Assembly (NCBI RefSeq): GCF_001688725.2 | Contig: NZ_CP015401.2 | Span: 930,001-994,000, forward strand | DNA from: Bacteroides caecimuris | GTDB taxonomy: Bacteria; Bacteroidota; Bacteroidia; Bacteroidales; Bacteroidaceae | Length of the DNA stretch: 64,000 nucleotides | Reading direction: 5' to 3' | Shown here: in pieces, positions 1 through 64,000 of the stretch | Layout of the letters: the number at the start of each line of letters is the position of its first letter | How positions within the stretch are numbered: position 1 is the stretch's first letter | The notes under the pieces: generated by a model | What the model saw: the letters and a program-made list of their open reading frames with translations, nothing else | What the model was told of the DNA's origin: nothing | Databases searched by the model: none | Program-made: the position numbers and the translations under genes

Positions 1-544
1 CGATGTTCTTGTTGGTGTAGTAGCTCACGAGGTTGCGGTAACGCTTCATCTTGGAATGGCAGCGTTCCACCACGTCCATACGCTCCTTGTCGGTCATGGA
101 GAGCGTGGTGATGTTCACCACATTTTTCAACTCCGTCAGCACGTCGTTGCTCTCCTCCAAGAGCTTCGTGTAGCCGAAGGCGATGGCTCCCAGCTCCTCC
201 ACCGTGAAGCTGTCGTCGCGCAGCATCTTTTGGAAGCTGGTGACGTAGATGTCGGTGATGTCGCCTACCATCAGGATGGTCTGCTGCACCTTGCGGGCGT
301 CTTTCACCAGGTTGTTCACGGATTTGAGGGCGTCGTAATACTTCTTGCCCTGTTCATAGATTTTCACCGTTTCCTGAAAGTTCTTCACCATATTCTGGGC
401 GGTGGTCGAGGTATGCACTACGTTCTTCGAGGTGTTCACGATGCTCTGCGCGATGTTGGACGGGTCTATCACCGCCCACTGTGCGCTTGCCCTGCCGGCT
501 GCAAACAGGCACAGGCAGATAATAAGTGTCATTCTTGTTCTCAT
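1..544 (-). CDS. traI: TraI-family conjugal transfer protein (DUF4141), partial
   Basis: Reading frame open from an ATG at 544 to the window edge (about 181 residues seen, C-terminus missing). It starts with a clear signal peptide (LIICLCLFAAGRASA followed by Q), so the protein is exported, and continues as a helical, charge-rich protein (repeated KNV, TEL, DVV heptad-like segments). Position directly after traG and a DUF3876 gene, and the signal peptide plus helical body, fit TraI/DUF4141 of Bacteroides conjugative transposons, part of the mating apparatus. The family is assigned from order and sequence character. The start is preceded by the CACTAAAATCCAAAGTAAC leader also seen before mobA and the DUF1896 gene. 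Confidence 0.8.
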   Translation of the reverse strand, partial: MRTRMTLIICLCLFAAGRASAQWAVIDPSNIAQSIVNTSKNVVHTSTTAQNMVKNFQETVKIYEQGKKYYDALKSVNNLVKDARKVQQTILMVGDITDIYVTSFQKMLRDDSFTVEELGAIAFGYTKLLEESNDVLTELKNVVNITTLSMTDKERMDVVERCHSKMKRYRNLVSYYTNKNI

Positions 545-574
545 GTTACTTTGGATTTTAGTGGGTTTCATTAT

Positions 575-964
575 TTATTCTCCGCTTGCCGGATGGTCCG
601 GTTTCGGGGTCACACGCACGTAGTCCCCGTTCGGCGAGAAGGTCAGGATGTCCGTCGCCTCGTTGTAGGACACGTCGATACGGAATCCGGTGTTTATGAA
701 CAGGTTGCCGTTCTCCTCCTGCAAGAGGTAGGTTTCCGGCTTCAGTTTGCGGCGGATGCCGCTCCGCTTGAATACCGTTACCTTATAGACTTCGCCCTCC
801 TTGTAGATAAGCACGTCGGGCTTTCCCTCAACGCTCTCCCAGTTCCCGCAAAGCTGGTCGCGGCGGTTGTCCACGGTTTCGCAGGATTGCAGCATCATGA
901 CTGCCAGCCCGATTAAACACTTGCTGACTTGCAGCATTTTCGTTCTTGATATACTCATACGCAT
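575..964 (-). CDS. DUF3876-type lipoprotein of the transfer region
   Basis: 129 aa. The N-terminus has a hydrophobic stretch ending in LQSC, a lipobox, so it is probably an anchored lipoprotein. The body is a small beta-rich domain (GNWESVEGKPDVLIY, YLLQEENGNLFINTGF). It lies between traG and traI, the usual place of the DUF3876 gene in CTnDOT-type elements. Role in transfer is not established; an envelope-associated accessory function is an inference. Confidence 0.75.
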   Translation of the reverse strand: MRMSISRTKMLQVSKCLIGLAVMMLQSCETVDNRRDQLCGNWESVEGKPDVLIYKEGEVYKVTVFKRSGIRRKLKPETYLLQEENGNLFINTGFRIDVSYNEATDILTFSPNGDYVRVTPKPDHPASGE

Positions 965-995
965 TTTCTTTTTTAGTTGATGAATCTGTTTCTAC

Positions 996-1472
996 TTATT
1001 CCTTTTTTCTCCGCCTTTCGGCAAGCTGCCGGATTGCGGCTTCGATGTCGCCGCCCAACTGCTCCGCCAGACAGTAAACCTCTACTTTTTCCGTTTCTTC
1101 GGTGGTGTACGCCAGATACTCTTCAGCACTAACTTCGGTGGCATAAACCGCCGACTGCGTGCCACCCAGTCCGATCCAGACCTCCTTGTAGAGCCTTGAC
1201 GGGTTGTTCGCCATGTTGATGGAGAGTATCTGCGACTTCTCCTTCTCCGTAAGACCCAACAGGGACTGTATGGCATCAAACTTGTTCATGTATTTCCGCT
1301 GGTCGAGGAGTATCTTGCAGTCGGAGTTGTTGATGATGCTCTCCTTGACGACAGGCGAGGAAATGATGTCGTCCACCTCCTGCGTCACCACGATTGCCTC
1401 CCCGTAATACTTGCGCACGGTCTTGTACATATAGCGCAGGTACTCAGCCATGTTCGCCGAAGAGAGAGCCTT
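996..1472 (-). CDS. traG: TraG conjugation ATPase, 3' exon (C-terminal 158 residues)
   Basis: Second coding part of traG after the group II intron. It resumes with KALSSANMAEYLRYMYKT directly after the VEEAW of the first exon (ends at 3874). Splicing at 3873/1473 keeps frame and gives an 834-aa product, the usual TraG length. The segment holds the ATPase motifs after Walker B (VVTQEVDDIISS). Any open frame running upstream of 1472 is intron sequence, not TraG. Confidence 0.85.
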   Translation of the reverse strand, partial: KALSSANMAEYLRYMYKTVRKYYGEAIVVTQEVDDIISSPVVKESIINNSDCKILLDQRKYMNKFDAIQSLLGLTEKEKSQILSINMANNPSRLYKEVWIGLGGTQSAVYATEVSAEEYLAYTTEETEKVEVYCLAEQLGGDIEAAIRQLAERRRKKE

Positions 1473-3873
1473 GCCGGGTAGGTCAGGGGCATTACTGCCC
1501 CTTTCCCCCCTCAGAACCGTACGTGAAAGTTTCCAATCATACGGCTCAAGCGGTGTTAAATTTCTATTTAATAGAAACCAGCTCATAGTTACATCTTATT
1601 AGTTTGAATGACTTTTCTTCTACAACTGTCATGCAACAGGAAATTTACTTTCTTGCCGTTGACTATTTGTTGGGAAGTTCCCCAAGGATGTTCCTTGTCT
1701 ATGGGTTTACCACATACGGGACATAAATGGTTCTGTCTTTCCCACATGTACAGCAATGATTTTCTACCGTTGAGCGACTGTAGCATCTTGTAAGTCTTGC
1801 GCTTTTCAAAATACTCTGTCCATTCGGGGTCAAAGGGATTTGCTTCACCTTTTACCTTGACATATCGGGTAATCTTTGTATCATACAGCCTTTTCAGTGC
1901 AATCCTGTCATCAGTCTTGCCTTTCTTGAAGTTTGCCACGAAGCACCAGTTACGGTTTTTTACCCGTGTAAAGTATCGGTCGGCAATCCAATATTTGCCT
2001 TTCTTGGGGTGTCGTCTCTTAGCCCATTGCCATAACTTTTCAAATATCAGGTAGTCAGCTTTTCTGAATGTATCCGAAGCCACACAATTCTTATAGTAGT
2101 TTACCCAGCCTGTTATCAGAGGATTCAAGAGCCTTATAAGTGATTCCTGTTTGCTTCCTTTATTGGAATCAATGATTCCCCGGATTTTCTGCATGAATTT
2201 CTTCAGGCTCTTTTTGGACGGTTTGATTAGAAGCACTCCTTTGTATTTTCGGATATTGTACCCAAGAAAATCAAATCCGTCATCAATGTGTGTAATCTTT
2301 GTTTTCTCTTCCGACAGGGTTAATCCCCTTTCTTTGAGAAAGTCCACTACTAACGGTTTGATTTCTTCCAAAGCTTCCTTGCTTCTACCCGTGATGATAA
2401 AATCATCCGCATAGCGTACAAGATGTACTTTGGGATAGTAGGTCGTTTTCCTGTTTACAAATTTCTTGTGATACTTCTCTGCAAGCATAGTTTGCAGTCC
2501 GTCCAGTGTCATATTCGCAAGAGTTGGTGAAATGATACCGCCCTGTGGAGTACCCTCTTCCGTGGGGAATAGCTCCTTGTTGAAGACGAAACCGCATTTG
2601 AGCCATTTCCGCAGCATCACTTTATCCATAGGGATATTGTTCAGCAGCCATTCGTGGCTGATGTGGTCGAAACAACCTTTGATGTCACCCTCCATAATCC
2701 ATTCGGGAGAAGTTTTCTTTGCAAGGACACAAAAACATTGTTCCCTTGCATCTCCAGTACTTCTCTCTTTACGGAAACCGTAGGAATTACTGTCCGCAGT
2801 TGTTTCCGATACAGGTTCCAACGCAAGCAGGTATAATGCCTGCATAGCCCTGTCTTTCATTGTCGGGATGCCTAAAGGACGTAGTTTCCCATTACTCTTT
2901 TTGATATTGACCCTTTTTAACGGCTGGGGCTTGTAGCCTCTTCTTTTCAGTTCACCGATAGCCTTGAATCTGGCATTGGGAGTTGACCATTTCACCTTGT
3001 CAATGCCTGCGGTGTCACTGCCACTGTTTGATGTAACACGCTTTACGGCTAAAGCCTTAGCGTAAAACGAATGCGTCAGCACCCACTGCAAGGATTTCAC
3101 CCTGCCGTGTTTGCCCGCCTTTTGAGCTTTTACAATACGTGCTTGTAGCTTATTAACCGCTATCTTGCACTTGTTCCAGTCTATGCTTTCCCAAGTGTTC
3201 CATTTCCGGTCAGTAGATGCACACGATGTTTTAATTTCGTTCATTTGCTTTTCTTCTTTAATAAGTTCTATAAGTTTCTTGTAAAACATCCACCATGCGG
3301 AAGTCTGCCCACTTTCGTGTGAGGTGATGTTTCAACCTCTATCCGTCCCATTACAGGACGGCATTCGCTTTCTCCGCATTCCTCTGCCCGCACTCCATTC
3401 GGCTTCACTTACGGTCTGCTTACCTGTTGTTACACAGGAGAAGTACGGGTTTACCATGTTTCTTGTATATGACAAACGAATGGGTTAGAATCCGTCTATC
3501 CGCCGGCAGTCGTTATGTCCGTGTAACCTTAGCATGGAGAAGGTTATCCGACTGCGTCCCTTTTGGGTTAGAGCCCAGTATCATTAGCGGCTCATTCGAA
3601 GTTACGACGTTTATCAACGGTTCACATTACGTTATTCATACCATTCAGCCTAGCTCCCCTGCCATTCGATACTAACGGCAGTTGTAATCCCCTCACGGTT
3701 CAAACTTCTCCTTTCGGAAGGGCTTCATTGTTGGTTCTGTTACCGCACGGGTTCATTGCTTAATACCGCACGTTCCCATAGGCTACTGTTGACGGAACAA
3801 CAGGTTCAATCATTCTAATTCCAACTCGTGGAATGAAAGTTGAACAATCATATACAAGACTTACATGTCACAA
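1473..3873 (-). mobile_element. Group II intron 1, inserted in traG
   Basis: A 2401-bp intron. Its 5' end reads TTGTGACATG, close to the GTGCGACATG of the second intron here. Near the 3' end (about 1500-1548) is a domain V hairpin: GAGCCGTATGA, then GAAA, then TTTCACGTACGGTTC. A domain VI-like hairpin (GGGGCAGTAATGCCCC) and the end ACCTACCCGGC follow. Removing exactly 1473-3873 joins the TGG of EEAW to the AAG of KAL. The intron encodes its own reverse transcriptase. The bases from 3290 to 3873 are structured non-coding intron (domains I-III) and hold no gene. Confidence 0.88.
1589..3244 (-). CDS. ltrA: Group II intron reverse transcriptase/maturase
   Basis: 551 aa from the chosen ATG (an in-frame ATG at 3289 adds 15 residues and lacks a counterpart in the sister intron). 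Reverse transcriptase motifs are present: NGKLRPLGIPTMKDRAMQ, EGTPQGGIISPTLANM and the catalytic YADD near residue 280, followed by a maturase X domain. The C-terminus has CPVCG and HDSC pairs typical of an HNH endonuclease domain. The protein helps its intron splice and retrohome. It looks complete, so the intron may be active. It is clearly related to, but not the same as, the enzyme at 40604-42295. Confidence 0.93.
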   Translation of the reverse strand: MNEIKTSCASTDRKWNTWESIDWNKCKIAVNKLQARIVKAQKAGKHGRVKSLQWVLTHSFYAKALAVKRVTSNSGSDTAGIDKVKWSTPNARFKAIGELKRRGYKPQPLKRVNIKKSNGKLRPLGIPTMKDRAMQALYLLALEPVSETTADSNSYGFRKERSTGDAREQCFCVLAKKTSPEWIMEGDIKGCFDHISHEWLLNNIPMDKVMLRKWLKCGFVFNKELFPTEEGTPQGGIISPTLANMTLDGLQTMLAEKYHKKFVNRKTTYYPKVHLVRYADDFIITGRSKEALEEIKPLVVDFLKERGLTLSEEKTKITHIDDGFDFLGYNIRKYKGVLLIKPSKKSLKKFMQKIRGIIDSNKGSKQESLIRLLNPLITGWVNYYKNCVASDTFRKADYLIFEKLWQWAKRRHPKKGKYWIADRYFTRVKNRNWCFVANFKKGKTDDRIALKRLYDTKITRYVKVKGEANPFDPEWTEYFEKRKTYKMLQSLNGRKSLLYMWERQNHLCPVCGKPIDKEHPWGTSQQIVNGKKVNFLLHDSCRRKVIQTNKM

Positions 3874-5901
3874 CCAAGCCTCTTCCACTATCAGTTGCTT
3901 GCGCACGCCTTTCAGACGGCGCATCTTGTTAATGAAGGCTTCCATGATGATGATGGTCACCACCGGGAAAAGCTCGCGATTTTCCTTAATACTGTCAATC
4001 TCGAAGACGATGAACCGCTTGCCGAGCAGGTCGATGTTCTCCGTGGAGTTGAGCAGGAAGTCGTAGCGTCCGCCCCGGTAATACTGCCGCATGGTGGTGA
4101 GCATGTTGTCGATGTTGAAGTCGGACTTCTCCACCTTGATGTCACGCTGTGCCAGCTCGCGGCGGTAGTCGTCGCGCATGTACTCGTAGAAGGTGTTGAA
4201 CGAGGGGACGATGCTCCGGTCAGCCCTGATGCGTTCGATGTAGGCGTTCACCGCGCTGCCCAGCTCGCCGCTCTCGGTCTTCGTCACCTTGTCGTCCTCC
4301 GACTTCCAGAGCGTCAGCAGCAGCGTCTTGATGCTGTCCTTCTTCTCCACGTCGTACACGTAGTTGTCGGTGTAGAACGGGTTGAACGAAATCGGTTTCT
4401 CCTCCGTATAGGTGAAATACACGCCGTCCGCGCCGTTTGTCTTGCGCCGTATCATTTCGCACAAGCCCTGATAGGAGTTTCCCGTGTCCACCAGCACCAC
4501 GTGCGCGCCCTGTTCCCAATACTGCCTCACGAGGTGGTTCATGAAGAACGACTTGCCGCTGCCCGAAGGACCTAATACGAACTTGTTGCGGTTGGTGGTG
4601 ATGCCGCGCTTCATCGGCAGGTCGCTGATGTCGAGGTGCAGGGGCTTTCCCGTGAGCCTGTCCACCATCTTGATGCCGAAGGGCGAGAGCGAGCTGCGGT
4701 AGTTGGTTTCCTCCGTAAAGAGGCATACCGCCTGCTCGATGAACGTATGGAAACTTTCCTCGGCAGGAAAGTCCGCCGCGTTGCCGGGCATCGCCGCCCA
4801 GTAGAGCATCGGGCAGTCGATGGTGTTGTGGCGCGGCACGCACTCCATGCTTGCCAGCTGGCTGCCCACGTCGTTCTTGATATGCTTCAGTTCCTCCGCG
4901 TCGTCGCTCCACGCCATGACGTTGAAGTGCGCCCGCACCGAGGTCAGCCCGTAGGAATGGGCTTCGTTCAGGTACTGGTCTATCCATTCGCGGTTGATGC
5001 TGTTGCTCCGGCTGTATCGGGATAGCGACTGCATATTTCTCGCGGACTTCTCGAACTTCTGCAAATTTTCCTCGCTGTTGTCGATAATCACATACTGGTT
5101 GTAGATGTGGTTGCAGGAGAGCAGCAGCCCCACCGGGGAGGCGAAGGAGAGGCGGCAGTCCGAGCGGTCGGTGGAGAGTTTCTCATAGCGGATGTCGGTA
5201 ACCACCTTTCCGGGCATATCCTCCGCATCGGAGAGTGTATGCAGGCACAGGCGGTTGTCGCCGATGCGCATTTCTTTTGCCGAGAGGTCGATGTCCTGCA
5301 AGGTCGCATTCCCTTCGGGCATAAGCGAGAAGTAACGCTCTATCAGCCCGGCGGACTTCTCCGTGCCGACAATCTCGTCAGTGGAGAGCCGGCGCAGCCT
5401 GACAAATCCGCTGTCGTTCATGATGCGCTCGAACTGTTCGGCGGCTTCCATAAACTTCCCGGCGGTTTCCTTGTCCAGTTCCTTCGGGATGATATGCCCC
5501 CGGCACAGCGTGCTGAAATTGCTCTGCATCCGGTTACGCTCCTTTGTCGTCTTGGTCAGGTAGAGGTAGCAGGTGTGCTTCAGGTACGGACGCTCGTTGA
5601 AGTGACGCTCGTTCGAGCGGCTCAGGAAGCTCATGTCCTCCTTTTGCAGTTCCGGCTTGTAGCGTTCCTTGATGAACCAGTCCTGCTTGTGGACGACGCA
5701 GAAGTCCGGCAGCACCTTGATAGCCTTGCACCAGCAGCCGTGTATCGCCTCGTACTCCGCGCCCGTCACGGTGTAAAGCTCCGGCAGCTCCACCTCGAAA
5801 GCCACCGTGATGTCGGCGTCTTTGGAGATGATGCAGCCATGCTCCACCGCCAATAGCGGGAACTTGTTTTCCAGTGTCGTCATTTTGGATGTATTTCTCA
5901 T
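3874..5901 (-). CDS. traG: TraG conjugation ATPase, 5' exon (N-terminal 676 residues)
   Basis: VirB4/TraG-type ATPase that powers the mating channel. The start ATG at 5901 (MRNTSKMTTLENKF) overlaps the traF stop by 4 bp and has an AAGGAAG ribosome site; upstream frame to 6087 is only traF read in another phase. Walker A is GPSGSGKS near residue 463. Walker B (KQLIVEEAW) is at the very end of this exon, where the group II intron begins. Without splicing, translation stops two codons into the intron (L, stop), leaving an ATPase without its C-terminal lobe. Confidence 0.9.
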
Positions 5902-6230
5902 GTCGTTTCTTCCTTTCGTTGCCGTTTGAATAATCGGGTGATCCGCCGCCGGTTGATAAGGTATCGGGGATGGTTCCGTGCCGCTCCCAGCTTCATAAGC
6001 CCGTGTTCGCCGTACCGTGCGTTCAGCGCGAAGGTCTGCCATACGAGGACGGAGGACGATGCCGCGCCGAAGCCGATACATACCCACTGGTCGATGCCGA
6101 CCATGTAGAGGATGACGAACAGGATGAAGAGAGCCAGCAGACCTCCGCAGAAAATGAAGAGGTATTGTGCCTTCAGACCCTTGAACTCGACCGGACGGCC
6201 GATACCCTTGTTTATCGGGTATTCAGCCAT
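5898..6230 (-). CDS. traF: TraF membrane protein (DUF4133)
   Basis: 110 aa starting MAEYPINKGIGRPVEFKGLK, the conserved opening of DUF4133 proteins. Two adjacent hydrophobic helices (YLFIFCGGLLALFILFVILY and WVCIGFGAASSSVLVW) make it an inner-membrane protein, followed by a basic tail. The ATG at 6230 is preferred over an upstream in-frame start because it matches the family start and follows traE closely. It is part of the transfer channel with TraE and TraG. Confidence 0.9.
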   Translation of the reverse strand: MAEYPINKGIGRPVEFKGLKAQYLFIFCGGLLALFILFVILYMVGIDQWVCIGFGAASSSVLVWQTFALNARYGEHGLMKLGAARNHPRYLINRRRITRLFKRQRKEETT

Positions 6231-6240
6231 ACATTGTTTA

Positions 6241-6552
6241 TTAAAGGAAGAATGAACGCAGGATAGTTGCGGCGACAATCAGGAAAATGCACGCTCCGAA
6301 CCAGCTTGCGGCGGTCTTCGAGGTGTCGGGGTCGCCGGACGAGAATTTTCCGTACACTTTTACGCCTCCGATAAGACCGATTACAGCACCGACGGCGTAA
6401 ATCAGTTTCACTCCCGGATCGAAATAGGAACTCACCATAGAGGTGGCTTCGTTGATGCCCGCCATGCCGTTTCCCTGCGCGAAGGCGGAGGCGGTTGCGG
6501 CAACCAGAAGTGCCGCGGAGATGATGAACTTTTGTCTGATGTTCTTGTTCAT
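6241..6552 (-). CDS. traE: TraE membrane protein (DUF4134)
   Basis: 103 aa. Signal peptide (ISAALLVAATASAFA) then GMAGINEATSMVSSYFDPGVK and two membrane helices around GDPDTSKTAASWFG. This is the DUF4134 family, which resembles VirB2-type pilin-like subunits in size and topology (inference). It lies 10 bp before traF. Confidence 0.9.
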   Translation of the reverse strand: MNKNIRQKFIISAALLVAATASAFAQGNGMAGINEATSMVSSYFDPGVKLIYAVGAVIGLIGGVKVYGKFSSGDPDTSKTAASWFGACIFLIVAATILRSFFL

Positions 6553-6571
6553 AAACTGTTCTTGTTTTTGT

Positions 6572-6604
6572 GCCGTCCAAAGGGTGGATAGTCCTTTGGA
6601 CGGC
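6572..6604. other. Perfect 12-bp inverted repeat before traE
   Basis: GCCGTCCAAAGG, 9-nt loop, CCTTTGGACGGC. It lies in the 204-bp gap between traD and traE. There is no T-run on the minus strand after it, so it is more likely a leader hairpin (stability or attenuation of traE onward) than a terminator. A CACTAAACCAAAGTAATG leader whose ATG is followed at once by a stop lies just upstream (6621-6640). Confidence 0.6.
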
Positions 6605-6756
6605 GGTTGATACTGGATTACATTACTTTGGTTTAGTGGATTCTCCCTTTGTTTCCACGGACTTGGGAGGGGCCGTTGCGGACGGGCCGTACCTTGTACC
6701 GCCGTGCCGCGTGGTGTGATGTTGTCTTACGTTTTCATTTTTTCTATCGTCTTTCG

Positions 6757-7488
6757 TTACACAAAGTCCCTTATGTTGAAATCCTCCAACCTTGTGGGAA
6801 TTACCAATTCTTTTTTCGTCTTTGTCTCTGCGGTTGCCGTCATAGGTTCATCATAAAGATAGAAGTCTATGAACCCCGCGATTTTCACTTTGACAGACTT
6901 GCGCAATTTTTCAAGCAGCTCCGTTCCTTCCAGTTCGGAGAACACCTTTCCGGCTTGCCGTTTTTCGTCGTTGGTCGGGTTGTCCTTTCCTGCTATGCCG
7001 ACGGCTTCCCCGATTTCGTCAAAACTGTAACCGGATGCACGCTGTTTGTCCGCCGTATCCTCTCCCGGTTCATCCTCCCCGAACTCCAGTTCCGAAGGCG
7101 GGATGCTCGTGAAGGTTTCATCGAGTTTCTCCTCCGGGACTTGTGCAGGGCGTGACAGGGTTTTCGCGTTTCCGTCGTCAAAAGTAGCGTCTTCCTCCGA
7201 CAGCTCAATGCCTTTTTCCGAAGTGGCAGCATGTGGCACAGGGGTGGCAGCGGTTGTCCGGGGTGATGCCATCCTGAAACGGCTCTTTCCGATGATGTCC
7301 GGTATTTCTGCGGGAGGTGTTTCCCGTACTGTTTCCTGCTTTGCCGCCGTGCCGCCCAATGACTGCCAGACAACCGCCATACCCTTGAAGAAGCGGACGA
7401 TTTTCGTTTCCATGATGCGGTCGTAGAGCAACAGGAACAGGAACCATGCGTTGCAGGCGATTGATACCGCCAATAATATTTTTGTCAT
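6757..7488 (-). CDS. traD: TraD, transfer-operon protein
   Basis: 243 aa with one N-terminal membrane helix (ILLAVSIACNAWFLFLLLYD), then a long acidic, proline/threonine-rich linker (about residues 50-140) and a C-terminal domain with GKVFSELEGTELLEKLRKSV. It overlaps traC by 4 bp (ATGA), so translation is coupled. Identity rests mainly on position in the CTnDOT traA-traB-traC-traD-traE order. Function unknown. Confidence 0.7.
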   Translation of the reverse strand: MTKILLAVSIACNAWFLFLLLYDRIMETKIVRFFKGMAVVWQSLGGTAAKQETVRETPPAEIPDIIGKSRFRMASPRTTAATPVPHAATSEKGIELSEEDATFDDGNAKTLSRPAQVPEEKLDETFTSIPPSELEFGEDEPGEDTADKQRASGYSFDEIGEAVGIAGKDNPTNDEKRQAGKVFSELEGTELLEKLRKSVKVKIAGFIDFYLYDEPMTATAETKTKKELVIPTRLEDFNIRDFV

Positions 7489-8069
7489 AGCTCGGCGGGA
7501 TTTATGTTTCCGAGAGCTTGTTTGTAGAGAGCCTTGTGCCTGCGTATATGGTCGCGTAGAATATTGTCCACGAACTTGCCGATGCTCAGTCCTTCCACCA
7601 GAAATCTGGCTATATGGGCTATCTGCCTATGTGTTTCACGGTCGATATAGACGCACTGCCGGGTTTTGATTTCCGAGGGTTCCAGAAAGGTGGCGAGAAG
7701 TTCTTTGCCGTCAAGACCGATGGCAGATTGCACATTTCCCGTGTCCACACGGTTGCCGATAACATTGATCGTGACCTTTGTCGCCGGTGCTGCCGAGTTG
7801 CGGTATGGAGGCTCTTGGGCATGTCTGCCGCAGGAAGGCTCATTCTCTTTCTGAAGCTGTGCAAAATGCCGGGTCAGCACGTTGTCCAGATAATCTTCCA
7901 CCGTCACGCCTTCTTTGGCAAACAGCCTGATAAGCTCTTCCATGCGCTGATAGTACTCCGGACGTAACAATGTCTGATAGCCAGAGACCGTTCCGATGCT
8001 GGACTTTTTCAGGATTTCATCCTTGTAGCCATCCGCCTGTTTCTGATTTTTCTTGTTCTTTGTTTCCAT
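7485..8069 (-). CDS. traC: TraC, DUF3408 protein
   Basis: 194 aa, basic N-terminus (KNKKNQKQADGYKDEILKK), then two related segments of DUF3408 type: YYQRMEELIRLFAKEGVTVEDYLDNVLTRH and THRQIAHIARFLVEGLSIGKFVDNILRDH. Each looks like a ribbon-helix-helix or helical DNA-binding unit. It is a paralogue of TraB next door and is probably a DNA-associated partner of the ParA-like TraA (inference). Confidence 0.75.
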   Translation of the reverse strand: METKNKKNQKQADGYKDEILKKSSIGTVSGYQTLLRPEYYQRMEELIRLFAKEGVTVEDYLDNVLTRHFAQLQKENEPSCGRHAQEPPYRNSAAPATKVTINVIGNRVDTGNVQSAIGLDGKELLATFLEPSEIKTRQCVYIDRETHRQIAHIARFLVEGLSIGKFVDNILRDHIRRHKALYKQALGNINPAEL

Positions 8070-8089
8070 GTTCTTTTTATTTTTGGTGA

Positions 8090-8512
8090 TTAAAATACGT
8101 CTTCGTAATTTTTGTCATACAGTTTCTTTATCACGTCCCCGCACTGGAGGAAGTGCTGGGTCAGCACATGGTCCAGATAGGCGGACAGTGTCAGCTTGTC
8201 CTTGCCGATTACGCGGGTGATGCGCATGATACGGTCGTGGTATTCCCTGCGCACGTATGCCATCTTTCCCGACCGCGCCGCAGTTTCCGCGCCTTTGATG
8301 AACATTTCAAGGTAGTCCTCTTCGTTCTCTATGGGCGGAATGACGGATACGGCAGCCGGCTTCTTGCGGTTTTCACCTTTAGCCGTTCTCTTTTTGTCAG
8401 CCGCATTGTCAGTTCCCGGCTTTTCCATGCGGGTGGAGGACGGGGGCATTTCCGGACGTATGCTGTCCAGAAAACTCGCTGTGTCAATCTGCACATCAAG
8501 GTTCTTGGCCAT
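8090..8512 (-). CDS. traB: TraB, DUF3408 protein
   Basis: 140 aa. Variable, basic, low-complexity first half and a C-terminal DUF3408 segment (VRREYHDRIMRITRVIGKD, then KLTLSAYLDHVLTQHF) matching both segments in TraC. Its start is 2 bp after the traA stop. It is likely a small DNA-binding partner of the ParA protein; CTnDOT elements regularly have a ParA gene followed by one or two DUF3408 genes. Confidence 0.75.
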   Translation of the reverse strand: MAKNLDVQIDTASFLDSIRPEMPPSSTRMEKPGTDNAADKKRTAKGENRKKPAAVSVIPPIENEEDYLEMFIKGAETAARSGKMAYVRREYHDRIMRITRVIGKDKLTLSAYLDHVLTQHFLQCGDVIKKLYDKNYEDVF

Positions 8513-8514
8513 AA

Positions 8515-9276
8515 TTATCCGTTTATCAGGTTCAGCATTTCGTCCGCAAGCTGTTCGATGTTGCTGCCTTTGACAAGAGCCTTGTCAGGCGGCATGATGG
8601 TGGAACGGAATACATAGCGTTCACCGTCCTCCTCGCTTTCCTTGCGGAAACGCTTGCTGTCCGGCAAATAGGTTTTCATCATGTTCAGTCCGGCTCTTCC
8701 CGCCACTTTCTCGTACACGTCATACAGGTTGGTCTTCTCCCTGCCGTCCACCATGTTCCACAACAGGTAAAGCCCTTTGAGGTTGGCTTTCCCCGTACTC
8801 ATGAAAGATTCGTTCACGACGGCGGCGAAGTTCAAGGAGCTTTCGGCAACAATGCGGTCTGCCGTTATGGGGCAGAACACGTAATCCATTGTCGCCACGG
8901 TATTGATGACGCCGGGATTGTTCACTGTTCCGGGCAGGTCAAAGAAGATGATGTCCGGCGGTGTTTCCATCGCGACGAAATCCTTTGCCTTTTCGATGGC
9001 GGTTTCGGGATGGCTCTCCACTATGGGATACATTCTTTTCTGTACTTTGGCATACAGTTCGAAAACCGTTTTTTTCAAACGGGGATTGCGTTCGATGTTC
9101 TTGATGTCACGTTCGCGCATGTCCTTGATGCTGTACTGCGGGTAGTCGCAATCCACCACGACGACGTCCATTCCTTTCACGTAGTAGAAATAGCTTGCCA
9201 TCAGTACCGTGAGCGTTGTTTTGCCCGCACCGCCTTTCTGGGTGGAGAAGGCAACCAGTAATGTTTCTTTCTTCAT
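8515..9276 (-). CDS. traA: TraA, ParA-type ATPase
   Basis: 253 aa, first gene of the transfer operon. It begins with the deviant Walker A motif of ParA/MinD proteins, FSTQKGGAGKTT (residues 10-21), and has VVVDCDYPQYS and IIFFDLPGTVNNP as later ATPase motifs. Such proteins position DNA or a transfer complex on the nucleoid or membrane. It is divergent from mobA across a 678-bp region that probably contains oriT. Confidence 0.9.
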   Translation of the reverse strand: MKKETLLVAFSTQKGGAGKTTLTVLMASYFYYVKGMDVVVVDCDYPQYSIKDMRERDIKNIERNPRLKKTVFELYAKVQKRMYPIVESHPETAIEKAKDFVAMETPPDIIFFDLPGTVNNPGVINTVATMDYVFCPITADRIVAESSLNFAAVVNESFMSTGKANLKGLYLLWNMVDGREKTNLYDVYEKVAGRAGLNMMKTYLPDSKRFRKESEEDGERYVFRSTIMPPDKALVKGSNIEQLADEMLNLING

Positions 9277-9299
9277 TGCTTCTGTTTTTTTATTCGGTT

Positions 9300-9570
9300 A
9301 TACAATCAGTTTGTCCGTTTTGTGATTGGCTGAATAACCGGGATGTCAGACGGTTTTCCAATCAGCCGACTGTCGGTATGCCGGATGAACCGGTCTGCAT
9401 GGCTGTCAGTAGTCAGGCTTGCTTGCCGGCTTTCATATCAGCTTGCCGTTTTACTGACTTATCAGCCGGGCGGCTTGTCCGCTTATCGGCTGACTGGTCA
9501 TCAGACCGGTCTTCCGGACGGTTTGCCGGGTGTCCGACAAACTGGTCTTTCAACCAATCACGCTGCAAAT
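9300..9570. repeat. Degenerate short-repeat tract between traA and mobA
   Basis: Dense, imperfect repetition of TCAGCCG, GCCGG, ACCGGT, GGCTGA and related words on both strands, with no credible gene. An open frame exists on the plus strand but is made of these repeats. It may be part of the oriT/control region or relic DNA. Confidence 0.5.
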
Positions 9571-9681
9571 AAACAGGTATATTCCGGAACTTGTATCACT
9601 TCCCCGGCAAGTGGCAGCAAGTGGCACAGGGTGGTAGCGGTTGGCACAGCTAAAATCCTGTTTGCCATGCGGTTTTAGCCC

Positions 9682-9689
9682 TAACTTTG
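9682..9689 (+). promoter_or_regulatory. Possible mob promoter -7 box
   Basis: TAACTTTG fits the Bacteroides -7 consensus TAnnTTTG. A TTTG 17 bp upstream (9661-9664) could be the -33 element, slightly closer than usual. It points toward mobA, about 265 bp away. Confidence 0.35.
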
Positions 9690-9744
9690 CCCCCGAACGG
9701 CAGGGTTCGCCGCAGGTGGCGCAGCCCGGAGTTTGAAAGGCATT

Positions 9745-9890
9745 CCCCCTAATCCGTCCCCGACGGATTTTTATGTTCACCTGAACATAGCAAGGTATGT
9801 TTTCAGCCGCTCAAAACATTTTGAGCAGCCGTGAAAACGCCTTGCCCTTGCAGGGGGCGGGCTTACCCTCCGAAGTCGGGAAGCCTCTCA
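9745..9890. other. oriT: Candidate origin of transfer (oriT): cluster of palindromes
   Basis: Between the divergent traA and mobA are a perfect 8-bp hairpin (AATCCGTC/GACGGATT, 9751-9769), GTTCA/TGAAC (9775-9786) and a nested palindrome: GTTTTCA...TGAAAAC (9799-9838) enclosing GCTCAAAA-CA-TTTTGAGC (9809-9826). A GC-rich TTGCCC/GGGCGGGC segment follows. The position just before the relaxase genes is where oriT lies in CTnDOT-type elements. The nick site cannot be assigned from sequence alone. Confidence 0.5.
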
Positions 9891-9954
9891 AACCTGCGGT
9901 GTCTGTGACCCATAGCGGCGGCTTATGCCGCCAATCCGCTAAATCCAAAGTAAT

Positions 9955-10383
9955 ATGAGTGAAAAAAGAAGAAACAAAGGCGGGAGAAATCCCAAACTCG
10001 ATCCGGCGGTGTTCCGCTACACCGTCCGTTTCAGCGAGGAGGAACACAACCGTTTCCTCTCCATGTTCGAGAAGTCGGGCGTTTACGCCAAGTCGGTTTT
10101 CCTGAAGGCGCACTTCTTCGGGCAGCCGTTCAAGGTGCTGAAAGTGGACAAGACGCTGGTGGATTACTACACCAAACTGTCCGATTTTCACGCGCAGTTC
10201 CGCGCAATAGGTACAAATTACAACCAAGTCGTGAAGGAACTGAGGCTGCATTTTTCCGAGAAAAAGGCGATGGCGTTGCTCTACAAGCTGGAGCAACAGA
10301 CCGTCGAACTCGTGAAACTGAGCCGCCAGATTGTGGAACTTTCAAGGGAAATGGAGGCGAAATGGTCGCAAAAATCAGTGTAG
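9955..10383 (+). CDS. mobA: MobA, relaxosome accessory protein
   Basis: 142 aa, basic N-terminus (SEKRRNKGGRNPKLDPAVFRYTVRF) with a ribbon-helix-helix type DNA-binding segment, then a helical region ending ELREMEAKW-like. It resembles MobA/MbpA-like partners of Bacteroides relaxases that bind oriT. The last 22 bp overlap mobB, indicating coupled translation. The start follows the leader CGCTAAATCCAAAGTAAT. Confidence 0.85.
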   Translation: MSEKRRNKGGRNPKLDPAVFRYTVRFSEEEHNRFLSMFEKSGVYAKSVFLKAHFFGQPFKVLKVDKTLVDYYTKLSDFHAQFRAIGTNYNQVVKELRLHFSEKKAMALLYKLEQQTVELVKLSRQIVELSREMEAKWSQKSV

Positions 10384-11612
10384 GCAGCTCGTTGTACGGC
10401 GCGATTGCCTACAACGGGGAGAAGATCAACGAGGCGCAAGGGCGGCTGCTCACTACCAACCGTATCTATAATGACGGTTCGGGAACGGTGGACATCAACA
10501 AGGCAATGGAGGGCTTCCACACCTTTCTGCCGCCACAGATGAAAGTGGAGAAGCCGGTGGTGCATATCTCGCTCAATCCGCACCCGGAGGATGTACTGAC
10601 CGATGCGGAATTGCAGGATATAGCCCGCGAGTATCTGGAAAAACTCGGTTTCGGCAACCAGCCGTATCTCGTTTTCAAGCATGAGGACATCGACCGCCAC
10701 CATCTGCATATCGTGACGGTCAGGGTGGACGAGAACGGCAGGAGCATAGACACTCGGAACAATTTTTACCGAAGCAAGCAGATAACACGCGAACTGGAAC
10801 GGAAGTACGGTCTACACGACGCGGAACGCAAGAACCGCCGTCTTGACACGCCGCTGTGCGAGGTGGACGCCTCTGCGGGCGACGTGAAGAAGCAGGCGGG
10901 GAATATTGTCAAGGTTCTGAACGGGCAGTACCGTTTCCAGACGATGGGCGAATACCGCGCACTCCTTTCCTTATATAATATGACGGTGGAGGAAACGCAC
11001 GGCAATGTGCGCGGACGCGAGTATCACGGGCTGGTCTATTCCGTCACGGATGACATGGGCAACAAAGTCGGTAATCCGTTCAAATCCTCGCTCTTCGGGA
11101 AATCCGTCGGTTATGAAGCCGTGCAGAGGAAGTTTGCCCGTTCCAAACAGGAGATTAAGGACAGGAAACTCGCCGGAATGACGAAACGCACCGTCCTTTC
11201 CGTGCTGGAAGGCACGTATGACAAGGATAAGTTCGTTGCCACGCTCAAAGAAAAGGGCATCGACACCGTGCTGCGCTACACGGAGGAAGGGCGCATCTAC
11301 GGAGCCACGTTCATCGACCACCGCACGGGCTGCGTGCTGAACGGCTCGCGCATGGGCAAGGAACTTTCCGCCAATGCCTTGCAGGAACACTTCACGCTGC
11401 CTTACGCCGGACTGCCGCCGGTTCCGCTTTCCGTTCCGGTGGAAGCCGGGGAGGATATGCGCGGACAGGGCGCATCCGACGATGAAAGCATGGCGGGCGG
11501 TGTCGGCCTGCTCACTTCCGAAGGTCCGGCGGTAGACGCCGAGGAGGAAGCCTTCATCCGTGCGATGCAGCGCAAGAAGAAAAAGAAGAAGCGCAAGGGC
11601 TTGGGAATGTAA
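10362..11612 (+). CDS. mobB: MobB, relaxase
   Basis: 416 aa. The relaxase domain occupies about residues 1-260: an early tyrosine region (SSLYGAIAYNGEKINEAQGRLL) and the metal-binding histidine triad motif in HEDIDRHHLHIVTVRVDENG, typical of the MOBP/MobB class of Bacteroides. It would nick oriT, attach to the 5' end and be exported with it. A lysine-rich tail (RKKKKKKRKG) ends the protein. Its start lies inside mobA and it is followed after 30 bp by the coupling protein gene. Confidence 0.92.
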   Translation: MVAKISVGSSLYGAIAYNGEKINEAQGRLLTTNRIYNDGSGTVDINKAMEGFHTFLPPQMKVEKPVVHISLNPHPEDVLTDAELQDIAREYLEKLGFGNQPYLVFKHEDIDRHHLHIVTVRVDENGRSIDTRNNFYRSKQITRELERKYGLHDAERKNRRLDTPLCEVDASAGDVKKQAGNIVKVLNGQYRFQTMGEYRALLSLYNMTVEETHGNVRGREYHGLVYSVTDDMGNKVGNPFKSSLFGKSVGYEAVQRKFARSKQEIKDRKLAGMTKRTVLSVLEGTYDKDKFVATLKEKGIDTVLRYTEEGRIYGATFIDHRTGCVLNGSRMGKELSANALQEHFTLPYAGLPPVPLSVPVEAGEDMRGQGASDDESMAGGVGLLTSEGPAVDAEEEAFIRAMQRKKKKKKRKGLGM

Positions 11613-11642
11613 CCGGGGTATCAACAATCAAAAAATAAATGT

Positions 11643-13652
11643 ATGTCACAACAAGAAGACGATTTGAGGGCATTGGCGAAAATCATGGATTTTCTGCGTG
11701 CCGTGAGTATTATTTTAGTGGTCATGAACGTGTACTGGTTCTGCTATGAAGCCATCCGGCTCTGGGGAGTGGATATCGGCGTGGTGGACAGAATCCTGAT
11801 GAACTTCGACCGCACGGCGGGGCTGTTCCGTTCCATCCTGTACACGAAACTGTTTGCCGTCCTCCTGCTTGCCCTGTCATGTCTGGGGACGAAGGGCGTG
11901 AAGGGGGAGAAAATCACTTGGGAACGGATCTGGACGGCTCTTGCCGCAGGCTTCGTGCTGTTCTTCCTGAACTGGTGGATATTGGCATTGCCGCTGCCGG
12001 TGGAAGCGGTGACGGGGCTGTATGTCCTGACCGTCGGAGCGGGCTATGTCTGCCTGCTGATGGGCGGTCTTTGGACGAGCCGCCTGCTAAAGCACAACCT
12101 GATGGATGACGTGTTCAACAACGAGAACGAGAGTTTCATGCAGGAAACACGGCTTATCGAAAGCGAGTATTCGGTCAATCTTCCGACACGGTTCTACTAC
12201 AAAAAGCGTTGGAACGACGGCTGGATCAATGTCGTGAATCCCTTCAGGGCTTCCATCGTATTGGGTACGCCGGGCAGCGGGAAGTCATACGCGGTGGTAA
12301 ATAATTTCATCAAGCAGCAGATTGAAAAGGGCTTCTCGATGTATGTGTACGACTTCAAATTCAGCGACTTGTCCACGATAGCCTACAATCACTTGCTGAA
12401 CCACTCGGAGGGCTACAAGGTGAAACCGAAGTTCTATGTGATAAACTTCGACGACCCGCGACGCTCGCACCGTTGCAATCCCATCCACCCGGATTTCATG
12501 GAGGATATCACGGACGCTTACGAGAGCGCGTACACCATAATGCTCAACTTGAATAAAAGTTGGGTGCAAAAGCAGGGCGACTTCTTTGTGGAATCACCTA
12601 TTATCTTGTTCGCCAGTATTATATGGTATCTTAAAATCTATAAAGGCGGCAAGTATTGCACGTTCCCCCATGCAATCGAGTTCCTTAACCGCCGTTACGA
12701 GGATATTTTCCCTATTCTGACCTCTTATCCCGAACTGGAAAACTACCTCTCGCCATTCATGGACGCATGGCTCGGAGGGGCTGCGGAGCAGTTGATGGGG
12801 CAGATAGCATCGGCGAAAATTCCGCTCTCGCGCATGATTTCCCCGCAGCTCTATTGGGTGATGTCGGACAGCGAGTTCACGCTGGACATCAACAATCCCG
12901 AAGAGCCGAAAATCCTCTGCGTTGGCAACAACCCCGACCGTCAGAATATCTACGGTGCGGCTCTCGGTCTTTATAACTCCCGTATCGTGAAACTCATAAA
13001 CAAGAAAGGTATGCTGAAGTCGTCGGTCATTATAGATGAACTACCGACGATATATTTCAAGGGGCTGGACAACCTTATCGCCACCGCGCGAAGCAACAAG
13101 GTTGCCGTCTGTCTGGGCTTTCAGGATTTCAGCCAGCTGGTGCGTGACTATGGCGATAAGGAGGCCAAAGTGGTGATGAACACCGTCGGCAATATCTTCT
13201 CCGGGCAGGTGGTAGGCGAAACCGCCAAAACACTATCCGAACGCTTCGGAAAGGTGTTGCAGAAACGGCAGTCCATTTCCATCAACCGGCAGGACGTTTC
13301 CACCTCCATCAACACGCAGATGGACGCGCTTATCCCGCCCAGCAAGATTTCAGGCTTGACGCAGGGTATGTTTGTCGGTTCGGTGTCCGACAACTTCAAC
13401 GAGCGCATTGAACAGAAGATTTTTCACTGTGAGATTGTCGTGGACGCAGAGAAGGTGAAGCGCGAGGAGAAAGCCTACAAGAAGATACCCGTCATTACCG
13501 ACTTCACCGACGGGGACGGCAACGACTGCATGAAGGAAACGGTGCAGGCGAATTACAGGCGCATCAAGGAGGAGGTGAAGCAGATTGTCGCCGACGAACT
13601 GGAGCGTATCGCGGGTGACGAGAACCTGAAGCATCTGTTGCAGCAGAAATAA
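11643..13652 (+). CDS. mobC: MobC, type IV coupling protein (TraG/VirD4 family)
   Basis: 669 aa. Four N-terminal membrane helices (about residues 17-145) are followed by a cytosolic ATPase: Walker A GTPGSGKS near residue 214, and Walker B SSVIIDELPTIYF near residue 460. YWFK-type TraM/VirD4 recognition features (FQDFSQLVRDYG) are present. This protein links the relaxosome to the mating channel and pumps the strand. It is in one operon with mobA and mobB. Confidence 0.92.
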   Translation: MSQQEDDLRALAKIMDFLRAVSIILVVMNVYWFCYEAIRLWGVDIGVVDRILMNFDRTAGLFRSILYTKLFAVLLLALSCLGTKGVKGEKITWERIWTALAAGFVLFFLNWWILALPLPVEAVTGLYVLTVGAGYVCLLMGGLWTSRLLKHNLMDDVFNNENESFMQETRLIESEYSVNLPTRFYYKKRWNDGWINVVNPFRASIVLGTPGSGKSYAVVNNFIKQQIEKGFSMYVYDFKFSDLSTIAYNHLLNHSEGYKVKPKFYVINFDDPRRSHRCNPIHPDFMEDITDAYESAYTIMLNLNKSWVQKQGDFFVESPIILFASIIWYLKIYKGGKYCTFPHAIEFLNRRYEDIFPILTSYPELENYLSPFMDAWLGGAAEQLMGQIASAKIPLSRMISPQLYWVMSDSEFTLDINNPEEPKILCVGNNPDRQNIYGAALGLYNSRIVKLINKKGMLKSSVIIDELPTIYFKGLDNLIATARSNKVAVCLGFQDFSQLVRDYGDKEAKVVMNTVGNIFSGQVVGETAKTLSERFGKVLQKRQSISINRQDVSTSINTQMDALIPPSKISGLTQGMFVGSVSDNFNERIEQKIFHCEIVVDAEKVKREEKAYKKIPVITDFTDGDGNDCMKETVQANYRRIKEEVKQIVADELERIAGDENLKHLLQQK

Positions 13653-13672
13653 TATATCCGTTTATATATGGA

Positions 13673-13708
13673 AAATCCGTAGCCGATGACCGGTTACGGA
13701 TTTTTATT
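13673..13708 (+). terminator. Rho-independent terminator after mobC
   Basis: AAATCCGTAGCCG, short loop, CGGTTACGGATTT followed by TTTATTTC on the plus strand; 20 bp after the mobC stop. The palindrome also serves the convergent minus-strand gene at 13712. Confidence 0.8.
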
Positions 13709-13711
13709 TCA

Positions 13712-14101
13712 TTATGTCTGCTTTTCTTTTTCCGATTTGAGTTGTTTGTTTATGGTGGAAATGACAAGTGTCAGCAGGTAGTTTTTCAGCTCTGTGTCAT
13801 CTTTCAGCAGTATGCTGTATTCTTCGGCGAACATTCTCAAAAGTCTGGTTCTGAGTTTCGACATTTCCTCACCGAAAGGTATCTGCCGGTTTTCATTCCA
13901 ATACTCCATTGTTAGAGAGGCTGCCAACCATTTGAACTCCGCTTTCATTTCCTTGCCGAGTTTCTTGAATCTGGTTTGCTCAGTAATGGGAAGGTCTCTA
14001 TATGGCATCATATCAACCGGGTCATAAACGGATATGCAGCCGATGCCGTAATCCATGACTACAGGCAAATCCGTATTCTTATGTTTCTTCTTTTTTGCCA
14101 T
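13712..14101 (-). CDS. Hypothetical protein
   Basis: 129 aa, not recognised. Lysine-rich start (AKKKKHKNTDLPV), then a predicted helical body (EMKAEFKWLAASLTMEYW, MSKLRTRLLRMFAEEYSILL). No signal peptide or membrane helix. It lies 2 bp after the ATP-binding regulator gene and is probably cotranscribed with it. Confidence 0.6.
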   Translation of the reverse strand: MAKKKKHKNTDLPVVMDYGIGCISVYDPVDMMPYRDLPITEQTRFKKLGKEMKAEFKWLAASLTMEYWNENRQIPFGEEMSKLRTRLLRMFAEEYSILLKDDTELKNYLLTLVISTINKQLKSEKEKQT

Positions 14102-14103
14102 GC

Positions 14104-15552
14104 CTATTGCTGTTTCAACAATTCCAAGCCTTTCTCCGTAAGGCGATATTTCTGTTTCGGATGGCTCGGTTGTTCCGGATATAATGGAATGACATAGCCT
14201 TCATCCAATGCAGGATGCAGGTAGTTTGTCCTGAACGTAGGGCGATGGTTCAGTTCCAATGCCTCCATTATTTCTTTTACGGACAACTCTCGTTCATCCA
14301 ATATTTTCACCAACGCGAATACTTGGTCGGTGCTTGGTCGGTGCTTGGTCGGTACTTGGTCGGTACTTGGTCGGTTTGTCACCTCGCATTTGAATATCAG
14401 CGTTACACTGTCACTCCATATCCTGTATTCCGGTTCGGGCAATCCGGCTTTGCGGCATTCCGACATCATCAGTCCTATACCGCGTCCCCAGCTTTCCAAG
14501 ACCTTCCGTTTATATAAGGCATTTGCCAATAATGGATTTTGTGGTTTGGATTCATGCTCGGACTTCATCTTTTCCGCATCCCAGTTGGGCGGAAAAGTTC
14601 CGGGGTTCTCAATCTCCACGCGGTCATCATAAATGGCTATGCCCACTGAACCGCCGGCCTCTTTGTACGACCTGTGGGTGAGCGAGTTCACTACACCTTC
14701 TCTTATTGCCTTGTATGGGATGGTCAAATGCTCCTCCCGTTCCAATGTGTCTGTTGTGCCGGATAAGGAAAGGTGCTTGAATATAAAAGCCATCGCTGCG
14801 TTGAGCAATTGAAAAAAATTGCCTTGAATGCGTTGGCTGTCCATGAATACAGTCTTGTCAGTACCTTTGAAACGCGCCAGCCGAAGCAGGCATTGGGGAT
14901 ATTCCATGTCCTCGTGCTTTCCAAACAGCACGGCTGCCGCATTGTTCAACACCCCGTTTTTCTGTAACCCGAACTTTTCCAATATGACAGGAACGTCAGT
15001 GCCCGTATCCTCCGGCAGACGGCCGCATTCTATACCTAACCTTACAGTCTTCAATACCTCATTGGCGTCCAAGTCCTGCAAGGTCAGGTTTCTGTTCTCT
15101 AAAAGTTCCCAGCGGTATCGGTTGCCGTCACGTTGCAACAGCAAGTCATTATATGCTGTCTGCGGCATCGTCGTGGTCGCGCTTTCTACCCGCATATATG
15201 GTCTTCCTTTATAGGAGAACGGACGGTTGAGCTTTGAGTTTTCAACGTGGAAAGCAATTACTTTCTTCTCACTGTCAGGCAACGGTGCATAGGATATTTG
15301 TACCATTGCCACCGGTTCCAACCGGTTGATCGCTTCCGCTATATCCCTTCTGGTCTTGTCGCTTACTTCCTGTCCGATGATTTTTCCCTTGTCGGTGACG
15401 CCGAAAAGCACCGTGCCGCCTTCTCCGTTAAGGAAGGCGCAAAGCGTTTCCATCCCACGCTCCAATTGTCCGGTGGTTTCCTTGAACTCTACCCGTCCAC
15501 ATTCTTTTCCGGCTATCAGTTGTTTTACTGTATCGAGGTTGTCTATGCTCAT
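14104..15552 (-). CDS. AlbA_2 (Schlafen-type)/HATPase putative transcriptional regulator
   Basis: 482 aa from the ATG at 15552 (the longer frame would need a TTG). N-terminal AlbA_2 domain (CGRVEFKETTGQLERGMETL, LNGEGGTVLFGVTDKG), a middle region, an HATPase-like segment (REGVVNSLTHRSYKEAGGSVGI, RGIGLMMSE) and a C-terminal winged helix (LSVKEIMEALELNHRPTFRTNYL). These are called ATP-dependent transcriptional regulators, but targets are rarely known. The linker before the winged helix is encoded by five 11-bp tandem repeats (separate entry). A TATCTTTG box lies 22 bp upstream. Confidence 0.8.
   Translation of the reverse strand: MSIDNLDTVKQLIAGKECGRVEFKETTGQLERGMETLCAFLNGEGGTVLFGVTDKGKIIGQEVSDKTRRDIAEAINRLEPVAMVQISYAPLPDSEKKVIAFHVENSKLNRPFSYKGRPYMRVESATTTMPQTAYNDLLLQRDGNRYRWELLENRNLTLQDLDANEVLKTVRLGIECGRLPEDTGTDVPVILEKFGLQKNGVLNNAAAVLFGKHEDMEYPQCLLRLARFKGTDKTVFMDSQRIQGNFFQLLNAAMAFIFKHLSLSGTTDTLEREEHLTIPYKAIREGVVNSLTHRSYKEAGGSVGIAIYDDRVEIENPGTFPPNWDAEKMKSEHESKPQNPLLANALYKRKVLESWGRGIGLMMSECRKAGLPEPEYRIWSDSVTLIFKCEVTNRPSTDQVPTKHRPSTDQVFALVKILDERELSVKEIMEALELNHRPTFRTNYLHPALDEGYVIPLYPEQPSHPKQKYRLTEKGLELLKQQ
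14322..14376. repeat. Five tandem 11-bp repeats inside the AlbA_2 gene
   Basis: Five copies of CTTGGTCGGT plus one variable base. The unit is 11 bp, so three units are in frame and one-unit gain or loss shifts frame before the winged-helix domain. It encodes the linker PSTDQVPTKHR repeated. Confidence 0.9.
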
Positions 15553-15573
15553 ATTCAATTTGTAACGATTATG

Positions 15574-15581
15574 CAAAGATA
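15574..15581 (-). promoter_or_regulatory. Promoter -7 box of the AlbA_2 gene
   Basis: TATCTTTG on the minus strand, 22 bp before the ATG at 15552; matches TAnnTTTG. No convincing -33 TTTG. Confidence 0.5.
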
Positions 15582-15683
15582 ATGTTTTTGGCTGACTTTC
15601 GGGACAATAGCGCGTGGAAAGTACAGATTCGGCATATATAAATCAGAGGACAACGCAATGCCGTCCTCCGACTTGTATGCGAA

Positions 15684-16301
15684 CTATCTTCTCATGCGTT
15701 CCATTTCTTCATCATGACGGATCTTTTCATTCAATTTTGCCAGCATCTTGTCGAGGAAATAGGTTCGGCTGGTATTCTTGCGTAGCTTGATGGCGGAATA
15801 ATACCGATAGCACTCTTTGGTTTTGATACCGAAAAACTCATATAGAGCGGCGGACAGCTCTTTCAGCGAGGTTTCCCCGTTATTGATGCAACCCATTTCA
15901 TCAAGACCGTAGATAAGCTCCACCAAATCAAGTGTGTTGCCCGTCCATTGCAGTAGTCCGGTTGTGTTTTCGGTTGTATTTTCGGCGGATGTGTGGATGG
16001 GGAGCAGTGGCGGCACTTGGGGAGCGGCAAGGAACTTCTGCATCTTCCTTACGAAAGAGAGAGCCTTGCTGACGTAGGCGGCGACTTCTCTCTTTTCTTC
16101 GGGGAGATGGCGCACGGGGTGATGCTGTAACTCGATTTCGATGTAAGCCAGCGCGATGATGGTGCGGTTGGTGTCCACATTGCCGCTGCATAGCTCGATC
16201 ACTTGGGTGGCGAAAGCCGTGTATGCCGTTTCCATATTGCAGTCACCGGCTTCGTTTATACGGCGGAAGAACTCGGTTTCCGCCAATAAGAAATAATTCA
16301 T
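15684..16301 (-). CDS. rteC: RteC, excision regulator
   Basis: 205 aa, all helical, no membrane segment. Family features are IIALAYIEIELQHHP, DLVELIYGLDEMGCINNG and the conserved C-terminus YYSAIKLRKNTSRTYFLDKMLAKLNEKI. In CTnDOT, RteC is made when RteB is active and turns on the excision operon (here 54.5-59.0 kb). It lies after the rteA-rteB unit and a terminator, so it has its own promoter in the 210-bp gap before it. Confidence 0.9.
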   Translation of the reverse strand: MNYFLLAETEFFRRINEAGDCNMETAYTAFATQVIELCSGNVDTNRTIIALAYIEIELQHHPVRHLPEEKREVAAYVSKALSFVRKMQKFLAAPQVPPLLPIHTSAENTTENTTGLLQWTGNTLDLVELIYGLDEMGCINNGETSLKELSAALYEFFGIKTKECYRYYSAIKLRKNTSRTYFLDKMLAKLNEKIRHDEEMERMRR

Positions 16302-16383
16302 GTCCTGTCAATTTTGAAATTTAACACTCTGTTTTTCGGTATGCGCACATGAATATGATTGGCAAAAATCATGTACATCAAAC

Positions 16384-16420
16384 AAAAAATCCGGCACATA
16401 GTCTGCAATATGCTGGATTT
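16384..16420 (-). terminator. Terminator after the RibD_C-like gene
   Basis: On the minus strand AAATCC-GCATAT, loop, ATGTGC-GGATT with one mismatch, then TTTTTTG. It separates the rteA-rteB unit from rteC. Confidence 0.65.
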
Positions 16421-16511
16421 CAGAGTAATAATTTCAAAATTTATTTATCCGACAGGAGTTGTATTCAACTTAAGGTGTTAATCTACTGAACATTAGTCCA
16501 TTTTCCGGACA

Positions 16512-16925
16512 TCAAACGCACGCTTTATAGATATGGCGGACCACTCCGTTGCGGTATGCTTTCTGTGAGGTCAGCGTCCATTGTTCCTGTGGCAAGACGG
16601 ACTGGAAGAAACGCTTTCCCGTTCCGGCAATGAAAGGAATTGTGTATAGTATGATTTCATCCACCACACGCATACGCAGCAGCCCGTTGATGTAGTCCGC
16701 CTTTTCAGGAGTGGCTTCCGCCAGATAGCAGATGTCTGTTGTGGATTTCCGCCATTCGTCAAGCATGGAGATGGAATAATCCGGTGTGATATGATAAAGG
16801 GCGTTTTCCCTTATCTCGTTGATACCGCAATCTTCAAGGCGCAGTTCCTTATACGCTTTGCAATACAACTCGGAGCTTTGACATCCGTCCATCGTGAGGA
16901 CGGCAAGAATCTGTACTTTACCCAT
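16512..16925 (-). CDS. RibD C-terminal domain (dihydrofolate reductase-like) protein
   Basis: 137 aa. The end DEIILYTIPFIAGTGKRFFQ ... WTLTSQKAYRNGVVRHIY is the classic RibD_C/DHFR-like signature. It is shorter than true RibD and lacks the deaminase half. The gene sits between rteB and rteC as in other CTnDOT-family elements. An NADPH-dependent reductase role is expected from the fold only; its substrate and its part in the element are unknown. Confidence 0.75.
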   Translation of the reverse strand: MGKVQILAVLTMDGCQSSELYCKAYKELRLEDCGINEIRENALYHITPDYSISMLDEWRKSTTDICYLAEATPEKADYINGLLRMRVVDEIILYTIPFIAGTGKRFFQSVLPQEQWTLTSQKAYRNGVVRHIYKACV

Positions 16926-16980
16926 TATCGTTTCCTTTCGTTAGGCAAGGGCAAAAAAGTAGCGTGCAAATCACACTACT

Positions 16981-17102
16981 TTCAAGCGACGGCTCTGGTA
17001 AAGCCTTTTACGGAGAGTACGTGAATGCACGCTATGCGTAGGCATAGCATAAGCATCACGCAATCGTCTCCGTAGTGTCAATTTACCAGATTTTCGCTCG
17101 AA
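16981..17102. other. Long imperfect palindrome between rteB and the RibD_C gene
   Basis: About 48-bp arms. Outer arms TTCAAGCG/CGCTCGAA, then TCTGGTAAA/TTTACCAGA (9 bp perfect), ACGGAGA/TCTCCGT (7 bp perfect), GTG/CAC and a central CTATGC-GTAG-GCATAG (17032-17047). There is no gene in 16926-17206. It could be a structured RNA in the rteB 3' region, a small non-autonomous mobile element or a control site. Confidence 0.6.
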
Positions 17103-17206
17103 ACGCCTTGCGGTCTTATGTTATATATAGGCGGCAAAAGGATCTGCCAATCGCCGTTACCTTCTGATATGTCATGCAAAGATAGCCATTTTCAGCGAAT
17201 TGCGGG

Positions 17207-18529
17207 CTATGATTGCTCAAATTTATATTTCAATCCATATTCTTCCAGTTTATTATAGAGTGTTGTCCTGCCTATTCCAAGCAGTTCGGCGGCGACCTTG
17301 CGGTTCCCGTCAGCTTGCTTCAAAGCGCGTATAATCCGCTCTTTATCTTCCTCTTTGTTGCGCAGGGAGAAGCCGGTAACAGAGGTTGTTTCGGTTATTC
17401 CAAGTTCCAGATGCTCTTTCGTGACAAGTCCCGTCTGTGCCTGCAACACCGCGCCCATGATTTTCTGACGAAGCTCGCGCACGTTGCCCGGCCATGAATG
17501 GGTCAGCAACGCTTTCCGTGCTTCGGAGCTGAATCCGCTAACCTTGCACTCCAATTCATTATTGGCAATCTCGCGGAAAAACTCTGCCAGCGGCATGATG
17601 TCTTCCTGACAATCACGCAGCGGCGGAACGGTTATCTCGAAGTCGTGCAGACGGTACAGCAAGTCCTGCCGGAAACGCTTTTCATTGACCGCCTTTTCCA
17701 GATTCTCGTTGGTGGCAGCGATAATACGGACATTGAAACTTCTATCCGTCCTGTCACCAACGGGGCGGTATCGCCGCTCCTGTATGGCACGCAGAAGCAT
17801 CTGTTGGGTTTCCGGTGCAAGGTTGCCCACTTCGTCCAAAAACAGCGTGCCGCCTTCGGCTTCATGGAAATATCCTTTCTTGGCACTGTCCGCACCGGTG
17901 AACGCCCCTCTGACGTGTCCGAAGAATGCCGACGGTGCAAGCTCTTTGGTGAGTGAACCGCAGTCCACAGCCACAAACGGTTTTCCTGCCCGCTTGCTCT
18001 TGTCGTGCAGCAGATGGGCGATATGCTCTTTGCCCGTACCGTTCTCCCCGAATATCAGCACGCTCATGTCGGTGGGGGCTACCAGCCTTATCCGGTGCAT
18101 GATTTTCTGAAAGGCGGAACCGTCACGGGCAAAGACGGGCATACGACTTCGCCCGATATTCCGCTCTTTCAGTATGGTACGGAGCAGAGGTACAAGTTTG
18201 TCCTCCACGAGTTGTTTGGGTATGTAGTCCAGCGAACCGAGTTTCATACTTTCGACCGCCGTATGCACTTCGGCATAGTCGGTCATGATAATGAACGGCT
18301 GCATCATGCCTTCCTTGCGCATCCAGCGCAACAGGTCGATACCGTTGCCGTCGGGCAGACGCAGGTCTGAAACCACGATGTCCCCGTCTGCGGCTTGTTG
18401 CAGATATTTCTTCGCGGTCGAGAGGTGGAACGCCTGCACGGTACGGAATCCCTCACGTGCCAGCAGGTTGCAGACAAACTCGCAATACACGATGTTGTCC
18501 TCCACCACTATGATTTTTGTCTTATCCAT
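17207..18529 (-). CDS. rteB: RteB, sigma-54-type response regulator
   Basis: 440 aa, NtrC family. Receiver domain at residues 1-125 with phospho-acceptor in VVSDLRLPDGNGIDLL and K in YIPKQ. AAA+ domain about 145-370 with Walker A GENGTGKE, the sigma-54 loop GAFTGAD, Walker B GGTLFLDEVGN. C-terminal Fis-type helix-turn-helix (GNRKVAAELLGIGRTTLYNKL). It acts with the sensor RteA and in CTnDOT activates rteC. Its start overlaps the end of rteA by 8 bp. Confidence 0.95.
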   Translation of the reverse strand: MDKTKIIVVEDNIVYCEFVCNLLAREGFRTVQAFHLSTAKKYLQQAADGDIVVSDLRLPDGNGIDLLRWMRKEGMMQPFIIMTDYAEVHTAVESMKLGSLDYIPKQLVEDKLVPLLRTILKERNIGRSRMPVFARDGSAFQKIMHRIRLVAPTDMSVLIFGENGTGKEHIAHLLHDKSKRAGKPFVAVDCGSLTKELAPSAFFGHVRGAFTGADSAKKGYFHEAEGGTLFLDEVGNLAPETQQMLLRAIQERRYRPVGDRTDRSFNVRIIAATNENLEKAVNEKRFRQDLLYRLHDFEITVPPLRDCQEDIMPLAEFFREIANNELECKVSGFSSEARKALLTHSWPGNVRELRQKIMGAVLQAQTGLVTKEHLELGITETTSVTGFSLRNKEEDKERIIRALKQADGNRKVAAELLGIGRTTLYNKLEEYGLKYKFEQS

Positions 18530-20840
18530 TGTTATATTTCTTCCTTTCTTCTTTTGCCAGCCGGATTATCTCCGAACCCTTATCCAGCACAGCTTTTATA
18601 GCATTACCAATTGTTTTTTCGTCAGGCGTGCCATCGCTATGAAGCAATTTTTTGTATAGTTCCCTTAACGGCTGGTCGGCACGGAGTATCTCCCACGAGC
18701 TGCGCAGGTGGTGTGTAAGGGCGTCCAGCTCCTGAAGGTCTTTCCGTTGTTTCGCCTCCCGAACCGCCTGCATTTCCTTCTCGGTTTCCGTAATCAGTTT
18801 CTCCAGCATGACGGATTCATTGCCGTAGGATAGCAGGGATGTGAAATCCGGCTTTTCATTTTGTGCCGCATTCATGGCACATTTATTTGAAATCTCCATC
18901 AGTTCAGATATAGAGAACGGCTTGAACAGGCATTCTGTGAATCCATGTTCTATAAGTTCCTCTTTGCCGCAACTGCCCGAAGCGGTTGTCACGACTACCG
19001 GGATATCCCTTGAATTGCCAACGTTGGAAGTGCGCAACAGTTCCAGCAACTCGAAACCGTTTATATCCGGCATATTCAGATCCGTCAGAAGAAGGCTGTA
19101 TTCCTTTTTTCGTATCAGTTCCATCAGTTCCGCAGCATCGGTACAGGTATCGCAGTGTATCCCTTCCTGTGCATACATTTCTTTCAGCATCAGGAGCAGC
19201 ACTTCGTCATTGTCGATGGCAACCACATCGTGGAATGTATGGTTATGATGAACCTGTGCTTGATTTATCCGTTCCGGAATTTCCTCGGCTGTCTGCATGG
19301 GGATTTCCACAGTTAAACAGCTGCCTTTGCCTTTTTCGCTCTCCAGCCGGATTGTGCCGCCGAGCATTGTCACGATACGCTGCACGATGGACAATCCCAG
19401 CCCGAAGCCGTCTTTTGCAGCGGCGTTTGACAGACGTTCAAATGCACCGAATATACGTTGTTGCTCCTCTTCGGTCATGCCCGTCCCCGTATCTTCGACG
19501 ATAAGTGTCAGCATCCCGTTAGTGTAATCCGTTGTCAGAGATACGCTGCCGTTCTCCGTGAACTTGATGGCGTTGGACAACAGATTATTTCCGATTTGCA
19601 GGATGCGTTCCTTATCAGTCAAAACAACCGTATCAGTTTGATTAATTATGGTAAGAGCCAGCCCCTTGTTCATAGCGGTTGGCATAAACTCCGTTTCAAG
19701 GATGTGCGTGATTGCCGAAATTTGGCAAGGAGAGAAATTCGGCTGCTCCTTGCCGTTGTCCAAGCGGAAGAAACTTAGCAGCGTATTGAGCATTTCACGC
19801 ATACGCTCAGAAGATTGCCGGATGTTTTGGATATACGCCCCGATTTTATCAACATCGCAATCTTTTTGCATCAGTCCGGCATAACCCGTTATTGCCGTCA
19901 GAGGCGTGCGCAATTCATGGGTGATGGTATGAACGGCTTTCTTGCGGGAAGCAATCAGTGCCTCGTTCTGTTCAACAGACTGTTGAAGTTGTCCGATTAA
20001 ATCCGATGTTTTCAGTCGGTATCGTTTGATTCGGATGGCATCCCTATGTATAATTATGAACAATACGAGCAATAACAGAAGTATGGATAATGCCAGACTG
20101 CCAATTTGCCTGAACGACTTCTTACGCATGGTGGCTATCTCGGTTTCTCGTTCTTTCAGGTCGGTCTGAACATTGTTGTCGATATGACGGATAAGCCTAC
20201 GTAATTGGCTGTTTAGGGCTGCATTATGTGCGGCAACGCTGTCGGTCTGTTCGCTAAGTATCCGGTTCTGGGCTTTTTGTTTGGCAATCACATCGTTGTT
20301 AAGAGAACAGAGCATCGAGGTTGTTGCCGAGGGTTTTGTTTCCTCCTTTTTGCCGAAGATGCCCAAGAACCCCTTGCGTTTAGTCTTGCGGGGGCTTTCA
20401 TTTGCGCTTTGACGGACTATGAACGGCACTTTATCGGCTATACGCCTATTGAGTGTCCTCTGACGGGAATGTATATCCGCCAGCTCCCTCATCTGTACTT
20501 CTTTGCTTGCCAATATGTCACGGATGCTGTCTATCCCGACACGTTCCGAACTGAACACCTCGCAGAAGACACACAGTGTACTGTCAATTACCATTCTTTG
20601 CTGATGGTATTGTTCTGCATCGCCCTCTTTCCATTCCGATACGGTTTCTCCCAGCAATGACAGCCCTGTAATCCGTATGTTCAGGCGGTTTATGTTTTTT
20701 CGCAACTCGCTTGCCTTACGGTTTTCCTCCTCGGACAGAGCCAATGTGTTTTGTTCGTTATGGTAGGTATAGGCTACCAGCAGTGACAGGATGAATATGG
20801 AAATGTAGCCTGCGGCTACCAGTATGCGGTAGGATTTCAT
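18522..20840 (-). CDS. rteA: RteA, hybrid sensor histidine kinase
   Basis: 772 aa. Two membrane helices (residues 7-26 and about 250-270) enclose a coiled periplasmic sensor region. Then a HisKA domain with the phospho-accepting histidine in TITHELRTPLTAITGYAG, an HATPase (GNNLLSNAIKF, VEDTGTGMTEEEQ, GFGLGLSIVQ), a receiver domain (LLLTDLNMPDINGFELL) and a C-terminal HPt-like helical domain (LDALTHHLRSSWEIL). It is the partner of RteB. In CTnDOT it is cotranscribed with tetQ; here the gene before it is an AraC regulator instead. Confidence 0.95.
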   Translation of the reverse strand: MKSYRILVAAGYISIFILSLLVAYTYHNEQNTLALSEEENRKASELRKNINRLNIRITGLSLLGETVSEWKEGDAEQYHQQRMVIDSTLCVFCEVFSSERVGIDSIRDILASKEVQMRELADIHSRQRTLNRRIADKVPFIVRQSANESPRKTKRKGFLGIFGKKEETKPSATTSMLCSLNNDVIAKQKAQNRILSEQTDSVAAHNAALNSQLRRLIRHIDNNVQTDLKERETEIATMRKKSFRQIGSLALSILLLLLVLFIIIHRDAIRIKRYRLKTSDLIGQLQQSVEQNEALIASRKKAVHTITHELRTPLTAITGYAGLMQKDCDVDKIGAYIQNIRQSSERMREMLNTLLSFFRLDNGKEQPNFSPCQISAITHILETEFMPTAMNKGLALTIINQTDTVVLTDKERILQIGNNLLSNAIKFTENGSVSLTTDYTNGMLTLIVEDTGTGMTEEEQQRIFGAFERLSNAAAKDGFGLGLSIVQRIVTMLGGTIRLESEKGKGSCLTVEIPMQTAEEIPERINQAQVHHNHTFHDVVAIDNDEVLLLMLKEMYAQEGIHCDTCTDAAELMELIRKKEYSLLLTDLNMPDINGFELLELLRTSNVGNSRDIPVVVTTASGSCGKEELIEHGFTECLFKPFSISELMEISNKCAMNAAQNEKPDFTSLLSYGNESVMLEKLITETEKEMQAVREAKQRKDLQELDALTHHLRSSWEILRADQPLRELYKKLLHSDGTPDEKTIGNAIKAVLDKGSEIIRLAKEERKKYNNG

Positions 20841-20932
20841 AAGCCGTATATATAATGATTGCGAAACTTCTCATTTGTCAGGAATATGCGTGCCGCTATA
20901 GCCGCACCTTCCAAATCTTGCCGGAAACGTGC

Positions 20933-21799
20933 TCATGATTCACTGTTCCAGTATTTCATCCTTCTCTCGCACCATTCCTCATATCCCTCTTTTTTCAGTT
21001 CTCCAGGTGTCTTGAGAACCTGCTGGTTGCAGAAGTCGGAAAAATTACTTGCAGAGAGGAACCGGTTGCGTTCAGCCACTTCCTTCAGGGCAAGTTCCGG
21101 ACGGTACGAAAGATCTTCTTTTATACGGCTTATGCGCTCCTGCCGGAGCCAGTCGGTCGCGGAACAGCCGTAATATTCTTCAAAACGGCTTCGGAAATGG
21201 GAATAGCTCATGCCACACATCCCTGCCAGCTCCTCTGCTGTAAAGGTGTGCCACTTATACATCTTCACTTTCAGGCGGAAGACCGCTTTTTCCAGTTCTT
21301 TCAGACGGCTTTCCGCATATTGCATTTCAGATCCCTTCAGAGGGCTGGAGATATGGCGGAGGGTGTCACGGCGCGCCCTGAAAAAGTAGTCGCACACCCG
21401 GTTGGTCACACAGTTAAGATAGGAGCGTCCCCTCATGCAGCGGAGCAGGTCGCAGAAAAACATCAGTTCCGGTGTCCGGCACTCCGTTTCATAGACGGCT
21501 ACGAGGTCATTGCACAGGTAGCAGAATGCAAAATCTTCAGGCGAGCATGCCACAAGAGCCATGTAAGGCTTATAGTCACGCATTTTCAATGTAGGCTGGA
21601 CAGGAACGGATTTGAACGTGCCGACAATCAGGCGCAGCACCTCTGCATCATGGGCGAAACTCTCCATTTCGCGTACCATACGGCTTACGGAGTAGCGTTT
21701 CTTTACAAGCTCTTCCGCCTTGTCTGCTATGCTGTGCAGGCTTACGGAGTGTATGGGATATATATCGGCTGTGTGCCGTAGCAGGGCTGTCAATCTCAT
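20933..21799 (-). CDS. AraC-family regulator
   Basis: 288 aa from the ATG at 21799 (MRLTALLRHTADIYP); the open frame continues 41 codons further upstream but that stretch looks non-coding. C-terminal double helix-turn-helix of AraC type: FTAEELAGMCGMSYSHFRSRFEEYYG and LKEVAERNRFLSASNFSDFCNQ. The N-terminal 190 residues are cysteine-rich and not recognised. It lies between the cassette array and rteA on the same strand; ligand and targets unknown. Confidence 0.8.
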   Translation of the reverse strand: MRLTALLRHTADIYPIHSVSLHSIADKAEELVKKRYSVSRMVREMESFAHDAEVLRLIVGTFKSVPVQPTLKMRDYKPYMALVACSPEDFAFCYLCNDLVAVYETECRTPELMFFCDLLRCMRGRSYLNCVTNRVCDYFFRARRDTLRHISSPLKGSEMQYAESRLKELEKAVFRLKVKMYKWHTFTAEELAGMCGMSYSHFRSRFEEYYGCSATDWLRQERISRIKEDLSYRPELALKEVAERNRFLSASNFSDFCNQQVLKTPGELKKEGYEEWCERRMKYWNSES

Positions 21800-21875
21800 T
21801 ATGTTGTTTTTGCGGCAAATATCGGGTTTATAAAGTAACAAGCAGTTCCAAATCTTGCCGAAAATCCCAACACGG

Positions 21876-22250
21876 TCATATTTTTCCTTGCCGTTGCAAC
21901 GCTTCCAAGAAAAAAACGGCAATGGTAGACACTACATACAGCGCAAGAACCCATGCACCGGATTTGCGTTGCACCGGACTTTCATCGTCATACCTGGCTA
22001 TAATCCTGTCATAACGTTTCCTGAAAAAGAACCGCCAGCTCAACAAGGCAATAATGCCGCCCTCGATAATATAATACTGAATATCGGAGGGATATGCGAC
22101 AATGCCGTATCGGGTCAGCATCCCCCATACGGTCAATACGTTGGTACTCAGTATGACCGAGAACATAAGCATCCCCATAAACACGGCTCCTTCCGCCAGA
22201 GAGGAATGGAGCCATAGTCTATAAAACCGATAATACAGATAATCTATCAT
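21876..22250 (-). CDS. Small membrane protein, unknown
   Basis: 124 aa with three predicted membrane helices (GAVFMGMLMFSVILSTNVLTV, IIEGGIIALLSWRFFF, AWVLALYVVSTIAVFFLEAL) and a charged loop. AAGGAT precedes the ATG. It lies past the last repeat of the cassette array, before the AraC gene. Size and topology are like the membrane proteins in the array, so an immunity role is possible but unproven. Confidence 0.6.
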   Translation of the reverse strand: MIDYLYYRFYRLWLHSSLAEGAVFMGMLMFSVILSTNVLTVWGMLTRYGIVAYPSDIQYYIIEGGIIALLSWRFFFRKRYDRIIARYDDESPVQRKSGAWVLALYVVSTIAVFFLEALQRQGKI

Positions 22251-22280
22251 ATCCTTCGGGTAACTATATCATGTTGAATA

Positions 22281-22787
22281 TCACTTGGTCATTCCTGTAA
22301 GAAACTCCTGCGGATGCTGTTTGATGTATGTGCCTATCATCGTGTAGAGTTGCCGGTCATTCTTCATCAAGGCATAGTACTCATCATCGAAGGTATCAAA
22401 GAGCTTCTCTTTATAGCCGTGGGCGAATCCTTCCTTCGTTCCGTCCCATACCGATTGCAGTTCATCACGGTTGGCGGCATATTGGTCGTTGGCTCGTTTC
22501 ACGACATCAGCGATCCGGTCTGCTCCGAGCTTGACAAAGGTGTCCTCGGCTTTTTGCGCACGTTCGCCACCGGAATTGTAGTAGTATTGGTTGAAACCGC
22601 CGTTGATGACTTCCGCGTGCAGTTCCACCGCGCACATTATGCTGTCGAACACTTCGCTCTCCATATCGCTTGCCAGCTCTCCGTCAATGTATTTCCGGCA
22701 GAGTTTATCGGCAGGAAGACGCTCTATCAACTCTTCCGTTATCTGTTCGGAGCATCTTATCCTAAACAGTTTCTTTATCCATTGCAT
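22281..22787 (-). CDS. DMP19/DUF4375-family protein, likely immunity protein
   Basis: 168 aa, cytosolic, helical. The motif EVINGGFNQYYYNSGGERAQKAEDTF is the hallmark of the DMP19 (DUF4375) family, which is common in toxin-immunity loci. It lies 17 bp after the lipoprotein gene with no repeat between them, so the distal end of the array seems to have lost its spacer repeats. Assignment to the family is strong; the toxin it might block is unknown. Confidence 0.8.
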   Translation of the reverse strand: MQWIKKLFRIRCSEQITEELIERLPADKLCRKYIDGELASDMESEVFDSIMCAVELHAEVINGGFNQYYYNSGGERAQKAEDTFVKLGADRIADVVKRANDQYAANRDELQSVWDGTKEGFAHGYKEKLFDTFDDEYYALMKNDRQLYTMIGTYIKQHPQEFLTGMTK

Positions 22788-22804
22788 GATTTCGGTTTTT
22801 ATTA

Positions 22805-23524
22805 TTACTTGAACATATTTTTTTCATTACCGTGTAAGACATATTCCGGCCTTTTATCAAGCAATATGAACTGCGGCAACTGTTGCGCCCGCTTCCACAT
22901 TGCCGGATTGTACGACCATAACACGGGAAGTTCCACTGGAGAATGCTGGAAGAAGTAACGCTTTGTTTCAAGACTTGGTAATATGGATATTATTGCTCCG
23001 TTGCCTTCCATACTCGGATGATAGCAGAAACGGAAACTCATATAGGCATATCCGGGGCTTCCTTTCCGGGCGTCAATTTCAAGAGACTCCACAATCGTGT
23101 CCTCTTGTGTTTCCTCACTGTCGCTACGCTCGTCTGCTTCGGGAAGACCGCTGTCGTTGTCAAGATTTAGTTCCGGGAAATTCAATATCCCATCCACGGT
23201 TGAAAGCATGACACAGGCATTATACCGCTCATGCTTCCTTATGGATTGATCCGGTACTGTGACGCGGAGCAGAACCCAGCAGGAATCCTCCTCAATCAAA
23301 GCTTTCTCTATAGCAAATCTGACCTGCGGACGTTCCAAAGGACGCAATTTTCCGTGAATGATTCGATAAGCCCTGTCACAGCCTGAATTGTTCACTTCAC
23401 TCAGACAAATCCGTGAATCCTGAGCAGCACCGGTTTTGCGGATTGTGGCACATCCCGCAAATGCCAACGATAATGCCGACATCATGGTCAGCAATATTAT
23501 ATTTCTAAAATGATTGTTATTCAT
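22805..23524 (-). CDS. Lipoprotein of unknown function at the distal end of the array
   Basis: 239 aa. Signal peptide with lipobox (LSLAFAGC), then a beta-rich domain, an acidic linker (EADERSDSEETQEDT) and a further beta-rich domain. Not recognised. It begins 5 bp after repeat R1 in gene direction but has no repeat of its own at its 3' end, so it is not a complete cassette by the rule seen elsewhere. A periplasmic immunity role is an inference from context. Confidence 0.6.
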   Translation of the reverse strand: MNNNHFRNIILLTMMSALSLAFAGCATIRKTGAAQDSRICLSEVNNSGCDRAYRIIHGKLRPLERPQVRFAIEKALIEEDSCWVLLRVTVPDQSIRKHERYNACVMLSTVDGILNFPELNLDNDSGLPEADERSDSEETQEDTIVESLEIDARKGSPGYAYMSFRFCYHPSMEGNGAIISILPSLETKRYFFQHSPVELPVLWSYNPAMWKRAQQLPQFILLDKRPEYVLHGNEKNMFK

Positions 23525-23528
23525 TGTT

Positions 23529-23570
23529 TAATGGTTAGCAGGGAGCATCGTCAGATGCTATCTTTCGTTG
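23529..23570 (-). repeat. Cassette repeat R1 (stem type C)
   Basis: TAATGGTTAGCAGGGAGCAT with inner arms GCATC/GATGC. Last repeat at the distal end of the array. The gene at 23551 ends inside it. Confidence 0.8.
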
Positions 23571-24018
23571 TTTCTAATATATTTACAAATTCCAATCCGG
23601 TGAATAAACACCCAATCCCAATAAGGGGATAAACAATACCACATAAGACTGCAAGCATATTCAATCCTCGTTCATCTCCCGTGAAGCCGTCTAAACAAAC
23701 AGCTTGCAATATGAAGTTTGTAATTTGCCAATCCAATAAACTTTGGTCTATACAGATAAAGGCAAGCCACAAAAAGATAGAGCAACATTCCAAGCCCAAC
23801 AATAACATTATGGTTTTAGGTTGCATTGCATATAGTTTATAGACCTTGTAGATTACCAGTATATCTATGATTACAAGCATACCCAAAAGACAATATTCCA
23901 TAATGCCATATATACCGAACAGACGACCAAAGCCTAAGCCACCACAAAATAATGTAATGGCTATCAGCAAAGCACTGAAAGCTGTCAATAATACTATGGA
24001 TTGAACTGTTTTATTCAT
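23551..24018 (-). CDS. Four-helix membrane protein, putative immunity
   Basis: 155 aa from the ATG at 24018; a longer frame starts at a GTG inside repeat R2 and would add repeat-encoded residues. Four membrane helices, the first at residues 5-27. Its last residues TTKDSI are encoded by repeat R1, and the same six residues end the unrelated 110-aa protein at 24511 for the same reason. Cassette tags do not match here, so it may be a rearranged cassette. Not recognised by family. Confidence 0.6.
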   Translation of the reverse strand: MNKTVQSIVLLTAFSALLIAITLFCGGLGFGRLFGIYGIMEYCLLGMLVIIDILVIYKVYKLYAMQPKTIMLLLGLECCSIFLWLAFICIDQSLLDWQITNFILQAVCLDGFTGDERGLNMLAVLCGIVYPLIGIGCLFTGLEFVNILETTKDSI

Positions 24019-24032
24019 CTCACTATTGTTAG

Positions 24033-24078
24033 TAATGGGATAGCGTGGAATGCTGGTAGGCGTTATCACGCTTTGTTA
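24033..24078 (-). repeat. Cassette repeat R2 (stem type B)
   Basis: Core GGTAGGCGTTATCACGC. The same as R10, including about 12 bp beyond it (TAAACTCAATTTAC). Confidence 0.85.
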
Positions 24079-24088
24079 TAAACTCAAT

Positions 24089-24466
24089 TTACCTATTGGT
24101 ATAATAGTCTTTAAGTAGAAGCGGGAGAAAAAGCCAACCTACTATGCCTATTATAGAGATAGCAACAAAAAACCAATTCTTCCTGTTGGTGTTATTGTTC
24201 CTGTAATGGTTGTCCCATCTTCGGTATCTTTTTGTATCATCCCAAAATACGATTTCATTTATAAGCATAAATAAGATGGAAACAGATAGGAAAGCAACGT
24301 ATTTGGCTTCATGAACAAAATGGATTGGTGCTATCAGTGCCATTATCAATGCAATAAATGGGAGATGGAAAAACAAAAAGCCAATGTTATTTCCAGCTCT
24401 ACCATATCCAAGTAATCCCCAGAAGAAATACCTAATTGTAAAATACCAATAAATATACCAGTTCAT
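24089..24466 (-). CDS. Membrane protein, putative immunity
   Basis: 125 aa from ATG 24466 (MNWYIYWYFTIRYFFWG); the longer frame is made of repeat R3 sequence. Three or four membrane helices, one positively charged loop (KRYRRWDNHYRNNNTNRKNW). Its 3' end shares repeat and flanking bases with the 28720 cassette while its 5' tag does not match, which suggests a hybrid produced by recombination. Family unknown. Confidence 0.55.
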   Translation of the reverse strand: MNWYIYWYFTIRYFFWGLLGYGRAGNNIGFLFFHLPFIALIMALIAPIHFVHEAKYVAFLSVSILFMLINEIVFWDDTKRYRRWDNHYRNNNTNRKNWFFVAISIIGIVGWLFLPLLLKDYYTNR

Positions 24467-24488
24467 AATGTCAATTTCAAATTGATGA

Positions 24489-24533
24489 TAATGGTTAGAA
24501 AGGAGCATCGTCAGATGCTATCTTTCGTCGTTA
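24489..24533 (-). repeat. Cassette repeat R3 (stem type C)
   Basis: Arms GCATC/GATGC and AAAG/CTTT; ends CGTTATATG. Belongs to the 24511 cassette. Confidence 0.9.
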
Positions 24534-24843
24534 TATGTATTTCTTGAATATCACTGGCTACTATCATTCCATTCATACCAACAGATGAATCTATATGAAT
24601 GAACTTCAAAGTATCTTTTGATTGATAATTCTTCACCCAACTATACTCGCCAATCAGATAGGCTGGTATGTTGGCGTTCGTGAAGATATTGAGTTCAAAT
24701 ATAACATTTTGAATATCAAAAGAAGATAATTCCCACCATTCAACACCTTTACAAACCAAACGAATGTTTGATATAGTAAAGATTAGTGTTGCATCATCTT
24801 TTTGGTATGCAATTGATGTTATTTCTTTATCGTGATATTCCAT
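24511..24843 (-). CDS. Putative immunity protein, 110 aa, copy 1 of 3
   Basis: Small beta-rich, cytosolic protein (FTISNIRLVCKGVEWWELSSF, IPAYLIGEYSWVK). Not recognised. Identical proteins are encoded at 31006-31338 and 34391-34723. Stop codon lies within its own repeat R3, which supplies the C-terminal TTKDSI. Matched tags: TTATATGTA at the start and TACATATAA before the repeat. Confidence 0.75.
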   Translation of the reverse strand: MEYHDKEITSIAYQKDDATLIFTISNIRLVCKGVEWWELSSFDIQNVIFELNIFTNANIPAYLIGEYSWVKNYQSKDTLKFIHIDSSVGMNGMIVASDIQEIHITTKDSI

Positions 24844-24854
24844 ACTGTTACATA

Positions 24855-24899
24855 TAATGGTTAGAAAGGAGCATCGTCAGATGCTATCTTTCGTCGTTA
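24855..24899 (-). repeat. Cassette repeat R4 (stem type C)
   Basis: Same stem as R3. Ends CGTTAGATAC, the tag of the 24884 cassette. Confidence 0.9.
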
Positions 24900-25348
24900 G
24901 ATACTGATTTTATAGTTTCAAGAATATTGCCCGATACAATATTTTGAATACCACTGAATATATCACTGCCATAATAATAAACAAGATTGTCGTAATCAGC
25001 CCACACTTGTTCTTGTTCATCTAACCACACAATCAAATAGCCGGGATGAATGTCTGCTAAATAGATAACCTTATTGACCCCTAACTTCAAAGCCACTTTT
25101 TGCATAGCTTCCGGGCGGTATTTCTTTATTTTCTTGACATCAAAATAAAGAATATCAGATTGGTTCAGCTCTAATTTCATGTTATAGAATAGAGCAATCT
25201 TGCTTATAATACTTTCATTCAAAGGATAATCAAACTTAGAGTAGGATTGTCTTAACTTGTCTATGTAAGAATCCTGCATCATTTGAAAATTAAATTCGTC
25301 CCAATGGTTATGAACAAGTATTTCCTTTATTGCAGTAGGTATAATCAT
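24884..25348 (-). CDS. Putative immunity protein (possibly SUKH-3-like)
   Basis: 154 aa, cytosolic. The end ADIHPGYLIVWLDEQEQVWA, then DIFSGIQNIVSG, has the pattern of SUKH-3/YwqJ-type immunity proteins (a conserved hydrophobic strand, DE turn, then a glycine-containing helix), but the match is by eye only. The stop codon lies in repeat R4, in a different frame from the 110-aa gene, giving the tail NDER. Tags match: GTATCTAA/TTAGATAC. Confidence 0.6.
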   Translation of the reverse strand: MIIPTAIKEILVHNHWDEFNFQMMQDSYIDKLRQSYSKFDYPLNESIISKIALFYNMKLELNQSDILYFDVKKIKKYRPEAMQKVALKLGVNKVIYLADIHPGYLIVWLDEQEQVWADYDNLVYYYGSDIFSGIQNIVSGNILETIKSVSNDER

Positions 25349-25361
25349 TTCTAATTGTATC

Positions 25362-25376
25362 TAATGGGTTGCAACT
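25362..25376 (-). repeat. Reduced cassette repeat R5
   Basis: Only TAATGGGTTGCAAC remains; the whole hairpin (about 30-35 bp) is missing. The cassettes at 24884 and 25375 are thus separated by 26 bp instead of about 60. Confidence 0.6.
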
Positions 25377-25968
25377 AATTGTTTTCAGCACTTAGTTGTT
25401 TGTTAGTCATTCTCATTATTACTTCTTGTGCCTTCTTCTTCCATACTTGATTATTGATTTTCTCTAATCGTATTAAAGCATCATTTTTTTTATTCATTAT
25501 ATATTCAATACAAGCAATATATATTTGATGCAATTCTTGTTGAATAGCCTTTTCTTCGTAGAAAAGCATTATTCTATATAGCTTTTCAAATGATTTTATT
25601 TTATTAAAGAAAGGAATAATATCTTTTTCAATTAAGAAATTTATTCTTTCTTGTAATTCCTTTACATCTACATCTTCATAAAATTCAATGTCGCCATTTT
25701 CTTGAAAGAAATCAGAAATGCTACCTCTCAAACAACAATCTGTATTTTTTACACTTTTACCCTTTGGCACTTTACCCCAACACAAAGCAAAAACATCTGA
25801 AGAATAGATTCCTATCTCCAAAGTATAATATTGCCAATTTTTATCACAATATTTGCCTGGTTCAATTCTGAACATATAAACAAAAGGATCACATTGGCAT
25901 AACCAAGTTAAGCTATTCTTTTTAAAACCTTTTATTTTTATTCCTTTCGATAGTTCTTTGATATACAT
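25375..25968 (-). CDS. DUF4304-like putative immunity protein
   Basis: 197 aa, cytosolic. The N-terminus (KIKGFKKNSLTWLCQCDPFV, YTLEIGIYSSDVFALCWG) has the layout of DUF4304 proteins: GFKK, an aromatic strand, then a long helical tail rich in E and K. The match is by eye. Its cassette has lost its hairpin (R5), so on the model it can no longer be excised alone. Confidence 0.6.
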   Translation of the reverse strand: MYIKELSKGIKIKGFKKNSLTWLCQCDPFVYMFRIEPGKYCDKNWQYYTLEIGIYSSDVFALCWGKVPKGKSVKNTDCCLRGSISDFFQENGDIEFYEDVDVKELQERINFLIEKDIIPFFNKIKSFEKLYRIMLFYEEKAIQQELHQIYIACIEYIMNKKNDALIRLEKINNQVWKKKAQEVIMRMTNKQLSAENN

Positions 25969-25977
25969 ATTGTTTTA

Positions 25978-26024
25978 TAATGGTTTGGTGAGAAACAGCA
26001 TTAGCTGTTATCTCGGCCTTGTTA
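25978..26024 (-). repeat. Cassette repeat R6 (stem type D)
   Basis: AACAGCATTAGCTGTT stem with CGGCC; ends GTTAGTTG, tag of the 26033 cassette. Confidence 0.85.
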
Positions 26025-26032
26025 GTTGCTTA

Positions 26033-26803
26033 CTATATATTCTTAATGATTTCAATGTCTTGAATAGGTATATAACCTATATGGGCATTAAAAATGGAAT
26101 TTATTCTACACCAGCCATTTACTATTTTACTTATAACAACAGGCATTCCAAAACTAACTGCTATGCCATCTTCTCCTTCGGTAATTTTTTCTCCATCAGG
26201 TAAAGAATAAATGTAGGAGCTGCATAGTATGGCACTATCTCCAACTTGTGGCGTAAAATTCGTCCTTTTAGCATTCGGGGGGCTCTGTAATATTATATTA
26301 TACTGAGCTTCCATACATTTCGTAGATAGGAATAGGTATGCTTCAAAACAGTCATTACATTCATTCTCTTCAGGAAAATGCTCTATATGAAAACCCGGAG
26401 TGTCAGCATACAACTTTCCGTGAGTTTCATCTCCTCTATTATATACCCCATATATCAATCGCCCATTAGAATCATAATATGCGATACTGTGCAATGCACC
26501 CCCGTCAGCCCATCGCTTAAATACTTTCCTGATATTGTTATCGCTATCGAAATACATAGTGATCAATATATTGGCATTCTTAATATGACCATCATCTAAG
26601 ATTTTGTATGAATGGATTTGATCAAATTCCATATATTCATCCTCTATTACTTTTCCTAAACTATCTAAAGGAACAAGGTATGCAATTCTCAAAGGCATTT
26701 TGTTTATTGCATCAATCTCTGTTTGAATAGTTTCCTTATAGTTTTGTGCAAAAGCAAAAGGTGAAAGCAAGCATAAAATATAAAGTATTATTATCGTTCT
26801 CAT
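26033..26803 (-). CDS. Secreted protein with SH3-like C-terminus, putative periplasmic immunity
   Basis: 256 aa. Signal peptide (IIILYILCLLSPFAFA then Q). The middle has a MORN-like stretch (DSNGRLIYGVYNRGDETHG) with a cysteine pair (NECNDC). The end (VISKIVNGWCRINSIFNAHIGYIP) looks like a bacterial SH3 domain. Tags match (CAACTAAT/GTTAGTTG). An exported product would fit a toxin acting in the periplasm (inference). Confidence 0.65.
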   Translation of the reverse strand: MRTIIILYILCLLSPFAFAQNYKETIQTEIDAINKMPLRIAYLVPLDSLGKVIEDEYMEFDQIHSYKILDDGHIKNANILITMYFDSDNNIRKVFKRWADGGALHSIAYYDSNGRLIYGVYNRGDETHGKLYADTPGFHIEHFPEENECNDCFEAYLFLSTKCMEAQYNIILQSPPNAKRTNFTPQVGDSAILCSSYIYSLPDGEKITEGEDGIAVSFGMPVVISKIVNGWCRINSIFNAHIGYIPIQDIEIIKNI

Positions 26804-26811
26804 ATTACAAC

Positions 26812-26857
26812 TAATGGTTTAGCGGGGAACGCTGTTTAGCGTTATCCCGGTTTGTTA
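26812..26857 (-). repeat. Cassette repeat R7 (stem type A)
   Basis: AACGCT-GTTT-AGCGTT inside CGGG/CCCG. Repeat and gene are duplicated as R22. Confidence 0.9.
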
Positions 26858-26863
26858 GCAACT

Positions 26864-27667
26864 TTACTTTAGTTCATAACAAGCATAGAGTTCAATTTTA
26901 TTTCCTTCAAGAATATCATTGATTTGATACTCCAGTTCGCCCAAACTATTAACACTTGTTATTTGACGGTTGAAACCTAATTGTTCAATCTCCAAATCAA
27001 TACTTAAATGTCCGATTGATATAAAATTATCTTTCAACTTCTCTATATCCGTATAATATAGAGATAACTTGCGTACACCAAAACTTCCCATAACATTAGT
27101 TTTTGTTACAGGAACTTCTTCTATCAAAATCGTATCTATTGTTGGCTTTAGATAGTCATTGTAAGTAGTAGGAACAAAAGCATAATAAGCATCTTTCCTA
27201 TATTGATAAAAATCTTCAAAGATGAAACAGCGATACTTGTTATCAATTTGAAAGGCAATTACTTCTCCCTTTGTAAAAAGACTGTTTACAAGTATTTTAT
27301 GCTTTTTCGGCTTACGTACTTTCAAAATGGGTGCGCTTACCTTTTTGAGTAACTTTTGGAGTGCAATATTTCTTTGCGAAATAGCGGTTTTATCTATTTC
27401 AGCCCAAGTTCTATCAGCTCCGTTTTCCACGATAGCTTTAAGCAGTTTTACAAAATAATCGTCCAAAAGCCCTATTTCCCAAAGCGTAAGACAAGCAGTA
27501 GAAATATAAATTTCTAAATCAAGTGAAGATGATATATTTTGTAATCCATTTTTTAGATACGATTTAATTTCATCTGCCGACTGTCCGCTATCATATCTGT
27601 CCAATATTTCATTTTGAACATCTATGCCTAAATCACTTTCCAATATGTTTGTACCGTCAATCGCCAT
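26864..27667 (-). CDS. Putative immunity protein (DUF4259-like/Imm26-like), copy 1 of 2
   Basis: 267 aa. The ATG at 27667 is used; an ATG within repeat R8 adds 15 repeat-encoded residues in this copy only and is absent in the other copy. N-terminal helical part (AIDGTNILESDLGIDVQNE) is like DUF4259. The C-terminal half has GEVIAFQIDNKYRCFIFEDF, the strand pattern of Imm26-type immunity proteins. Identical protein at 35102-35905. Confidence 0.7.
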   Translation of the reverse strand: MAIDGTNILESDLGIDVQNEILDRYDSGQSADEIKSYLKNGLQNISSSLDLEIYISTACLTLWEIGLLDDYFVKLLKAIVENGADRTWAEIDKTAISQRNIALQKLLKKVSAPILKVRKPKKHKILVNSLFTKGEVIAFQIDNKYRCFIFEDFYQYRKDAYYAFVPTTYNDYLKPTIDTILIEEVPVTKTNVMGSFGVRKLSLYYTDIEKLKDNFISIGHLSIDLEIEQLGFNRQITSVNSLGELEYQINDILEGNKIELYACYELK

Positions 27668-27688
27668 ATTTGTTATTTTTTTTGTTGC

Positions 27689-27734
27689 TAATGGGATAGC
27701 GGGGAACGCCATTAGGCGTTATCACGCTTCGTTA
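27689..27734 (-). repeat. Cassette repeat R8 (stem type B)
   Basis: Stem AACGCC-ATTA-GGCGTT, tag side GTTACCGAT as in R15. The 27745 cassette start does not match it. Confidence 0.85.
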
Positions 27735-27744
27735 CCGATATATT

Positions 27745-28182
27745 CTATAAGTAAATGTTAGACCATTTTGTATCATCGCCCCATTTTCTTTTTTTACTAT
27801 CAATAAGCCACTTATTTGATTTACATACACAGACATAGCAATGAAGTTCCTTCATCAATCCTTTTTCGATACATGTATATACATGGAACTTGTTTTTTGT
27901 AACTCTTTCTATGTCTGTGATAGTTTCTTTACTGGGGTCATATTTATAACTGCCTTCAAGTCCCCATGAAAGGCAATTCGGTAAACCCATTTTTCTGTCC
28001 TTTGAGGTACAGAATTGGATGAAAATAGAACTTATTTTCAACTTCATCAATTCTGTTTTTTCTTTTTCCGACAAATCAGGATTATTGTCTATATCTTCAC
28101 AATATATTTCCCAACCATTCATTTCTGTGAAAAATGCGATGATTGTTCTTTCTATTTCCTGTTTTATTTCTAAATCTTCCAT
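27745..28182 (-). CDS. NTF2-fold-like putative immunity protein
   Basis: 145 aa, cytosolic. Long N-terminal helix, a conserved middle (LPNCLSWGLEGSYKYDPSKE) and the end CYVCVCKSNKWLIDSKKRKWGD, which is the usual last strand pattern (WLID.K) of NTF2-fold immunity proteins. Family call by eye. One of four cassettes whose tags do not match. Confidence 0.6.
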   Translation of the reverse strand: MEDLEIKQEIERTIIAFFTEMNGWEIYCEDIDNNPDLSEKEKTELMKLKISSIFIQFCTSKDRKMGLPNCLSWGLEGSYKYDPSKETITDIERVTKNKFHVYTCIEKGLMKELHCYVCVCKSNKWLIDSKKRKWGDDTKWSNIYL

Positions 28183-28201
28183 TTCTCTAAATTTATTGGT
28201 T

Positions 28202-28247
28202 TAATGGCTAAGCGGGGAACGCTGTCAAGCGTTATCCCGGTTTGTTA
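28202..28247 (-). repeat. Cassette repeat R9 (stem type A)
   Basis: AACGCTGTCAAGCGTT in CGGG/CCCG; tag GTTAATAAC. Confidence 0.9.
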
Positions 28248-28650
28248 ATAACTTTTTTCTTCTCAATAGATGCGAAACTCCAATTACCAAGAGCAGATAG
28301 GCAACCAGCAAACTTTGATAAAACCAATACTTATGAAATTTGCCTATGTCTGCTAAAAAAATCTTTTCGCTTGAACCTTGATGAACCACGAATCTATATT
28401 CATCACAAAACAAATAATATTCAAAACTCATTAGGTAGGCAAGTGCCAATATAGATAAGGCGATTAGGCGTGATATTTTATGATGTAGCCACAAATCGCT
28501 TCCTATAAACAGCACTGAAAAGACAGCCCAATACATAGATGCAAGCGAAAAATGCCACCCTGTTTCGTATAAGGGGCTTATAATACCGATACCTGCATAA
28601 AGCGTACTTGCCAATAGTAAGTAATACAATATTATTTTTATAATTTTCAT
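28225..28650 (-). CDS. Four-helix membrane protein, putative immunity
   Basis: 141 aa from ATG 28650 (a GTG nine bases earlier is possible). Four membrane helices with short loops; ends in a basic tail (RRKKLLTNRDNA). It resembles the 155-aa protein at 35933 in topology and in the ending (LLTNRDN/LLTKQDN), so the two are probably paralogues. The last codons lie in repeat R9. Confidence 0.65.
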   Translation of the reverse strand: MKIIKIILYYLLLASTLYAGIGIISPLYETGWHFSLASMYWAVFSVLFIGSDLWLHHKISRLIALSILALAYLMSFEYYLFCDEYRFVVHQGSSEKIFLADIGKFHKYWFYQSLLVAYLLLVIGVSHLLRRKKLLTNRDNA

Positions 28651-28668
28651 GTTTCGCACTATTGTTAT

Positions 28669-28714
28669 TAATGGGATAGCGTGGAACGCTGGTAGGCGTT
28701 ATCACGCTTTGTTA
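28669..28714 (-). repeat. Cassette repeat R10 (stem type B)
   Basis: GGAACGCTGGTAGGCGTTAT; tag GTTATAAAC matches GTTTATAAT at R11. Confidence 0.9.
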
Positions 28715-28719
28715 TAAAC

Positions 28720-29469
28720 TCAATTTACTTTGCATGATTGGCTTTTATTTACCCACCATTCCTGTTCTTCCACCTCACGAGCCTTTTGTATCTCATCCGT
28801 TGTCAGATTTTCATTGTGATAGGCATTATATAGATTTTCCCAACCATTCTTACGATATTTCGGTGATACAACCCATTCGCCTGCATCATCAAACAAGTAG
28901 AAATTTGCAGGAGTATCGGGTATAATCTCATCTGCCCAAGAACAGACTTTTGTCAGTCCCTTTACGGATTTCCACTTACCCCGATATTCAGATAAGTTCA
29001 ATTTCAGTTCTGCTATTTCATTCCGTCCTTTCTCTATTTGTTGTCCGCTCATCTGATACCCCTGCTTGAAAGAACCGGAGAATGTACCGCTATATCGTTT
29101 ATCTCCGTATTCCGCAAACGAGTAATGCCCGTATATGAAACCGTCCAATTCCGTATATTCACTTTTTATCATTTGGGAACAGGAAGAAATGCTATCTACA
29201 CAAACCTTTCCCTTAAACGGACAGATTACGGATAATCGGGTACGACTGATACCCTTTATCTCATATTCTCTACTATCCATTTTCCGAACTTCGGTAATAT
29301 GGATATCAATTCGGCTACAATCTTCTCCTAATATGCCAATCATGCTTAAATTGTCAAACAAACCTGAAAGGTCTTGCTGCAAAATATCCGCTTTGGGATT
29401 TTGAGAATAGGCTACTCCACAAAACCAAAAGAGTAAAAAGATAATGATATGGTATATTTTCTGTTTCAT
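28720..29469 (-). CDS. Secreted protein, putative periplasmic immunity
   Basis: 249 aa. Signal peptide (IIIFLLFWFCGVAYS then Q). The body is beta-rich with paired cysteines (VICPFKGKVC) and a glycine/aromatic stretch (GYQMSGQQIEKG). Not recognised. Matched tags; a single-gene cassette between R10 and R11. Confidence 0.6.
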   Translation of the reverse strand: MKQKIYHIIIFLLFWFCGVAYSQNPKADILQQDLSGLFDNLSMIGILGEDCSRIDIHITEVRKMDSREYEIKGISRTRLSVICPFKGKVCVDSISSCSQMIKSEYTELDGFIYGHYSFAEYGDKRYSGTFSGSFKQGYQMSGQQIEKGRNEIAELKLNLSEYRGKWKSVKGLTKVCSWADEIIPDTPANFYLFDDAGEWVVSPKYRKNGWENLYNAYHNENLTTDEIQKAREVEEQEWWVNKSQSCKVN

Positions 29470-29487
29470 ATTTTACATTACTGTTTA

Positions 29488-29535
29488 TAATGGTTTGGTG
29501 AGGAACAGCGTTTAGCTGTTGGCTCGACCTTGTTA
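29488..29535 (-). repeat. Cassette repeat R11 (stem type D)
   Basis: AACAGC-GTTT-AGCTGTT with GAG/CTC; tag GTTAGCAAAA. Confidence 0.88.
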
Positions 29536-29543
29536 GCAAAATA

Positions 29544-30338
29544 TTATACCCATTCTAATATTGGGTTAGGTCTATGAACAAGATACTGTTTATTACCCGG
29601 AATTGAAAATGTTATTCCTGTAATGCGATTTCGTTCAAGTTCCTCTTTTAGTTTGTCAGATATATAAATCATCCATGAAAAGTAGGGTATTTGAAACAAA
29701 TCCATTGAAAAATCAAAAGAACGATTAAAATATATCGTATCAACTTGTTCAAAATTCCAATACTCCTCAGATAAAGTAGATATTTGTTTTTGATTTTTTT
29801 CTCTTAGCTTTGCCGTTTCAGACAACTTACTTATCATTTCCGATATAGTTTTGTTATGTATAGGCAAGTTCTCTACATCTTTTCTATCTCTGACTAAGAG
29901 ATATTCTCCTGCATTTGTTTTTATCCGAATATTAGATTTTTCATAATCAATCATTCCTAATATATCATTTTGAATATAGGTAAAGTCGTAATGTAGAGCG
30001 TAATAGTTGGCATCTACCTTATTCCTCTTTTTAGGCATATAAACATCTACATTAAAAAAACGATGTTCGGGTAAAGAACAAAGTTCTATGATGTTTTTGG
30101 CTTTTTCGGATATACACAAATGCTCTATCGGGCTGAAAATAAAATCATTCAACCTATTAAATTCCACATCATCATAAATCCTAATTTCAAGATTTAAGTC
30201 AGGAACTTGTTCCGGATATGCACCGTATTCTTTGATATATTCTCTCAAAGAGAATTTCGGCTGCTTTTTCCAATAGTTCTTTGTAAACTCCGCAGAACTT
30301 GTGTCCTCAACTTCTAATACATAGTATTCTTTGTTCAT
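29544..30338 (-). CDS. Imm43/DUF1629-like putative immunity protein
   Basis: 264 aa, cytosolic. The order YYVLEVEDT, FSPIEHLCISEKAKNIIEL, RFFNVDVYMPKK, NYYALHYDFTYI, MIDYEKS matches the scaffold of the Imm11/DUF1629/Imm43 superfamily (strand, conserved S in a helix start, paired strands, D-x-x-KS). The call is by eye. Tags match over 10 bp. Confidence 0.65.
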   Translation of the reverse strand: MNKEYYVLEVEDTSSAEFTKNYWKKQPKFSLREYIKEYGAYPEQVPDLNLEIRIYDDVEFNRLNDFIFSPIEHLCISEKAKNIIELCSLPEHRFFNVDVYMPKKRNKVDANYYALHYDFTYIQNDILGMIDYEKSNIRIKTNAGEYLLVRDRKDVENLPIHNKTISEMISKLSETAKLREKNQKQISTLSEEYWNFEQVDTIYFNRSFDFSMDLFQIPYFSWMIYISDKLKEELERNRITGITFSIPGNKQYLVHRPNPILEWV

Positions 30339-30355
30339 AGACTTTCTGTTTTTGC

Positions 30356-30402
30356 TAATGGCTTGACAAGGAACTGCGTTTAGCAGCTATCTTGGCTCGT
30401 TA
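30356..30402 (-). repeat. Cassette repeat R12
   Basis: CTGCGTTTAGCAG stem with CAAG/CTTG; tag GTTACTAAC. Confidence 0.88.
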
Positions 30403-30406
30403 CTAA

Positions 30407-30961
30407 CTATTTATTCCACCCATGTAATTCATATTGTTGTTCAACAGTATTTCTGATATATTCATAGGGGGAGTTTTTCAATTCTTTTACGCTTTTTATA
30501 GCTGTGGGCGTACCGATTGATGCCAATTTCCAAATACACTTAGTCCATATAGGAACCATAAAAGTTTCTTCCGCTTCTTGGTCTTCGTAATAGGGAAAAG
30601 TCGTATGCAGGACATCAATATAAAGCCTTTCATCCTTTTTATCATCACGAACAGCTATTAATATGTCCAAGAGTTCTTCATGCTGTTCATGCCAATATTC
30701 TTTCATTAATCGGCGTATATCCTCAATATAATAATCGTCTGGACGCCAAGGACCATATTTATCACAATATAAATAGCATTCCACATATAATACATTCTGC
30801 ATCGTTTCTTTATCTTTTTCTTGTATAGCCATCTTCCACATCTCTCTCAAAGAGTGTGGATTAGACAACAAATCAATGGAAAAGCGTTTATAGAACTCAT
30901 CAAGCGTTATCTTTCCTGCTGCTAAGTCCGTAATAACTCTGTCATCTTCGTTGCTTATCAT
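30407..30961 (-). CDS. Helical putative immunity protein
   Basis: 184 aa, acidic, all-helical, cytosolic. The C-terminal GTPTAIKSVKELKNSPYEYIRNTVEQQ is like a HEAT-type repeat. Family not identified. Tags match (GTTAGTAAT/GTTACTAAC). Confidence 0.6.
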   Translation of the reverse strand: MISNEDDRVITDLAAGKITLDEFYKRFSIDLLSNPHSLREMWKMAIQEKDKETMQNVLYVECYLYCDKYGPWRPDDYYIEDIRRLMKEYWHEQHEELLDILIAVRDDKKDERLYIDVLHTTFPYYEDQEAEETFMVPIWTKCIWKLASIGTPTAIKSVKELKNSPYEYIRNTVEQQYELHGWNK

Positions 30962-30983
30962 ATCTGTTGCTCTAAATTGTTAG

Positions 30984-31028
30984 TAATGGTTAGAAAGGAG
31001 CATCGTCAGATGCTATCTTTCGTCGTTA
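30984..31028 (-). repeat. Cassette repeat R13 (stem type C)
   Basis: Identical to R3 and R20; it travels with the 110-aa cassette. Confidence 0.9.
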
Positions 31029-31338
31029 TATGTATTTCTTGAATATCACTGGCTACTATCATTCCATTCATACCAACAGATGAATCTATATGAATGAACT
31101 TCAAAGTATCTTTTGATTGATAATTCTTCACCCAACTATACTCGCCAATCAGATAGGCTGGTATGTTGGCGTTCGTGAAGATATTGAGTTCAAATATAAC
31201 ATTTTGAATATCAAAAGAAGATAATTCCCACCATTCAACACCTTTACAAACCAAACGAATGTTTGATATAGTAAAGATTAGTGTTGCATCATCTTTTTGG
31301 TATGCGATTGATGTTATTTCTTTATCGTGATATTCCAT
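31006..31338 (-). CDS. Putative immunity protein, 110 aa, copy 2 of 3
   Basis: Protein identical to copies at 24511 and 34391; one silent base change was noticed (gcgattgatg here, gcaattgatg in the other two). The unit shared by the copies runs from TAATG of the R13 side to TACATATAATG of the R14 side. Beyond that point the flanks differ. Confidence 0.78.
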   Translation of the reverse strand: MEYHDKEITSIAYQKDDATLIFTISNIRLVCKGVEWWELSSFDIQNVIFELNIFTNANIPAYLIGEYSWVKNYQSKDTLKFIHIDSSVGMNGMIVASDIQEIHITTKDSI

Positions 31339-31349
31339 ACTGTTACATA

Positions 31350-31396
31350 TAATGGTTTGCAGCTTGCCGCCGTTTAGGCGGAACAGGTGCTTGTTA
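31350..31396 (-). repeat. Cassette repeat R14 (stem type E)
   Basis: CCGCC-GTTTA-GGCGG stem with AGCTTG; tag GTTAGCTACG. Confidence 0.88.
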
Positions 31397-31406
31397 GCTA
31401 CGTTCC

Positions 31407-32030
31407 TTATTGTTCCAGTTTTCGTTTTACAATATCTACAAACTCCTCTTTAGTCATGAACTTGTTTAGAAAGTCTTCTAATGCTCCCTCATTAGTAACA
31501 TCTGTGAAAAACACCTCATGGTCTGTACTCCAGACAATCGGATTCTCTGGATTGAGGTCTGATAAACAGATGTAATAGTAATTGGGATAACTATCCGTAT
31601 AAAGCAATCCTATAAAGGCGGGAGTGGCACAGGTTGAATGTTGAATGATTTCGCCCAACTCTGCATCATCTGAAAACCAATCATTCCATTCTTCAAAATC
31701 TTTTGTCCCTTCTTGAAACGGTGTAAAAGGTTTGGCAACCCAAAATAATTGCCTGCGAGGTTCTTCATTCAATGTATAGTAGGCATCTACCATTTTCTTA
31801 TAGAATGCCTCTCTGTCAGAATTGAACAATTCAGTATTTTCATCCACCCAATCGCCCAAACCTTCAATCGGTTCTGTGTCTTCGGCAGATAGCCAAGGCG
31901 TATCTTCCGGCTTTTTATACAATGCGGTATTAAAAGTTATAGCACACAAGTCTTCGGATAAAGACGTTCCTTTTACATTGGTGACATTACCGCCTAATTG
32001 CTTTATTCGGTTTATAATTTCCTGTTTCAT
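31407..32030 (-). CDS. SMI1/KNR4 (SUKH)-family putative immunity protein
   Basis: 207 aa, cytosolic. The C-terminal half YPNYYYICLSDLNPENPIVW, STDHEVFF and LEDFLNKFMTKEEFVDIV is the typical end of SUKH-fold proteins found beside polymorphic toxins. N-terminal half is acidic and holds the W-rich part (LFWVAKPF, EEWNDWFSDD). Tags match (CGTAGCTAA/TTAGCTACG). Confidence 0.75.
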   Translation of the reverse strand: MKQEIINRIKQLGGNVTNVKGTSLSEDLCAITFNTALYKKPEDTPWLSAEDTEPIEGLGDWVDENTELFNSDREAFYKKMVDAYYTLNEEPRRQLFWVAKPFTPFQEGTKDFEEWNDWFSDDAELGEIIQHSTCATPAFIGLLYTDSYPNYYYICLSDLNPENPIVWSTDHEVFFTDVTNEGALEDFLNKFMTKEEFVDIVKRKLEQ

Positions 32031-32055
32031 GACTTCTATTTTTTTCGTTCGTAGC

Positions 32056-32101
32056 TAATGGCTAAGCGGGGAACGCTGTCAAGCGTTAGCACGCTTTGTT
32101 A
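32056..32101 (-). repeat. Cassette repeat R15
   Basis: AACGCTGTCAAGCGTT stem as R9 but right half CACGC as type B: a mosaic of types A and B. Tag GTTACCGAT. Confidence 0.88.
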
Positions 32102-32109
32102 CCGATGGT

Positions 32110-32643
32110 TTAACTTTCAAAGTCTTTTGAATTAACAAGCCCACGAATAAACTCCTCAAAACATGCTGCAAGCGTAGTAATCTTATAATCGTTTTCTTCA
32201 TCAATATGGACAACACTTGGTTCTCCTGCTAAACCACATTTGCGATAATCCAAGAATATCATATCATGTCCGGCAGAAGGAGTGGTGCATATCGCTATTC
32301 CAATGGTTGGATAGCCCCATTCATCAATCCAAAAACGATTTCCCATTTCTCCGCAAAGAGAATAAGGTTTATCTTTATCTATTCCCATAATTCCACTTAT
32401 TGTTATATGGTTATTTGCCCAAGAAGTCGGGATTTAAGTTGGAAAACATGTATTGACAGGTTCTCCACCATTACATTGTTTTATCAGCGCAATATAAGAT
32501 TGGGGCAATTTATATCCCAATTCATTTTCAATATCTTTAACTTCTTCATCAGTAGGTGTTGTCCCTATATAATATTTTTGGGCATATTCATTATTATCCC
32601 AAAAACTGGAAAAGTCAAAATCTTTAAAAGGAGTTTTATTCAT
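32110..32643 (-). pseudogene. SUKH (SMI1/KNR4) gene with a premature stop codon
   Basis: One reading frame of 178 codons with a TAA at 32434-32436 (codon 70). Before the stop: a SUKH N-terminus ending CNGGEPVNTCFPT. After it, in the same frame: IPTSWANNHITISGI, then YSLCGEMGNRFWIDEWGYP, SAGHDMIFLDYRKCG and a typical C-terminus. Both halves are needed for the fold. No repeat separates them and the outer tags match (ATCGGTAA/TTACCGAT), so they are one cassette. A single base change (for example AAA or GAA to TAA) explains it. A restart at ATG 32388 is possible but would lack the N-terminal domain. Confidence 0.85.
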
Positions 32644-32668
32644 GACTGTATATTTTCTGTTTTATCGG

Positions 32669-32715
32669 TAATGGTTTGACGGGGAACGGCGTTAGTCCGT
32701 TATCCCGTCTTGTTA
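32669..32715 (-). repeat. Cassette repeat R17
   Basis: AACGGC-GTTA-GTCCGTT with ACGGGG/CCCGT; tag GTTAATATTAAA. Confidence 0.88.
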
Positions 32716-32724
32716 ATATTAAAT

Positions 32725-33330
32725 TTATGTTTCCTGATAGATTGTTTCAGAATATAATTCTGTCGAAAGAATAATAGATTTTAATTCTCCATTAGGTTTA
32801 TAATCAAATGAATGTTGTAACGTATCCTGTTCAATATCATTTCTATCAAATTGTCTTATAACTATTTTTTGTAGGCGGTCATTTTCATAAAAATATGTTT
32901 CTTCTCTACTTCCACGAGAACCCTTTGAATACATTTTCTCTATTTTACCATTACTTCCATATTGATAATATCGGACATTCACAATACGTTTGCTATTATC
33001 ATATGCAATAGTTTTCATAAGTTCCTTTTCATAAATGAAAAAGGTGTAATAGAATTGATTTTTAAGTTCCAAGCCCTCTCGGATTTCTATAATTTGATTT
33101 TTTACATCGAAATAATAAGTAAATAGGTTATTAGTTGTTTTGAGAGAAGTTACATTTCCAACTATTTTCCCTTGCTTAAACCTGTTTCTTTGATAAGAAT
33201 AAGGGGATATTTCGTAGAACTCACCTTTGTAATTCTCTTCCCTTACAACATTCTTATCAATTTCTCTTTTCAATTCATCAAACATATTTCTCAATGAATT
33301 AAAATCATCTTTCAATTTATCAGGTATCAT
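32725..33330 (-). CDS. Putative immunity protein, unknown family
   Basis: 201 aa, cytosolic, beta-rich. Contains a run of strands with YD/wapA-like spacing (YYQYGSNGKIEKMYSKGS, TYFYENDRLQKIVIRQFD, HSFDYKPNGELKSIIL). Not recognised. Tags match over 11 bp. Confidence 0.6.
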   Translation of the reverse strand: MIPDKLKDDFNSLRNMFDELKREIDKNVVREENYKGEFYEISPYSYQRNRFKQGKIVGNVTSLKTTNNLFTYYFDVKNQIIEIREGLELKNQFYYTFFIYEKELMKTIAYDNSKRIVNVRYYQYGSNGKIEKMYSKGSRGSREETYFYENDRLQKIVIRQFDRNDIEQDTLQHSFDYKPNGELKSIILSTELYSETIYQET

Positions 33331-33348
33331 AGTGTTTCCTTTTAATAT

Positions 33349-33391
33349 TAATGGTTAGCAGGGAACGGCTTGCCGTTATCCTGCGTTGTTA
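33349..33391 (-). repeat. Cassette repeat R18 (stem type G)
   Basis: AACGGC-TT-GCCGTT within AGCAGG/CCTGC; tag GTTAGCAAC. Confidence 0.88.
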
Positions 33392-34032
33392 GCAACCTCT
33401 TTAATTCTCACCTGATATTTTTGTAATTGCCATTTTTTATCAATCAACAAATATGTTGCGGACAATTCGTTTTTAGAATCGTCTATTATCCAAGTTAAAT
33501 CTTGAACTTTAATACCTTGCTCATTGTCTGCAAATCTTTTCTCTTTCGGATTGCCAAATAACTTTATACAATGTTCATAAGATGAAGTTTCTATTACAGA
33601 TAGTTTATATTGTCCGTTTTCGTTTGGTAGCCATAAATTTTCGATAAGGAATAACCGCATATCCTCTACTAATTCTTTTTCTACTGATTTGAGAACGGGG
33701 AGTTTATATATGTATTTATGTATATTAGCAGAGAAAAATGGAAAGAAGTGTTTTCCCATTATTCTTCGCTGCATAGATACATTATCTTTGTATGGATTAA
33801 ATTCATCCAGTGGCATTATTAAATCCATACCCAACCAATTTACATCTTTTTCATATCTCACTTTCGACCTAATACCTACTGTGGAATATAATGCCCTAAA
33901 ACAAAACAAGAAAACAAAGTCTATTTCACTATATTTCGTTTCTATAATTCCCGAAAAATCTTTCAAATCATTGCTTATGTCTGAGACCTTGATGTATCCC
34001 GGAGAATCCGATGTTATTCTTATTCGTTCCAT
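33376..34032 (-). CDS. Putative immunity protein, unknown family
   Basis: 218 aa, cytosolic, mixed alpha/beta. Features seen: FVFLFCFRALYSTVG, MPLDEFNPYKDN, TWIIDDSKNELSATYLLI. The last residues (EVANNAG) are encoded by repeat R18. Not recognised. Confidence 0.6.
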   Translation of the reverse strand: MERIRITSDSPGYIKVSDISNDLKDFSGIIETKYSEIDFVFLFCFRALYSTVGIRSKVRYEKDVNWLGMDLIMPLDEFNPYKDNVSMQRRIMGKHFFPFFSANIHKYIYKLPVLKSVEKELVEDMRLFLIENLWLPNENGQYKLSVIETSSYEHCIKLFGNPKEKRFADNEQGIKVQDLTWIIDDSKNELSATYLLIDKKWQLQKYQVRIKEVANNAG

Positions 34033-34053
34033 ATTTGTTGATTATATTGTTGC

Positions 34054-34101
34054 TAATGTTTGGCAGCTAATCGCCATTTCTGGCGATTGAGGTGCGTGTT
34101 A
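34054..34101 (-). repeat. Cassette repeat R19 (stem type F)
   Basis: AATCGCCA-TTTC-TGGCGATT perfect 8-bp stem; tag GTTAGTGATATT. Copy of R21. Confidence 0.9.
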
Positions 34102-34109
34102 GTGATATT

Positions 34110-34352
34110 TTATATTTTAATACAAAGCATATTTTCTATGTAATTGACAAGCTCGATTCTATCCATTTCCATGCATGAATCAGCATCCATCATCATTATT
34201 TCATAGACGACCTCTTTCAACTTTTCATCTGTAATTATATAATCAGAATAGCATAAAAAGGCGTATTGGGCAATTTCTATAGCATCATAATTGTCATGAT
34301 GTACATATTGCCTTATTTCACTTGCAAACATTTCTTTTGATAATAACTTCAT
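34110..34352 (-). CDS. Putative immunity protein, 80 aa, copy 1 of 2
   Basis: Small acidic helical protein (VHHDNYDAIEIAQYAFLCYS, EIMMMDADSCMEMD), similar in size and charge to DNase-colicin-type immunity proteins, though no family is claimed. Identical to 34791-35033. Tags match over 12 bp. Confidence 0.7.
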   Translation of the reverse strand: MKLLSKEMFASEIRQYVHHDNYDAIEIAQYAFLCYSDYIITDEKLKEVVYEIMMMDADSCMEMDRIELVNYIENMLCIKI

Positions 34353-34368
34353 ATTTTAACAATATCAC

Positions 34369-34413
34369 TAATGGTTAGAAAGGAGCATCGTCAGATGCTA
34401 TCTTTCGTCGTTA
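34369..34413 (-). repeat. Cassette repeat R20 (stem type C)
   Basis: Identical to R3 and R13. Confidence 0.9.
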
Positions 34414-34723
34414 TATGTATTTCTTGAATATCACTGGCTACTATCATTCCATTCATACCAACAGATGAATCTATATGAATGAACTTCAAAGTATCTTTTG
34501 ATTGATAATTCTTCACCCAACTATACTCGCCAATCAGATAGGCTGGTATGTTGGCGTTCGTGAAGATATTGAGTTCAAATATAACATTTTGAATATCAAA
34601 AGAAGATAATTCCCACCATTCAACACCTTTACAAACCAAACGAATGTTTGATATAGTAAAGATTAGTGTTGCATCATCTTTTTGGTATGCAATTGATGTT
34701 ATTTCTTTATCGTGATATTCCAT
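34391..34723 (-). CDS. Putative immunity protein, 110 aa, copy 3 of 3
   Basis: Same protein as 24511 and 31006. This copy is sandwiched between the two identical 80-aa cassettes, so the local order is 80-aa, 110-aa, 80-aa. That order needs at least two separate insertion or copying events, not one block duplication. Confidence 0.78.
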   Translation of the reverse strand: MEYHDKEITSIAYQKDDATLIFTISNIRLVCKGVEWWELSSFDIQNVIFELNIFTNANIPAYLIGEYSWVKNYQSKDTLKFIHIDSSVGMNGMIVASDIQEIHITTKDSI

Positions 34724-34734
34724 ACTGTTACATA

Positions 34735-34782
34735 TAATGTTTGGCAGCTAATCGCCATTTCTGGCGATTGAGGTGCGTGTTA
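34735..34782 (-). repeat. Cassette repeat R21 (stem type F)
   Basis: Identical core to R19. Confidence 0.9.
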
Positions 34783-34790
34783 GTGATATT

Positions 34791-35033
34791 TTATATTTTA
34801 ATACAAAGCATATTTTCTATGTAATTGACAAGCTCGATTCTATCCATTTCCATGCATGAATCAGCATCCATCATCATTATTTCATAGACGACCTCTTTCA
34901 ACTTTTCATCTGTAATTATATAATCAGAATAGCATAAAAAGGCGTATTGGGCAATTTCTATAGCATCATAATTGTCATGATGTACATATTGCCTTATTTC
35001 ACTTGCAAACATTTCTTTTGATAATAACTTCAT
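34791..35033 (-). CDS. Putative immunity protein, 80 aa, copy 2 of 2
   Basis: Same as the 34110 gene over the whole cassette. On its high-coordinate side the shared sequence ends at AATATCACTAATGGTT, the proposed crossover. Confidence 0.7.
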   Translation of the reverse strand: MKLLSKEMFASEIRQYVHHDNYDAIEIAQYAFLCYSDYIITDEKLKEVVYEIMMMDADSCMEMDRIELVNYIENMLCIKI

Positions 35034-35049
35034 ATTTTAACAATATCAC

Positions 35050-35095
35050 TAATGGTTTAGCGGGGAACGCTGTTTAGCGTTATCCCGGTTTGTTA
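35050..35095 (-). repeat. Cassette repeat R22 (stem type A)
   Basis: Identical to R7. Confidence 0.9.
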
Positions 35096-35101
35096 GCAAC
35101 T

Positions 35102-35905
35102 TTACTTTAGTTCATAACAAGCATAGAGTTCAATTTTATTTCCTTCAAGAATATCATTGATTTGATACTCCAGTTCGCCCAAACTATTAACACTTGTTAT
35201 TTGACGGTTGAAACCTAATTGTTCAATCTCCAAATCAATACTTAAATGTCCGATTGATATAAAATTATCTTTCAACTTCTCTATATCCGTATAATATAGA
35301 GATAACTTGCGTACACCAAAACTTCCCATAACATTAGTTTTTGTTACAGGAACTTCTTCTATCAAAATCGTATCTATTGTTGGCTTTAGATAGTCATTGT
35401 AAGTAGTAGGAACAAAAGCATAATAAGCATCTTTCCTATATTGATAAAAATCTTCAAAGATGAAACAGCGATACTTGTTATCAATTTGAAAGGCAATTAC
35501 TTCTCCCTTTGTAAAAAGACTGTTTACAAGTATTTTATGCTTTTTCGGCTTACGTACTTTCAAAATGGGTGCGCTTACCTTTTTGAGTAACTTTTGGAGT
35601 GCAATATTTCTTTGCGAAATAGCGGTTTTATCTATTTCAGCCCAAGTTCTATCAGCTCCGTTTTCCACGATAGCTTTAAGCAGTTTTACAAAATAATCGT
35701 CCAAAAGCCCTATTTCCCAAAGCGTAAGACAAGCAGTAGAAATATAAATTTCTAAATCAAGTGAAGATGATATATTTTGTAATCCATTTTTTAGATACGA
35801 TTTAATTTCATCTGCCGACTGTCCGCTATCATATCTGTCCAATATTTCATTTTGAACATCTATGCCTAAATCACTTTCCAATATGTTTGTACCGTCAATC
35901 GCCAT
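35102..35905 (-). CDS. Putative immunity protein (DUF4259-like/Imm26-like), copy 2 of 2
   Basis: 267 aa, same as the 26864 gene, about 8 kb away. Here the upstream repeat R23 gives no in-frame ATG extension, which confirms ATG 35905 as the true start for both copies. Confidence 0.7.
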   Translation of the reverse strand: MAIDGTNILESDLGIDVQNEILDRYDSGQSADEIKSYLKNGLQNISSSLDLEIYISTACLTLWEIGLLDDYFVKLLKAIVENGADRTWAEIDKTAISQRNIALQKLLKKVSAPILKVRKPKKHKILVNSLFTKGEVIAFQIDNKYRCFIFEDFYQYRKDAYYAFVPTTYNDYLKPTIDTILIEEVPVTKTNVMGSFGVRKLSLYYTDIEKLKDNFISIGHLSIDLEIEQLGFNRQITSVNSLGELEYQINDILEGNKIELYACYELK

Positions 35906-35926
35906 ATTTGTTATTTTTTTTGTTGC

Positions 35927-35970
35927 TAATGGTTAGCAGGGAACGGCTTGTCCGTTATCCTGCTTCGTTA
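35927..35970 (-). repeat. Cassette repeat R23 (stem type G)
   Basis: AACGGCTTGTCCGTT within AGCAGG/CCTGC; tag GTTAATAAC. Confidence 0.88.
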
Positions 35971-36400
35971 ATAACTCTTTTCTTTTCAATAGATATGAAA
36001 TACATATTGTCAAGAATAAATAAAAAACAAGAATTTGGCTCGCCAACCATACAAAAATGAAATCATCAATATTGGGCGGAAGATATGCGTCATAAGGTGA
36101 ATATTTAAGTCCACTCCAATATTCTTGCAATTCTTCCATTTTGAAATAGTAGATATATGACCATATATTGAAACACAATAGAATGGTAATCGAAATCGCT
36201 CTCAAGGCTATTTTATGCAAAATAATATCTAAGATTACAAACAATAACAATGCGACTATCAACAAGAACGTTTGTAGAAATGGGGTGAAATCCATTGTTC
36301 CATTTGTATCTACTATACATATAGACCACCTTAAAATACCCACTATTATTCCAAATAGGAGAAAATAGGCTATATGGTATATCTTGTTTTTTATGTTCAT
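35933..36400 (-). CDS. Four-helix membrane protein, putative immunity
   Basis: 155 aa with four membrane helices (about residues 5-25, 35-55, 62-85, 115-135). Likely paralogue of the 28225 protein. Its C-terminus (NGQAVPC) is encoded by repeat R23. First ordinary cassette after the long repeat R24. Tags match. Confidence 0.65.
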   Translation of the reverse strand: MNIKNKIYHIAYFLLFGIIVGILRWSICIVDTNGTMDFTPFLQTFLLIVALLLFVILDIILHKIALRAISITILLCFNIWSYIYYFKMEELQEYWSGLKYSPYDAYLPPNIDDFIFVWLASQILVFYLFLTICISYLLKRKELLTKQDNGQAVPC

Positions 36401-36414
36401 CTTTAAGTTGTTAT

Positions 36415-36511
36415 TAATGTATTTGTAAGATCACCCGTAGGTGCTGTTTATTGTGGTAAACGACACCCGACAGGTGTGTTTCCTAATCTCTAATAGCTGC
36501 ACCTTTTGTTA
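36415..36511 (-). repeat. Long cassette repeat R24 (97 bp), next to the recombinase side
   Basis: Twice the length of the others. Outer TAATG/GTTA as usual, then AGGTGC/GCACCT arms enclosing two hairpins: ACACC/GGTGT and GTTTA/TAAAC. It ends inside the stop codon of the gene at 36509. It may be a primary attachment site (attI-like) or a large attC-like variant. Confidence 0.7.
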
Positions 36512-37255
36512 ATGCCTCTTTTTGCACTTTCGTGGTCGGAGTTTATATGCTTTCCCTCCAAAGGTCAGTTTCTCGCAAGCTACTTTATAGCCTTCACTGT
36601 TAAAATAATACCGATAAACATATTCTTCCTTGCCTTCTGAACCTGAATAGGATGTGCTGCTTGGACGGGTTGTTTCCCCGTTAATTGACAACAACGGAGG
36701 ATTCTGATCGGGATGAGTATTGCAGGTAAGGGTGGCACAGTATCTCACGTAATCTCCGACCAGTTGCTCCACATTCAAACTGCATTTCAATCTTTTTCTG
36801 TCCACTCCGGCAGAATTTACATGCACTCGACATTCAGGAGTGGTATAGGTACGGTTCCCTACCGTTACAGATGCGGCAGGGAGCTGAATCTCGCCGCTTT
36901 TCCTGAACCGCACAAGATAGCTGAAACAGGTTTCATCACTCTTGCTTCCCACTCCGTCCACAAGTGTGTAACTGCTACATTTATGTTGTTTCGGACCACT
37001 CACCACTTCAATGTTGTCATTGAATACCGGATAAGAAGCCGTGTCGAACTGGGAATTGACCAAAGCATACGTCAGTTCCACCACTTGTCCCGCACGGATT
37101 TCCCGTATTGTGTCTGCCTTTATGTGGAAATACACGGAGTCTGCGGTAGTCGAGGCGTACACTCGAACTCCCGAAAAAAATACATACATCCATATACAAC
37201 AGATTTGTATGTTCCTGATTGACTTTCTTGTTATGTATCTGACCTCTTTTTTCAT
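36509..37255 (-). CDS. Secreted BatD-like protein between recombinase and array
   Basis: 248 aa. Signal peptide (ICCIWMYVFFSGVRVYA). Then VYFHIKADTIREIRAGQVVELTYALVNS, SYLVRFRKSGEIQLPAASVTVGNRTYTTPECRVHV: the immunoglobulin-like strand pattern of BatD/oxygen-tolerance domains. The stop codon is in R24. No matching tag is found upstream, so it may be a fixed gene of the platform, or an old first cassette. Function unknown. Confidence 0.65.
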   Translation of the reverse strand: MKKEVRYITRKSIRNIQICCIWMYVFFSGVRVYASTTADSVYFHIKADTIREIRAGQVVELTYALVNSQFDTASYPVFNDNIEVVSGPKQHKCSSYTLVDGVGSKSDETCFSYLVRFRKSGEIQLPAASVTVGNRTYTTPECRVHVNSAGVDRKRLKCSLNVEQLVGDYVRYCATLTCNTHPDQNPPLLSINGETTRPSSTSYSGSEGKEEYVYRYYFNSEGYKVACEKLTFGGKAYKLRPRKCKKRH

Positions 37256-37330
37256 TTATTGATGTATCATATCAAACATTGCCGTAATCTATTCTTTCTT
37301 GCTCTCACTATAATAATGACGGAACAACAT

Positions 37331-38437
37331 TCATGAATCGTCCAATGAATCAAGCGGATTCGGTATGCTCGACTTGTGGGCACTTGTAACATGAAGGTAG
37401 ATGCTCGTAGTCTTGATGTCGTTGTGTCCCAAAAGCTCCTGTATGGTTCTCAGGTCCGTACCCTGCTCCAGTAAATGGGTGGCGAAAGAGTGCCGCAGCA
37501 TGTGTACGTGTACCCGGTGCTTGATGCCGGCTCGATCGGCGGCTTCCTTCAACACTTTCACCAATGCACTTGCCGAATATTGCTCTCCGGGTGTTTCTCC
37601 CTCGAACAGCCATTTTTGCGGGCGATATTCCTTGAAATATTCCCGAAGTTCGCACAATACCTTCTCCGACAGCAGCGAGTAGCGGCATTTTTTGCCCTTG
37701 CCCATAATGCGAATCAGCATACGTTCGCTCATAATATCCTGCGGAGTGAGGTTAAGCAACTCGCTCCTTCTCAATCCTGCGGAATAAATCAACGAAATCA
37801 TACAGCGATGCTTGCGGTTTGCAAGGCATGAAAGAATGCGCCGCACCTCGTTGCGGCTCAACACTTCGGGCAGGCTCTTGTACTCTTTGGCACGGGTGAT
37901 ACCGCCGTAGTATTGCCGTTTGCCGCCTTTCACCTGCTCGTAGTAGAACTTGATGGCGTTGATGCGCATATTCTGTTGCGACACCGAGATTTTCTTCTCG
38001 TTCACAAGGTAGAGTATGTAGCGGTTGATGTCGGCAACCTTCAGACGGTCGATGTTCCGTCCCTTGTGATATTCCATGAAGTCACTGAAATAGGCACGGT
38101 ATGTTTTGACGGTCGAGGGGCTGTAACGCTTTTGTTCCAGCAGTTCGAGGTAGCCTTTCGGCAGTGTGTATTCACGCTTAGGTTTGGGATGCCGCACGTA
38201 AACCCGGCTGTAATCGATGTAGGCATGCGGAGAATAGCGGTCGTAGAAATCAGGCAGCCGGAAAACGGCGGCAGGGATGTAGCCGGAGCCGTCAACGACC
38301 GCAGCCACGTCGGTGTCCTGTGCCAGCAGCAGGGTTATGGCTTGGCTGTCCGCGTAGTCCACCCGGATGCACTCCTCACCGTTGTACCTGTCTTTATGCA
38401 GGACGATGCTGCCACGTTGTTTTAGTATCTTATCCAT
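37331..38437 (-). CDS. Tyrosine recombinase of the cassette array
   Basis: 368 aa. An N-terminal extension of about 95 residues precedes the SAM-like core-binding domain (YLELLEQKRYSPSTVKTYRAYF). Catalytic set complete: R in SAGLRRSELL, K in MGKGKKCR, HxxR in HMLRHSFATHLL, H in LLGHNDIKTT, Y in SIYLHV. XerC/D-like; it lacks evidence of the extra IntI-type patch, though this was not aligned. It is the only recombinase adjacent to the array and points toward it. Its promoter overlaps a TetR-type palindrome. Confidence 0.88.
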   Translation of the reverse strand: MDKILKQRGSIVLHKDRYNGEECIRVDYADSQAITLLLAQDTDVAAVVDGSGYIPAAVFRLPDFYDRYSPHAYIDYSRVYVRHPKPKREYTLPKGYLELLEQKRYSPSTVKTYRAYFSDFMEYHKGRNIDRLKVADINRYILYLVNEKKISVSQQNMRINAIKFYYEQVKGGKRQYYGGITRAKEYKSLPEVLSRNEVRRILSCLANRKHRCMISLIYSAGLRRSELLNLTPQDIMSERMLIRIMGKGKKCRYSLLSEKVLCELREYFKEYRPQKWLFEGETPGEQYSASALVKVLKEAADRAGIKHRVHVHMLRHSFATHLLEQGTDLRTIQELLGHNDIKTTSIYLHVTSAHKSSIPNPLDSLDDS

Positions 38438-38465
38438 AATTTCCCGGCTATAGATTCCATGACCC

Positions 38466-38512
38466 CAAAATTAGCGAAATAATCCGAAAAACAAACCAAT
38501 CGGTTTGTTTTT
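38466..38512 (-). promoter_or_regulatory. Recombinase promoter overlapping a TetR-type operator
   Basis: A perfect 11-bp inverted repeat AAAAACAAACC-GATT-GGTTTGTTTTT (38487-38512). The TTTG in its near arm (38492-38495) is spaced 18 bp from TAATTTTG (38466-38473), a match to TAnnTTTG. The recombinase ATG is 28 bp further. A repressor on the palindrome would cover the -33 element. Confidence 0.6.
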
Positions 38513-38523
38513 AACACATAAAA

Positions 38524-38550
38524 AAGCGGCTGAAAACACAAAACCGCTCG
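38524..38550 (-). terminator. Terminator after the tetR gene
   Basis: Minus strand AGCGG, loop, CCGCT followed by TTTTTT, 13 bp after the TetR stop. So the recombinase is not simply read through from tetR. Confidence 0.75.
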
Positions 38551-38562
38551 AATTTTAACATT

Positions 38563-39174
38563 TCAGGCTTTTAACAGCGAATAGACGAAGCGCAGTTCCC
38601 TTGCAAGCCGTTGTATGTCAAGCCCCCTCAAAAAAGACTGCTCAAAGGACAGACCGAAAAACACCTGCCGGAACAGCATGGCTGTGTCCTCGATGTCCAC
38701 ATCCTGCCGTATCTCCCCTGTGTCCTTTGCCGACTGTATGGCGGCTCTCCAAAACTCGTAGTCCTGCCGGAACATGCCTGCTATCTTTTCCTCCACATCC
38801 GGATAATAAAGCCGAACCTGCATCATAAGATGGTAATAATAGAAATTGAAGCTGCATCCTGCCGGATTGTTGCCGTCATCAAGAAGCGATATAAGTTTCC
38901 GCATGGTCTGTTCCACACCTTTTATATATTGTTCGATAAATTCCGACAGGGTGGCAGCCTTGAACCGGAACTTGTTTGCCACCGACTGCATCCCGAACAC
39001 GTATTTATCTATAACCGCCACGAAAAGGTCCAGCTTTATCGGATAATAATACACAAGCCCGGCTTTCGTCAGCCCGCAGGCTTTTCCGATCTCTACCTGA
39101 CTTGCCTTCTCATAATTCATCTTGGCGAAAACGCGCAGTGCGTTTTCAAGCACTTCTTCACGGTTGGTTATCAT
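38563..39174 (-). CDS. TetR-family regulator
   Basis: 203 aa from ATG 39174 (MITNREEVLENALRVFAKM); the longer frame upstream is unlikely. N-terminal TetR helix-turn-helix: YEKASQVEIGKACGLTKAGLVYYYPIKLDLFVAVIDKY. The C-terminal ligand/dimer domain is divergent. It lies directly upstream of the recombinase with a palindromic operator between, so it is the best candidate regulator of cassette recombination (inference). Confidence 0.88.
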   Translation of the reverse strand: MITNREEVLENALRVFAKMNYEKASQVEIGKACGLTKAGLVYYYPIKLDLFVAVIDKYVFGMQSVANKFRFKAATLSEFIEQYIKGVEQTMRKLISLLDDGNNPAGCSFNFYYYHLMMQVRLYYPDVEEKIAGMFRQDYEFWRAAIQSAKDTGEIRQDVDIEDTAMLFRQVFFGLSFEQSFLRGLDIQRLARELRFVYSLLKA

Positions 39175-39205
39175 GATAAAATTAAATTGATTGATATTTA
39201 TCTTC

Positions 39206-39213
39206 CAAAGATA
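39206..39213 (-). promoter_or_regulatory. Promoter -7 box of the tetR gene
   Basis: TATCTTTG on the minus strand, 31 bp before ATG 39174; this supports the shorter start. Confidence 0.5.
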
Positions 39214-39272
39214 GGACATTATCTTGAGATACAGGTAAGAAACGCTGAAGAATCTTCCATATTCAGATAGAT

Positions 39273-39308
39273 AGACCGACCGCGTCTGCATAACAGTGCG
39301 GTCGGTCT
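39273..39308. other. Perfect 11-bp inverted repeat between the helicase gene and tetR
   Basis: AGACCGACCGC, 14-nt loop, GCGGTCGGTCT. It lies 13 bp past the helicase stop. It acts perhaps as a terminator without a T-run or as an operator. Confidence 0.6.
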
Positions 39309-39321
39309 GTAATGGCATGGG

Positions 39322-40485
39322 TCATATCTTTATCCCTTTCGGGCGGTTTTCATTCTTTAACTGAAAACCCGGACGTCCGATGATGACACGGTCGGCAATT
39401 TCATTGCCCGATGGACTTCGTTCATTCATTGGGTTGCGAATCCGGGGAGCTTCCTCGGTATGCTGTGACGGCAAGTTCCGTACACCTTCCGAAACCGGCT
39501 TGATCTCCTGCCCGTCGTTCTCCTTTTCGGCGACTTCCGGCGTTGGCGGTGCAAGTTCCAGCTGGATCTTGCGGTCAAGCGCGGCAAGTTCGGACTTCAG
39601 CTGTTTCAGCTCGTCCTCCTTCTTCCACACCTTGCCCGCTATCTCCTGCAACTGCGGAATCTCCTTTTCCAGCACCTCGTTCTTTGCCTTGTACTGGTCG
39701 ATGGTGGAGGGTATCTTCTCCAGCGCGTTCAGAAAATTGCGTGCGGCGGCTACCGGGTCAGCCATCGCCAGATGCCCGTTGTTGTAGGTGTACTTGTAGT
39801 TTCCCTCCACCACAAAGCGGTTGTCGGTAAACTCCAGCCCCTCTTTAAGTATCCTCTCGCTGACCACCTTTATCGGAAAACCGTAAAGTTCTCCGACAGG
39901 CTTGTACAATCCACCCGTCGTGGCGTTCTTGGCGATTTCCTGCAAACGCTTTCCGATAACCTTTTCATCGGTAGAATCCATGCCATCCACCTTGACTGTA
40001 TTCAGGCGGTTGCCTTCCTTGTCGGTCTGCACAACAGAAAGAAAACGGTTCCAGTCCTCCGTCATGGCTTCTATGACCGCCGTGTTGTTACGCAGTTCTC
40101 CCGTTTTGGCTTCCAGCTTGAACTCCGAATCACGCTTGCCCTTGTTGAACGACTTGCGTTCCCCTTCGAGCGAGGCAATTCGCTTCTCTAACTTCGCTTT
40201 GTCGAGCAGATCGGTATTGCCGGAGAGCAGTGCCATGTATTCCGAGAAGTTCATGCCCGATTTCTCGTCCATAGCTCCCTCGTCGATGGTACGTGCGCCC
40301 ATAGCCCCGCTTTTGAGCTGCGATATGAACGTCTGCTTGCAGTGCAGCAGGTTGAACTTGTAGCTGTCCAACGACTTCTCCACGGCGTAGATGATGACAT
40401 CCACGTTGTTCCCGGCAAAATGCTTGGCAATCTCGTTCCCGGCTCTAACTCCTCGTCCGTCACGCTGTTGCAGGTCGGACGGTCG
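39322..40485 (-). CDS. Methyltransferase-like/helicase protein, 3' exon
   Basis: C-terminal 387 residues of the split 1954-aa protein. It starts RPSDLQQRDGRGVRAGNEIA, the end of helicase motif VI, directly after DTPW of the middle part. A long coiled-coil follows (LEKRIASLEGERKSFNKGKR, KNEVLEKEIPQLQEIAGKVWKKEDELKQLKSELAALD). The frame can be restored only if the intron splices. Confidence 0.85.
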   Translation of the reverse strand, partial: RPSDLQQRDGRGVRAGNEIAKHFAGNNVDVIIYAVEKSLDSYKFNLLHCKQTFISQLKSGAMGARTIDEGAMDEKSGMNFSEYMALLSGNTDLLDKAKLEKRIASLEGERKSFNKGKRDSEFKLEAKTGELRNNTAVIEAMTEDWNRFLSVVQTDKEGNRLNTVKVDGMDSTDEKVIGKRLQEIAKNATTGGLYKPVGELYGFPIKVVSERILKEGLEFTDNRFVVEGNYKYTYNNGHLAMADPVAAARNFLNALEKIPSTIDQYKAKNEVLEKEIPQLQEIAGKVWKKEDELKQLKSELAALDRKIQLELAPPTPEVAEKENDGQEIKPVSEGVRNLPSQHTEEAPRIRNPMNERSPSGNEIADRVIIGRPGFQLKNENRPKGIKI

Positions 40486-42968
40486 ATCGGGTAGGTCAAG
40501 GGCATTACTGCCCTCTTCCCCCCTCAGAACCGTACATGAGGGTTTCCCCTCATACGGCTCAAGCTTTTCTAAGTCTCTGTTCGTGTGCAGAGACCGGCTC
40601 ACACTACTTCTTGTTTCCATTGGATTTACGGGATAATTTGAAGCATTCATCATGAACCAACAGATTGCATTTCCGTCCGTCTTGGACGGTTGGCATTACG
40701 TTCCATGCCTTATACGTGTCAATCGGTTCACCACATATCGGACATTTCCGCCCTTGCTTTTCCCATAGGTAAAGCAGGGACTTACGTCCTTTCAGTGTCA
40801 CAAGCATCTTTGACTTCATTCTTTTATTGAAGTACAGGCGGCAGTCTGCGTCAAACGGATTCATATCCCCTTTTATCTGCGTATATTGCAGGAAAGGAAA
40901 CGAAGATGCCAGTTTCAGCAAAGTGAGTTGGTCTTCCTTGCCGTTTGATTTCTTGAACTTAGCCGCAAAAGTCCAGCTGTTCCCTCGGATATTGTGCCAA
41001 TAACGGTCTTTTATCCACCGTTTTCCTTTCTTGGAATGACGGCGTTTAGCCCATTGCCACAAGGCGAGAAATATCTGATGGTCGATTCTGTGAAAAGAAT
41101 CACGTGTCGCCCCATGCTGATAATATGCTCCCCATCCTCGGATTTTAGCATTCAACATTCTGATTAATGATTCCTGCTTGCAACCCTTATGACCTTTTGT
41201 AACCTTACGGATATTTTCCATAAAGCGTTTTTCGGCTTTCTTAGTCGGCTTTGTCAATATTTCATTGCCGTATTTGCGAATATTGAAACCGAGGAAATCG
41301 AAACCGTCACGAATGTTGGTTATCACCGTCTTTTCTTCGGATAAGGTCAAACCTCTTTCAGACATAAAGTCGGCTACCAATGGCTTGATTTCTTTTTCAA
41401 GTGTTTCACGGTTCTCGCAGGTAATTATAAAGTCATCAGCATAGCGGACAAGATTCACCATTGGCGAATATAACTTGCCTTTTATTCTAACTCGTTTATA
41501 TTTCTCTGCAAGGACTTTCTGCAATCCGTCCAATGTCATATTGGCAAGCGTGGGAGAGATAATGCCACCTTGTGGCGTTCCCTCCTCTGTCGGGAACATC
41601 TGTTTGTTGAAGATATAGCCGCATTTCAACCATTTTCGGAGTATTGCTTTGTCCATAGGGATGTTGGCAAGCAACCATTCATGGCTGATATGGTCGAAGC
41701 ACCCCTTTATGTCACCCTCCAAAATCCATTCGGGAGAATAGCCTTTCCGGAGAATGTTATGACATTGCTGTACCGCATCCATACAGCGACGTTCCTTGCG
41801 GAAACCGTACGAACGTGTGTCGGCTGTTGTTTCCGACACTGGTTCCAATGCCATGAGGTAAAGTGCTTGCATGGCTCTGTCTTTCATTGTCGGTATTCCC
41901 AACGGTCGCAGTTTGCCATTACTCTTTTTGATGTGGACTCTTCTCAATGGCTTCGGCAGGTAGCCTCTGCGTTTGAGCTCACTTATCGCTTGTGTTTTTG
42001 CTTCGGGTTTCTCCCATGTTTCCATGTCCACCCCGGGGGTGCTACCACCTCCGTTAGAAGTAACTCTCTTTACGGCTAAGGCTTTTGCGTAAAAAGAGTG
42101 GGTCAGCGTCCACTGCAAGGCTTGAAGCTTGCCCGTTCTGCCTTCCTTCTGAGCCTTTACAATGCGAGCTTGAAGCTTCTTAACAGCCTGCTCCGCTTTG
42201 GTCCAGTCTATCCTGTCCCAATTCGTTTGCAAGTTATCAGTCGGTGCACACGATTGGTCGAGGAGTTTTTCTTTGATTTTATCGTTCATTTGCATTCCTA
42301 CTTTAAAAAAGTTCTAAAAGTCTATTGTAAAGAATCACCATTTGGCAACATTCGGTTTGTTTTGCCTACCGAGTGTCGCCACAGAAGTCTGCCCACTTTC
42401 GTGTCGGATGATGTCGCCTACATCAGCCCGTGATGTCGGTTCAATCCGTATCCGTTCCATTACAGAACGGCATTCGCTTTTTCTGTTATCTTATACCTGC
42501 ACACCATTCGGCTTTCATTGCTGTCAGCTTACCTGCCATTTTTACATGGCAGGAGATATACAGGCTTACCATGTTCCACATAGATAACTAACGGATAGGT
42601 TAGGTTCTGTCTCATCCTCCGGCGGTGCTTATATCCGTGTAATCCTACCATGGAAAGGATTAACCGACCGCTTCCCTTTTGGGTAGAGTGTACCAGTATC
42701 TTACACTCTTTCGTGACATTACGAAGTTTACTAACAGTTCGCTTGCGCTAACCATACTATCCAGCCTCGCCACTCTACGGTATGATACTAACCGTACTTG
42801 ACTTCCCCTCACGGTTCTGTCTTGTCTTGCGAAAGTGTACTTTGTCCCAACCGCTTAATACAACTATTAAGGTGCATCGGTGGTAGGCTACCGCTGACGG
42901 AACAGCGGGTTAAAGCTGATACCCGTAAGTATCATTCCAACAATTATCTATGCGACTTCATGTCGCAC
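40486..42968 (-). mobile_element. Group II intron 2, inserted in the helicase gene
   Basis: 2483 bp. It starts with the consensus GTGCGACATG (42968 downward). Near the 3' end are domain V (GAGCCGTATGA, GGGGAAACCC, TGTACGGTTC) and a domain VI-like hairpin (GGGCAGTAATGCCC). It ends CTACCCGAT. Precise removal joins CCGTGG to CGACCG (PW|RP). Bases 42300-42968 are non-coding intron RNA. Same class as intron 1 but clearly diverged. Confidence 0.9.
40604..42295 (-). CDS. ltrA: Group II intron reverse transcriptase/maturase
   Basis: 563 aa. RT motifs KKSNGKLRPLGIPTMKDRAM, EGTPQGGIISPTLANM, catalytic VRYADDFIIT; maturase region; C-terminal CPICGEPIDTYKAWN and HDEC endonuclease-type cysteines. Intact, so likely active. 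The start could also be the ATG two codons later. Confidence 0.93.
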   Translation of the reverse strand: MQMNDKIKEKLLDQSCAPTDNLQTNWDRIDWTKAEQAVKKLQARIVKAQKEGRTGKLQALQWTLTHSFYAKALAVKRVTSNGGGSTPGVDMETWEKPEAKTQAISELKRRGYLPKPLRRVHIKKSNGKLRPLGIPTMKDRAMQALYLMALEPVSETTADTRSYGFRKERRCMDAVQQCHNILRKGYSPEWILEGDIKGCFDHISHEWLLANIPMDKAILRKWLKCGYIFNKQMFPTEEGTPQGGIISPTLANMTLDGLQKVLAEKYKRVRIKGKLYSPMVNLVRYADDFIITCENRETLEKEIKPLVADFMSERGLTLSEEKTVITNIRDGFDFLGFNIRKYGNEILTKPTKKAEKRFMENIRKVTKGHKGCKQESLIRMLNAKIRGWGAYYQHGATRDSFHRIDHQIFLALWQWAKRRHSKKGKRWIKDRYWHNIRGNSWTFAAKFKKSNGKEDQLTLLKLASSFPFLQYTQIKGDMNPFDADCRLYFNKRMKSKMLVTLKGRKSLLYLWEKQGRKCPICGEPIDTYKAWNVMPTVQDGRKCNLLVHDECFKLSRKSNGNKK

Positions 42969-43949
42969 CCACGGCGTATCAAGGTGATGGATAGCCACAC
43001 ACCTTTTCTGCGCGTTCACGCCTGTTCCGAGCATACTTGTGGAGCCGAACAGCACGCGTACCGTTCCGGCGTTCATGGCGTCTATCACCGCCTTGCGCGC
43101 CTTGTCGGTCTTGCACTCCTGAATGAAGCGCACCTCGCTTGCCGGTATGCCGTAGTCCTCCGTCAGCTTCCGCTTTATCTCGCTGTACACGTTCCACCCG
43201 TCGCCCGGCTGGTACGTGCCCAGATCCGAGAAGACGAACTGCGTTCCCTTGTGCGCGTCATATTTGTGGTAATACTCCGCTATCATCTTGGCGCAGTGGC
43301 TCGCCTTGTTGTCGGGGTGGTCCTCGTAATTGGGGTCTATCATGCGCATATCCAAAGCCATCTTTCGTGCATAGTCGGTGGCGATAAGCATCTTTGCCTT
43401 CTCCTCCGTTTCAGACAGCGGCATTCGGCCCAGCAACGTCGCGTCGCCCGTCTTCGCAAATTCCATCAGTTGTTTGATGAAATATTCTTGGTCGGGCGTA
43501 GGCGGTATGTTGTGAAGTATCTCGTTCTTGTGCGGACGGTCCACACCCACGTCTTCCGCCGTGCGGTAATCGGTGATCTCGTTGTAGAAGGCGGCAAGTT
43601 CCGGCACTTTGATGAAGTAGCGGAAACGCTCCTTCTGCACCACGTTGTTCGTCACGTTGAACTCGAAGTCGGTCGTCTTTTTGGCGAAAATCGCCGCCCA
43701 TGCGTCGAAGCACCGAATATCCTGCCGTTCCAATTCCTTCGGACGCAGATATTTGAAGAGCAGGTACAGTTCCGTCAGCGAGTTGCTGATGGTCGTGCCA
43801 GAGAGGAACGTAGCCCCCAAGTCCTTGCCCGTGCGCTCCTGTATGGTGCGTATGGCAAAGAGCATATTCAGGGCTTTCTGGCTTCCTTCACTATTACCCA
43901 ATCCCGCCACGCGGTCATGCCGGGTATTGAAAGTCAAGTTCTTGAATTG
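42969..43949 (-). CDS. Methyltransferase-like/helicase protein, middle part
   Basis: 327 codons between the RIT element and intron 2. Begins [19 protein letters not shown] right after the DESH of the N-terminal part. Helicase motifs III-VI are here: [51 protein letters not shown]. An ATG in this frame at 43964 is element sequence. Confidence 0.85.
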
Positions 43950-43956
43950 ATGGCTC
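43950..43956. repeat. Target-site duplication of the RIT element, left copy
   Basis: ATGGCTC, repeated at 50209-50215. Joining the gene across the two copies restores DESHQFKNL in frame. Confidence 0.75.
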
Positions 43957-44108
43957 AAATCCAAAATTTCGGATTTATCGCATTATCAGAACTTTTATAA
44001 GTTTCCTGTTAAATTACTTAATTATTTAGTAATCATTTATTTTGCACAGTAGATAGTTCTGATTATATTACGTCTATAATTGTAATAACTTTCAAACAAA
44101 ATGCGATT

Positions 44109-45320
44109 ATGGACATATTTAATCTAAATGAAAAAGTCAATGGTCTTGTTTCTTATTTGCAAGACACCGGTTATTCAGCCATGTACATAGACTATGTGAA
44201 GAAAATGGCTGAGTGGCTATCAGGAAATGCTAACCATTACAAATGGCAGAGTCTCACCGACGTTGAACCGACACTAAAAGTATTGTGGTCCAACAAGTAT
44301 ACTTATAGGAACAAGGTACGCCTGTTACGTGTAATCTGCCAATATATCGAGAATGGATTATTACCCGATGGTCGTAAACACTATAGTAAACCGCACCACT
44401 ACGAGTTGCTCTGCGCAGAATACAAGGATGTAACAGACATGGCTTTCAACACGGTAGGTAGATGTTGCAAATTTTCAACGAATGTGAAGTATGCACTATC
44501 TTCGTTCTTCTTCCGGCTACAGGAAATGGGAGTGTACTCATTAGAGTCAATAACAGGAAATGCGGTATTGGAAGTATTTTCCAAAGACGGAAAACCGAAT
44601 ATGGGCCATTCGCTCAAATATTCGGTGGAATATGGACTGAAAGCCTGTTTGCCCCACTATGGCAAATCCGTTGAACGTATAATCGCATATCTGCCGGCTA
44701 TACCCAACATGCGGAAGAATATTCAATACCTTACGGATCAAGAGCTTACTGCTATCAGGCATACTTTAGAATACGATGGCACAATATCCCTACAGGACAA
44801 AGCCATCATAACCTTGGCCATGTACACGGGATTGCGTGGGTGTGATATCTCTGCACTCACGCTTAACAGTTTCGATTGGGAACACGACCTGATAAAAATC
44901 ACTCAGGTAAAGACCGGACAGCCACTGACATTGCCACTCCGTGCCGTGGTAGGAAACGCTGTATTTGATTACCTGCTCAAAGAACGTCCCCGAAGTTCGG
45001 AACCATATGTTTTTCTCACAGTACACGTGCCATACAGAAGGCTTCATACAAGCAATCTCGATGCCATATGCTCAAAAGTCATGTGCAAAGCAGGAATAAG
45101 ACAAGGTAAAAATGAGAGAAAAAGTCTGCACCTATTCCGCCATAATGTGGCGACGACTCTGTTGCAAGGCGGTGTGCAGCAACCTGTCATAAGTGCCACC
45201 CTCGGTCATGCGTCCCCAGATTCTCTTGACCGTTACCTTAGTGCGGAATTCAAGAGGCTGAAGGAATGTTCATTGAGTATAGAACACTTTCCCATAGGAA
45301 AGGGGGTGTTTGACGTATGA
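44109..45320 (+). CDS. ritA: RIT recombinase A (tyrosine recombinase)
   Basis: 403 aa. Catalytic residues: R in TGLRGCDISAL, K in QVKTGQPL, HxxR in HLFRHNVATTLL, H in TLGHASPDS, Y in LDRYLS. First of three; its stop overlaps the start of the next gene by 4 bp (ATGA). Confidence 0.88.
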   Translation: MDIFNLNEKVNGLVSYLQDTGYSAMYIDYVKKMAEWLSGNANHYKWQSLTDVEPTLKVLWSNKYTYRNKVRLLRVICQYIENGLLPDGRKHYSKPHHYELLCAEYKDVTDMAFNTVGRCCKFSTNVKYALSSFFFRLQEMGVYSLESITGNAVLEVFSKDGKPNMGHSLKYSVEYGLKACLPHYGKSVERIIAYLPAIPNMRKNIQYLTDQELTAIRHTLEYDGTISLQDKAIITLAMYTGLRGCDISALTLNSFDWEHDLIKITQVKTGQPLTLPLRAVVGNAVFDYLLKERPRSSEPYVFLTVHVPYRRLHTSNLDAICSKVMCKAGIRQGKNERKSLHLFRHNVATTLLQGGVQQPVISATLGHASPDSLDRYLSAEFKRLKECSLSIEHFPIGKGVFDV

Positions 45321-46273
45321 AGACAATTTCATTCCTATCCAAAGCTATAGAAGGATATGTAAAATACCGCAAGGCTTCCGGGCGTTACAGTTATAGCTAT
45401 ATCAAGAACATAATACAGTTCGACCATTTTTGCGTAAGGGAATATCCAGAGCAAACCGAACTTACCCAAGAAATCGTTGACAGGTGGTGTAGGCAACGTC
45501 CGACTGAATGCACAAACTCTTGCGTGTCACGTGTCTATCCTGTTTCGGACTTCATCAAGTACATGAAAAAGCGTGGAATGACGAAAATTGACTTGCCGCA
45601 AGTGCCAAGGTCTGTACCGAGAACTTATACGCCGCATCCTTTTACACACGATGAATTGAAACGCTTCTTTGACGCTTGCGACAACATAAAGCCAAGGCGT
45701 GGCAGACTCGCGGCTATCCAGCGCATGACACTGCCGGTGTTCTTCCGCTTACTGTATAGTTCAGGAATAAGGACAACCGAGGCCGTCCTGCTGGAACGCG
45801 ATGACGTAAACCTTGAAAACGGCGTGGTATCCATCAAGCGCGGCAAAGGGTATGACCAACATTATGTAGTCCTCCATGACACAATGTTGCCCCTGATGCG
45901 TATTTATGACGGAAAAATAGATGGGCTGACTCCGAACCGCAGGGTGTTTTTCCCGACACCGGATGACAAGCCGCACCCTCCTGTATGGGTAACGTACCAC
46001 TTCAGGGTGCTGTGGCAAAGCTGCAATTCATCCCACGCGATCCCATACGAACTGAGGCACAACTACGCCATAGAGAACATAAACAGCTGGACGCACCAAG
46101 GATTTGCAGTACACGACAAGTTATTAGCTCTAAGCAAGAGCATGGGACACAGACAAATGGAAAGCACATTGGCTTACTATTCTTTGACCCCTGCGATTTC
46201 TGATATAATAGCATATGCCGATAGCGAAATAGAACAATCATTAATATTAGAGACAGATGAAAAAGAAGATTAA
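45317..46273 (+). CDS. ritB: RIT recombinase B (tyrosine recombinase)
   Basis: 318 aa. R in SSGIRTTEAVLL, K in KRGKGYDQHY, RH in YELRHNYAIE (the first histidine of HxxR is replaced by tyrosine/glutamate in the box), H in MGHRQMEST, Y in LAYYSL. Overlaps ritC by 17 bp. Confidence 0.86.
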   Translation: MKTISFLSKAIEGYVKYRKASGRYSYSYIKNIIQFDHFCVREYPEQTELTQEIVDRWCRQRPTECTNSCVSRVYPVSDFIKYMKKRGMTKIDLPQVPRSVPRTYTPHPFTHDELKRFFDACDNIKPRRGRLAAIQRMTLPVFFRLLYSSGIRTTEAVLLERDDVNLENGVVSIKRGKGYDQHYVVLHDTMLPLMRIYDGKIDGLTPNRRVFFPTPDDKPHPPVWVTYHFRVLWQSCNSSHAIPYELRHNYAIENINSWTHQGFAVHDKLLALSKSMGHRQMESTLAYYSLTPAISDIIAYADSEIEQSLILETDEKED

Positions 46274-47270
46274 CTTACAAGCAATACAGATTGCTAGTTA
46301 TTTACATGAGTGGCTTGAGTACTATGTGCCCTCAATAAAAGCTTGTAGCCCTCACACGAAAAGAAACTATAAAATTTCAGTGACACTCTATGCTGAGTTT
46401 CTTAAGAAAGTGAAAGGCATTTTACCGGAAACATTGAATGCAGAGTGCTTCTGTAGGAAATATATCATGGAATGGATTATTTGGATGAAAAGCGATAGGA
46501 ATTGTACCCTTGCAACATGCAATGTAAGGTTGTCAGCCTTACGTGCCTTCTTGAAATATGTAGCGGACAGAGATATGACTTATATGGCCGTATTTCTACA
46601 AGCTGAGAACATTCCCAATGAGAAAACGCCTAAAAGAAAAGTTATTGGCTTAAGCAAAAAGGCTGTTAAAGCCATATTGTCTGTCCCAAATCAAAGAACG
46701 GCAACAGGTTTTCGTGATTTCACATTGATGCTACTTTTGTACTCTACAGCTATACGTGTTAATGAACTCCTTACATTGAAGATTAGTAATATCGTCATGG
46801 ATTGTACTAAACCTCACATGATTGTCATAGGAAAAGGGAGAAAGAAACGCCCACTTCCTCTTTTGTCTCAACCAGTGCAATGTTTAAAGAGATACCTCAA
46901 GAAATACCATCCGAAATATAATGATATGGATGCACTAATCTTTTATTCAAAAAGCAAAGGAGTATATGCTCCTATGTCTGCCGAAAATGTGAACAAAATG
47001 CTGAAAAAATATGCCTTAATAGCTCATGAAACTTGTGAAGATGTACCATTGAACTTACATGCCCATCAATTCAGGCATGCCAAGGCTTCACATTGGCTTG
47101 AAAATGGAATGAACATAGCTCAAATTTCATATTTGCTTGGACATGAGTGTATCCAAACCACAATGGCGTATCTTGATATAACTACAGAACAAGAAGAGAA
47201 AGCTTTGGAAACGCTTGAAAACGAGAGTCAAAAGAATATGGCAAAGAAATGGAAAAATAATAAAACATGA
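46257..47270 (+). CDS. ritC: RIT recombinase C (tyrosine recombinase)
   Basis: 337 aa. R in STAIRVNELLTL, K in IGKGRKKRPLPL, HxxR in HAHQFRHAKASHWL, H in LLGHECIQTT, Y in MAYLDI. The three overlapping genes of 403, 318 and 337 aa in this order define the RIT arrangement. Confidence 0.88.
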   Translation: MKKKINLQAIQIASYLHEWLEYYVPSIKACSPHTKRNYKISVTLYAEFLKKVKGILPETLNAECFCRKYIMEWIIWMKSDRNCTLATCNVRLSALRAFLKYVADRDMTYMAVFLQAENIPNEKTPKRKVIGLSKKAVKAILSVPNQRTATGFRDFTLMLLLYSTAIRVNELLTLKISNIVMDCTKPHMIVIGKGRKKRPLPLLSQPVQCLKRYLKKYHPKYNDMDALIFYSKSKGVYAPMSAENVNKMLKKYALIAHETCEDVPLNLHAHQFRHAKASHWLENGMNIAQISYLLGHECIQTTMAYLDITTEQEEKALETLENESQKNMAKKWKNNKT

Positions 47271-47661
47271 GGCCTAAAATATTCTCAACATAAGTTTGAC
47301 GAATTGAAAGTAAAGCTGTGTGTCAATATACAAAAGTTTATTGATACACAGCCACTTTGTATGTAAAAATAGCAATATACAGTTATACTCCCAGTTGGTA
47401 ATAAAGGTGTCAAAGTTAAAGTGTTTGGAATTATTTATCTGCAAATGCTTTTTTGTTATATCATCTCAAAATACAAATATGTGTTGCTTGTACTTTTCTA
47501 ATTAGAAGTGTTTTTAATTCTATTTTATCGTGTTTTTTTGCCATCACTATATCAAAATCTTTATAAAATCATCTGTTATACAGGATAATTTGGTAATTTT
47601 GGAATCAGATTTCCATTTGTTCTTTGAGCATTTGAAAATATATTTAACAAATTAGAAATAT
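47271..47661 (+). promoter_or_regulatory. AT-rich gap with a probable cargo promoter
   Basis: 391 bp, no gene. A TAATTTTG at 47594-47601 fits the -7 consensus, 60 bp before the PHP-ATPase ATG. No clear -33. A short frame at 47320-47505 has no coding character. Confidence 0.4.
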
Positions 47662-49701
47662 ATGAAAAGATGTGATTTACATATTCATACAGTGCCATCT
47701 GTATCAGATAGGATGTTTACTTATGATAAAGACGTTTTGTTGGATTATGTTGCAAAAACAAAATTGGATGTAATTGCTATCACAAATCACAACTTGTTTG
47801 ACTACGCACAATATCAAGAAATCAAGGATGCATTGACGCAAATAGTTGTTTTACCCGGTATTGAAGTAGATTTGGAGAATGGGCATATTCTTGTCATAGC
47901 GAATAACGATGACGGGACGCTGTTTGATTTTAATTCAAAATGTGAAGAAGTAAAAAATCTAATCAAAACTAAGGATGATGATATTTCTTATGATACATTC
48001 ATTAGAATATTTGGAGATTTGAGTAAATATTTACTTATACCACATTATGAAAAAGAACCAAAACTTCATAAAGATACCATCGAGAAATTGGGAAGAAACA
48101 TAATAGCAGGTGAAGTGTCGAGCGTCAAGAAATTTATTTATATGGAGAAGGAGGATACAGAACTTACGCCTGTCTATTTCAGTGACTTTAGAATAGAAAA
48201 AGGTGTTACGCCAGATAAGTATCCTGTCAGCCATACATTTTTTGATGTTGATCAGGTGAATGTCAATACACTGAAACTCTGTCTAATGGATAAGACAAAG
48301 GTTACTTTGACCTCAGAAAAAGGAATTAAACTTTTTCAGATATTCCCGAATGGACAGATGTTATCAACGGGGCTTAATATTATGTTTGGGAAACGTTCTA
48401 CAGGGAAAACTCATACCTTGAATGCCATTGCTAGCCGTTTTGAAGGAAAGGCCAAATACATTAAACAATTTGAACTGCTCAATACTAGTAGGAGTGATTC
48501 TGAACAGTTTGAAAATGATTTGAAGGTAAGACAAGAAAATTCTGCAGAGGATTACTTGCGCGAGTTTAGCGTTATAGTAACAGATGTATTGAAAACTTGT
48601 TCAGCCGATGAGGATGAGATGAAATTGCAGAAGTACCTTGAAGCGGTTATGTCTTCAGCACAGCAAAGCGATGTTAACGATGTTTTCTCAAAGTCAAAAC
48701 TGTTTAATGAAAGCGATTTCAAAGAACTAAGTTTTGATGAGATTAAAAAACTTATCAATGCAACACTGACTTTATTAGAATCACAGCTTTACAAATCGCT
48801 TGTCAATAAGCATTTGCCCGAAGCCTCACTGAAGTCACTCTTAAAAGAATTGATAGAACAATGTCGGAAGGATAACGTTGCCAACTTGTATTTCAAAGAA
48901 GTTAATAACATAATCAAGATGGTAAAGGAGTCGCTACAATTGAAATCTGCAGCACCTCGTATTCCCAATATAGACTTATACCAATACTTCATCAATAAGA
49001 AAAAGCGTGAAATTTTTGCCCAAGTAGCTATAGCGATAAAGAAAAGCAGAACTATTAGCACGGAAAAGGCCGGACATTTTACAATCAGTGTGTCCGCACG
49101 CCCATTTGTGAATGCTACAGATTTGAAAACTGTCGGATTAAAACAGGTGTCACTTACTAACGCTTTTGCAAAGTATGGGAACCCTATTCAGTATTTAGAT
49201 GAATTAAAGGCGGCAGGCGTTGAGAGTAATCGTATTTATAAGTTGTTTGCAGCCATAGATTACAGAATACTTAATTCTTCAGGCTTGCCTGTATCCGGTG
49301 GGGAACGTTCGGAGTTTAACTTCTTGCAGAAAATTAAAGATGCTATTCTATGTGACATTCTCATTATTGATGAACCAGAGTCTTCGTTTGATAATCTCTT
49401 TTTGAAGAACGAGGTAAATAAGTTTATTAAGGAAATGGCAGAGAATATGCCAGTGATTATTTCTACGCATAATAATACAATAGGAGGTTCTATAAAGCCA
49501 GATTACATTCTTTATACGGAAAAAAAGATAGAGGCAGATGGAGTTCATTTCAACATTTATAGCGGCTACCCAACAGCCCAAACCCTAAGGGATGTTAAAG
49601 GAAATACCATTGAGAATTACGAAATCACGTTGAACAGTTTAGAAGCTGGTGAACAAGCTTATTCAGAAAGGAAAGATATTTATGAAACACTTAAAAATTG
49701 A
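47662..49701 (+). CDS. PHP-domain/SMC-type ATPase (TrlF-like), putative defence protein
   Basis: 679 aa. N-terminal PHP phosphoesterase domain: CDLHIHTVPSVSD (HxH), IAITNHNLFD, VLPGIEVDL, LIPHYEKEP. Then an ABC/SMC-type ATPase: Walker A FGKRSTGKTHT near residue 248, ABC signature LPVSGGERSEF, Walker B DILIIDEPESSFDN, and STHNN switch. A coiled-coil region lies between. Proteins of this build are usually found in defence islands. Cargo of the RIT element; overlaps the next gene by 20 bp. Confidence 0.8.
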   Translation: MKRCDLHIHTVPSVSDRMFTYDKDVLLDYVAKTKLDVIAITNHNLFDYAQYQEIKDALTQIVVLPGIEVDLENGHILVIANNDDGTLFDFNSKCEEVKNLIKTKDDDISYDTFIRIFGDLSKYLLIPHYEKEPKLHKDTIEKLGRNIIAGEVSSVKKFIYMEKEDTELTPVYFSDFRIEKGVTPDKYPVSHTFFDVDQVNVNTLKLCLMDKTKVTLTSEKGIKLFQIFPNGQMLSTGLNIMFGKRSTGKTHTLNAIASRFEGKAKYIKQFELLNTSRSDSEQFENDLKVRQENSAEDYLREFSVIVTDVLKTCSADEDEMKLQKYLEAVMSSAQQSDVNDVFSKSKLFNESDFKELSFDEIKKLINATLTLLESQLYKSLVNKHLPEASLKSLLKELIEQCRKDNVANLYFKEVNNIIKMVKESLQLKSAAPRIPNIDLYQYFINKKKREIFAQVAIAIKKSRTISTEKAGHFTISVSARPFVNATDLKTVGLKQVSLTNAFAKYGNPIQYLDELKAAGVESNRIYKLFAAIDYRILNSSGLPVSGGERSEFNFLQKIKDAILCDILIIDEPESSFDNLFLKNEVNKFIKEMAENMPVIISTHNNTIGGSIKPDYILYTEKKIEADGVHFNIYSGYPTAQTLRDVKGNTIENYEITLNSLEAGEQAYSERKDIYETLKN

Positions 49702-49975
49702 AGATCGGAAAGCCTATTTTACAAGAGGCGAAAACTGGATGGTTGTAACCGATATGACCAAGGAAGATTTATTAAATCTTGCTCATGCGGCTATAGAAGA
49801 AGAGGATTTTGAAACAGATGTATATGATGAAACATTGCTTCCAAATCCGGCACACAGGATTATTTATCAGCAGATTAATGGCCAATTGATGGAATTACAT
49901 AATAGAAGGGCGGCTTTTCAAGAGGAAGTGAGAAATATATATAAAGACGCATATAATAAGTATTGTATAGAATAA
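49682..49975 (+). CDS. Small partner of the PHP-ATPase
   Basis: 97 aa from ATG 49682, preceded by AGGAAAG. Acidic helical protein (KEDLLNLAHAAIEEEDFETDVYDE). Not recognised. Its start within the end of the ATPase gene implies coupled translation, so the two form one two-gene system. 49976-50208 holds no gene, only the AT-rich element end. Confidence 0.65.
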   Translation: MKHLKIEDRKAYFTRGENWMVVTDMTKEDLLNLAHAAIEEEDFETDVYDETLLPNPAHRIIYQQINGQLMELHNRRAAFQEEVRNIYKDAYNKYCIE

Positions 49976-50208
49976 TCTTTGTATTTCAATAGTACAAAGT
50001 CAAGATAAATTTCACTTACTACATCTTTTTAGATGTTTATAATTCATTAAATTCGTATTATTTTAAGATTATATGGCACTATGCTTGTAAGCATGGTGCT
50101 TCTTTTTCTTACAAAACTATCCATAAATAATCCAAACTAAATCAGACTAAAATCTATAAATATCAGCCAATTATCTCATAAAATAGGAAAACTTAAAAAA
50201 TTCTGATA

Positions 50209-50215
50209 ATGGCTC
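50209..50215. repeat. Target-site duplication of the RIT element, right copy
   Basis: ATGGCTC, same as 43950-43956. Confidence 0.75.
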
Positions 50216-53200
50216 TCGTCAATGAAGATATGGTCGATGCCCGTCTGCTTGAAGTCCACTACGTCATCTGTACGCGATTGGATGGCGTGTTCCACCTTCT
50301 CCAGTTTCGCCACAAGGTTGTGCTTGCGCTTCTCCAGTCCTTTCAGCATCGCCCGCGACACGTTCTTGCCCTGCTGCCGCAGGACTTCGAGGTTTTCCTC
50401 CACCGTGTCAAGCTCCGCTTGCAGGATGCGCTGCTGCAACTCCGGTGACTGCGGAATCTTGCCGAACTGGTCGTGCGACATGATGACGCAATCGTAGTCG
50501 TTGTTCTTGATGTTGTTGAAGAAGCGCACGCGGTTGGCGGTCGAGAAGTCCTTTTCCGAAGCGTAGAGAATCCGCGCGTTCGGATATGCCGCCTGATAGG
50601 TGGCGGCAATCTCCGCGACATTGGCTTTCAGCCCGATAATCATCGGCTTGTGCGCCAGATTCAGACGCTTCATTTCATGCGCTGCAATGCACATTATCAG
50701 CGTTTTACCGGTTCCCACCTCGTGGTCGCAGATCCCCCCGCCGTTCTGTTTGAGCATCCAGACGCAATCCATCTGCGACGGATATACGCTCCTGATTCCA
50801 CGGCTTGCCAGCCCCTTCAGGTTGAGGTCGGGGAAGGTCTGGTGCGAGCCGTCATACTTGGGGCGCACGAAACAATTGAACTTGCGGTTATACATCGTCG
50901 TGAGCCGTTCCTTGAACTGCGGCGACTGCTCTTCCAGCCATTCCGAAAAACCGTTGCGGATTTCATCGATCTTGGCGTTGGCGAGCTGTATGCCCTCGCT
51001 GTCGCGCACCTTGATGTCATTGCCATGTTCGTCCTTGCCGATGGACTTCATCATGTCGGGACAGGTATTGTGCAGGGCGTGTTTCAACAGGTGCATACCG
51101 TCATAGTTCCGGTAATAGCCCTTCACTAAAAACTCGTCCGTGATTTTCATGGTGCGGTAGCCGCACGCCACCGAAAACTCATCCATGCTTGCGGAGTAGG
51201 CGATTTTCACGTCCGTGTCGAACAGGTGGCTCATGTAGGCGGCATACACGCCCGTCGGAATCCAGCGTTCCCCGAAGTTGAAGTCGAGGTCCTCAAAGGC
51301 GATACGCTGCGGCTCGGCTTCCTTCAAAGCCTCCAACGCCTCCTTAACCTCCGGCAGCCGTTCACTTTCGGGATTGCCGCCCATCCATGCCTCAATGCGT
51401 TCCGCCTTCTCTATCACGTTCCCCGCGATGAACCTGTCCTTTATCTCGTAACCGGTTACGAGCGGGTTGTAGAAGACGCGCCCTTTGAGGGCGTCAAGCA
51501 GTCCCTCCTCCGTGCTGTCGGTTATCTCCCGCATATAGCCGAGATTGACCGTGCCGAACTTGTTGAGCGATGCGGAGAGTGCCTCTTCGGGAGAGCTTAC
51601 GTTGGCATGGCTCTCCACAGAGAAGGAAACGGGACGCTCGAAAATGTCCGCCTTGACGAACCTGCCGTCCTCCGCACGTTCCAGCGAAAGGATGTCGCGC
51701 CCTCCGGCATCCATCATCACTAACTTCACGTTCTGTCTGGCGTTGAGGTTGCCGTAGCGCATGACAAACTCGTCGTAGCAGGTGTTCAGGTGTTCACGCC
51801 ACACGGGATTTGCCTCGCGCCTGTTCGTTTCATAGCGGTACAGCCGCTCGTATGCGTCACGGAGCGACACATACAGCAACGCCTTCTCCTTCTGGAAGCC
51901 CGTTAGTCCGAGTGGATGGAATGTCGCGCCGTAGGGCGTGATGTCCTTCAGATAACCGATGTCGCGTGCCCTGCTTGCCACCAGCGAGCCTTCACGCAGG
52001 TGCATTTCCGGCGTGCGGTGGTAGGGGCGCGGCGTAAGGTCGGGGGCTTCCTCCTTCGGCTTTTCCGGTTCAATTTCAGGGAAAAGTGAAGTGGTTGCCT
52101 GCTCACTTGGGCTATTGTCCGTAACGGGAATGGGAGTTGCCTCCGGCTGTGCTTCAGTCTGTTGTGCCGTTTCCTTCTCCGGTTTGTTATCAAATGAAGG
52201 CACAAAGGCAGGATTCAGCGTGTCCTTGACACCCGACTTTTTCAGTTGTTCCTGTCTGTGCCGTTCCGCTTCAAGACGTAGAGCCTTGCGCCGCTCCGGT
52301 GTCAGGCTCATCATCGTTTCGTAGAAGCCGTTGATGGGCGGATTGGTGTCCCAGTCCAGCGTGGCGTAAATATCATCAGGGTCGCTTTGTTTGACGATAT
52401 TATCCGGCTTTGCCTCCTTGCTTCCGGTTGCAGGCTTGACGGTTTCAACGGGAGGCGCGGCGGTAACCTGCGGTTTCGGTTTGGGGACGGCGCGTTTTGC
52501 CGTGCTTTCCTTTTTCGACGCCTTTTTCTTCTTGGGGGATTCCGGCTTGCGGACTTCCTCCGTCATTCCCCAGAGGTCGAGCAGGGAGAGCTGCACGCCC
52601 GCCTGATAATTCGGTTTGCGGGGCTCTATCTCCGGCTTTTCCTCTATCAGTTGCGGTTTTTCGGTTCGGGCTTCTTCCGTCCGTGCCGTAATTGTCGCTT
52701 CCGGCTTCATGGCAGGCTGTTCCGGCTTGGTTTCAACGGCAACCGCTTTTCGCTCCCCCGCTTGCCCGATTGCGCCCGAATACAGGCGCATGGCAAGCCT
52801 CATGTGGCAGTCCTCGTCAAGCATATGGCGCAGGTCCTCCGCGATGCCTGCCGTCTTGCCCTCGTGCGTATAGACCATAGCGGGCTTGCCGTAAGGGTCG
52901 GTGTCGAACTTAGCGGACGTATGCACGATCCGTTCGGGATGGTGGACAAAATAGGCGTTGTCCGTCAGGTTTGTCTTCGTGTCCGTCTGTATCACGGTCA
53001 TCAGCCGTTCGTCCTGCGACAGTTCCGTCTTGCGCAGGTTCTTTTGCAGTACGATAAGGTCGCTGCCCACCTCTGTCCCCGCATTGTCCGAAAACAGGTT
53101 GTTGGGCAGGCGTATCGCCGATACCAGATTCGCCTGACGGAACAGCTCGTCGCGTACGGAGGTCTTGGAGCTGTTCAATACCCCCTGCGAGGTGATGAAC

Positions 53201-53928
53201 GCCACGATGCCGCCGTCGCGCACTGTGTCCAGCCCTTTCAGGAAAAAATAGTTGTGGATGGCTTTTTGCGCCGAACGCCTGCCGAAAGATTCGCTCCTTT
53301 GAAACCCGGCGTCGAACACGGCTATGTCACCGAACGGGATGTTGGACACCACCAAGTCGAAATAGTTGTTGAACGGCTTTTCGATTTTCTCAAAACCGTC
53401 TATGCGCATCTTTTTGTCGGGGTGGAGCTGCCGCAGGATAGTGCCCGTGAGGAGGTCTTTCTCAAACGCCATCACGTCCGCGTCGGGACTGTGCCGCAGC
53501 ACGGCGTCCACGAACACGCCGACACCCGCCGACGGTTCCAGCACGCGGGCAGGACGGACACCGTAATCCGCCAGCACATCGGCTATGGTGTCGGTTATCT
53601 CTTTCGGGGTGTAGAAGGCTGTCAGCACGGACGCTTTCAGCGAGTCCACATACCGCTTGTACTGCGTATCGTCCTTGCTGTTCCCGCGTACCAGCCTGTG
53701 CAGTTCCGCAGTAGGGGCAAACAGTTCGAGGTCGGATTTCGCCCAGTGGACGGCGTCCGTCAATTCCCTTGCCGGGTTCAGGATACATTTCAGCCCGCCG
53801 AAACCGCAATACTTTTGAAGTAACGCACGTTCTTCGGGGGTTGCCGCTCTCCGTTCCCTGTCAAGGATGAATGCCGTCCGTATCGCCTCGATGTTGTCCC
53901 GCAGCCGTTGTTTGCGGTTAAACGCCAT
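50209..53928 (-). CDS. Methyltransferase-like/helicase protein, N-terminal part (interrupted)
   Basis: 1240 codons up to the RIT insertion. Methyltransferase-like domain about residues 100-260: motif I VLEPSAGVGVFVDAVL, motif IV-like VVSNIPFGD. A long variable linker (about 400-640) is rich in K, P and E. Helicase: GGGICDHEVGTGKTLIM (Walker A, about 1100) and HIFIDESH (Walker B) at the break. With the other two parts the full protein is 1954 aa. Conserved in CTnDOT-type elements after the topoisomerase. Read-through into the RIT end adds YQNFLSFPIL and stops. Its start overlaps the DUF1896 gene by 11 bp. Confidence 0.85.
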
Positions 53929-54370
53929 ATTCGTCGATATAAAGGACGACAGCCCCCGTCAGCTCCGTATAGAGCAGGTCGTAATCGGGCGACAGGGCGA
54001 AATTGTCGTCCGCAAGGTCATAAATGGAGAATACGTTTCCGACAAGCGGCAGCAGCCTTTGCAGGAAGGATTCACGCTCCGCTTCCGGCACATCGTCGGC
54101 AAACTCGTTTTCCACGACTTCGCGCAGGATGGCGTACTTGGAGTAGCGAAGTCCCTCCAGCAGCGTGCGCATCGCCAGTTCCTGCACACCAGCAGCAGGA
54201 TAGCCTTCGAGCATTGCCCGTTCATACGTTCCGGCGGCACGGTCGGCGCGTTCACGGATGAAGGCTTCGTCGGTCGCCTGTTCAAACCTGTTTGTTCTGA
54301 GATAGTCCAGCAGGTACAGACCGTAGTAGGAAAAGTCGGTCTGACCCTCGTTTTTCTTCTTGTTGTTCAT
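53918..54370 (-). CDS. DUF1896 family protein
   Basis: 150 aa from ATG 54370 (MNNKKKNEGQTDFSYYG). Family features: YLLDYLRTNRFEQATDEAFI, FIRERADRAAGTYERAMLEG, AGVQELAMRTLLEGL. Always next to the large helicase gene in these elements; function unknown. The leader CCACTAAATTCCAAAGTA lies directly before the ATG, and the longer upstream frame is not coding. Confidence 0.85.
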   Translation of the reverse strand: MNNKKKNEGQTDFSYYGLYLLDYLRTNRFEQATDEAFIRERADRAAGTYERAMLEGYPAAGVQELAMRTLLEGLRYSKYAILREVVENEFADDVPEAERESFLQRLLPLVGNVFSIYDLADDNFALSPDYDLLYTELTGAVVLYIDEYGV

Positions 54371-54424
54371 TACTTTGGAATTTAGTGGATTGATAATGAC
54401 ATGGATAATCGTCTGAAAAGGAGA

Positions 54425-54456
54425 AAGAAAAGGCACTCGGTATCCCTCCGAGTGCC
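54425..54456 (-). terminator. Strong terminator between topoisomerase and DUF1896 genes
   Basis: Minus strand GGCACTCGG, 7-nt loop, CCGAGTGCC, then TTTTCTTTC. It ends the excision operon. Two copies of the CACTAAAT(C/T)CCAAAGTA leader flank it in opposite directions. Confidence 0.85.
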
Positions 54457-54534
54457 ACCACTAAATCCAAAGTATGAGTGTAATCCGGTATCGAAGAACA
54501 ATTCATTACTCTGAACCAGTGGCAAAGTTACTCA

Positions 54535-56625
54535 TTATTTTCTTCTTCTCGTAGAGGTTGCCTTATTTTTCCTTTCGGGGAACACGAAAGTCGTGTTGTA
54601 GTCCCCGTCAAAGGTTACTATGGCATCGAAACTCTTTCCCTGCTTGCTTTTGAAGCCTTTGAGCAGCTTCGTGTGCCCTTCGGTGAGCAGGTCTTTGATC
54701 TCGTCGTCGGAAAGGGAGCGGTTTGCCTTCAGGCGGAACACGGGCAGCCCGCACTCCGCGTTGTCGCAGCGGACAACCTTGCCGTAGAACTGCATCATGC
54801 CGGTTCCGCACTTGGGGCACTTGCAGCCGGAATCCCTGCGGGAGAACAGCTTGTCGCACGAGAGCAGTTCGGAAGTGATTTCGCGTGTGTAAGCCTCTAT
54901 CTCCTTGCGGAAGGTGTCGGCGGGCAGCTCACCGCGCTCGATGCGTGCCAGATTCTTCTCCCATTCGCCCGTCATGGCGACGTCGGCGATGCGCATCGTC
55001 TTCACGACCGAATGGAGGGCAAGCCCTTTTTCAGTCGGCACAAGCGACTTCTTGCAGCGTTCCATATAGCCGCGCTTGAAGAGCGTTTCGATAATCGCCG
55101 CACGGGTGGCGGGCGTGCCGATGCCGCAGTCCTTCAACGCCTGACGCAGCGCGTCGTCCTCTATCTCCTTGCCCGCCGTTTCCATAGCGGACAGCAGGGT
55201 GGCTTCGGTATGCAGCGGCTTGGGCTTGGTCTTGCCCTCCGTGATGGAGGCGGCTTTCAGCGGCAGCGTGTCGCCTTCCCGCCAGCCGGGGATGGTGGTT
55301 TCCTCCTTGTCTTCCACGCCATAGACGGCACGCCACCCGGCTTGCCTGATGATGCAGCCTTTTGCCACGAACTCCACTCCGGCACATTCCGCCGTGACGG
55401 TGGCGGTGTCCTTGACGCATTTTTCGGAGAAAGCCTCGATCATGCGCCCGGCAATCATCTGATAGACGGTATTGTCCTCTTTGGAGAGGAACAGCGGCTT
55501 CTCGCCCGTGACAAGCAGGGCGTGGTGGTCCGTCACCTTGCCGTCATCCACGCTGCGGCGTGTCGGCACTGCCTTCGGATTGACTTTCTCTTTCCATTCG
55601 GGCAGGCTGCCGATGAAGGCGAGCAGTCTGGGGATTTCGGCGAACACGTCTTCGGGGATGTAACGGCTGCCCGTTCTCGGATAGGTGACAAGTTTCTTTT
55701 CATAGAGCTTCTGCGCGATTTCAAGCGTATGTTCGGCGGTGAAGCCGTGCTTGGCGTTGGCTTCCTTCTGGAGCGTGGTCAGGTCGTACAGAAGCGGAGT
55801 TTCCTCCGTCTTCTCCTTGCGCTCGGCTTTCGTGACGGTGGCTGTGCCTGCTTCCTTTACCTTATTATATAGCGTTGTGGCAGGTTCTTTCTCTTTCCAT
55901 TTCTCGGAAGAGGAGAACTTCACCACTCCTTCGTCGCAACCGTCTGTTGCGATATGGAGCTGCCAGAAGGGTTCGGGCGTGAAGCGGCGGTTCTCCCAAT
56001 AGCGTGCGCACACCATCGCCAGCGTGGGTGTCTGCACCCGCCCGACGGAATATGTGCCGTGTCCGGCGGCGATGGAGAGTGCCTGCGTGCCGTTGATGCC
56101 CACGAGCCAGTCGGATTCGCTCCGCGCTTTGGCGGCAAGGTAGAGGTTGTCGTATTTGTCGCCCGCTTCGAGGTTGCGCAGCCCATCGCGGATAGCCTTG
56201 TCGGTGAGCGAGCTTATCCAGAGGCGCACGAAAGGCGTGGTGCATCCGGTGTAATGGTAGAGGTAGCGGAAGATAAGCTCCCCTTCGCGTCCGGCATCGG
56301 TCGCCACGATGATCTGTTCGCTTTCCTTGAATAGCCGGGTGACGGTCTTGATCTGCGACACCACGCCGCTGTCGGGCTTGTAGCCCTTGTCCGTCTTTAC
56401 CTGACGGGGAACGAGCGTGAAGGTATCCGGTATGACGGGCAGGTTGTCGCGGACGAAGCCGCGTATGCCGTAGCCGTCGGGCATGGCAAGCTGGACGAGG
56501 TGTCCGAACGCCCATGTCACGGCATAGCCGCCTCCCTCGAAATATCCTTCCTCTCTTTTTGTCGCGCCCACGATGCGGGCGATCTCACGTGCCACGGATG
56601 GCTTTTCAGCAATGATTGTCTTCAT
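54535..56625 (-). CDS. exc: DNA topoisomerase III (Exc)
   Basis: 696 aa, type IA topoisomerase. TOPRIM start MKTIIAEKPSVAREIARIVG with DAGREGELIFRYLY; the catalytic tyrosine in LVTYPRTGSRYIPEDVF; PATRAAIIETLFKRGY. Zinc-binding end (CPKCGTGMMQFYGKVVRCDNAECG). In CTnDOT, Exc is the last gene of the excision operon xis2c-xis2d-orf3-exc, as here. Confidence 0.95.
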   Translation of the reverse strand: MKTIIAEKPSVAREIARIVGATKREEGYFEGGGYAVTWAFGHLVQLAMPDGYGIRGFVRDNLPVIPDTFTLVPRQVKTDKGYKPDSGVVSQIKTVTRLFKESEQIIVATDAGREGELIFRYLYHYTGCTTPFVRLWISSLTDKAIRDGLRNLEAGDKYDNLYLAAKARSESDWLVGINGTQALSIAAGHGTYSVGRVQTPTLAMVCARYWENRRFTPEPFWQLHIATDGCDEGVVKFSSSEKWKEKEPATTLYNKVKEAGTATVTKAERKEKTEETPLLYDLTTLQKEANAKHGFTAEHTLEIAQKLYEKKLVTYPRTGSRYIPEDVFAEIPRLLAFIGSLPEWKEKVNPKAVPTRRSVDDGKVTDHHALLVTGEKPLFLSKEDNTVYQMIAGRMIEAFSEKCVKDTATVTAECAGVEFVAKGCIIRQAGWRAVYGVEDKEETTIPGWREGDTLPLKAASITEGKTKPKPLHTEATLLSAMETAGKEIEDDALRQALKDCGIGTPATRAAIIETLFKRGYMERCKKSLVPTEKGLALHSVVKTMRIADVAMTGEWEKNLARIERGELPADTFRKEIEAYTREITSELLSCDKLFSRRDSGCKCPKCGTGMMQFYGKVVRCDNAECGLPVFRLKANRSLSDDEIKDLLTEGHTKLLKGFKSKQGKSFDAIVTFDGDYNTTFVFPERKNKATSTRRRK

Positions 56626-56684
56626 GTTTTTTCTGTTTTGAAATTTTACAAATGTTTACTTCGGATTCAGTGGCGGACACAGGG

Positions 56685-58259
56685 TTACATCCTCATGCCC
56701 TTGTTTCTCTTTTTGCCGTTCTCCTGCTGCTGTTGCTGCGCGGTGTCCTTCGGGGCGGTCTGTCCCTTCCGCAACGGCTCTTTCAGGTTCTTGGTCGCTT
56801 CGTTGGTCTTGCCCTCGCTGTTCACCGCCACCTGCGTGCGGCTCTCGTTGGAGGGTGCGACCTTCTGTGCGTTGTCGGGGTCGGTGTCGTAGCGGTACGG
56901 ACGTCCCTTCTCCGGATTGAACCTGATGTACATCGTGGCGTGGAAGCCCTGCTTGTCGGTCACGTTCTCCAGTTTCACGGCTTTGCCCGCCACGTAGTCG
57001 GCTTTCTGCTGCTCGGTGAACTCCACGCCGCTCCATTTGCTGATGGGGCGGATACTGCCGTCGGCGTTCGTCCACGAGTTGCGGCGTTGCCCGTTCTGTA
57101 TGGCTGCGGCGTTCTCCGCGTCCTGTGCCTGTCCCTGTATGGGATTGTTCTTGGCTTCCTGTGCCTGTGCGGCACGGGGCGACCTGCCGGTCCCCGGCAC
57201 GAACTCCACGCCGCGCTGCTCCACGTTCACCTGAAGGGTAGTGACGAACTTCCTGCCGTCCTTGCGCTCGATAAGTTTGTCGCGCACGGGCAGCCCGGCG
57301 CGGAGCATGTCCTGCTCCTGCTTGGTGATTTCCGTCTTGCCGATGCGCTCCGGTATGCGCACCTTGTTTGCCGGGATGTCGGTAATCTCGTTCGTCTTGC
57401 GGTCTATGCTGATGAACGAGGGGATGATCTCGCCCGTTTCCCTGTCCACGATGTCCACGACCCTGCCGAGGTTGCCCGTTTCGCGCAGGTTCTTACGGTC
57501 TTCATCGGAAAACTTGTGTTCCTTGTACTCGTCGAGCTTCTGCTCCTTGCGTATGAAGTGCGGCACAAGGCTGACATTACCCTCGCTGTCTTTCTTGAAG
57601 GAGAGGCGCGCGTCCAGCTCGAAAGCCTCGCCGCCGAAATTGGGCGACACTCTCACCAAATCGGATTTGCCGTAGTTGAGCATCTTGGTCAGGTCGCCGG
57701 ACTTCTCAAGGTCATCGCGTTTCACGCCCCATTTCTCTTCCAGCTCCTGCCAGTTGATCTTGCTCTCGTCGATGGGCTGGTAGCCCCGGTTGCCCTGCGT
57801 CTGCTGCGGGCTTTCCTGATTCTGTTCATTTTTCTGTTCCATCTCTTCCTGTTTTTTAGGTTCTTCCTGTTTCTGTTCAGGCTTTTCAGCCGCCTGTTCC
57901 TCCTGCACTTTCTTCTCGTAGCCGGAGGTGTCCACCTTGTGGGGCGCAAGCATCTCCTTGTTGCCGTCGGGGTCTTTCAGCAAGTCCTTGATAACCTCCA
58001 GCAGTTTGTCGGCTTGGTCTGCCGCGACACGGTAGAAACCGAAGCGGCTGGGTTCCTTACACTGCCGGAAGAAGTTCTTGAAGAAGTTGTCCAGCACGTC
58101 GCCGTGGCGGTCGAATTGCAGGAAACTTTGCGCGTTCTCCGCTTTCGCGGGGGTGCGCTTGGGGGAGCCGTCGGCATTAAGCCCGGCTACCACGCTGATT
58201 TCGCCCGTCTTCTCGTCACGGACAATCAGCACGTCCTTTTCGTCTTTTTTCTTTGCCAT
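56685..58259 (-). CDS. orf3: Excision operon orf3: DUF4099/DUF3945 protein
   Basis: 524 aa. N-terminal DUF4099-type part (AKKKDEKDVLIVRDEKTGEI, QFDRHGDVLDNFFKNFFRQC), a Q/E-rich linker (residues about 110-160), then KINWQELEEKWGVKRDDLEKSG, FGGEAFELDARLSFKKD and repeated DUF3945 blocks (LRAGLPVRDKLIERKDGRKF, EFTEQQKADYVAGKAVKLEN). Role in excision unclear in the literature known to me. Confidence 0.85.
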   Translation of the reverse strand: MAKKKDEKDVLIVRDEKTGEISVVAGLNADGSPKRTPAKAENAQSFLQFDRHGDVLDNFFKNFFRQCKEPSRFGFYRVAADQADKLLEVIKDLLKDPDGNKEMLAPHKVDTSGYEKKVQEEQAAEKPEQKQEEPKKQEEMEQKNEQNQESPQQTQGNRGYQPIDESKINWQELEEKWGVKRDDLEKSGDLTKMLNYGKSDLVRVSPNFGGEAFELDARLSFKKDSEGNVSLVPHFIRKEQKLDEYKEHKFSDEDRKNLRETGNLGRVVDIVDRETGEIIPSFISIDRKTNEITDIPANKVRIPERIGKTEITKQEQDMLRAGLPVRDKLIERKDGRKFVTTLQVNVEQRGVEFVPGTGRSPRAAQAQEAKNNPIQGQAQDAENAAAIQNGQRRNSWTNADGSIRPISKWSGVEFTEQQKADYVAGKAVKLENVTDKQGFHATMYIRFNPEKGRPYRYDTDPDNAQKVAPSNESRTQVAVNSEGKTNEATKNLKEPLRKGQTAPKDTAQQQQQENGKKRNKGMRM

Positions 58260-58289
58260 CTGAAAAATGTTTTAATGGTGAGACATTGA

Positions 58290-58649
58290 TTATCTGATGC
58301 GGGCCTTATAAGCCTCGACCCGGTCCTTGTTGATTTCGTCAAGATGCTCCGAGAGAAATTTTTCCACGTCTGACTCCTTATAGTAGGATTTCTGACGGAG
58401 CATCAGGTAGGGCAGGATGCCGATGCTGCGGTAGCGTTGCAATGAACGTTTGCTGACTTGAAGCATCAGGCAGAGGTCTTGGTTGTCATAAAGACGCTCT
58501 CCGTTCAGCAGCTTTGTCGCTTCAGGGGCGTTCGCCGGTTGTTCCGGCCGCTTGTTCCGGAGGTCTTCAAGCATTTGCTCCTGCCTGTCAAGCCGCTCCA
58601 TGATGCAGCCGAACAGTCTTTCTATATTTTTTGTGTCCATATACCTCAA
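58290..58649 (-). CDS. xis2d: Excisionase-type HTH protein (Xis2d position)
   Basis: 119 aa. Helix-turn-helix of excisionase type: LYDNQDLCLMLQVSKRSLQRYRSIGILPY, then KSYYKESDVEKFL. Basic end. Second gene of the four-gene excision operon, which fits Xis2d of CTnDOT. Confidence 0.8.
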   Translation of the reverse strand: MRYMDTKNIERLFGCIMERLDRQEQMLEDLRNKRPEQPANAPEATKLLNGERLYDNQDLCLMLQVSKRSLQRYRSIGILPYLMLRQKSYYKESDVEKFLSEHLDEINKDRVEAYKARIR

Positions 58650-58661
58650 TCCTCCTTCGTT

Positions 58662-59021
58662 TTAGGTCTTTTCCGGTCGGATATACATTTTCCTTGTGCG
58701 GATAAGGTATTGCCGGTGCAGGACGTCAGGCTTTGCCGCCGTTCCGTCAATCATATACATTTCCAATGCACGCTCTATATCGGACAGGCGGTAACGGCAA
58801 TTCCTGCCTATTTTGGAGAATGGTATGCAGCCGCTGTCCCGGTAGCGTTGCAGGGTGCGCGGGCTTACTCCGAGAATGTCCATCGCTTCCCGGTTGGAAA
58901 TCCACCGTTCCGCATCAACGGAGAGCCTCTTGTTTTCACTCTTGCGGATATGCTCCGCAATTTCTTCTATACGTCCGACCAGCTTGTCGAAATCGGATTT
59001 TTCAATCATTATCATATCCAT
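58662..59021 (-). CDS. xis2c: Excisionase-type HTH protein (Xis2c position)
   Basis: 119 aa. RWISNREAMDILGVSPRTLQRYRDSGCIPFSKIGRNCRYRLSDIERAL is an excisionase-like winged helix. First gene of the operon, 12 bp before xis2d. With integrase and host factor it would direct excision. Confidence 0.82.
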   Translation of the reverse strand: MDMIMIEKSDFDKLVGRIEEIAEHIRKSENKRLSVDAERWISNREAMDILGVSPRTLQRYRDSGCIPFSKIGRNCRYRLSDIERALEMYMIDGTAAKPDVLHRQYLIRTRKMYIRPEKT

Positions 59022-59050
59022 AACCGTTGCTGTTTTAATCGTTTATGCCG

Positions 59051-59101
59051 CAAATTTACAGGGACGGGGAAAGGCGGGCTTATGACTCATATATGACTCA
59101 T
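59051..59101 (-). promoter_or_regulatory. Excision operon promoter region
   Basis: TAAATTTG at 59051-59058 (minus strand) fits the -7 box, 29 bp before the xis2c ATG. Two direct copies of TATGACTCAT (59081-59090 and 59092-59101), each with the palindrome TGAcTCA and 11 bp apart, lie where an activator such as RteC could bind. Confidence 0.5.
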
Positions 59102-59234
59102 AGAAGATTTTTTTGAGTTTGTCACCGCTTGGCATACGTCGCTGTTCCAAATGCTGCCACTTCCGCAGGAAATGGACGGAGTAAGACCTTTGGAAGCTAA
59201 TTTTACGGCGGACAATTCTAAGACAAGATATATT

Positions 59235-59519
59235 ATGGAAATCGTAATCATTGAAAGAGAGGCTTTCGAGACGTTTATGGCGGAGGTCTCGGCACTTACG
59301 GAAAAGGTGGACCGGCTTTGCGCGCGGGGAACGGAACGACGGTTGAAAAAATGGATGGACGGTGAGGACGTCTGCCGCCTGCTGCGCCTTAGCCCGAAAA
59401 CATTGCAAAGTATGCGTGACAGGGGCATTGTCGCCTGTTCGCAGGTAGGCAGGAAGTTCTATTACAGGTCGGAAGACGTGGTACGGCTTGTTTCGGAAAA
59501 GCAGGAGGGGGCATCATGA
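59235..59519 (+). CDS. Small HTH protein
   Basis: 94 aa from ATG 59235 (MEIVIIEREAFETFM); the upstream frame is not coding. WMDGEDVCRLLRLSPKTLQSMRDRGIVACSQVGRKFYYRSEDV is an excisionase-like helix-turn-helix. It is divergent from xis2c and overlaps the next gene by 4 bp. Confidence 0.75.
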   Translation: MEIVIIEREAFETFMAEVSALTEKVDRLCARGTERRLKKWMDGEDVCRLLRLSPKTLQSMRDRGIVACSQVGRKFYYRSEDVVRLVSEKQEGAS

Positions 59520-59812
59520 AACAGGAGGTTCTTACATTGGAGCAGGGCTTGTTGGCTGACGCGTTTGTGTCCCTGAAGGAGAGCCACAGGAAAATCAACC
59601 GTTTCACACAGAAGTACAACCCGTTGCTGGACGGCGACCGTTTCCTGACGGACAAAGAGGTGGCGGAACTGTTGAAAGTCAGCCGTCGCACCTTGCAGAA
59701 GATGCGTGATGAAAAGACACTTCCGTTCATAATCCTCGGCGGAAAGGCTCTGTACCGGGAATATGATATACAAGCGCTTCTGGAGAGGAACTACCGCAAG
59801 GTGGAGGATTGA
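59516..59812 (+). CDS. Small HTH protein
   Basis: 98 aa. LTDKEVAELLKVSRRTLQKMRDEKTLPFIILGGKALYREYDIQALL: helix-turn-helix of the same type as its neighbour. The pair may balance the xis pair on the other strand (inference). Confidence 0.75.
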   Translation: MKQEVLTLEQGLLADAFVSLKESHRKINRFTQKYNPLLDGDRFLTDKEVAELLKVSRRTLQKMRDEKTLPFIILGGKALYREYDIQALLERNYRKVED

Positions 59813-59829
59813 TATACGGAACGGCAACA

Positions 59830-59877
59830 AAAAGGCATACGGGCAATTCCATCGTGAGGATTGCCCGTATGCCTTTT
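59830..59877. terminator. Bidirectional terminator, perfect 18-bp stem
   Basis: AAAAGGCATACGGGCAAT, 12-nt loop, then its exact reverse complement. A-run on one side and T-run on the other. Sits between convergent genes ending at 59812 and 59901. Confidence 0.9.
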
Positions 59878-59900
59878 ATTGTGCCTTGCCTGTCCGGTAT

Positions 59901-60272
59901 TCAGCAGGAGCAGCCTTTGCCAAGCAGAAAGAACACCGTCCTGCGTTCCCGTTCGTTTCCGGACAGCGCTTTACTTTTCAGCCACTCCCGGAAGGAGTGG
60001 GCATAGAAGGTGTTCAGTCTGTATGACACGGGGATGATGATGTCAATGCTGAAGATGTCCGCCGAACAGCCGTTCTCCGTGCGGATGTATTTGCAAACCT
60101 CATAGTCCGCCAGTACACCTGACTTCCGTACCGCCCTTATCTCTTTCTGTATGGCTGTGACGGACACATTGAACAGTTCGGACATTTCCCATGCGGTCAT
60201 CCATATCTCTTTTTCGGGATTGCCCGCGATGCGGATGTTCCCGTCCTCGTCAGTCTTGATTATTCTTCTCAT
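59901..60272 (-). CDS. Conserved HTH protein downstream of the integrase
   Basis: 123 aa from ATG 60272 (MRRIIKTDEDGNIRI), 11 bp after the integrase stop; the longer frame would overlap the integrase. Contains EIWMTAWEMSELFNVSVTAIQKEIRAVRKSGVLAD and DIIIPVSYRLNTFYAHSFREWL, the arrangement of RhuM-like or Bro-type regulators. Function unknown. Confidence 0.7.
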   Translation of the reverse strand: MRRIIKTDEDGNIRIAGNPEKEIWMTAWEMSELFNVSVTAIQKEIRAVRKSGVLADYEVCKYIRTENGCSADIFSIDIIIPVSYRLNTFYAHSFREWLKSKALSGNERERRTVFFLLGKGCSC

Positions 60273-60283
60273 GGCAGTGTGGT

Positions 60284-61519
60284 TTATATGGTCTGGCAAA
60301 TGAACTGTTCCATTGATTCTATCTGCTTGGCAAGGCGTTCCATGTCGTTGCTCACCTTTTCAGCCGTAATCTTGGCGTATATCTGCGTGCTGCGGATACT
60401 GGTATGTCCCATCATTCTGGACAGGGTTTCTATAGGCACGCCGTTGGAGAGGCAGATGGTCGTCGCATAGCTGTGGCGGGCCTGATGCCAGGTGATGTTT
60501 TTATTGATGCCGCACAGTTTCGCCACCGCCTTGATGCCGTTCTTGCAGTTCGCATAGCAGGGAACGGGCAACAGTTTCCCGTCCCCGGTCATGCCGCTGT
60601 ACTTCCGGATGATGTGGCCCGGCACTTCCAGCAGGCGGATGTTGGATTCCACGCCTGTCTTCTGTCGTTTGGTCTTGATCCACAGATGACCGTCAAAGGA
60701 GGTTTGCAGGTTCTCTTCCGTAAGGTTATACATGTCCGTCCAGCTCAGCCCCGTGAAGGTGCAAAAGATGAACAGGTCGCGTATCAGTTCATATTTTTTC
60801 TTTTTGAACGTCCCGTTTATCAACAGGCTTATTTCCTCCTTTGTCAGAAAGCCGCGTTTCGTTTCCTCTTTGGTGATGTGGTAGGCGTAGAACGGGTCAC
60901 GTGGAAGCCAGCCGTTGTTGATGGCTGTATAGATGATGCTGCGAAACGGCATCATGTACGACCAGACGGTGTTGGTGCAATGGTTCTTCTCCGTGCGGAG
61001 GAACAGTTCAAAATCCGTGATGAATGCCGGGGTAAGCTCGCGCAAGGCGATGTCGCTCATCTTGTAGCGTTGTCTGATGAACTCCGACAGATGGTTATAG
61101 ACGGTGCGGTATTTCAGGTAGCTGCGCACGCTTTTCATTTTTCCTACCATCTTGGCGTAGTCCTCATTATGTTGCTTGAACACGGCAAGCAGGGTCTTGT
61201 GGTTCTGTCCCAGTCCCAGATAGGCGTTGCGTACTTTCTCTGCCGTGACATAGCTGTCCGCGTCGCATACTTCCTGATATGCACGGTTTATGCCCACACG
61301 TATCTTGTCAAGCATACGGTTACCTTCCTGCGCCACGAGGCTGCGACCGGACAGACGCCCGGTTTCCACGTTCCAGATGCTTTCCTCCACGTCCAGTTTG
61401 CTGCTGAACTGTGATACCTTTCCGTTCACCGTGATACGGCACATCACGGGAATCAATCCGTTCTTCTTCGGCGCATTGCGCTTGAGATAGAACAATACTT
61501 TGAATGTGCTTCTGCTCAT
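60284..61519 (-). CDS. int: Integrase of the element (IntDOT family)
   Basis: 411 aa tyrosine recombinase. Arm-binding N-terminus (STFKVLFYLKRNAPKKNGLIPV), SAM-like core-binding domain, catalytic domain. The first arginine is replaced by serine (FTGLSWTDMYNL), as in IntDOT. Others present: K in IKTKRQKTG, HxxR in HQARHSYATT, H in MMGHTSIRST, Y in QIYAKI. Its place at the end of the element beside xis genes fits the integration and excision enzyme. Confidence 0.92.
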   Translation of the reverse strand: MSRSTFKVLFYLKRNAPKKNGLIPVMCRITVNGKVSQFSSKLDVEESIWNVETGRLSGRSLVAQEGNRMLDKIRVGINRAYQEVCDADSYVTAEKVRNAYLGLGQNHKTLLAVFKQHNEDYAKMVGKMKSVRSYLKYRTVYNHLSEFIRQRYKMSDIALRELTPAFITDFELFLRTEKNHCTNTVWSYMMPFRSIIYTAINNGWLPRDPFYAYHITKEETKRGFLTKEEISLLINGTFKKKKYELIRDLFIFCTFTGLSWTDMYNLTEENLQTSFDGHLWIKTKRQKTGVESNIRLLEVPGHIIRKYSGMTGDGKLLPVPCYANCKNGIKAVAKLCGINKNITWHQARHSYATTICLSNGVPIETLSRMMGHTSIRSTQIYAKITAEKVSNDMERLAKQIESMEQFICQTI

Positions 61520-61536
61520 ACTCTACTTTTTGTTTG

Positions 61537-61544
61537 CAAAATTA
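61537..61544 (-). promoter_or_regulatory. Integrase promoter -7 box
   Basis: TAATTTTG on the minus strand, 17 bp before the int ATG. Confidence 0.5.
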
Positions 61545-61868
61545 AACCATGTAGAGCTGGAAGACGGTAGGCAAATCACAGCATATCGGCGCATTCACAC
61601 CCACATCTCATTTTTTTGAGCAGGTCCCGCTGACATTTCCAAAAGAATCCTTAAATTGGCATCCAATGGCGTATGGATCAGCGGATATGCCAGTGTCCTC
61701 AGCAAGCTGTTCTTTTGTAAAAAAGAGTAACGGGATAGTAACGTAACTCTTGCTTCAAACGGCTTTTTTGCGGCATTCAGTGGCTTTGGCAAAGTCCTCG
61801 TCGGAATCGCTAAAACGCTTTATCTCAACGTTCATTCACCATTTTTCTCCTATTCTCGTTTTTTTGTA
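61545..61868. other. End region of the element, no gene; possible integrase arm sites
   Basis: About 320 bp. Three GTAAC words within 20 bp (61724-61748) could be arm-type sites. A 65-codon frame (61595-61792) has no coding character. Confidence 0.4.
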
Positions 61869-61878
61869 GTATCTTTGC
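61869..61878 (+). other. att: Candidate attachment core at the element-chromosome junction
   Basis: GTATCTTTGC fits the CTnDOT core GTANNTTTGC. It also serves as -7 box (TATCTTTG, 61870-61877) for the MATE gene 25 bp downstream. Base character changes from element-like to chromosomal here. The same pattern also occurs as a promoter elsewhere, so the call is tentative. Confidence 0.45.
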
Positions 61879-61901
61879 CATCGATTTTAGAACATAGACG
61901 T

Positions 61902-63275
61902 ATGGCAACTTCTAAAGAAATGACGGCAGGTCCGGCATTACCTCTCATTTTAAAGTTTACACTGCCGCTTTTACTCGGTAATCTGTTGCAACAAACGTAT
62001 TCGCTTGTTGATGCTGCAATTGTGGGAAATTTCTTGGGAATAAACGCGTTAGCTTCTGTTGGAGCCAGCACTTCAGTGGTATTTCTCATTCTCGGGTTCT
62101 GCAATGGATGTTGCGGAGGGTTCGGGATACCCGTTGCGCAGAAGTTTGGGGCGCGGGATTACAGTACGATGCGCAGTTATGTGGCTGTCAGTCTGAAACT
62201 GGCTGCGGGAATGTCGGTGGTGATTGCGCTTCTCACCTGTATTTTATGTGAGGATATTCTTTGGATCATGCGTACGCCGGAGAATATTTTTGAAGGGGCT
62301 TATACTTATCTGCTTGTCACTTTCATCGGTGTGCCGTGTACGTTTTTCTATAATCTTCTTTCGAGCATTATCCGTGCGTTGGGAGATAGTAAGACACCTT
62401 TCTGGTTTCTGCTGTTTGCGGCTGTTCTGAATATCATTCTCGACTTGTTCTGTATTCTGGCACTTGACTGGGGAGTGGCGGGAGCTGCTATTGCTACTGT
62501 CTTTTCACAAGGATTGTCGGCTGTTCTCTGCTATATTTATATGTACCGGAAGTTTGAAATATTGCAGGGTACTCCGAAAGAACGCCGGTTCCAGTCGAAA
62601 CTGGCTAAGACGCTGCTCTACATCGGTGTGCCTATGGGATTGCAATTTTCTATCACGGCTATCGGCAGTATCATGCTTCAGAGTGCCAATAATGCCTTGG
62701 GAACGGCGTGTGTGGCAGCCTTTACATCTGCTATGCGCATCAAGATGTTCTTTATCTGTACGTTCGAGAGTTTGGGTATTGCGATGGCTACATATAGCGG
62801 ACAAAATTACGGAGCGGGTAAACCGGAACGTATTTGGTTGGGAATCAAGGCTAGTGCTCTGATGATGATTATTTATGCGGCTTTCACGTTCCTTCTTCTG
62901 ATGGTAGGGGCTAAATATTTCGCGTTGATCTTCGTAGACCCGTCGGAAACGGAAATTCTGCTGGATACGGAGTTGTTCCTGCATGTCTCCTGTATGTTCT
63001 TCCCGATGCTTGGTTTGTTGTGCATCTTGCGTTATACCATTCAGGGAGTAGGCTTTACCAATCTTGCCATGTTTTCCGGAGTGGCAGAGATGATTGCACG
63101 TATCCTTGTCAGTCTTTATGCTGTACCGGTATTCGGCTTTATTGCTGTCTGCTACGGTGATCCGATGGCTTGGATAGCGGCAGACTTATTCCTCGTGCCG
63201 GCCTTTATCTACGTTTATCGCAGGTTGAAGAAGCAGGTATTTACGAATTCGACTGTACAGCAGACTGTTGCATAA
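61902..63275 (+). CDS. MATE family efflux transporter
   Basis: 457 aa from ATG 61902 (MATSKEMTAGPALPLILKF), 25 bp after a -7 box; an earlier in-frame ATG overlaps the promoter. Twelve hydrophobic segments and MATE features (NLLQQTYSLVDAAIVGNFLG, GVPCTFFYNLLSSIIRALGD, PMGLQFSITAIGSIMLQSANN). Likely a cation-coupled drug or metabolite exporter of the inner membrane. Chromosomal, outside the element. Confidence 0.92.
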   Translation: MATSKEMTAGPALPLILKFTLPLLLGNLLQQTYSLVDAAIVGNFLGINALASVGASTSVVFLILGFCNGCCGGFGIPVAQKFGARDYSTMRSYVAVSLKLAAGMSVVIALLTCILCEDILWIMRTPENIFEGAYTYLLVTFIGVPCTFFYNLLSSIIRALGDSKTPFWFLLFAAVLNIILDLFCILALDWGVAGAAIATVFSQGLSAVLCYIYMYRKFEILQGTPKERRFQSKLAKTLLYIGVPMGLQFSITAIGSIMLQSANNALGTACVAAFTSAMRIKMFFICTFESLGIAMATYSGQNYGAGKPERIWLGIKASALMMIIYAAFTFLLLMVGAKYFALIFVDPSETEILLDTELFLHVSCMFFPMLGLLCILRYTIQGVGFTNLAMFSGVAEMIARILVSLYAVPVFGFIAVCYGDPMAWIAADLFLVPAFIYVYRRLKKQVFTNSTVQQTVA

Positions 63276-63314
63276 TTGTCTTTTTTCAGGCTAGGAATAT
63301 TCCTTTGTTTGAAT

Positions 63315-64000
63315 TTAGAAATCGGCCTCTTTCTGTATGCAGAGAATGTCTCCGTATATGGGATGGCGGAACTCTATATATTCGGCATGGAGGTATAGTC
63401 TGTCTGCTTTCTTTCCGTAGAGTTCGTCTCCAAGTATGGGGCATCCCAAGCCTTCCGGATGGGCGGCGTGTACTCGTAACTGATGTGTGCGTCCGGTCAA
63501 TGGATAGAAGACAATCCGGGTGTATTTTCTTGACTCATTGATACTCCTTTCTGATTCATCAATCCTGTTTGATTCGTTGAAAGTGTTTTCAGATGCACTG
63601 GTAATTCTTTCAGACTCACTGATGATCTGATATTCTGTAATCGCTTCTTTCCCGTGTTCGCTACTAACCATTTGCCGAGGGCGGTCGAGAGGATTCAGAC
63701 AAAGAGGGAGTTCGATTCTTCCTGTATTTCCTGTTCTTTCTGGTAGTACTATTCCATCCAGCACAGCCACATAGCGTTTCTTGATACTTCTGTTTGCAAA
63801 TTGTGCCTGTAAATCCTGATGTACTTCTTTTGTTTTGGCAACGAGCAATAATCCTGAAGTAGCCATATCGAGCCGATGTACAATCATAGGACCGGTAGCT
63901 TCGGGATACTTCTTCTTCAAACGATGATAGACTGAATCTCTGTCCTCTGCTTTTCCCGGAACGGACAACATTCCTGCCGGTTTATTGACTACCAGCAACC
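63315..64000 (-). CDS. RluA-family pseudouridine synthase, partial
   Basis: About 228 residues to the window edge, N-terminus beyond it. Catalytic motif GPMIVHRLDMATSGLLLVAK with the active aspartate, then IKKRYVAVLDG and GRTHQLRVHAAHPEGLGCPILGD. It modifies uridine in rRNA or tRNA. Odd: about 33 extra residues (SESERITSASENTF, NESNRIDESERSINES) with repeated (S/N)ES sit between EYQII and YTRIVFYPLTGRTHQ where the family has a short turn. Confidence 0.9.
   Translation of the reverse strand, partial: LLVVNKPAGMLSVPGKAEDRDSVYHRLKKKYPEATGPMIVHRLDMATSGLLLVAKTKEVHQDLQAQFANRSIKKRYVAVLDGIVLPERTGNTGRIELPLCLNPLDRPRQMVSSEHGKEAITEYQIISESERITSASENTFNESNRIDESERSINESRKYTRIVFYPLTGRTHQLRVHAAHPEGLGCPILGDELYGKKADRLYLHAEYIEFRHPIYGDILCIQKEADF

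Follow-up and report, generated by a model that had tools for sequence, protein, structure and literature searches.

How does a string of bacterial immunity genes gain, lose and reorder its members? The question is raised by a locus of Bacteroides caecimuris, in which short co-oriented genes separated by hairpins are arranged behind a tyrosine recombinase gene. Recombinase-associated acquired interbacterial defence (rAID) was reportedly first described by Ross et al. in 2019. According to the available part of a 2025 preprint, a rAID system of Bacteroidales has a tyrosine recombinase gene followed downstream by short genes of low GC content that all point the same way; the motifs between genes are conserved, orphan immunity genes are present, and how gene copies are gained is "not yet clear" (PMC12247911). 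The rAID definition also takes in homology to the recombinase of B. fragilis NCTC 9343 (BF9343_RS08045) and orphan T6SS immunity genes.

We analysed the window, which is the whole stretch of 64,000 nucleotides containing this locus. A preliminary description had proposed an integron-like array with self-complementary cassette ends. The observation is confirmed as real and general, and the integron-like interpretation is supported by the sequence comparisons below. We consider it highly probable that this rAID-fitting, immunity-type array gains, loses and reorders its genes by integron-like site-specific cassette recombination.

Results

The features of the locus are listed in Table 1. All 22 cassettes described previously, running in one direction, were recovered; their sites have the form tag'-TAAC-hairpin-CA|TTA-tag within 23529-35970 and lie on the minus strand, which is the recombinase strand. 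Most cassettes carry a single gene as described, but the cassette 32060-32673 holds two ORFs, and thus the 22 cassettes carry 23 ORFs. The leading CATTA at 36419 is the end of the attI-like block and not a cassette end. Site 22 resembles a hybrid of two site types, and its stem is partly broken. The sites 32060 and 28206 have the 3' half in common and also look hybrid, and identical sites recur within one array.

Table 1. Features of the cassette locus in the window.
Feature	Coordinates	Strand	Remarks
Tyrosine recombinase	37331..38437	-	368 aa; Pfam PF00589/PF13495; no I2 insertion
BatD-like gene	36509..37255	-	Between recombinase and attI-like block; Pfam BatD 9.6e-10
attI-like block	36418..36503	-	Ends at A|TTA ahead of first cassette; conserved with relatives up to junction
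Cassette array	23529..36417	-	22 cassettes, 23 ORFs, co-oriented with recombinase; gene GC 0.27-0.39
attC-like site 1	35927..35970	-	Own tag TTAATAAC matched
attC-like site 2	35050..35095	-	Tag TTAGCAAC matched
attC-like site 3	34735..34782	-	Tag TTAGTGATATT matched
attC-like site 4	34369..34413	-	Tag TTATATGTA matched
attC-like site 5	34054..34101	-	Tag TTAGTGATATT matched
attC-like site 6	33349..33391	-	Tag TTAGCAAC matched
attC-like site 7	32669..32715	-	Tag TTAATATTAAA matched
attC-like site 8	32056..32101	-	Tag TTACCGAT matched
attC-like site 9	31350..31396	-	Tag TTAGCTACG matched
attC-like site 10	30984..31028	-	Tag TTATATGTA matched
attC-like site 11	30356..30402	-	Tag TTACTAAC matched
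attC-like site 12	29488..29535	-	Tag TTAGCAAAA matched
attC-like site 13	28669..28714	-	Tag TTATAAAC matched
attC-like site 14	28202..28247	-	Tag TTAATAAC matched
attC-like site 15	27689..27734	-	Tag unmatched
attC-like site 16	26812..26857	-	Tag TTAGCAAC matched
attC-like site 17	25978..26024	-	Tag matched, 7 nt (TTAGTTG)
attC-like site 18	25362..25405	-	Tag unmatched; hairpin divergent
attC-like site 19	24855..24899	-	Tag TTAGATAC matched
attC-like site 20	24489..24533	-	Tag TTATATGTA matched
attC-like site 21	24033..24078	-	Tag unmatched; near-copy of site 13
attC-like site 22	23529..23573	-	Distal array end; AAAC core; tag unmatched
SUKH-3-like cassette gene	24884..25348	-	Pfam 3e-4; 21.4 bits, just below cut-off 23
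NTF2-fold immunity protein cassette gene	27745..28182	-	Pfam Imm-NTF2 2.8e-16
Imm11 immunity family cassette gene	29544..30338	-	Pfam 9.8e-9
SUKH-1-type gene, two ORF pieces	32110..32643 (32110-32388, 32434-32643)	-	Pfam, opposite ends of SMI1_KNR4

A rAID locus has at least two downstream co-directional genes below 41% GC; here all 23 ORFs lie on one strand within the GC range given in Table 1. Among the 18 of 23 cassette ORFs searched against Pfam, immunity-type families were found in five (SUKH-3 below the cut-off, Imm-NTF2, Imm11 and the two SUKH-1 pieces) and DUF4304 in one, and 12 gave no match.

The recombinase has an N-terminal extension of about 90 aa. Its score against TIGR02249 (integron integrase) is 197 bits, below the cut-off of 265 bits, and its best NCBIfam score is that of NF040815 (216 bits against a cut-off of 220 bits). 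No TIGR02249 match over the cut-off was found in any of 12 recombinase-bearing genomes that were checked, the window's genome included. In the available parts of the sources, an integron is marked by an IntI integrase that carries the I2/patch III additional domain (PMC9668308, PMC9024848, PMC7790495). This insertion is present in 20/20 Bacteroidota IntI and absent in 32/32 recombinases of the group (16 of the rAID group and 16 further); the stretch spanning I2 is 76-77 aa long in the group versus 118 aa in IntI. The tree support for a group separate from IntI is 89/92 and 100/100, with rows shorter than 250 aa left out of the trees and four near-copies also left out of the second. The group falls apart from the three Xer-like proteins included in the tree. 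AlphaFold modelled the recombinase with moderate quality (mean pLDDT 73.7, pTM 0.47), and strands and helices are predicted for residues 10-71 of the N-terminal part. Among solved structures, the integron integrase 2a3v is nearest to it both in sequence and in Foldseek; the best Foldseek matches of the predicted structure are 2a3v and XerA, which do not decide the family to which it belongs. Because the IntI-specific insertion is missing and the score is below the integron-integrase cut-off, the recombinase, judged by its sequence, is not an integron integrase. This is the most surprising part of the present results, and the point was absent from the preliminary description.

Complementarity between the start of a cassette and the bases before its own repeat had been claimed for 18 of the 22 cassettes, and the same count was reached. 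Among the 21 window cassettes whose site has TAAC, 18 show agreement of 7-11 nt (TTA included) between their own start and their own R''; the distal site 23533 (AAAC) was left out of this comparison, and its tag fails in 5-base scoring. The failing cassettes end at 27693, 25366, 24037 and 23533. For a wider comparison, 170 cassettes were taken from the window, from further loci of its genome and from relatives, and were collapsed into 104 distinct tag pairs, two neighbouring site pairs being skipped for distance. The own R'' matches the own start at all five variable bases in 82 of the 104 pairs and at four or more in 93; 22 pairs fail at one position or more, 11 of them at one position only. 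The R'' matches the start of the next cassette in 2/104, and shuffled pairs gave a mean of 2.4 and a maximum of 8. Thus, tags pairing no better than shuffled ones were looked for and not seen, and the R'/R'' relation holds in the window, in the same genome's other loci and in related loci. The match rate after TTA is 0.88-0.93 at the first five bases, 0.51 at the sixth and then 0.23-0.42.

According to folding energies computed with RNA parameters and applied to the DNA sites, the own tag folds more stably than the tag of the next cassette in 131 of 142 cassettes, and equally in 9 (6 of the 148 distinct cassettes, with a core not ending in TTA, were omitted). In the alignment of the 17 distinct window sites, from which 5 of the 22 were omitted as identical to others, compensatory two-sided changes occur in 9 of 11 stem pairs, and at some pairs up to 5/17 sites are unpaired. 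These changes, the sites and the own-tag rule are seen directly in the sequence. In the folded site, an additional base is frequently present in the L stem, on the R''-L'' arm. The inverted-repeat search as set overlooked short interrupted hairpins.

The recombinase may instead act on double-stranded sites, Xer-like with inverted arms, so that the pairing is only the symmetry of protein-binding arms; we regard this as possible but doubtful. Xer-like relatives use double strands. The I2 helix, absent here, docks the extrahelical bases of the folded attC in IntI, and is reported to be necessary for cassette capture by IntI, in the available part of PMC7790495. However, bound arms should have a common sequence, whereas the tag bases are free (62 distinct 5-nt tags among the 148 distinct cassettes, with 3-4 Watson-Crick types at each of the five positions) and yet complementary. 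Changes in the L stems are two-sided, as expected if pairing matters, and the same part of that source describes Xer proteins without I2 serving single-strand integrating elements such as CTXphi (PMC7790495).

Junctions were located by comparing copies of the same cassette in different contexts. With different left neighbours (95 pairs), identity is 0.26-0.62 at -25 to -6, 0.87 at -2, 1.0 at -1 to +2 and 0.84-0.95 at +3 to +14. With different right neighbours (78 pairs), it is 0.72-0.97 at -45 to -4, 0.99-1.0 at -3 to +2 and 0.26-0.44 at +3 to +7. CATTA is present in 193/200 sites, and therefore the comparison alone cannot place junctions inside CATTA. The precise crossover at A|TTA proposed earlier holds as an edge, but is resolved only to the base before TTA through the third base of TTA. 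Junctions breaking away from this edge were looked for in cassettes of differing context and not seen. Cassette orders differ: among the 46 cassette families with more than one member, 44 have at least two different left neighbours, and 14 occur both beside the attI-like block and internally.

Movement of the cassettes through homologous recombination between similar hairpins, or their copying by gene conversion, with the recombinase serving another role, is improbable. Exchange inside the hairpin would part the tags from their partners, but the matched pairs prevail, and the junctions lie at one edge and are not spread over the 45-nt repeat. The repeated identical sites nevertheless fit such exchange, and the hybrid-looking sites (23533; 32060 versus 28206) suggest that homologous recombination is also at work. 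We give very little credence to the hairpins acting between co-transcribed genes to terminate transcription or to direct RNA processing: each hairpin follows a gene and folds, and a role in RNA is also possible, but this reading predicts neither the complementarity of start and far end, the CATTA-edge junctions nor the attI-like block, a conserved T-run 3' of the hairpin is absent from the site alignment, and Rfam gave no family at gathering score on the sites.

In the window, the recombinase is followed by a gap of 914 bp that holds the BatD-like gene. The start of the first cassette, predicted from its own R'', lies directly 3' of a conserved block in 25/28 loci, and in 21 of those 25 it is 57-93 bp past the recombinase match. 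As with an integron attI, one entry point beside the integrase gene, the block ends at A|TTA and is followed by differing first cassettes. Cassettes probably enter at this block.

A tag-blind site model found 157 further sites in 23 of 28 related loci, all 157 on the recombinase strand. In the 4.84-Mb genome, 39/39 reported sites lie within its five recombinase loci (the genome-wide scan scored 150 of 1155 first-look candidates). Reverse-strand counts were dropped as a control of the own-tag scan. Because the reverse complement of an inverted pair is the same pair, these counts are equal by construction and the scan cannot tell array direction. Relatives of the recombinase with 73-98% identity are found in Bacteroides, Phocaeicola, Parabacteroides and other named Bacteroidales genomes. 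At E <= 1e-60, a recombinase of the group is present in 73/295 genomes sampled from the order and 9/151 sampled from the family; arrays were checked in part of the recombinase-bearing ones.

Fifteen wider loci were chosen by eye from the order-wide list for available downstream sequence. Relatives with 40-55% identity adjoin arrays with 130-141-nt attC-like sites in 7/10 loci scanned, the controls being dinucleotide-shuffled sequence and windows elsewhere in those loci; 4 of 19 wider sites, having no next GTT in range, were left unfolded. The TAAC/CATTA rule gave no array in L050, L051 and L026 (the last two have little sequence past the recombinase), one site in L055 and one doubtful match in L056. 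No chained sites were found in L115, L117 and L120, and a direct-repeat search in three wider loci found little.

Discussion

The own-tag rule, the placement of the sites on the recombinase strand, the CATTA junctions and the attI-like block indicate that the array probably works like an integron. A cassette would consist of one gene and a site, with R' (A|TTANNNNN) at its start and R'' (N'N'N'N'N'TAAC) ahead of the hairpin. The complementary R' and R'' would be brought together once the cassette circularises. As a folded single strand, the site of the circle would form an R stem, an unpaired spacer, an L stem and a loop, giving an attC-like substrate. The recombinase would then join the cassette site, at A|TTA, to the attI-like site by its own gene or to the site of another cassette. 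We infer that the neighbouring recombinase is the acting enzyme, that cassette circles are formed and that the folded single strand is the substrate; neither a circle nor an empty attI was seen in the sequences analysed.

We lean towards a broader view, in which a group of tyrosine recombinases without I2, apart from IntI, recombine cassettes at self-folding sites in an integron-like way throughout Bacteroidales. Gut species would have short A|TTA sites with immunity-type genes, and more distant families 130-141-nt G|TT sites with phage-defence and other cargo. If this is true, folded-site cassette recombination would not require I2, and a sister system lacking I2, ancestral or convergent, would stand beside the integrons. 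In the available part of PMC7790495, I2 and single-strand recombination are regarded as exclusive to IntI; the foldable attC-like arrays beside I2-less recombinases, in genomes of which the 12 checked gave no IntI over the cut-off, bear on this view. For the gain of copies in rAID systems, we offer the site, the edge, the attI-like block and the pairing rule, which are testable with two plasmids. The small defence genes strung together in gut Bacteroidales are apparently swapped via self-folding DNA ends, rather as integrons exchange antibiotic-resistance genes, but beside a recombinase without the I2 helix.

Comparison with known systems

The window resembles rAID systems in its recombinase, its co-oriented low-GC genes and its SUKH, Imm-NTF2 and Imm11 matches. 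The available part of PMC12247911 mentions conserved motifs between genes, but describes neither the anatomy of the sites nor a crossover edge, an attI or an own-tag rule. The XerA-like family NF040815 ('site-specific tyrosine recombinase/integron integrase') gives the best-scoring model, and the recombinase lacks I2 as Xer-like proteins do; it differs in its link to cassette arrays, its N-terminal extension and its separate tree group.

Integron attC sites, in the available part of PMC2727003, have edges conserved as AAC/GTT and extra R''-L'' bases, and their R'/R'' pairing may extend to 9-11 nt. Integrons, including those of Bacteroidota and VCR-type sites, share with the present system an attI-like site by the recombinase, one-direction cassettes ending in attC-like sites of variable, foldable sequence, the pairing of own R' and R'', the AAC/GTT edges and the extra bases on the R''-L'' arm. 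In contrast, the edge of the gut family is A|TTA with TAAC, versus G|TT with AAC in integrons, and the recombinase has no IntI insertion. The arrays here lie 3' of the recombinase, whereas own-tag chains, scored without shuffle control, start 5' of IntI in 5/6 control loci.

Sites in the window and the own-tag rule

On the minus strand of the window, 22 sites of one plan were found. Five variable bases (the tag) are followed by TAAC and, after a short spacer, by an interrupted hairpin; then come CATTA and the five variable bases of the next cassette. According to the preliminary description, the cassette start (R') is complementary to the bases preceding the cassette's own repeat (R'') in 18 of the 22 cassettes. 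This own-tag rule was reproduced. In 18 of the 21 cassettes with TAAC, the start and the reverse complement of the bases before TAAC share runs of 7–11 nt; the last site has AAAC in place of TAAC, and its tag fails. Two-sided changes were observed at 9 of the 11 consensus stem pairs in at least one of the 17 distinct sites of the window, and single pairs are unpaired in up to 5 of the 17.

Positions of individual features in the window and in the compared recombinase loci (L-numbers)
Locus	Position	Feature	Remark
Window	1473–3804	Group II intron (Rfam)	Flanks the region on one side
Window	23529–23573	Distal site	Core AAAC, stem partly broken; hybrid-looking, 5' half similar to site 34373, 3' half to sites 35931/33353
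Window	32110–32643	SUKH-1-type gene	Two ORF pieces, one for each end of the Pfam model; the gene is probably broken
Window	36509–37255	BatD-like gene	Between recombinase and attI-like block
Window	40486–42909	Group II intron (Rfam)	Flanks the region on the other side
L012	about 5103–5115 (oriented)	Cassette start CATTAG|TTATGTGCC	R'' fits the second TTA, at an offset of four bases; possibly a sign of a shifted crossover
L026	after 11104	Sequence similar-looking to BatD-like gene region	Follows the recombinase
L039	5574–8658	Three sites upstream of recombinase, same strand	May belong to the end of a different array

Generality of the sites

A covariance model of the sites was built without the tags. 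It detected 43 sites in the window together with the remaining recombinase loci of its genome. Of 28 recombinase loci taken from public genome contigs, nearly all named as Bacteroidales, 23 yielded sites, 157 in total; all 157 sites are on the strand of the recombinase. When the whole 4.84-Mb genome was searched (150 of 1155 first-look candidates scored), all 39 matches reported at E ≤ 0.1 were located inside its five recombinase loci. This genome carries four recombinase copies 85–100% identical to that of the window and one at 47%, and its arrays have cassettes in common.

The 200 pooled sites contain TAAC in 191 cases and CATTA in 193, and give 170 cassettes with 104 distinct tag pairs. The own start and the own R'' agree at all five variable bases in 82 of the 104 pairs and at four or more in 93, and the agreement ends after the fifth base. 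After shuffling, a mean of 2.4 pairs agree (maximum 8); tags no more complementary than shuffled ones, the outcome named beforehand as evidence against the rule, were not seen. The R'' and the start of the next cassette agree in only two pairs. Half of the 22 failing pairs fail at one base, and several sit in long stretches where a missed site may be hidden. As 62 different tags are present among 148 distinct cassettes, it is the pairing that is kept, not the sequence.

Three loci have a recombinase 47–49% identical to that of the window (L012, L053 and L054). The hairpin is different, and the own-tag rule is unchanged. In L054, the agreement extends over at least 8 nt in all seven consecutive pairs. 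In L012, six of the seven pairs of the first run agree, and the remaining one matches after CATTAG, at an inward offset of four bases; past a 4.1-kb gap, two more pairs fail. The automatic call gave two of five pairs in L053, and a third is added if the second TAAC is taken.

Position of the cassette edge

A total of 195 cassettes were grouped into 123 families, and 103 same-cassette pairs were compared. At least two different left neighbours were found in 44 of the 46 multi-member families, and the window and L009 contain common cassettes in a different order. In the 95 pairs with different left neighbours, the identity is 0.26–0.62 over −25 to −6 and 1.0 over −1 to +2. In the 78 pairs with different right neighbours, it is 0.99–1.0 over −3 to +2 and 0.26–0.44 over +3 to +7, and climbs again at +8 and +9 (0.85 and 0.77), where most cassettes have A.

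Because CATTA is common to nearly all sites, exceptions are needed to place the edge inside it. One cassette type, present in three loci (L036, L027 and L039), starts with TTC and has GAAC as its own R''; therefore, the third base is the cassette's own. In the gut family (gut species with short A|TTA sites), the attI-like blocks have A or C two bases ahead of TTA, and the sites have C there. In L012, the locus of the 47%-identical copy in the genome of the window, G is the last base ahead of the first cassette, and the sites end in A. Judged from these sequence differences, the edge falls between the base before TTA and the third base of TTA. The crossover at A|TTA proposed in the preliminary description is included in this stretch, which is wider than a single phosphate.

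The attI-like block

The first-cassette start predicted from its own R'' was found directly after the conserved block in 25 of the 28 loci with sites. The distance from the end of the recombinase match is 57–93 bp in 21 of these 25 loci, 914–916 bp in the window and L009, 834 bp in L049 and 1317 bp in L025. L052 misses the prediction by one base, the first model match of L039 is upstream of the recombinase, and the first site of L012 was missed by the model, its first cassette beginning 65 bp after the recombinase. The blocks of L028, L029 and L031 are nearly identical up to the junction, after which different cassettes follow.

Wider relatives

Of 295 sampled genomes of the order, 73 contain a recombinase match at E ≤ 1e-60. 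Fifteen further loci with recombinases 40–55% identical were picked; five end at a contig edge 164–433 bp past the recombinase, as expected beside repeats, and the remaining ten were scanned for GTTR...YAAC own-tag pairs. With 8-nt tags, a paired start was found within 260 bp after the recombinase in nine of the ten (shuffled mean 1.4, maximum 5; other 260-bp windows, 107/657), and 11 junctions chained at 105–130 nt in seven (shuffled mean 0.9, maximum 4), those of L110 being weak. With 9-nt tags, the paired start was found in eight loci (shuffled mean 0.65, maximum 2), with nine junctions (mean 0.13, maximum 1). A looser scan (7 nt, 40–140), run as a positive control, gave own-tag chains beginning just 5' of IntI in five of six loci. 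Fifteen of the 19 wider sites were closed and folded (130–141 nt, −25.6 to −57.2 kcal/mol); five meet a strict template (spacer 2 by 4–5, two symmetric single mismatches), and most others meet looser variants.

In all 18 own-tag stretches picked from eight loci, the largest ORF is on the array strand. According to Pfam, ten of these ORFs comprise one Shedu (SduA) domain, one DNA methylase, one Abi_2 (at the cut-off), five matches to families not tied to defence and two without a match; PADLOC, applied to seven of the 18 proteins, gave one further candidate, PDC-S18. The Shedu, methylase, Abi_2 and PDC-S18-like genes are in own-tag stretches of L109 and L121. These genes give the cargo there a leaning towards phage defence, in contrast to the immunity-type genes of the gut arrays.

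The recombinase

The window recombinase is a phage integrase with a SAM-like N-terminal domain (Pfam). Its top NCBIfam score is 216 bits for NF040815 (cut-off 220), and the integron integrase model TIGR02249 gives 197 bits in two pieces (cut-off 265). The best solved relative by sequence, 2a3v, is an integron integrase, and also matches in two pieces. The span from GKGxKxR to HxLRHSF is 118 residues in 20 IntI, 76–77 residues in 16 rAID-group and 16 further recombinases (an array is in view for part of these 32), and 80–88 residues in three Xer-like proteins. Of 198 sampled Bacteroidota genomes, 57 contain IntI above the cut-off; in the 12 searched genomes carrying such recombinases, none was found. 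In the tree, IntI forms one group (support 100/100), and all 28 rows lacking I2, the IntI-specific insertion, are on one side of a branch with support 89/92, below the usual threshold; the outgroup is three long-branched proteins only. Y-recombinases about 50% identical over residues 129–366 were seen on Acinetobacter plasmids; the matching records also include rhizobial plasmids, and one uncultured-bacterium record names the protein TnpF.

Comparison with known systems

Ross et al. in 2019 reportedly regarded the structure of the clusters as suggestive of active gene acquisition. The window locus fits the description of rAID, the recombinase-associated acquired interbacterial defence system, in the consulted part of PMC12247911. 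No description of the site, the tag rule or an I2-less integron-like family was found in open-literature titles and abstract openings, which is weak evidence of absence.

In the sections consulted, a survey of tyrosine recombinases (Mol Syst Biol 2021, PMC8138268) states that the insertion is not fully conserved in an integron-like subgroup, yet essential for integron function. I2 and single-strand recombination are regarded as exclusive to IntI in the excerpts seen of another article (eLife 2020, PMC7790495), which also mention that elements such as CTXphi make use of Xer proteins lacking I2. We propose that one strand of a putative circular cassette would fold, and that this recombinase would join it either to the attI-like site or to a second cassette's site.

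According to the part of PMC2727003 consulted, attC sites are made up of R''-L'' and L'-R'. Their pairing covers 7 nt and may reach 9–11 nt, only AAC/GTT is common to them, and the extra bases are located on the R''-L'' arm. For 126 distinct cores, each closed with its own tag, interior loops were counted with the R''-L'' arm given first and the L'-R' arm second. The most frequent are 1x0 (69), 2x1 (56), 1x1 (55) and the 3x6 spacer (53), and 29 loops are the opposite way (0x1, 0x3, 0x4). The gut sites match the plan of integron attC sites.
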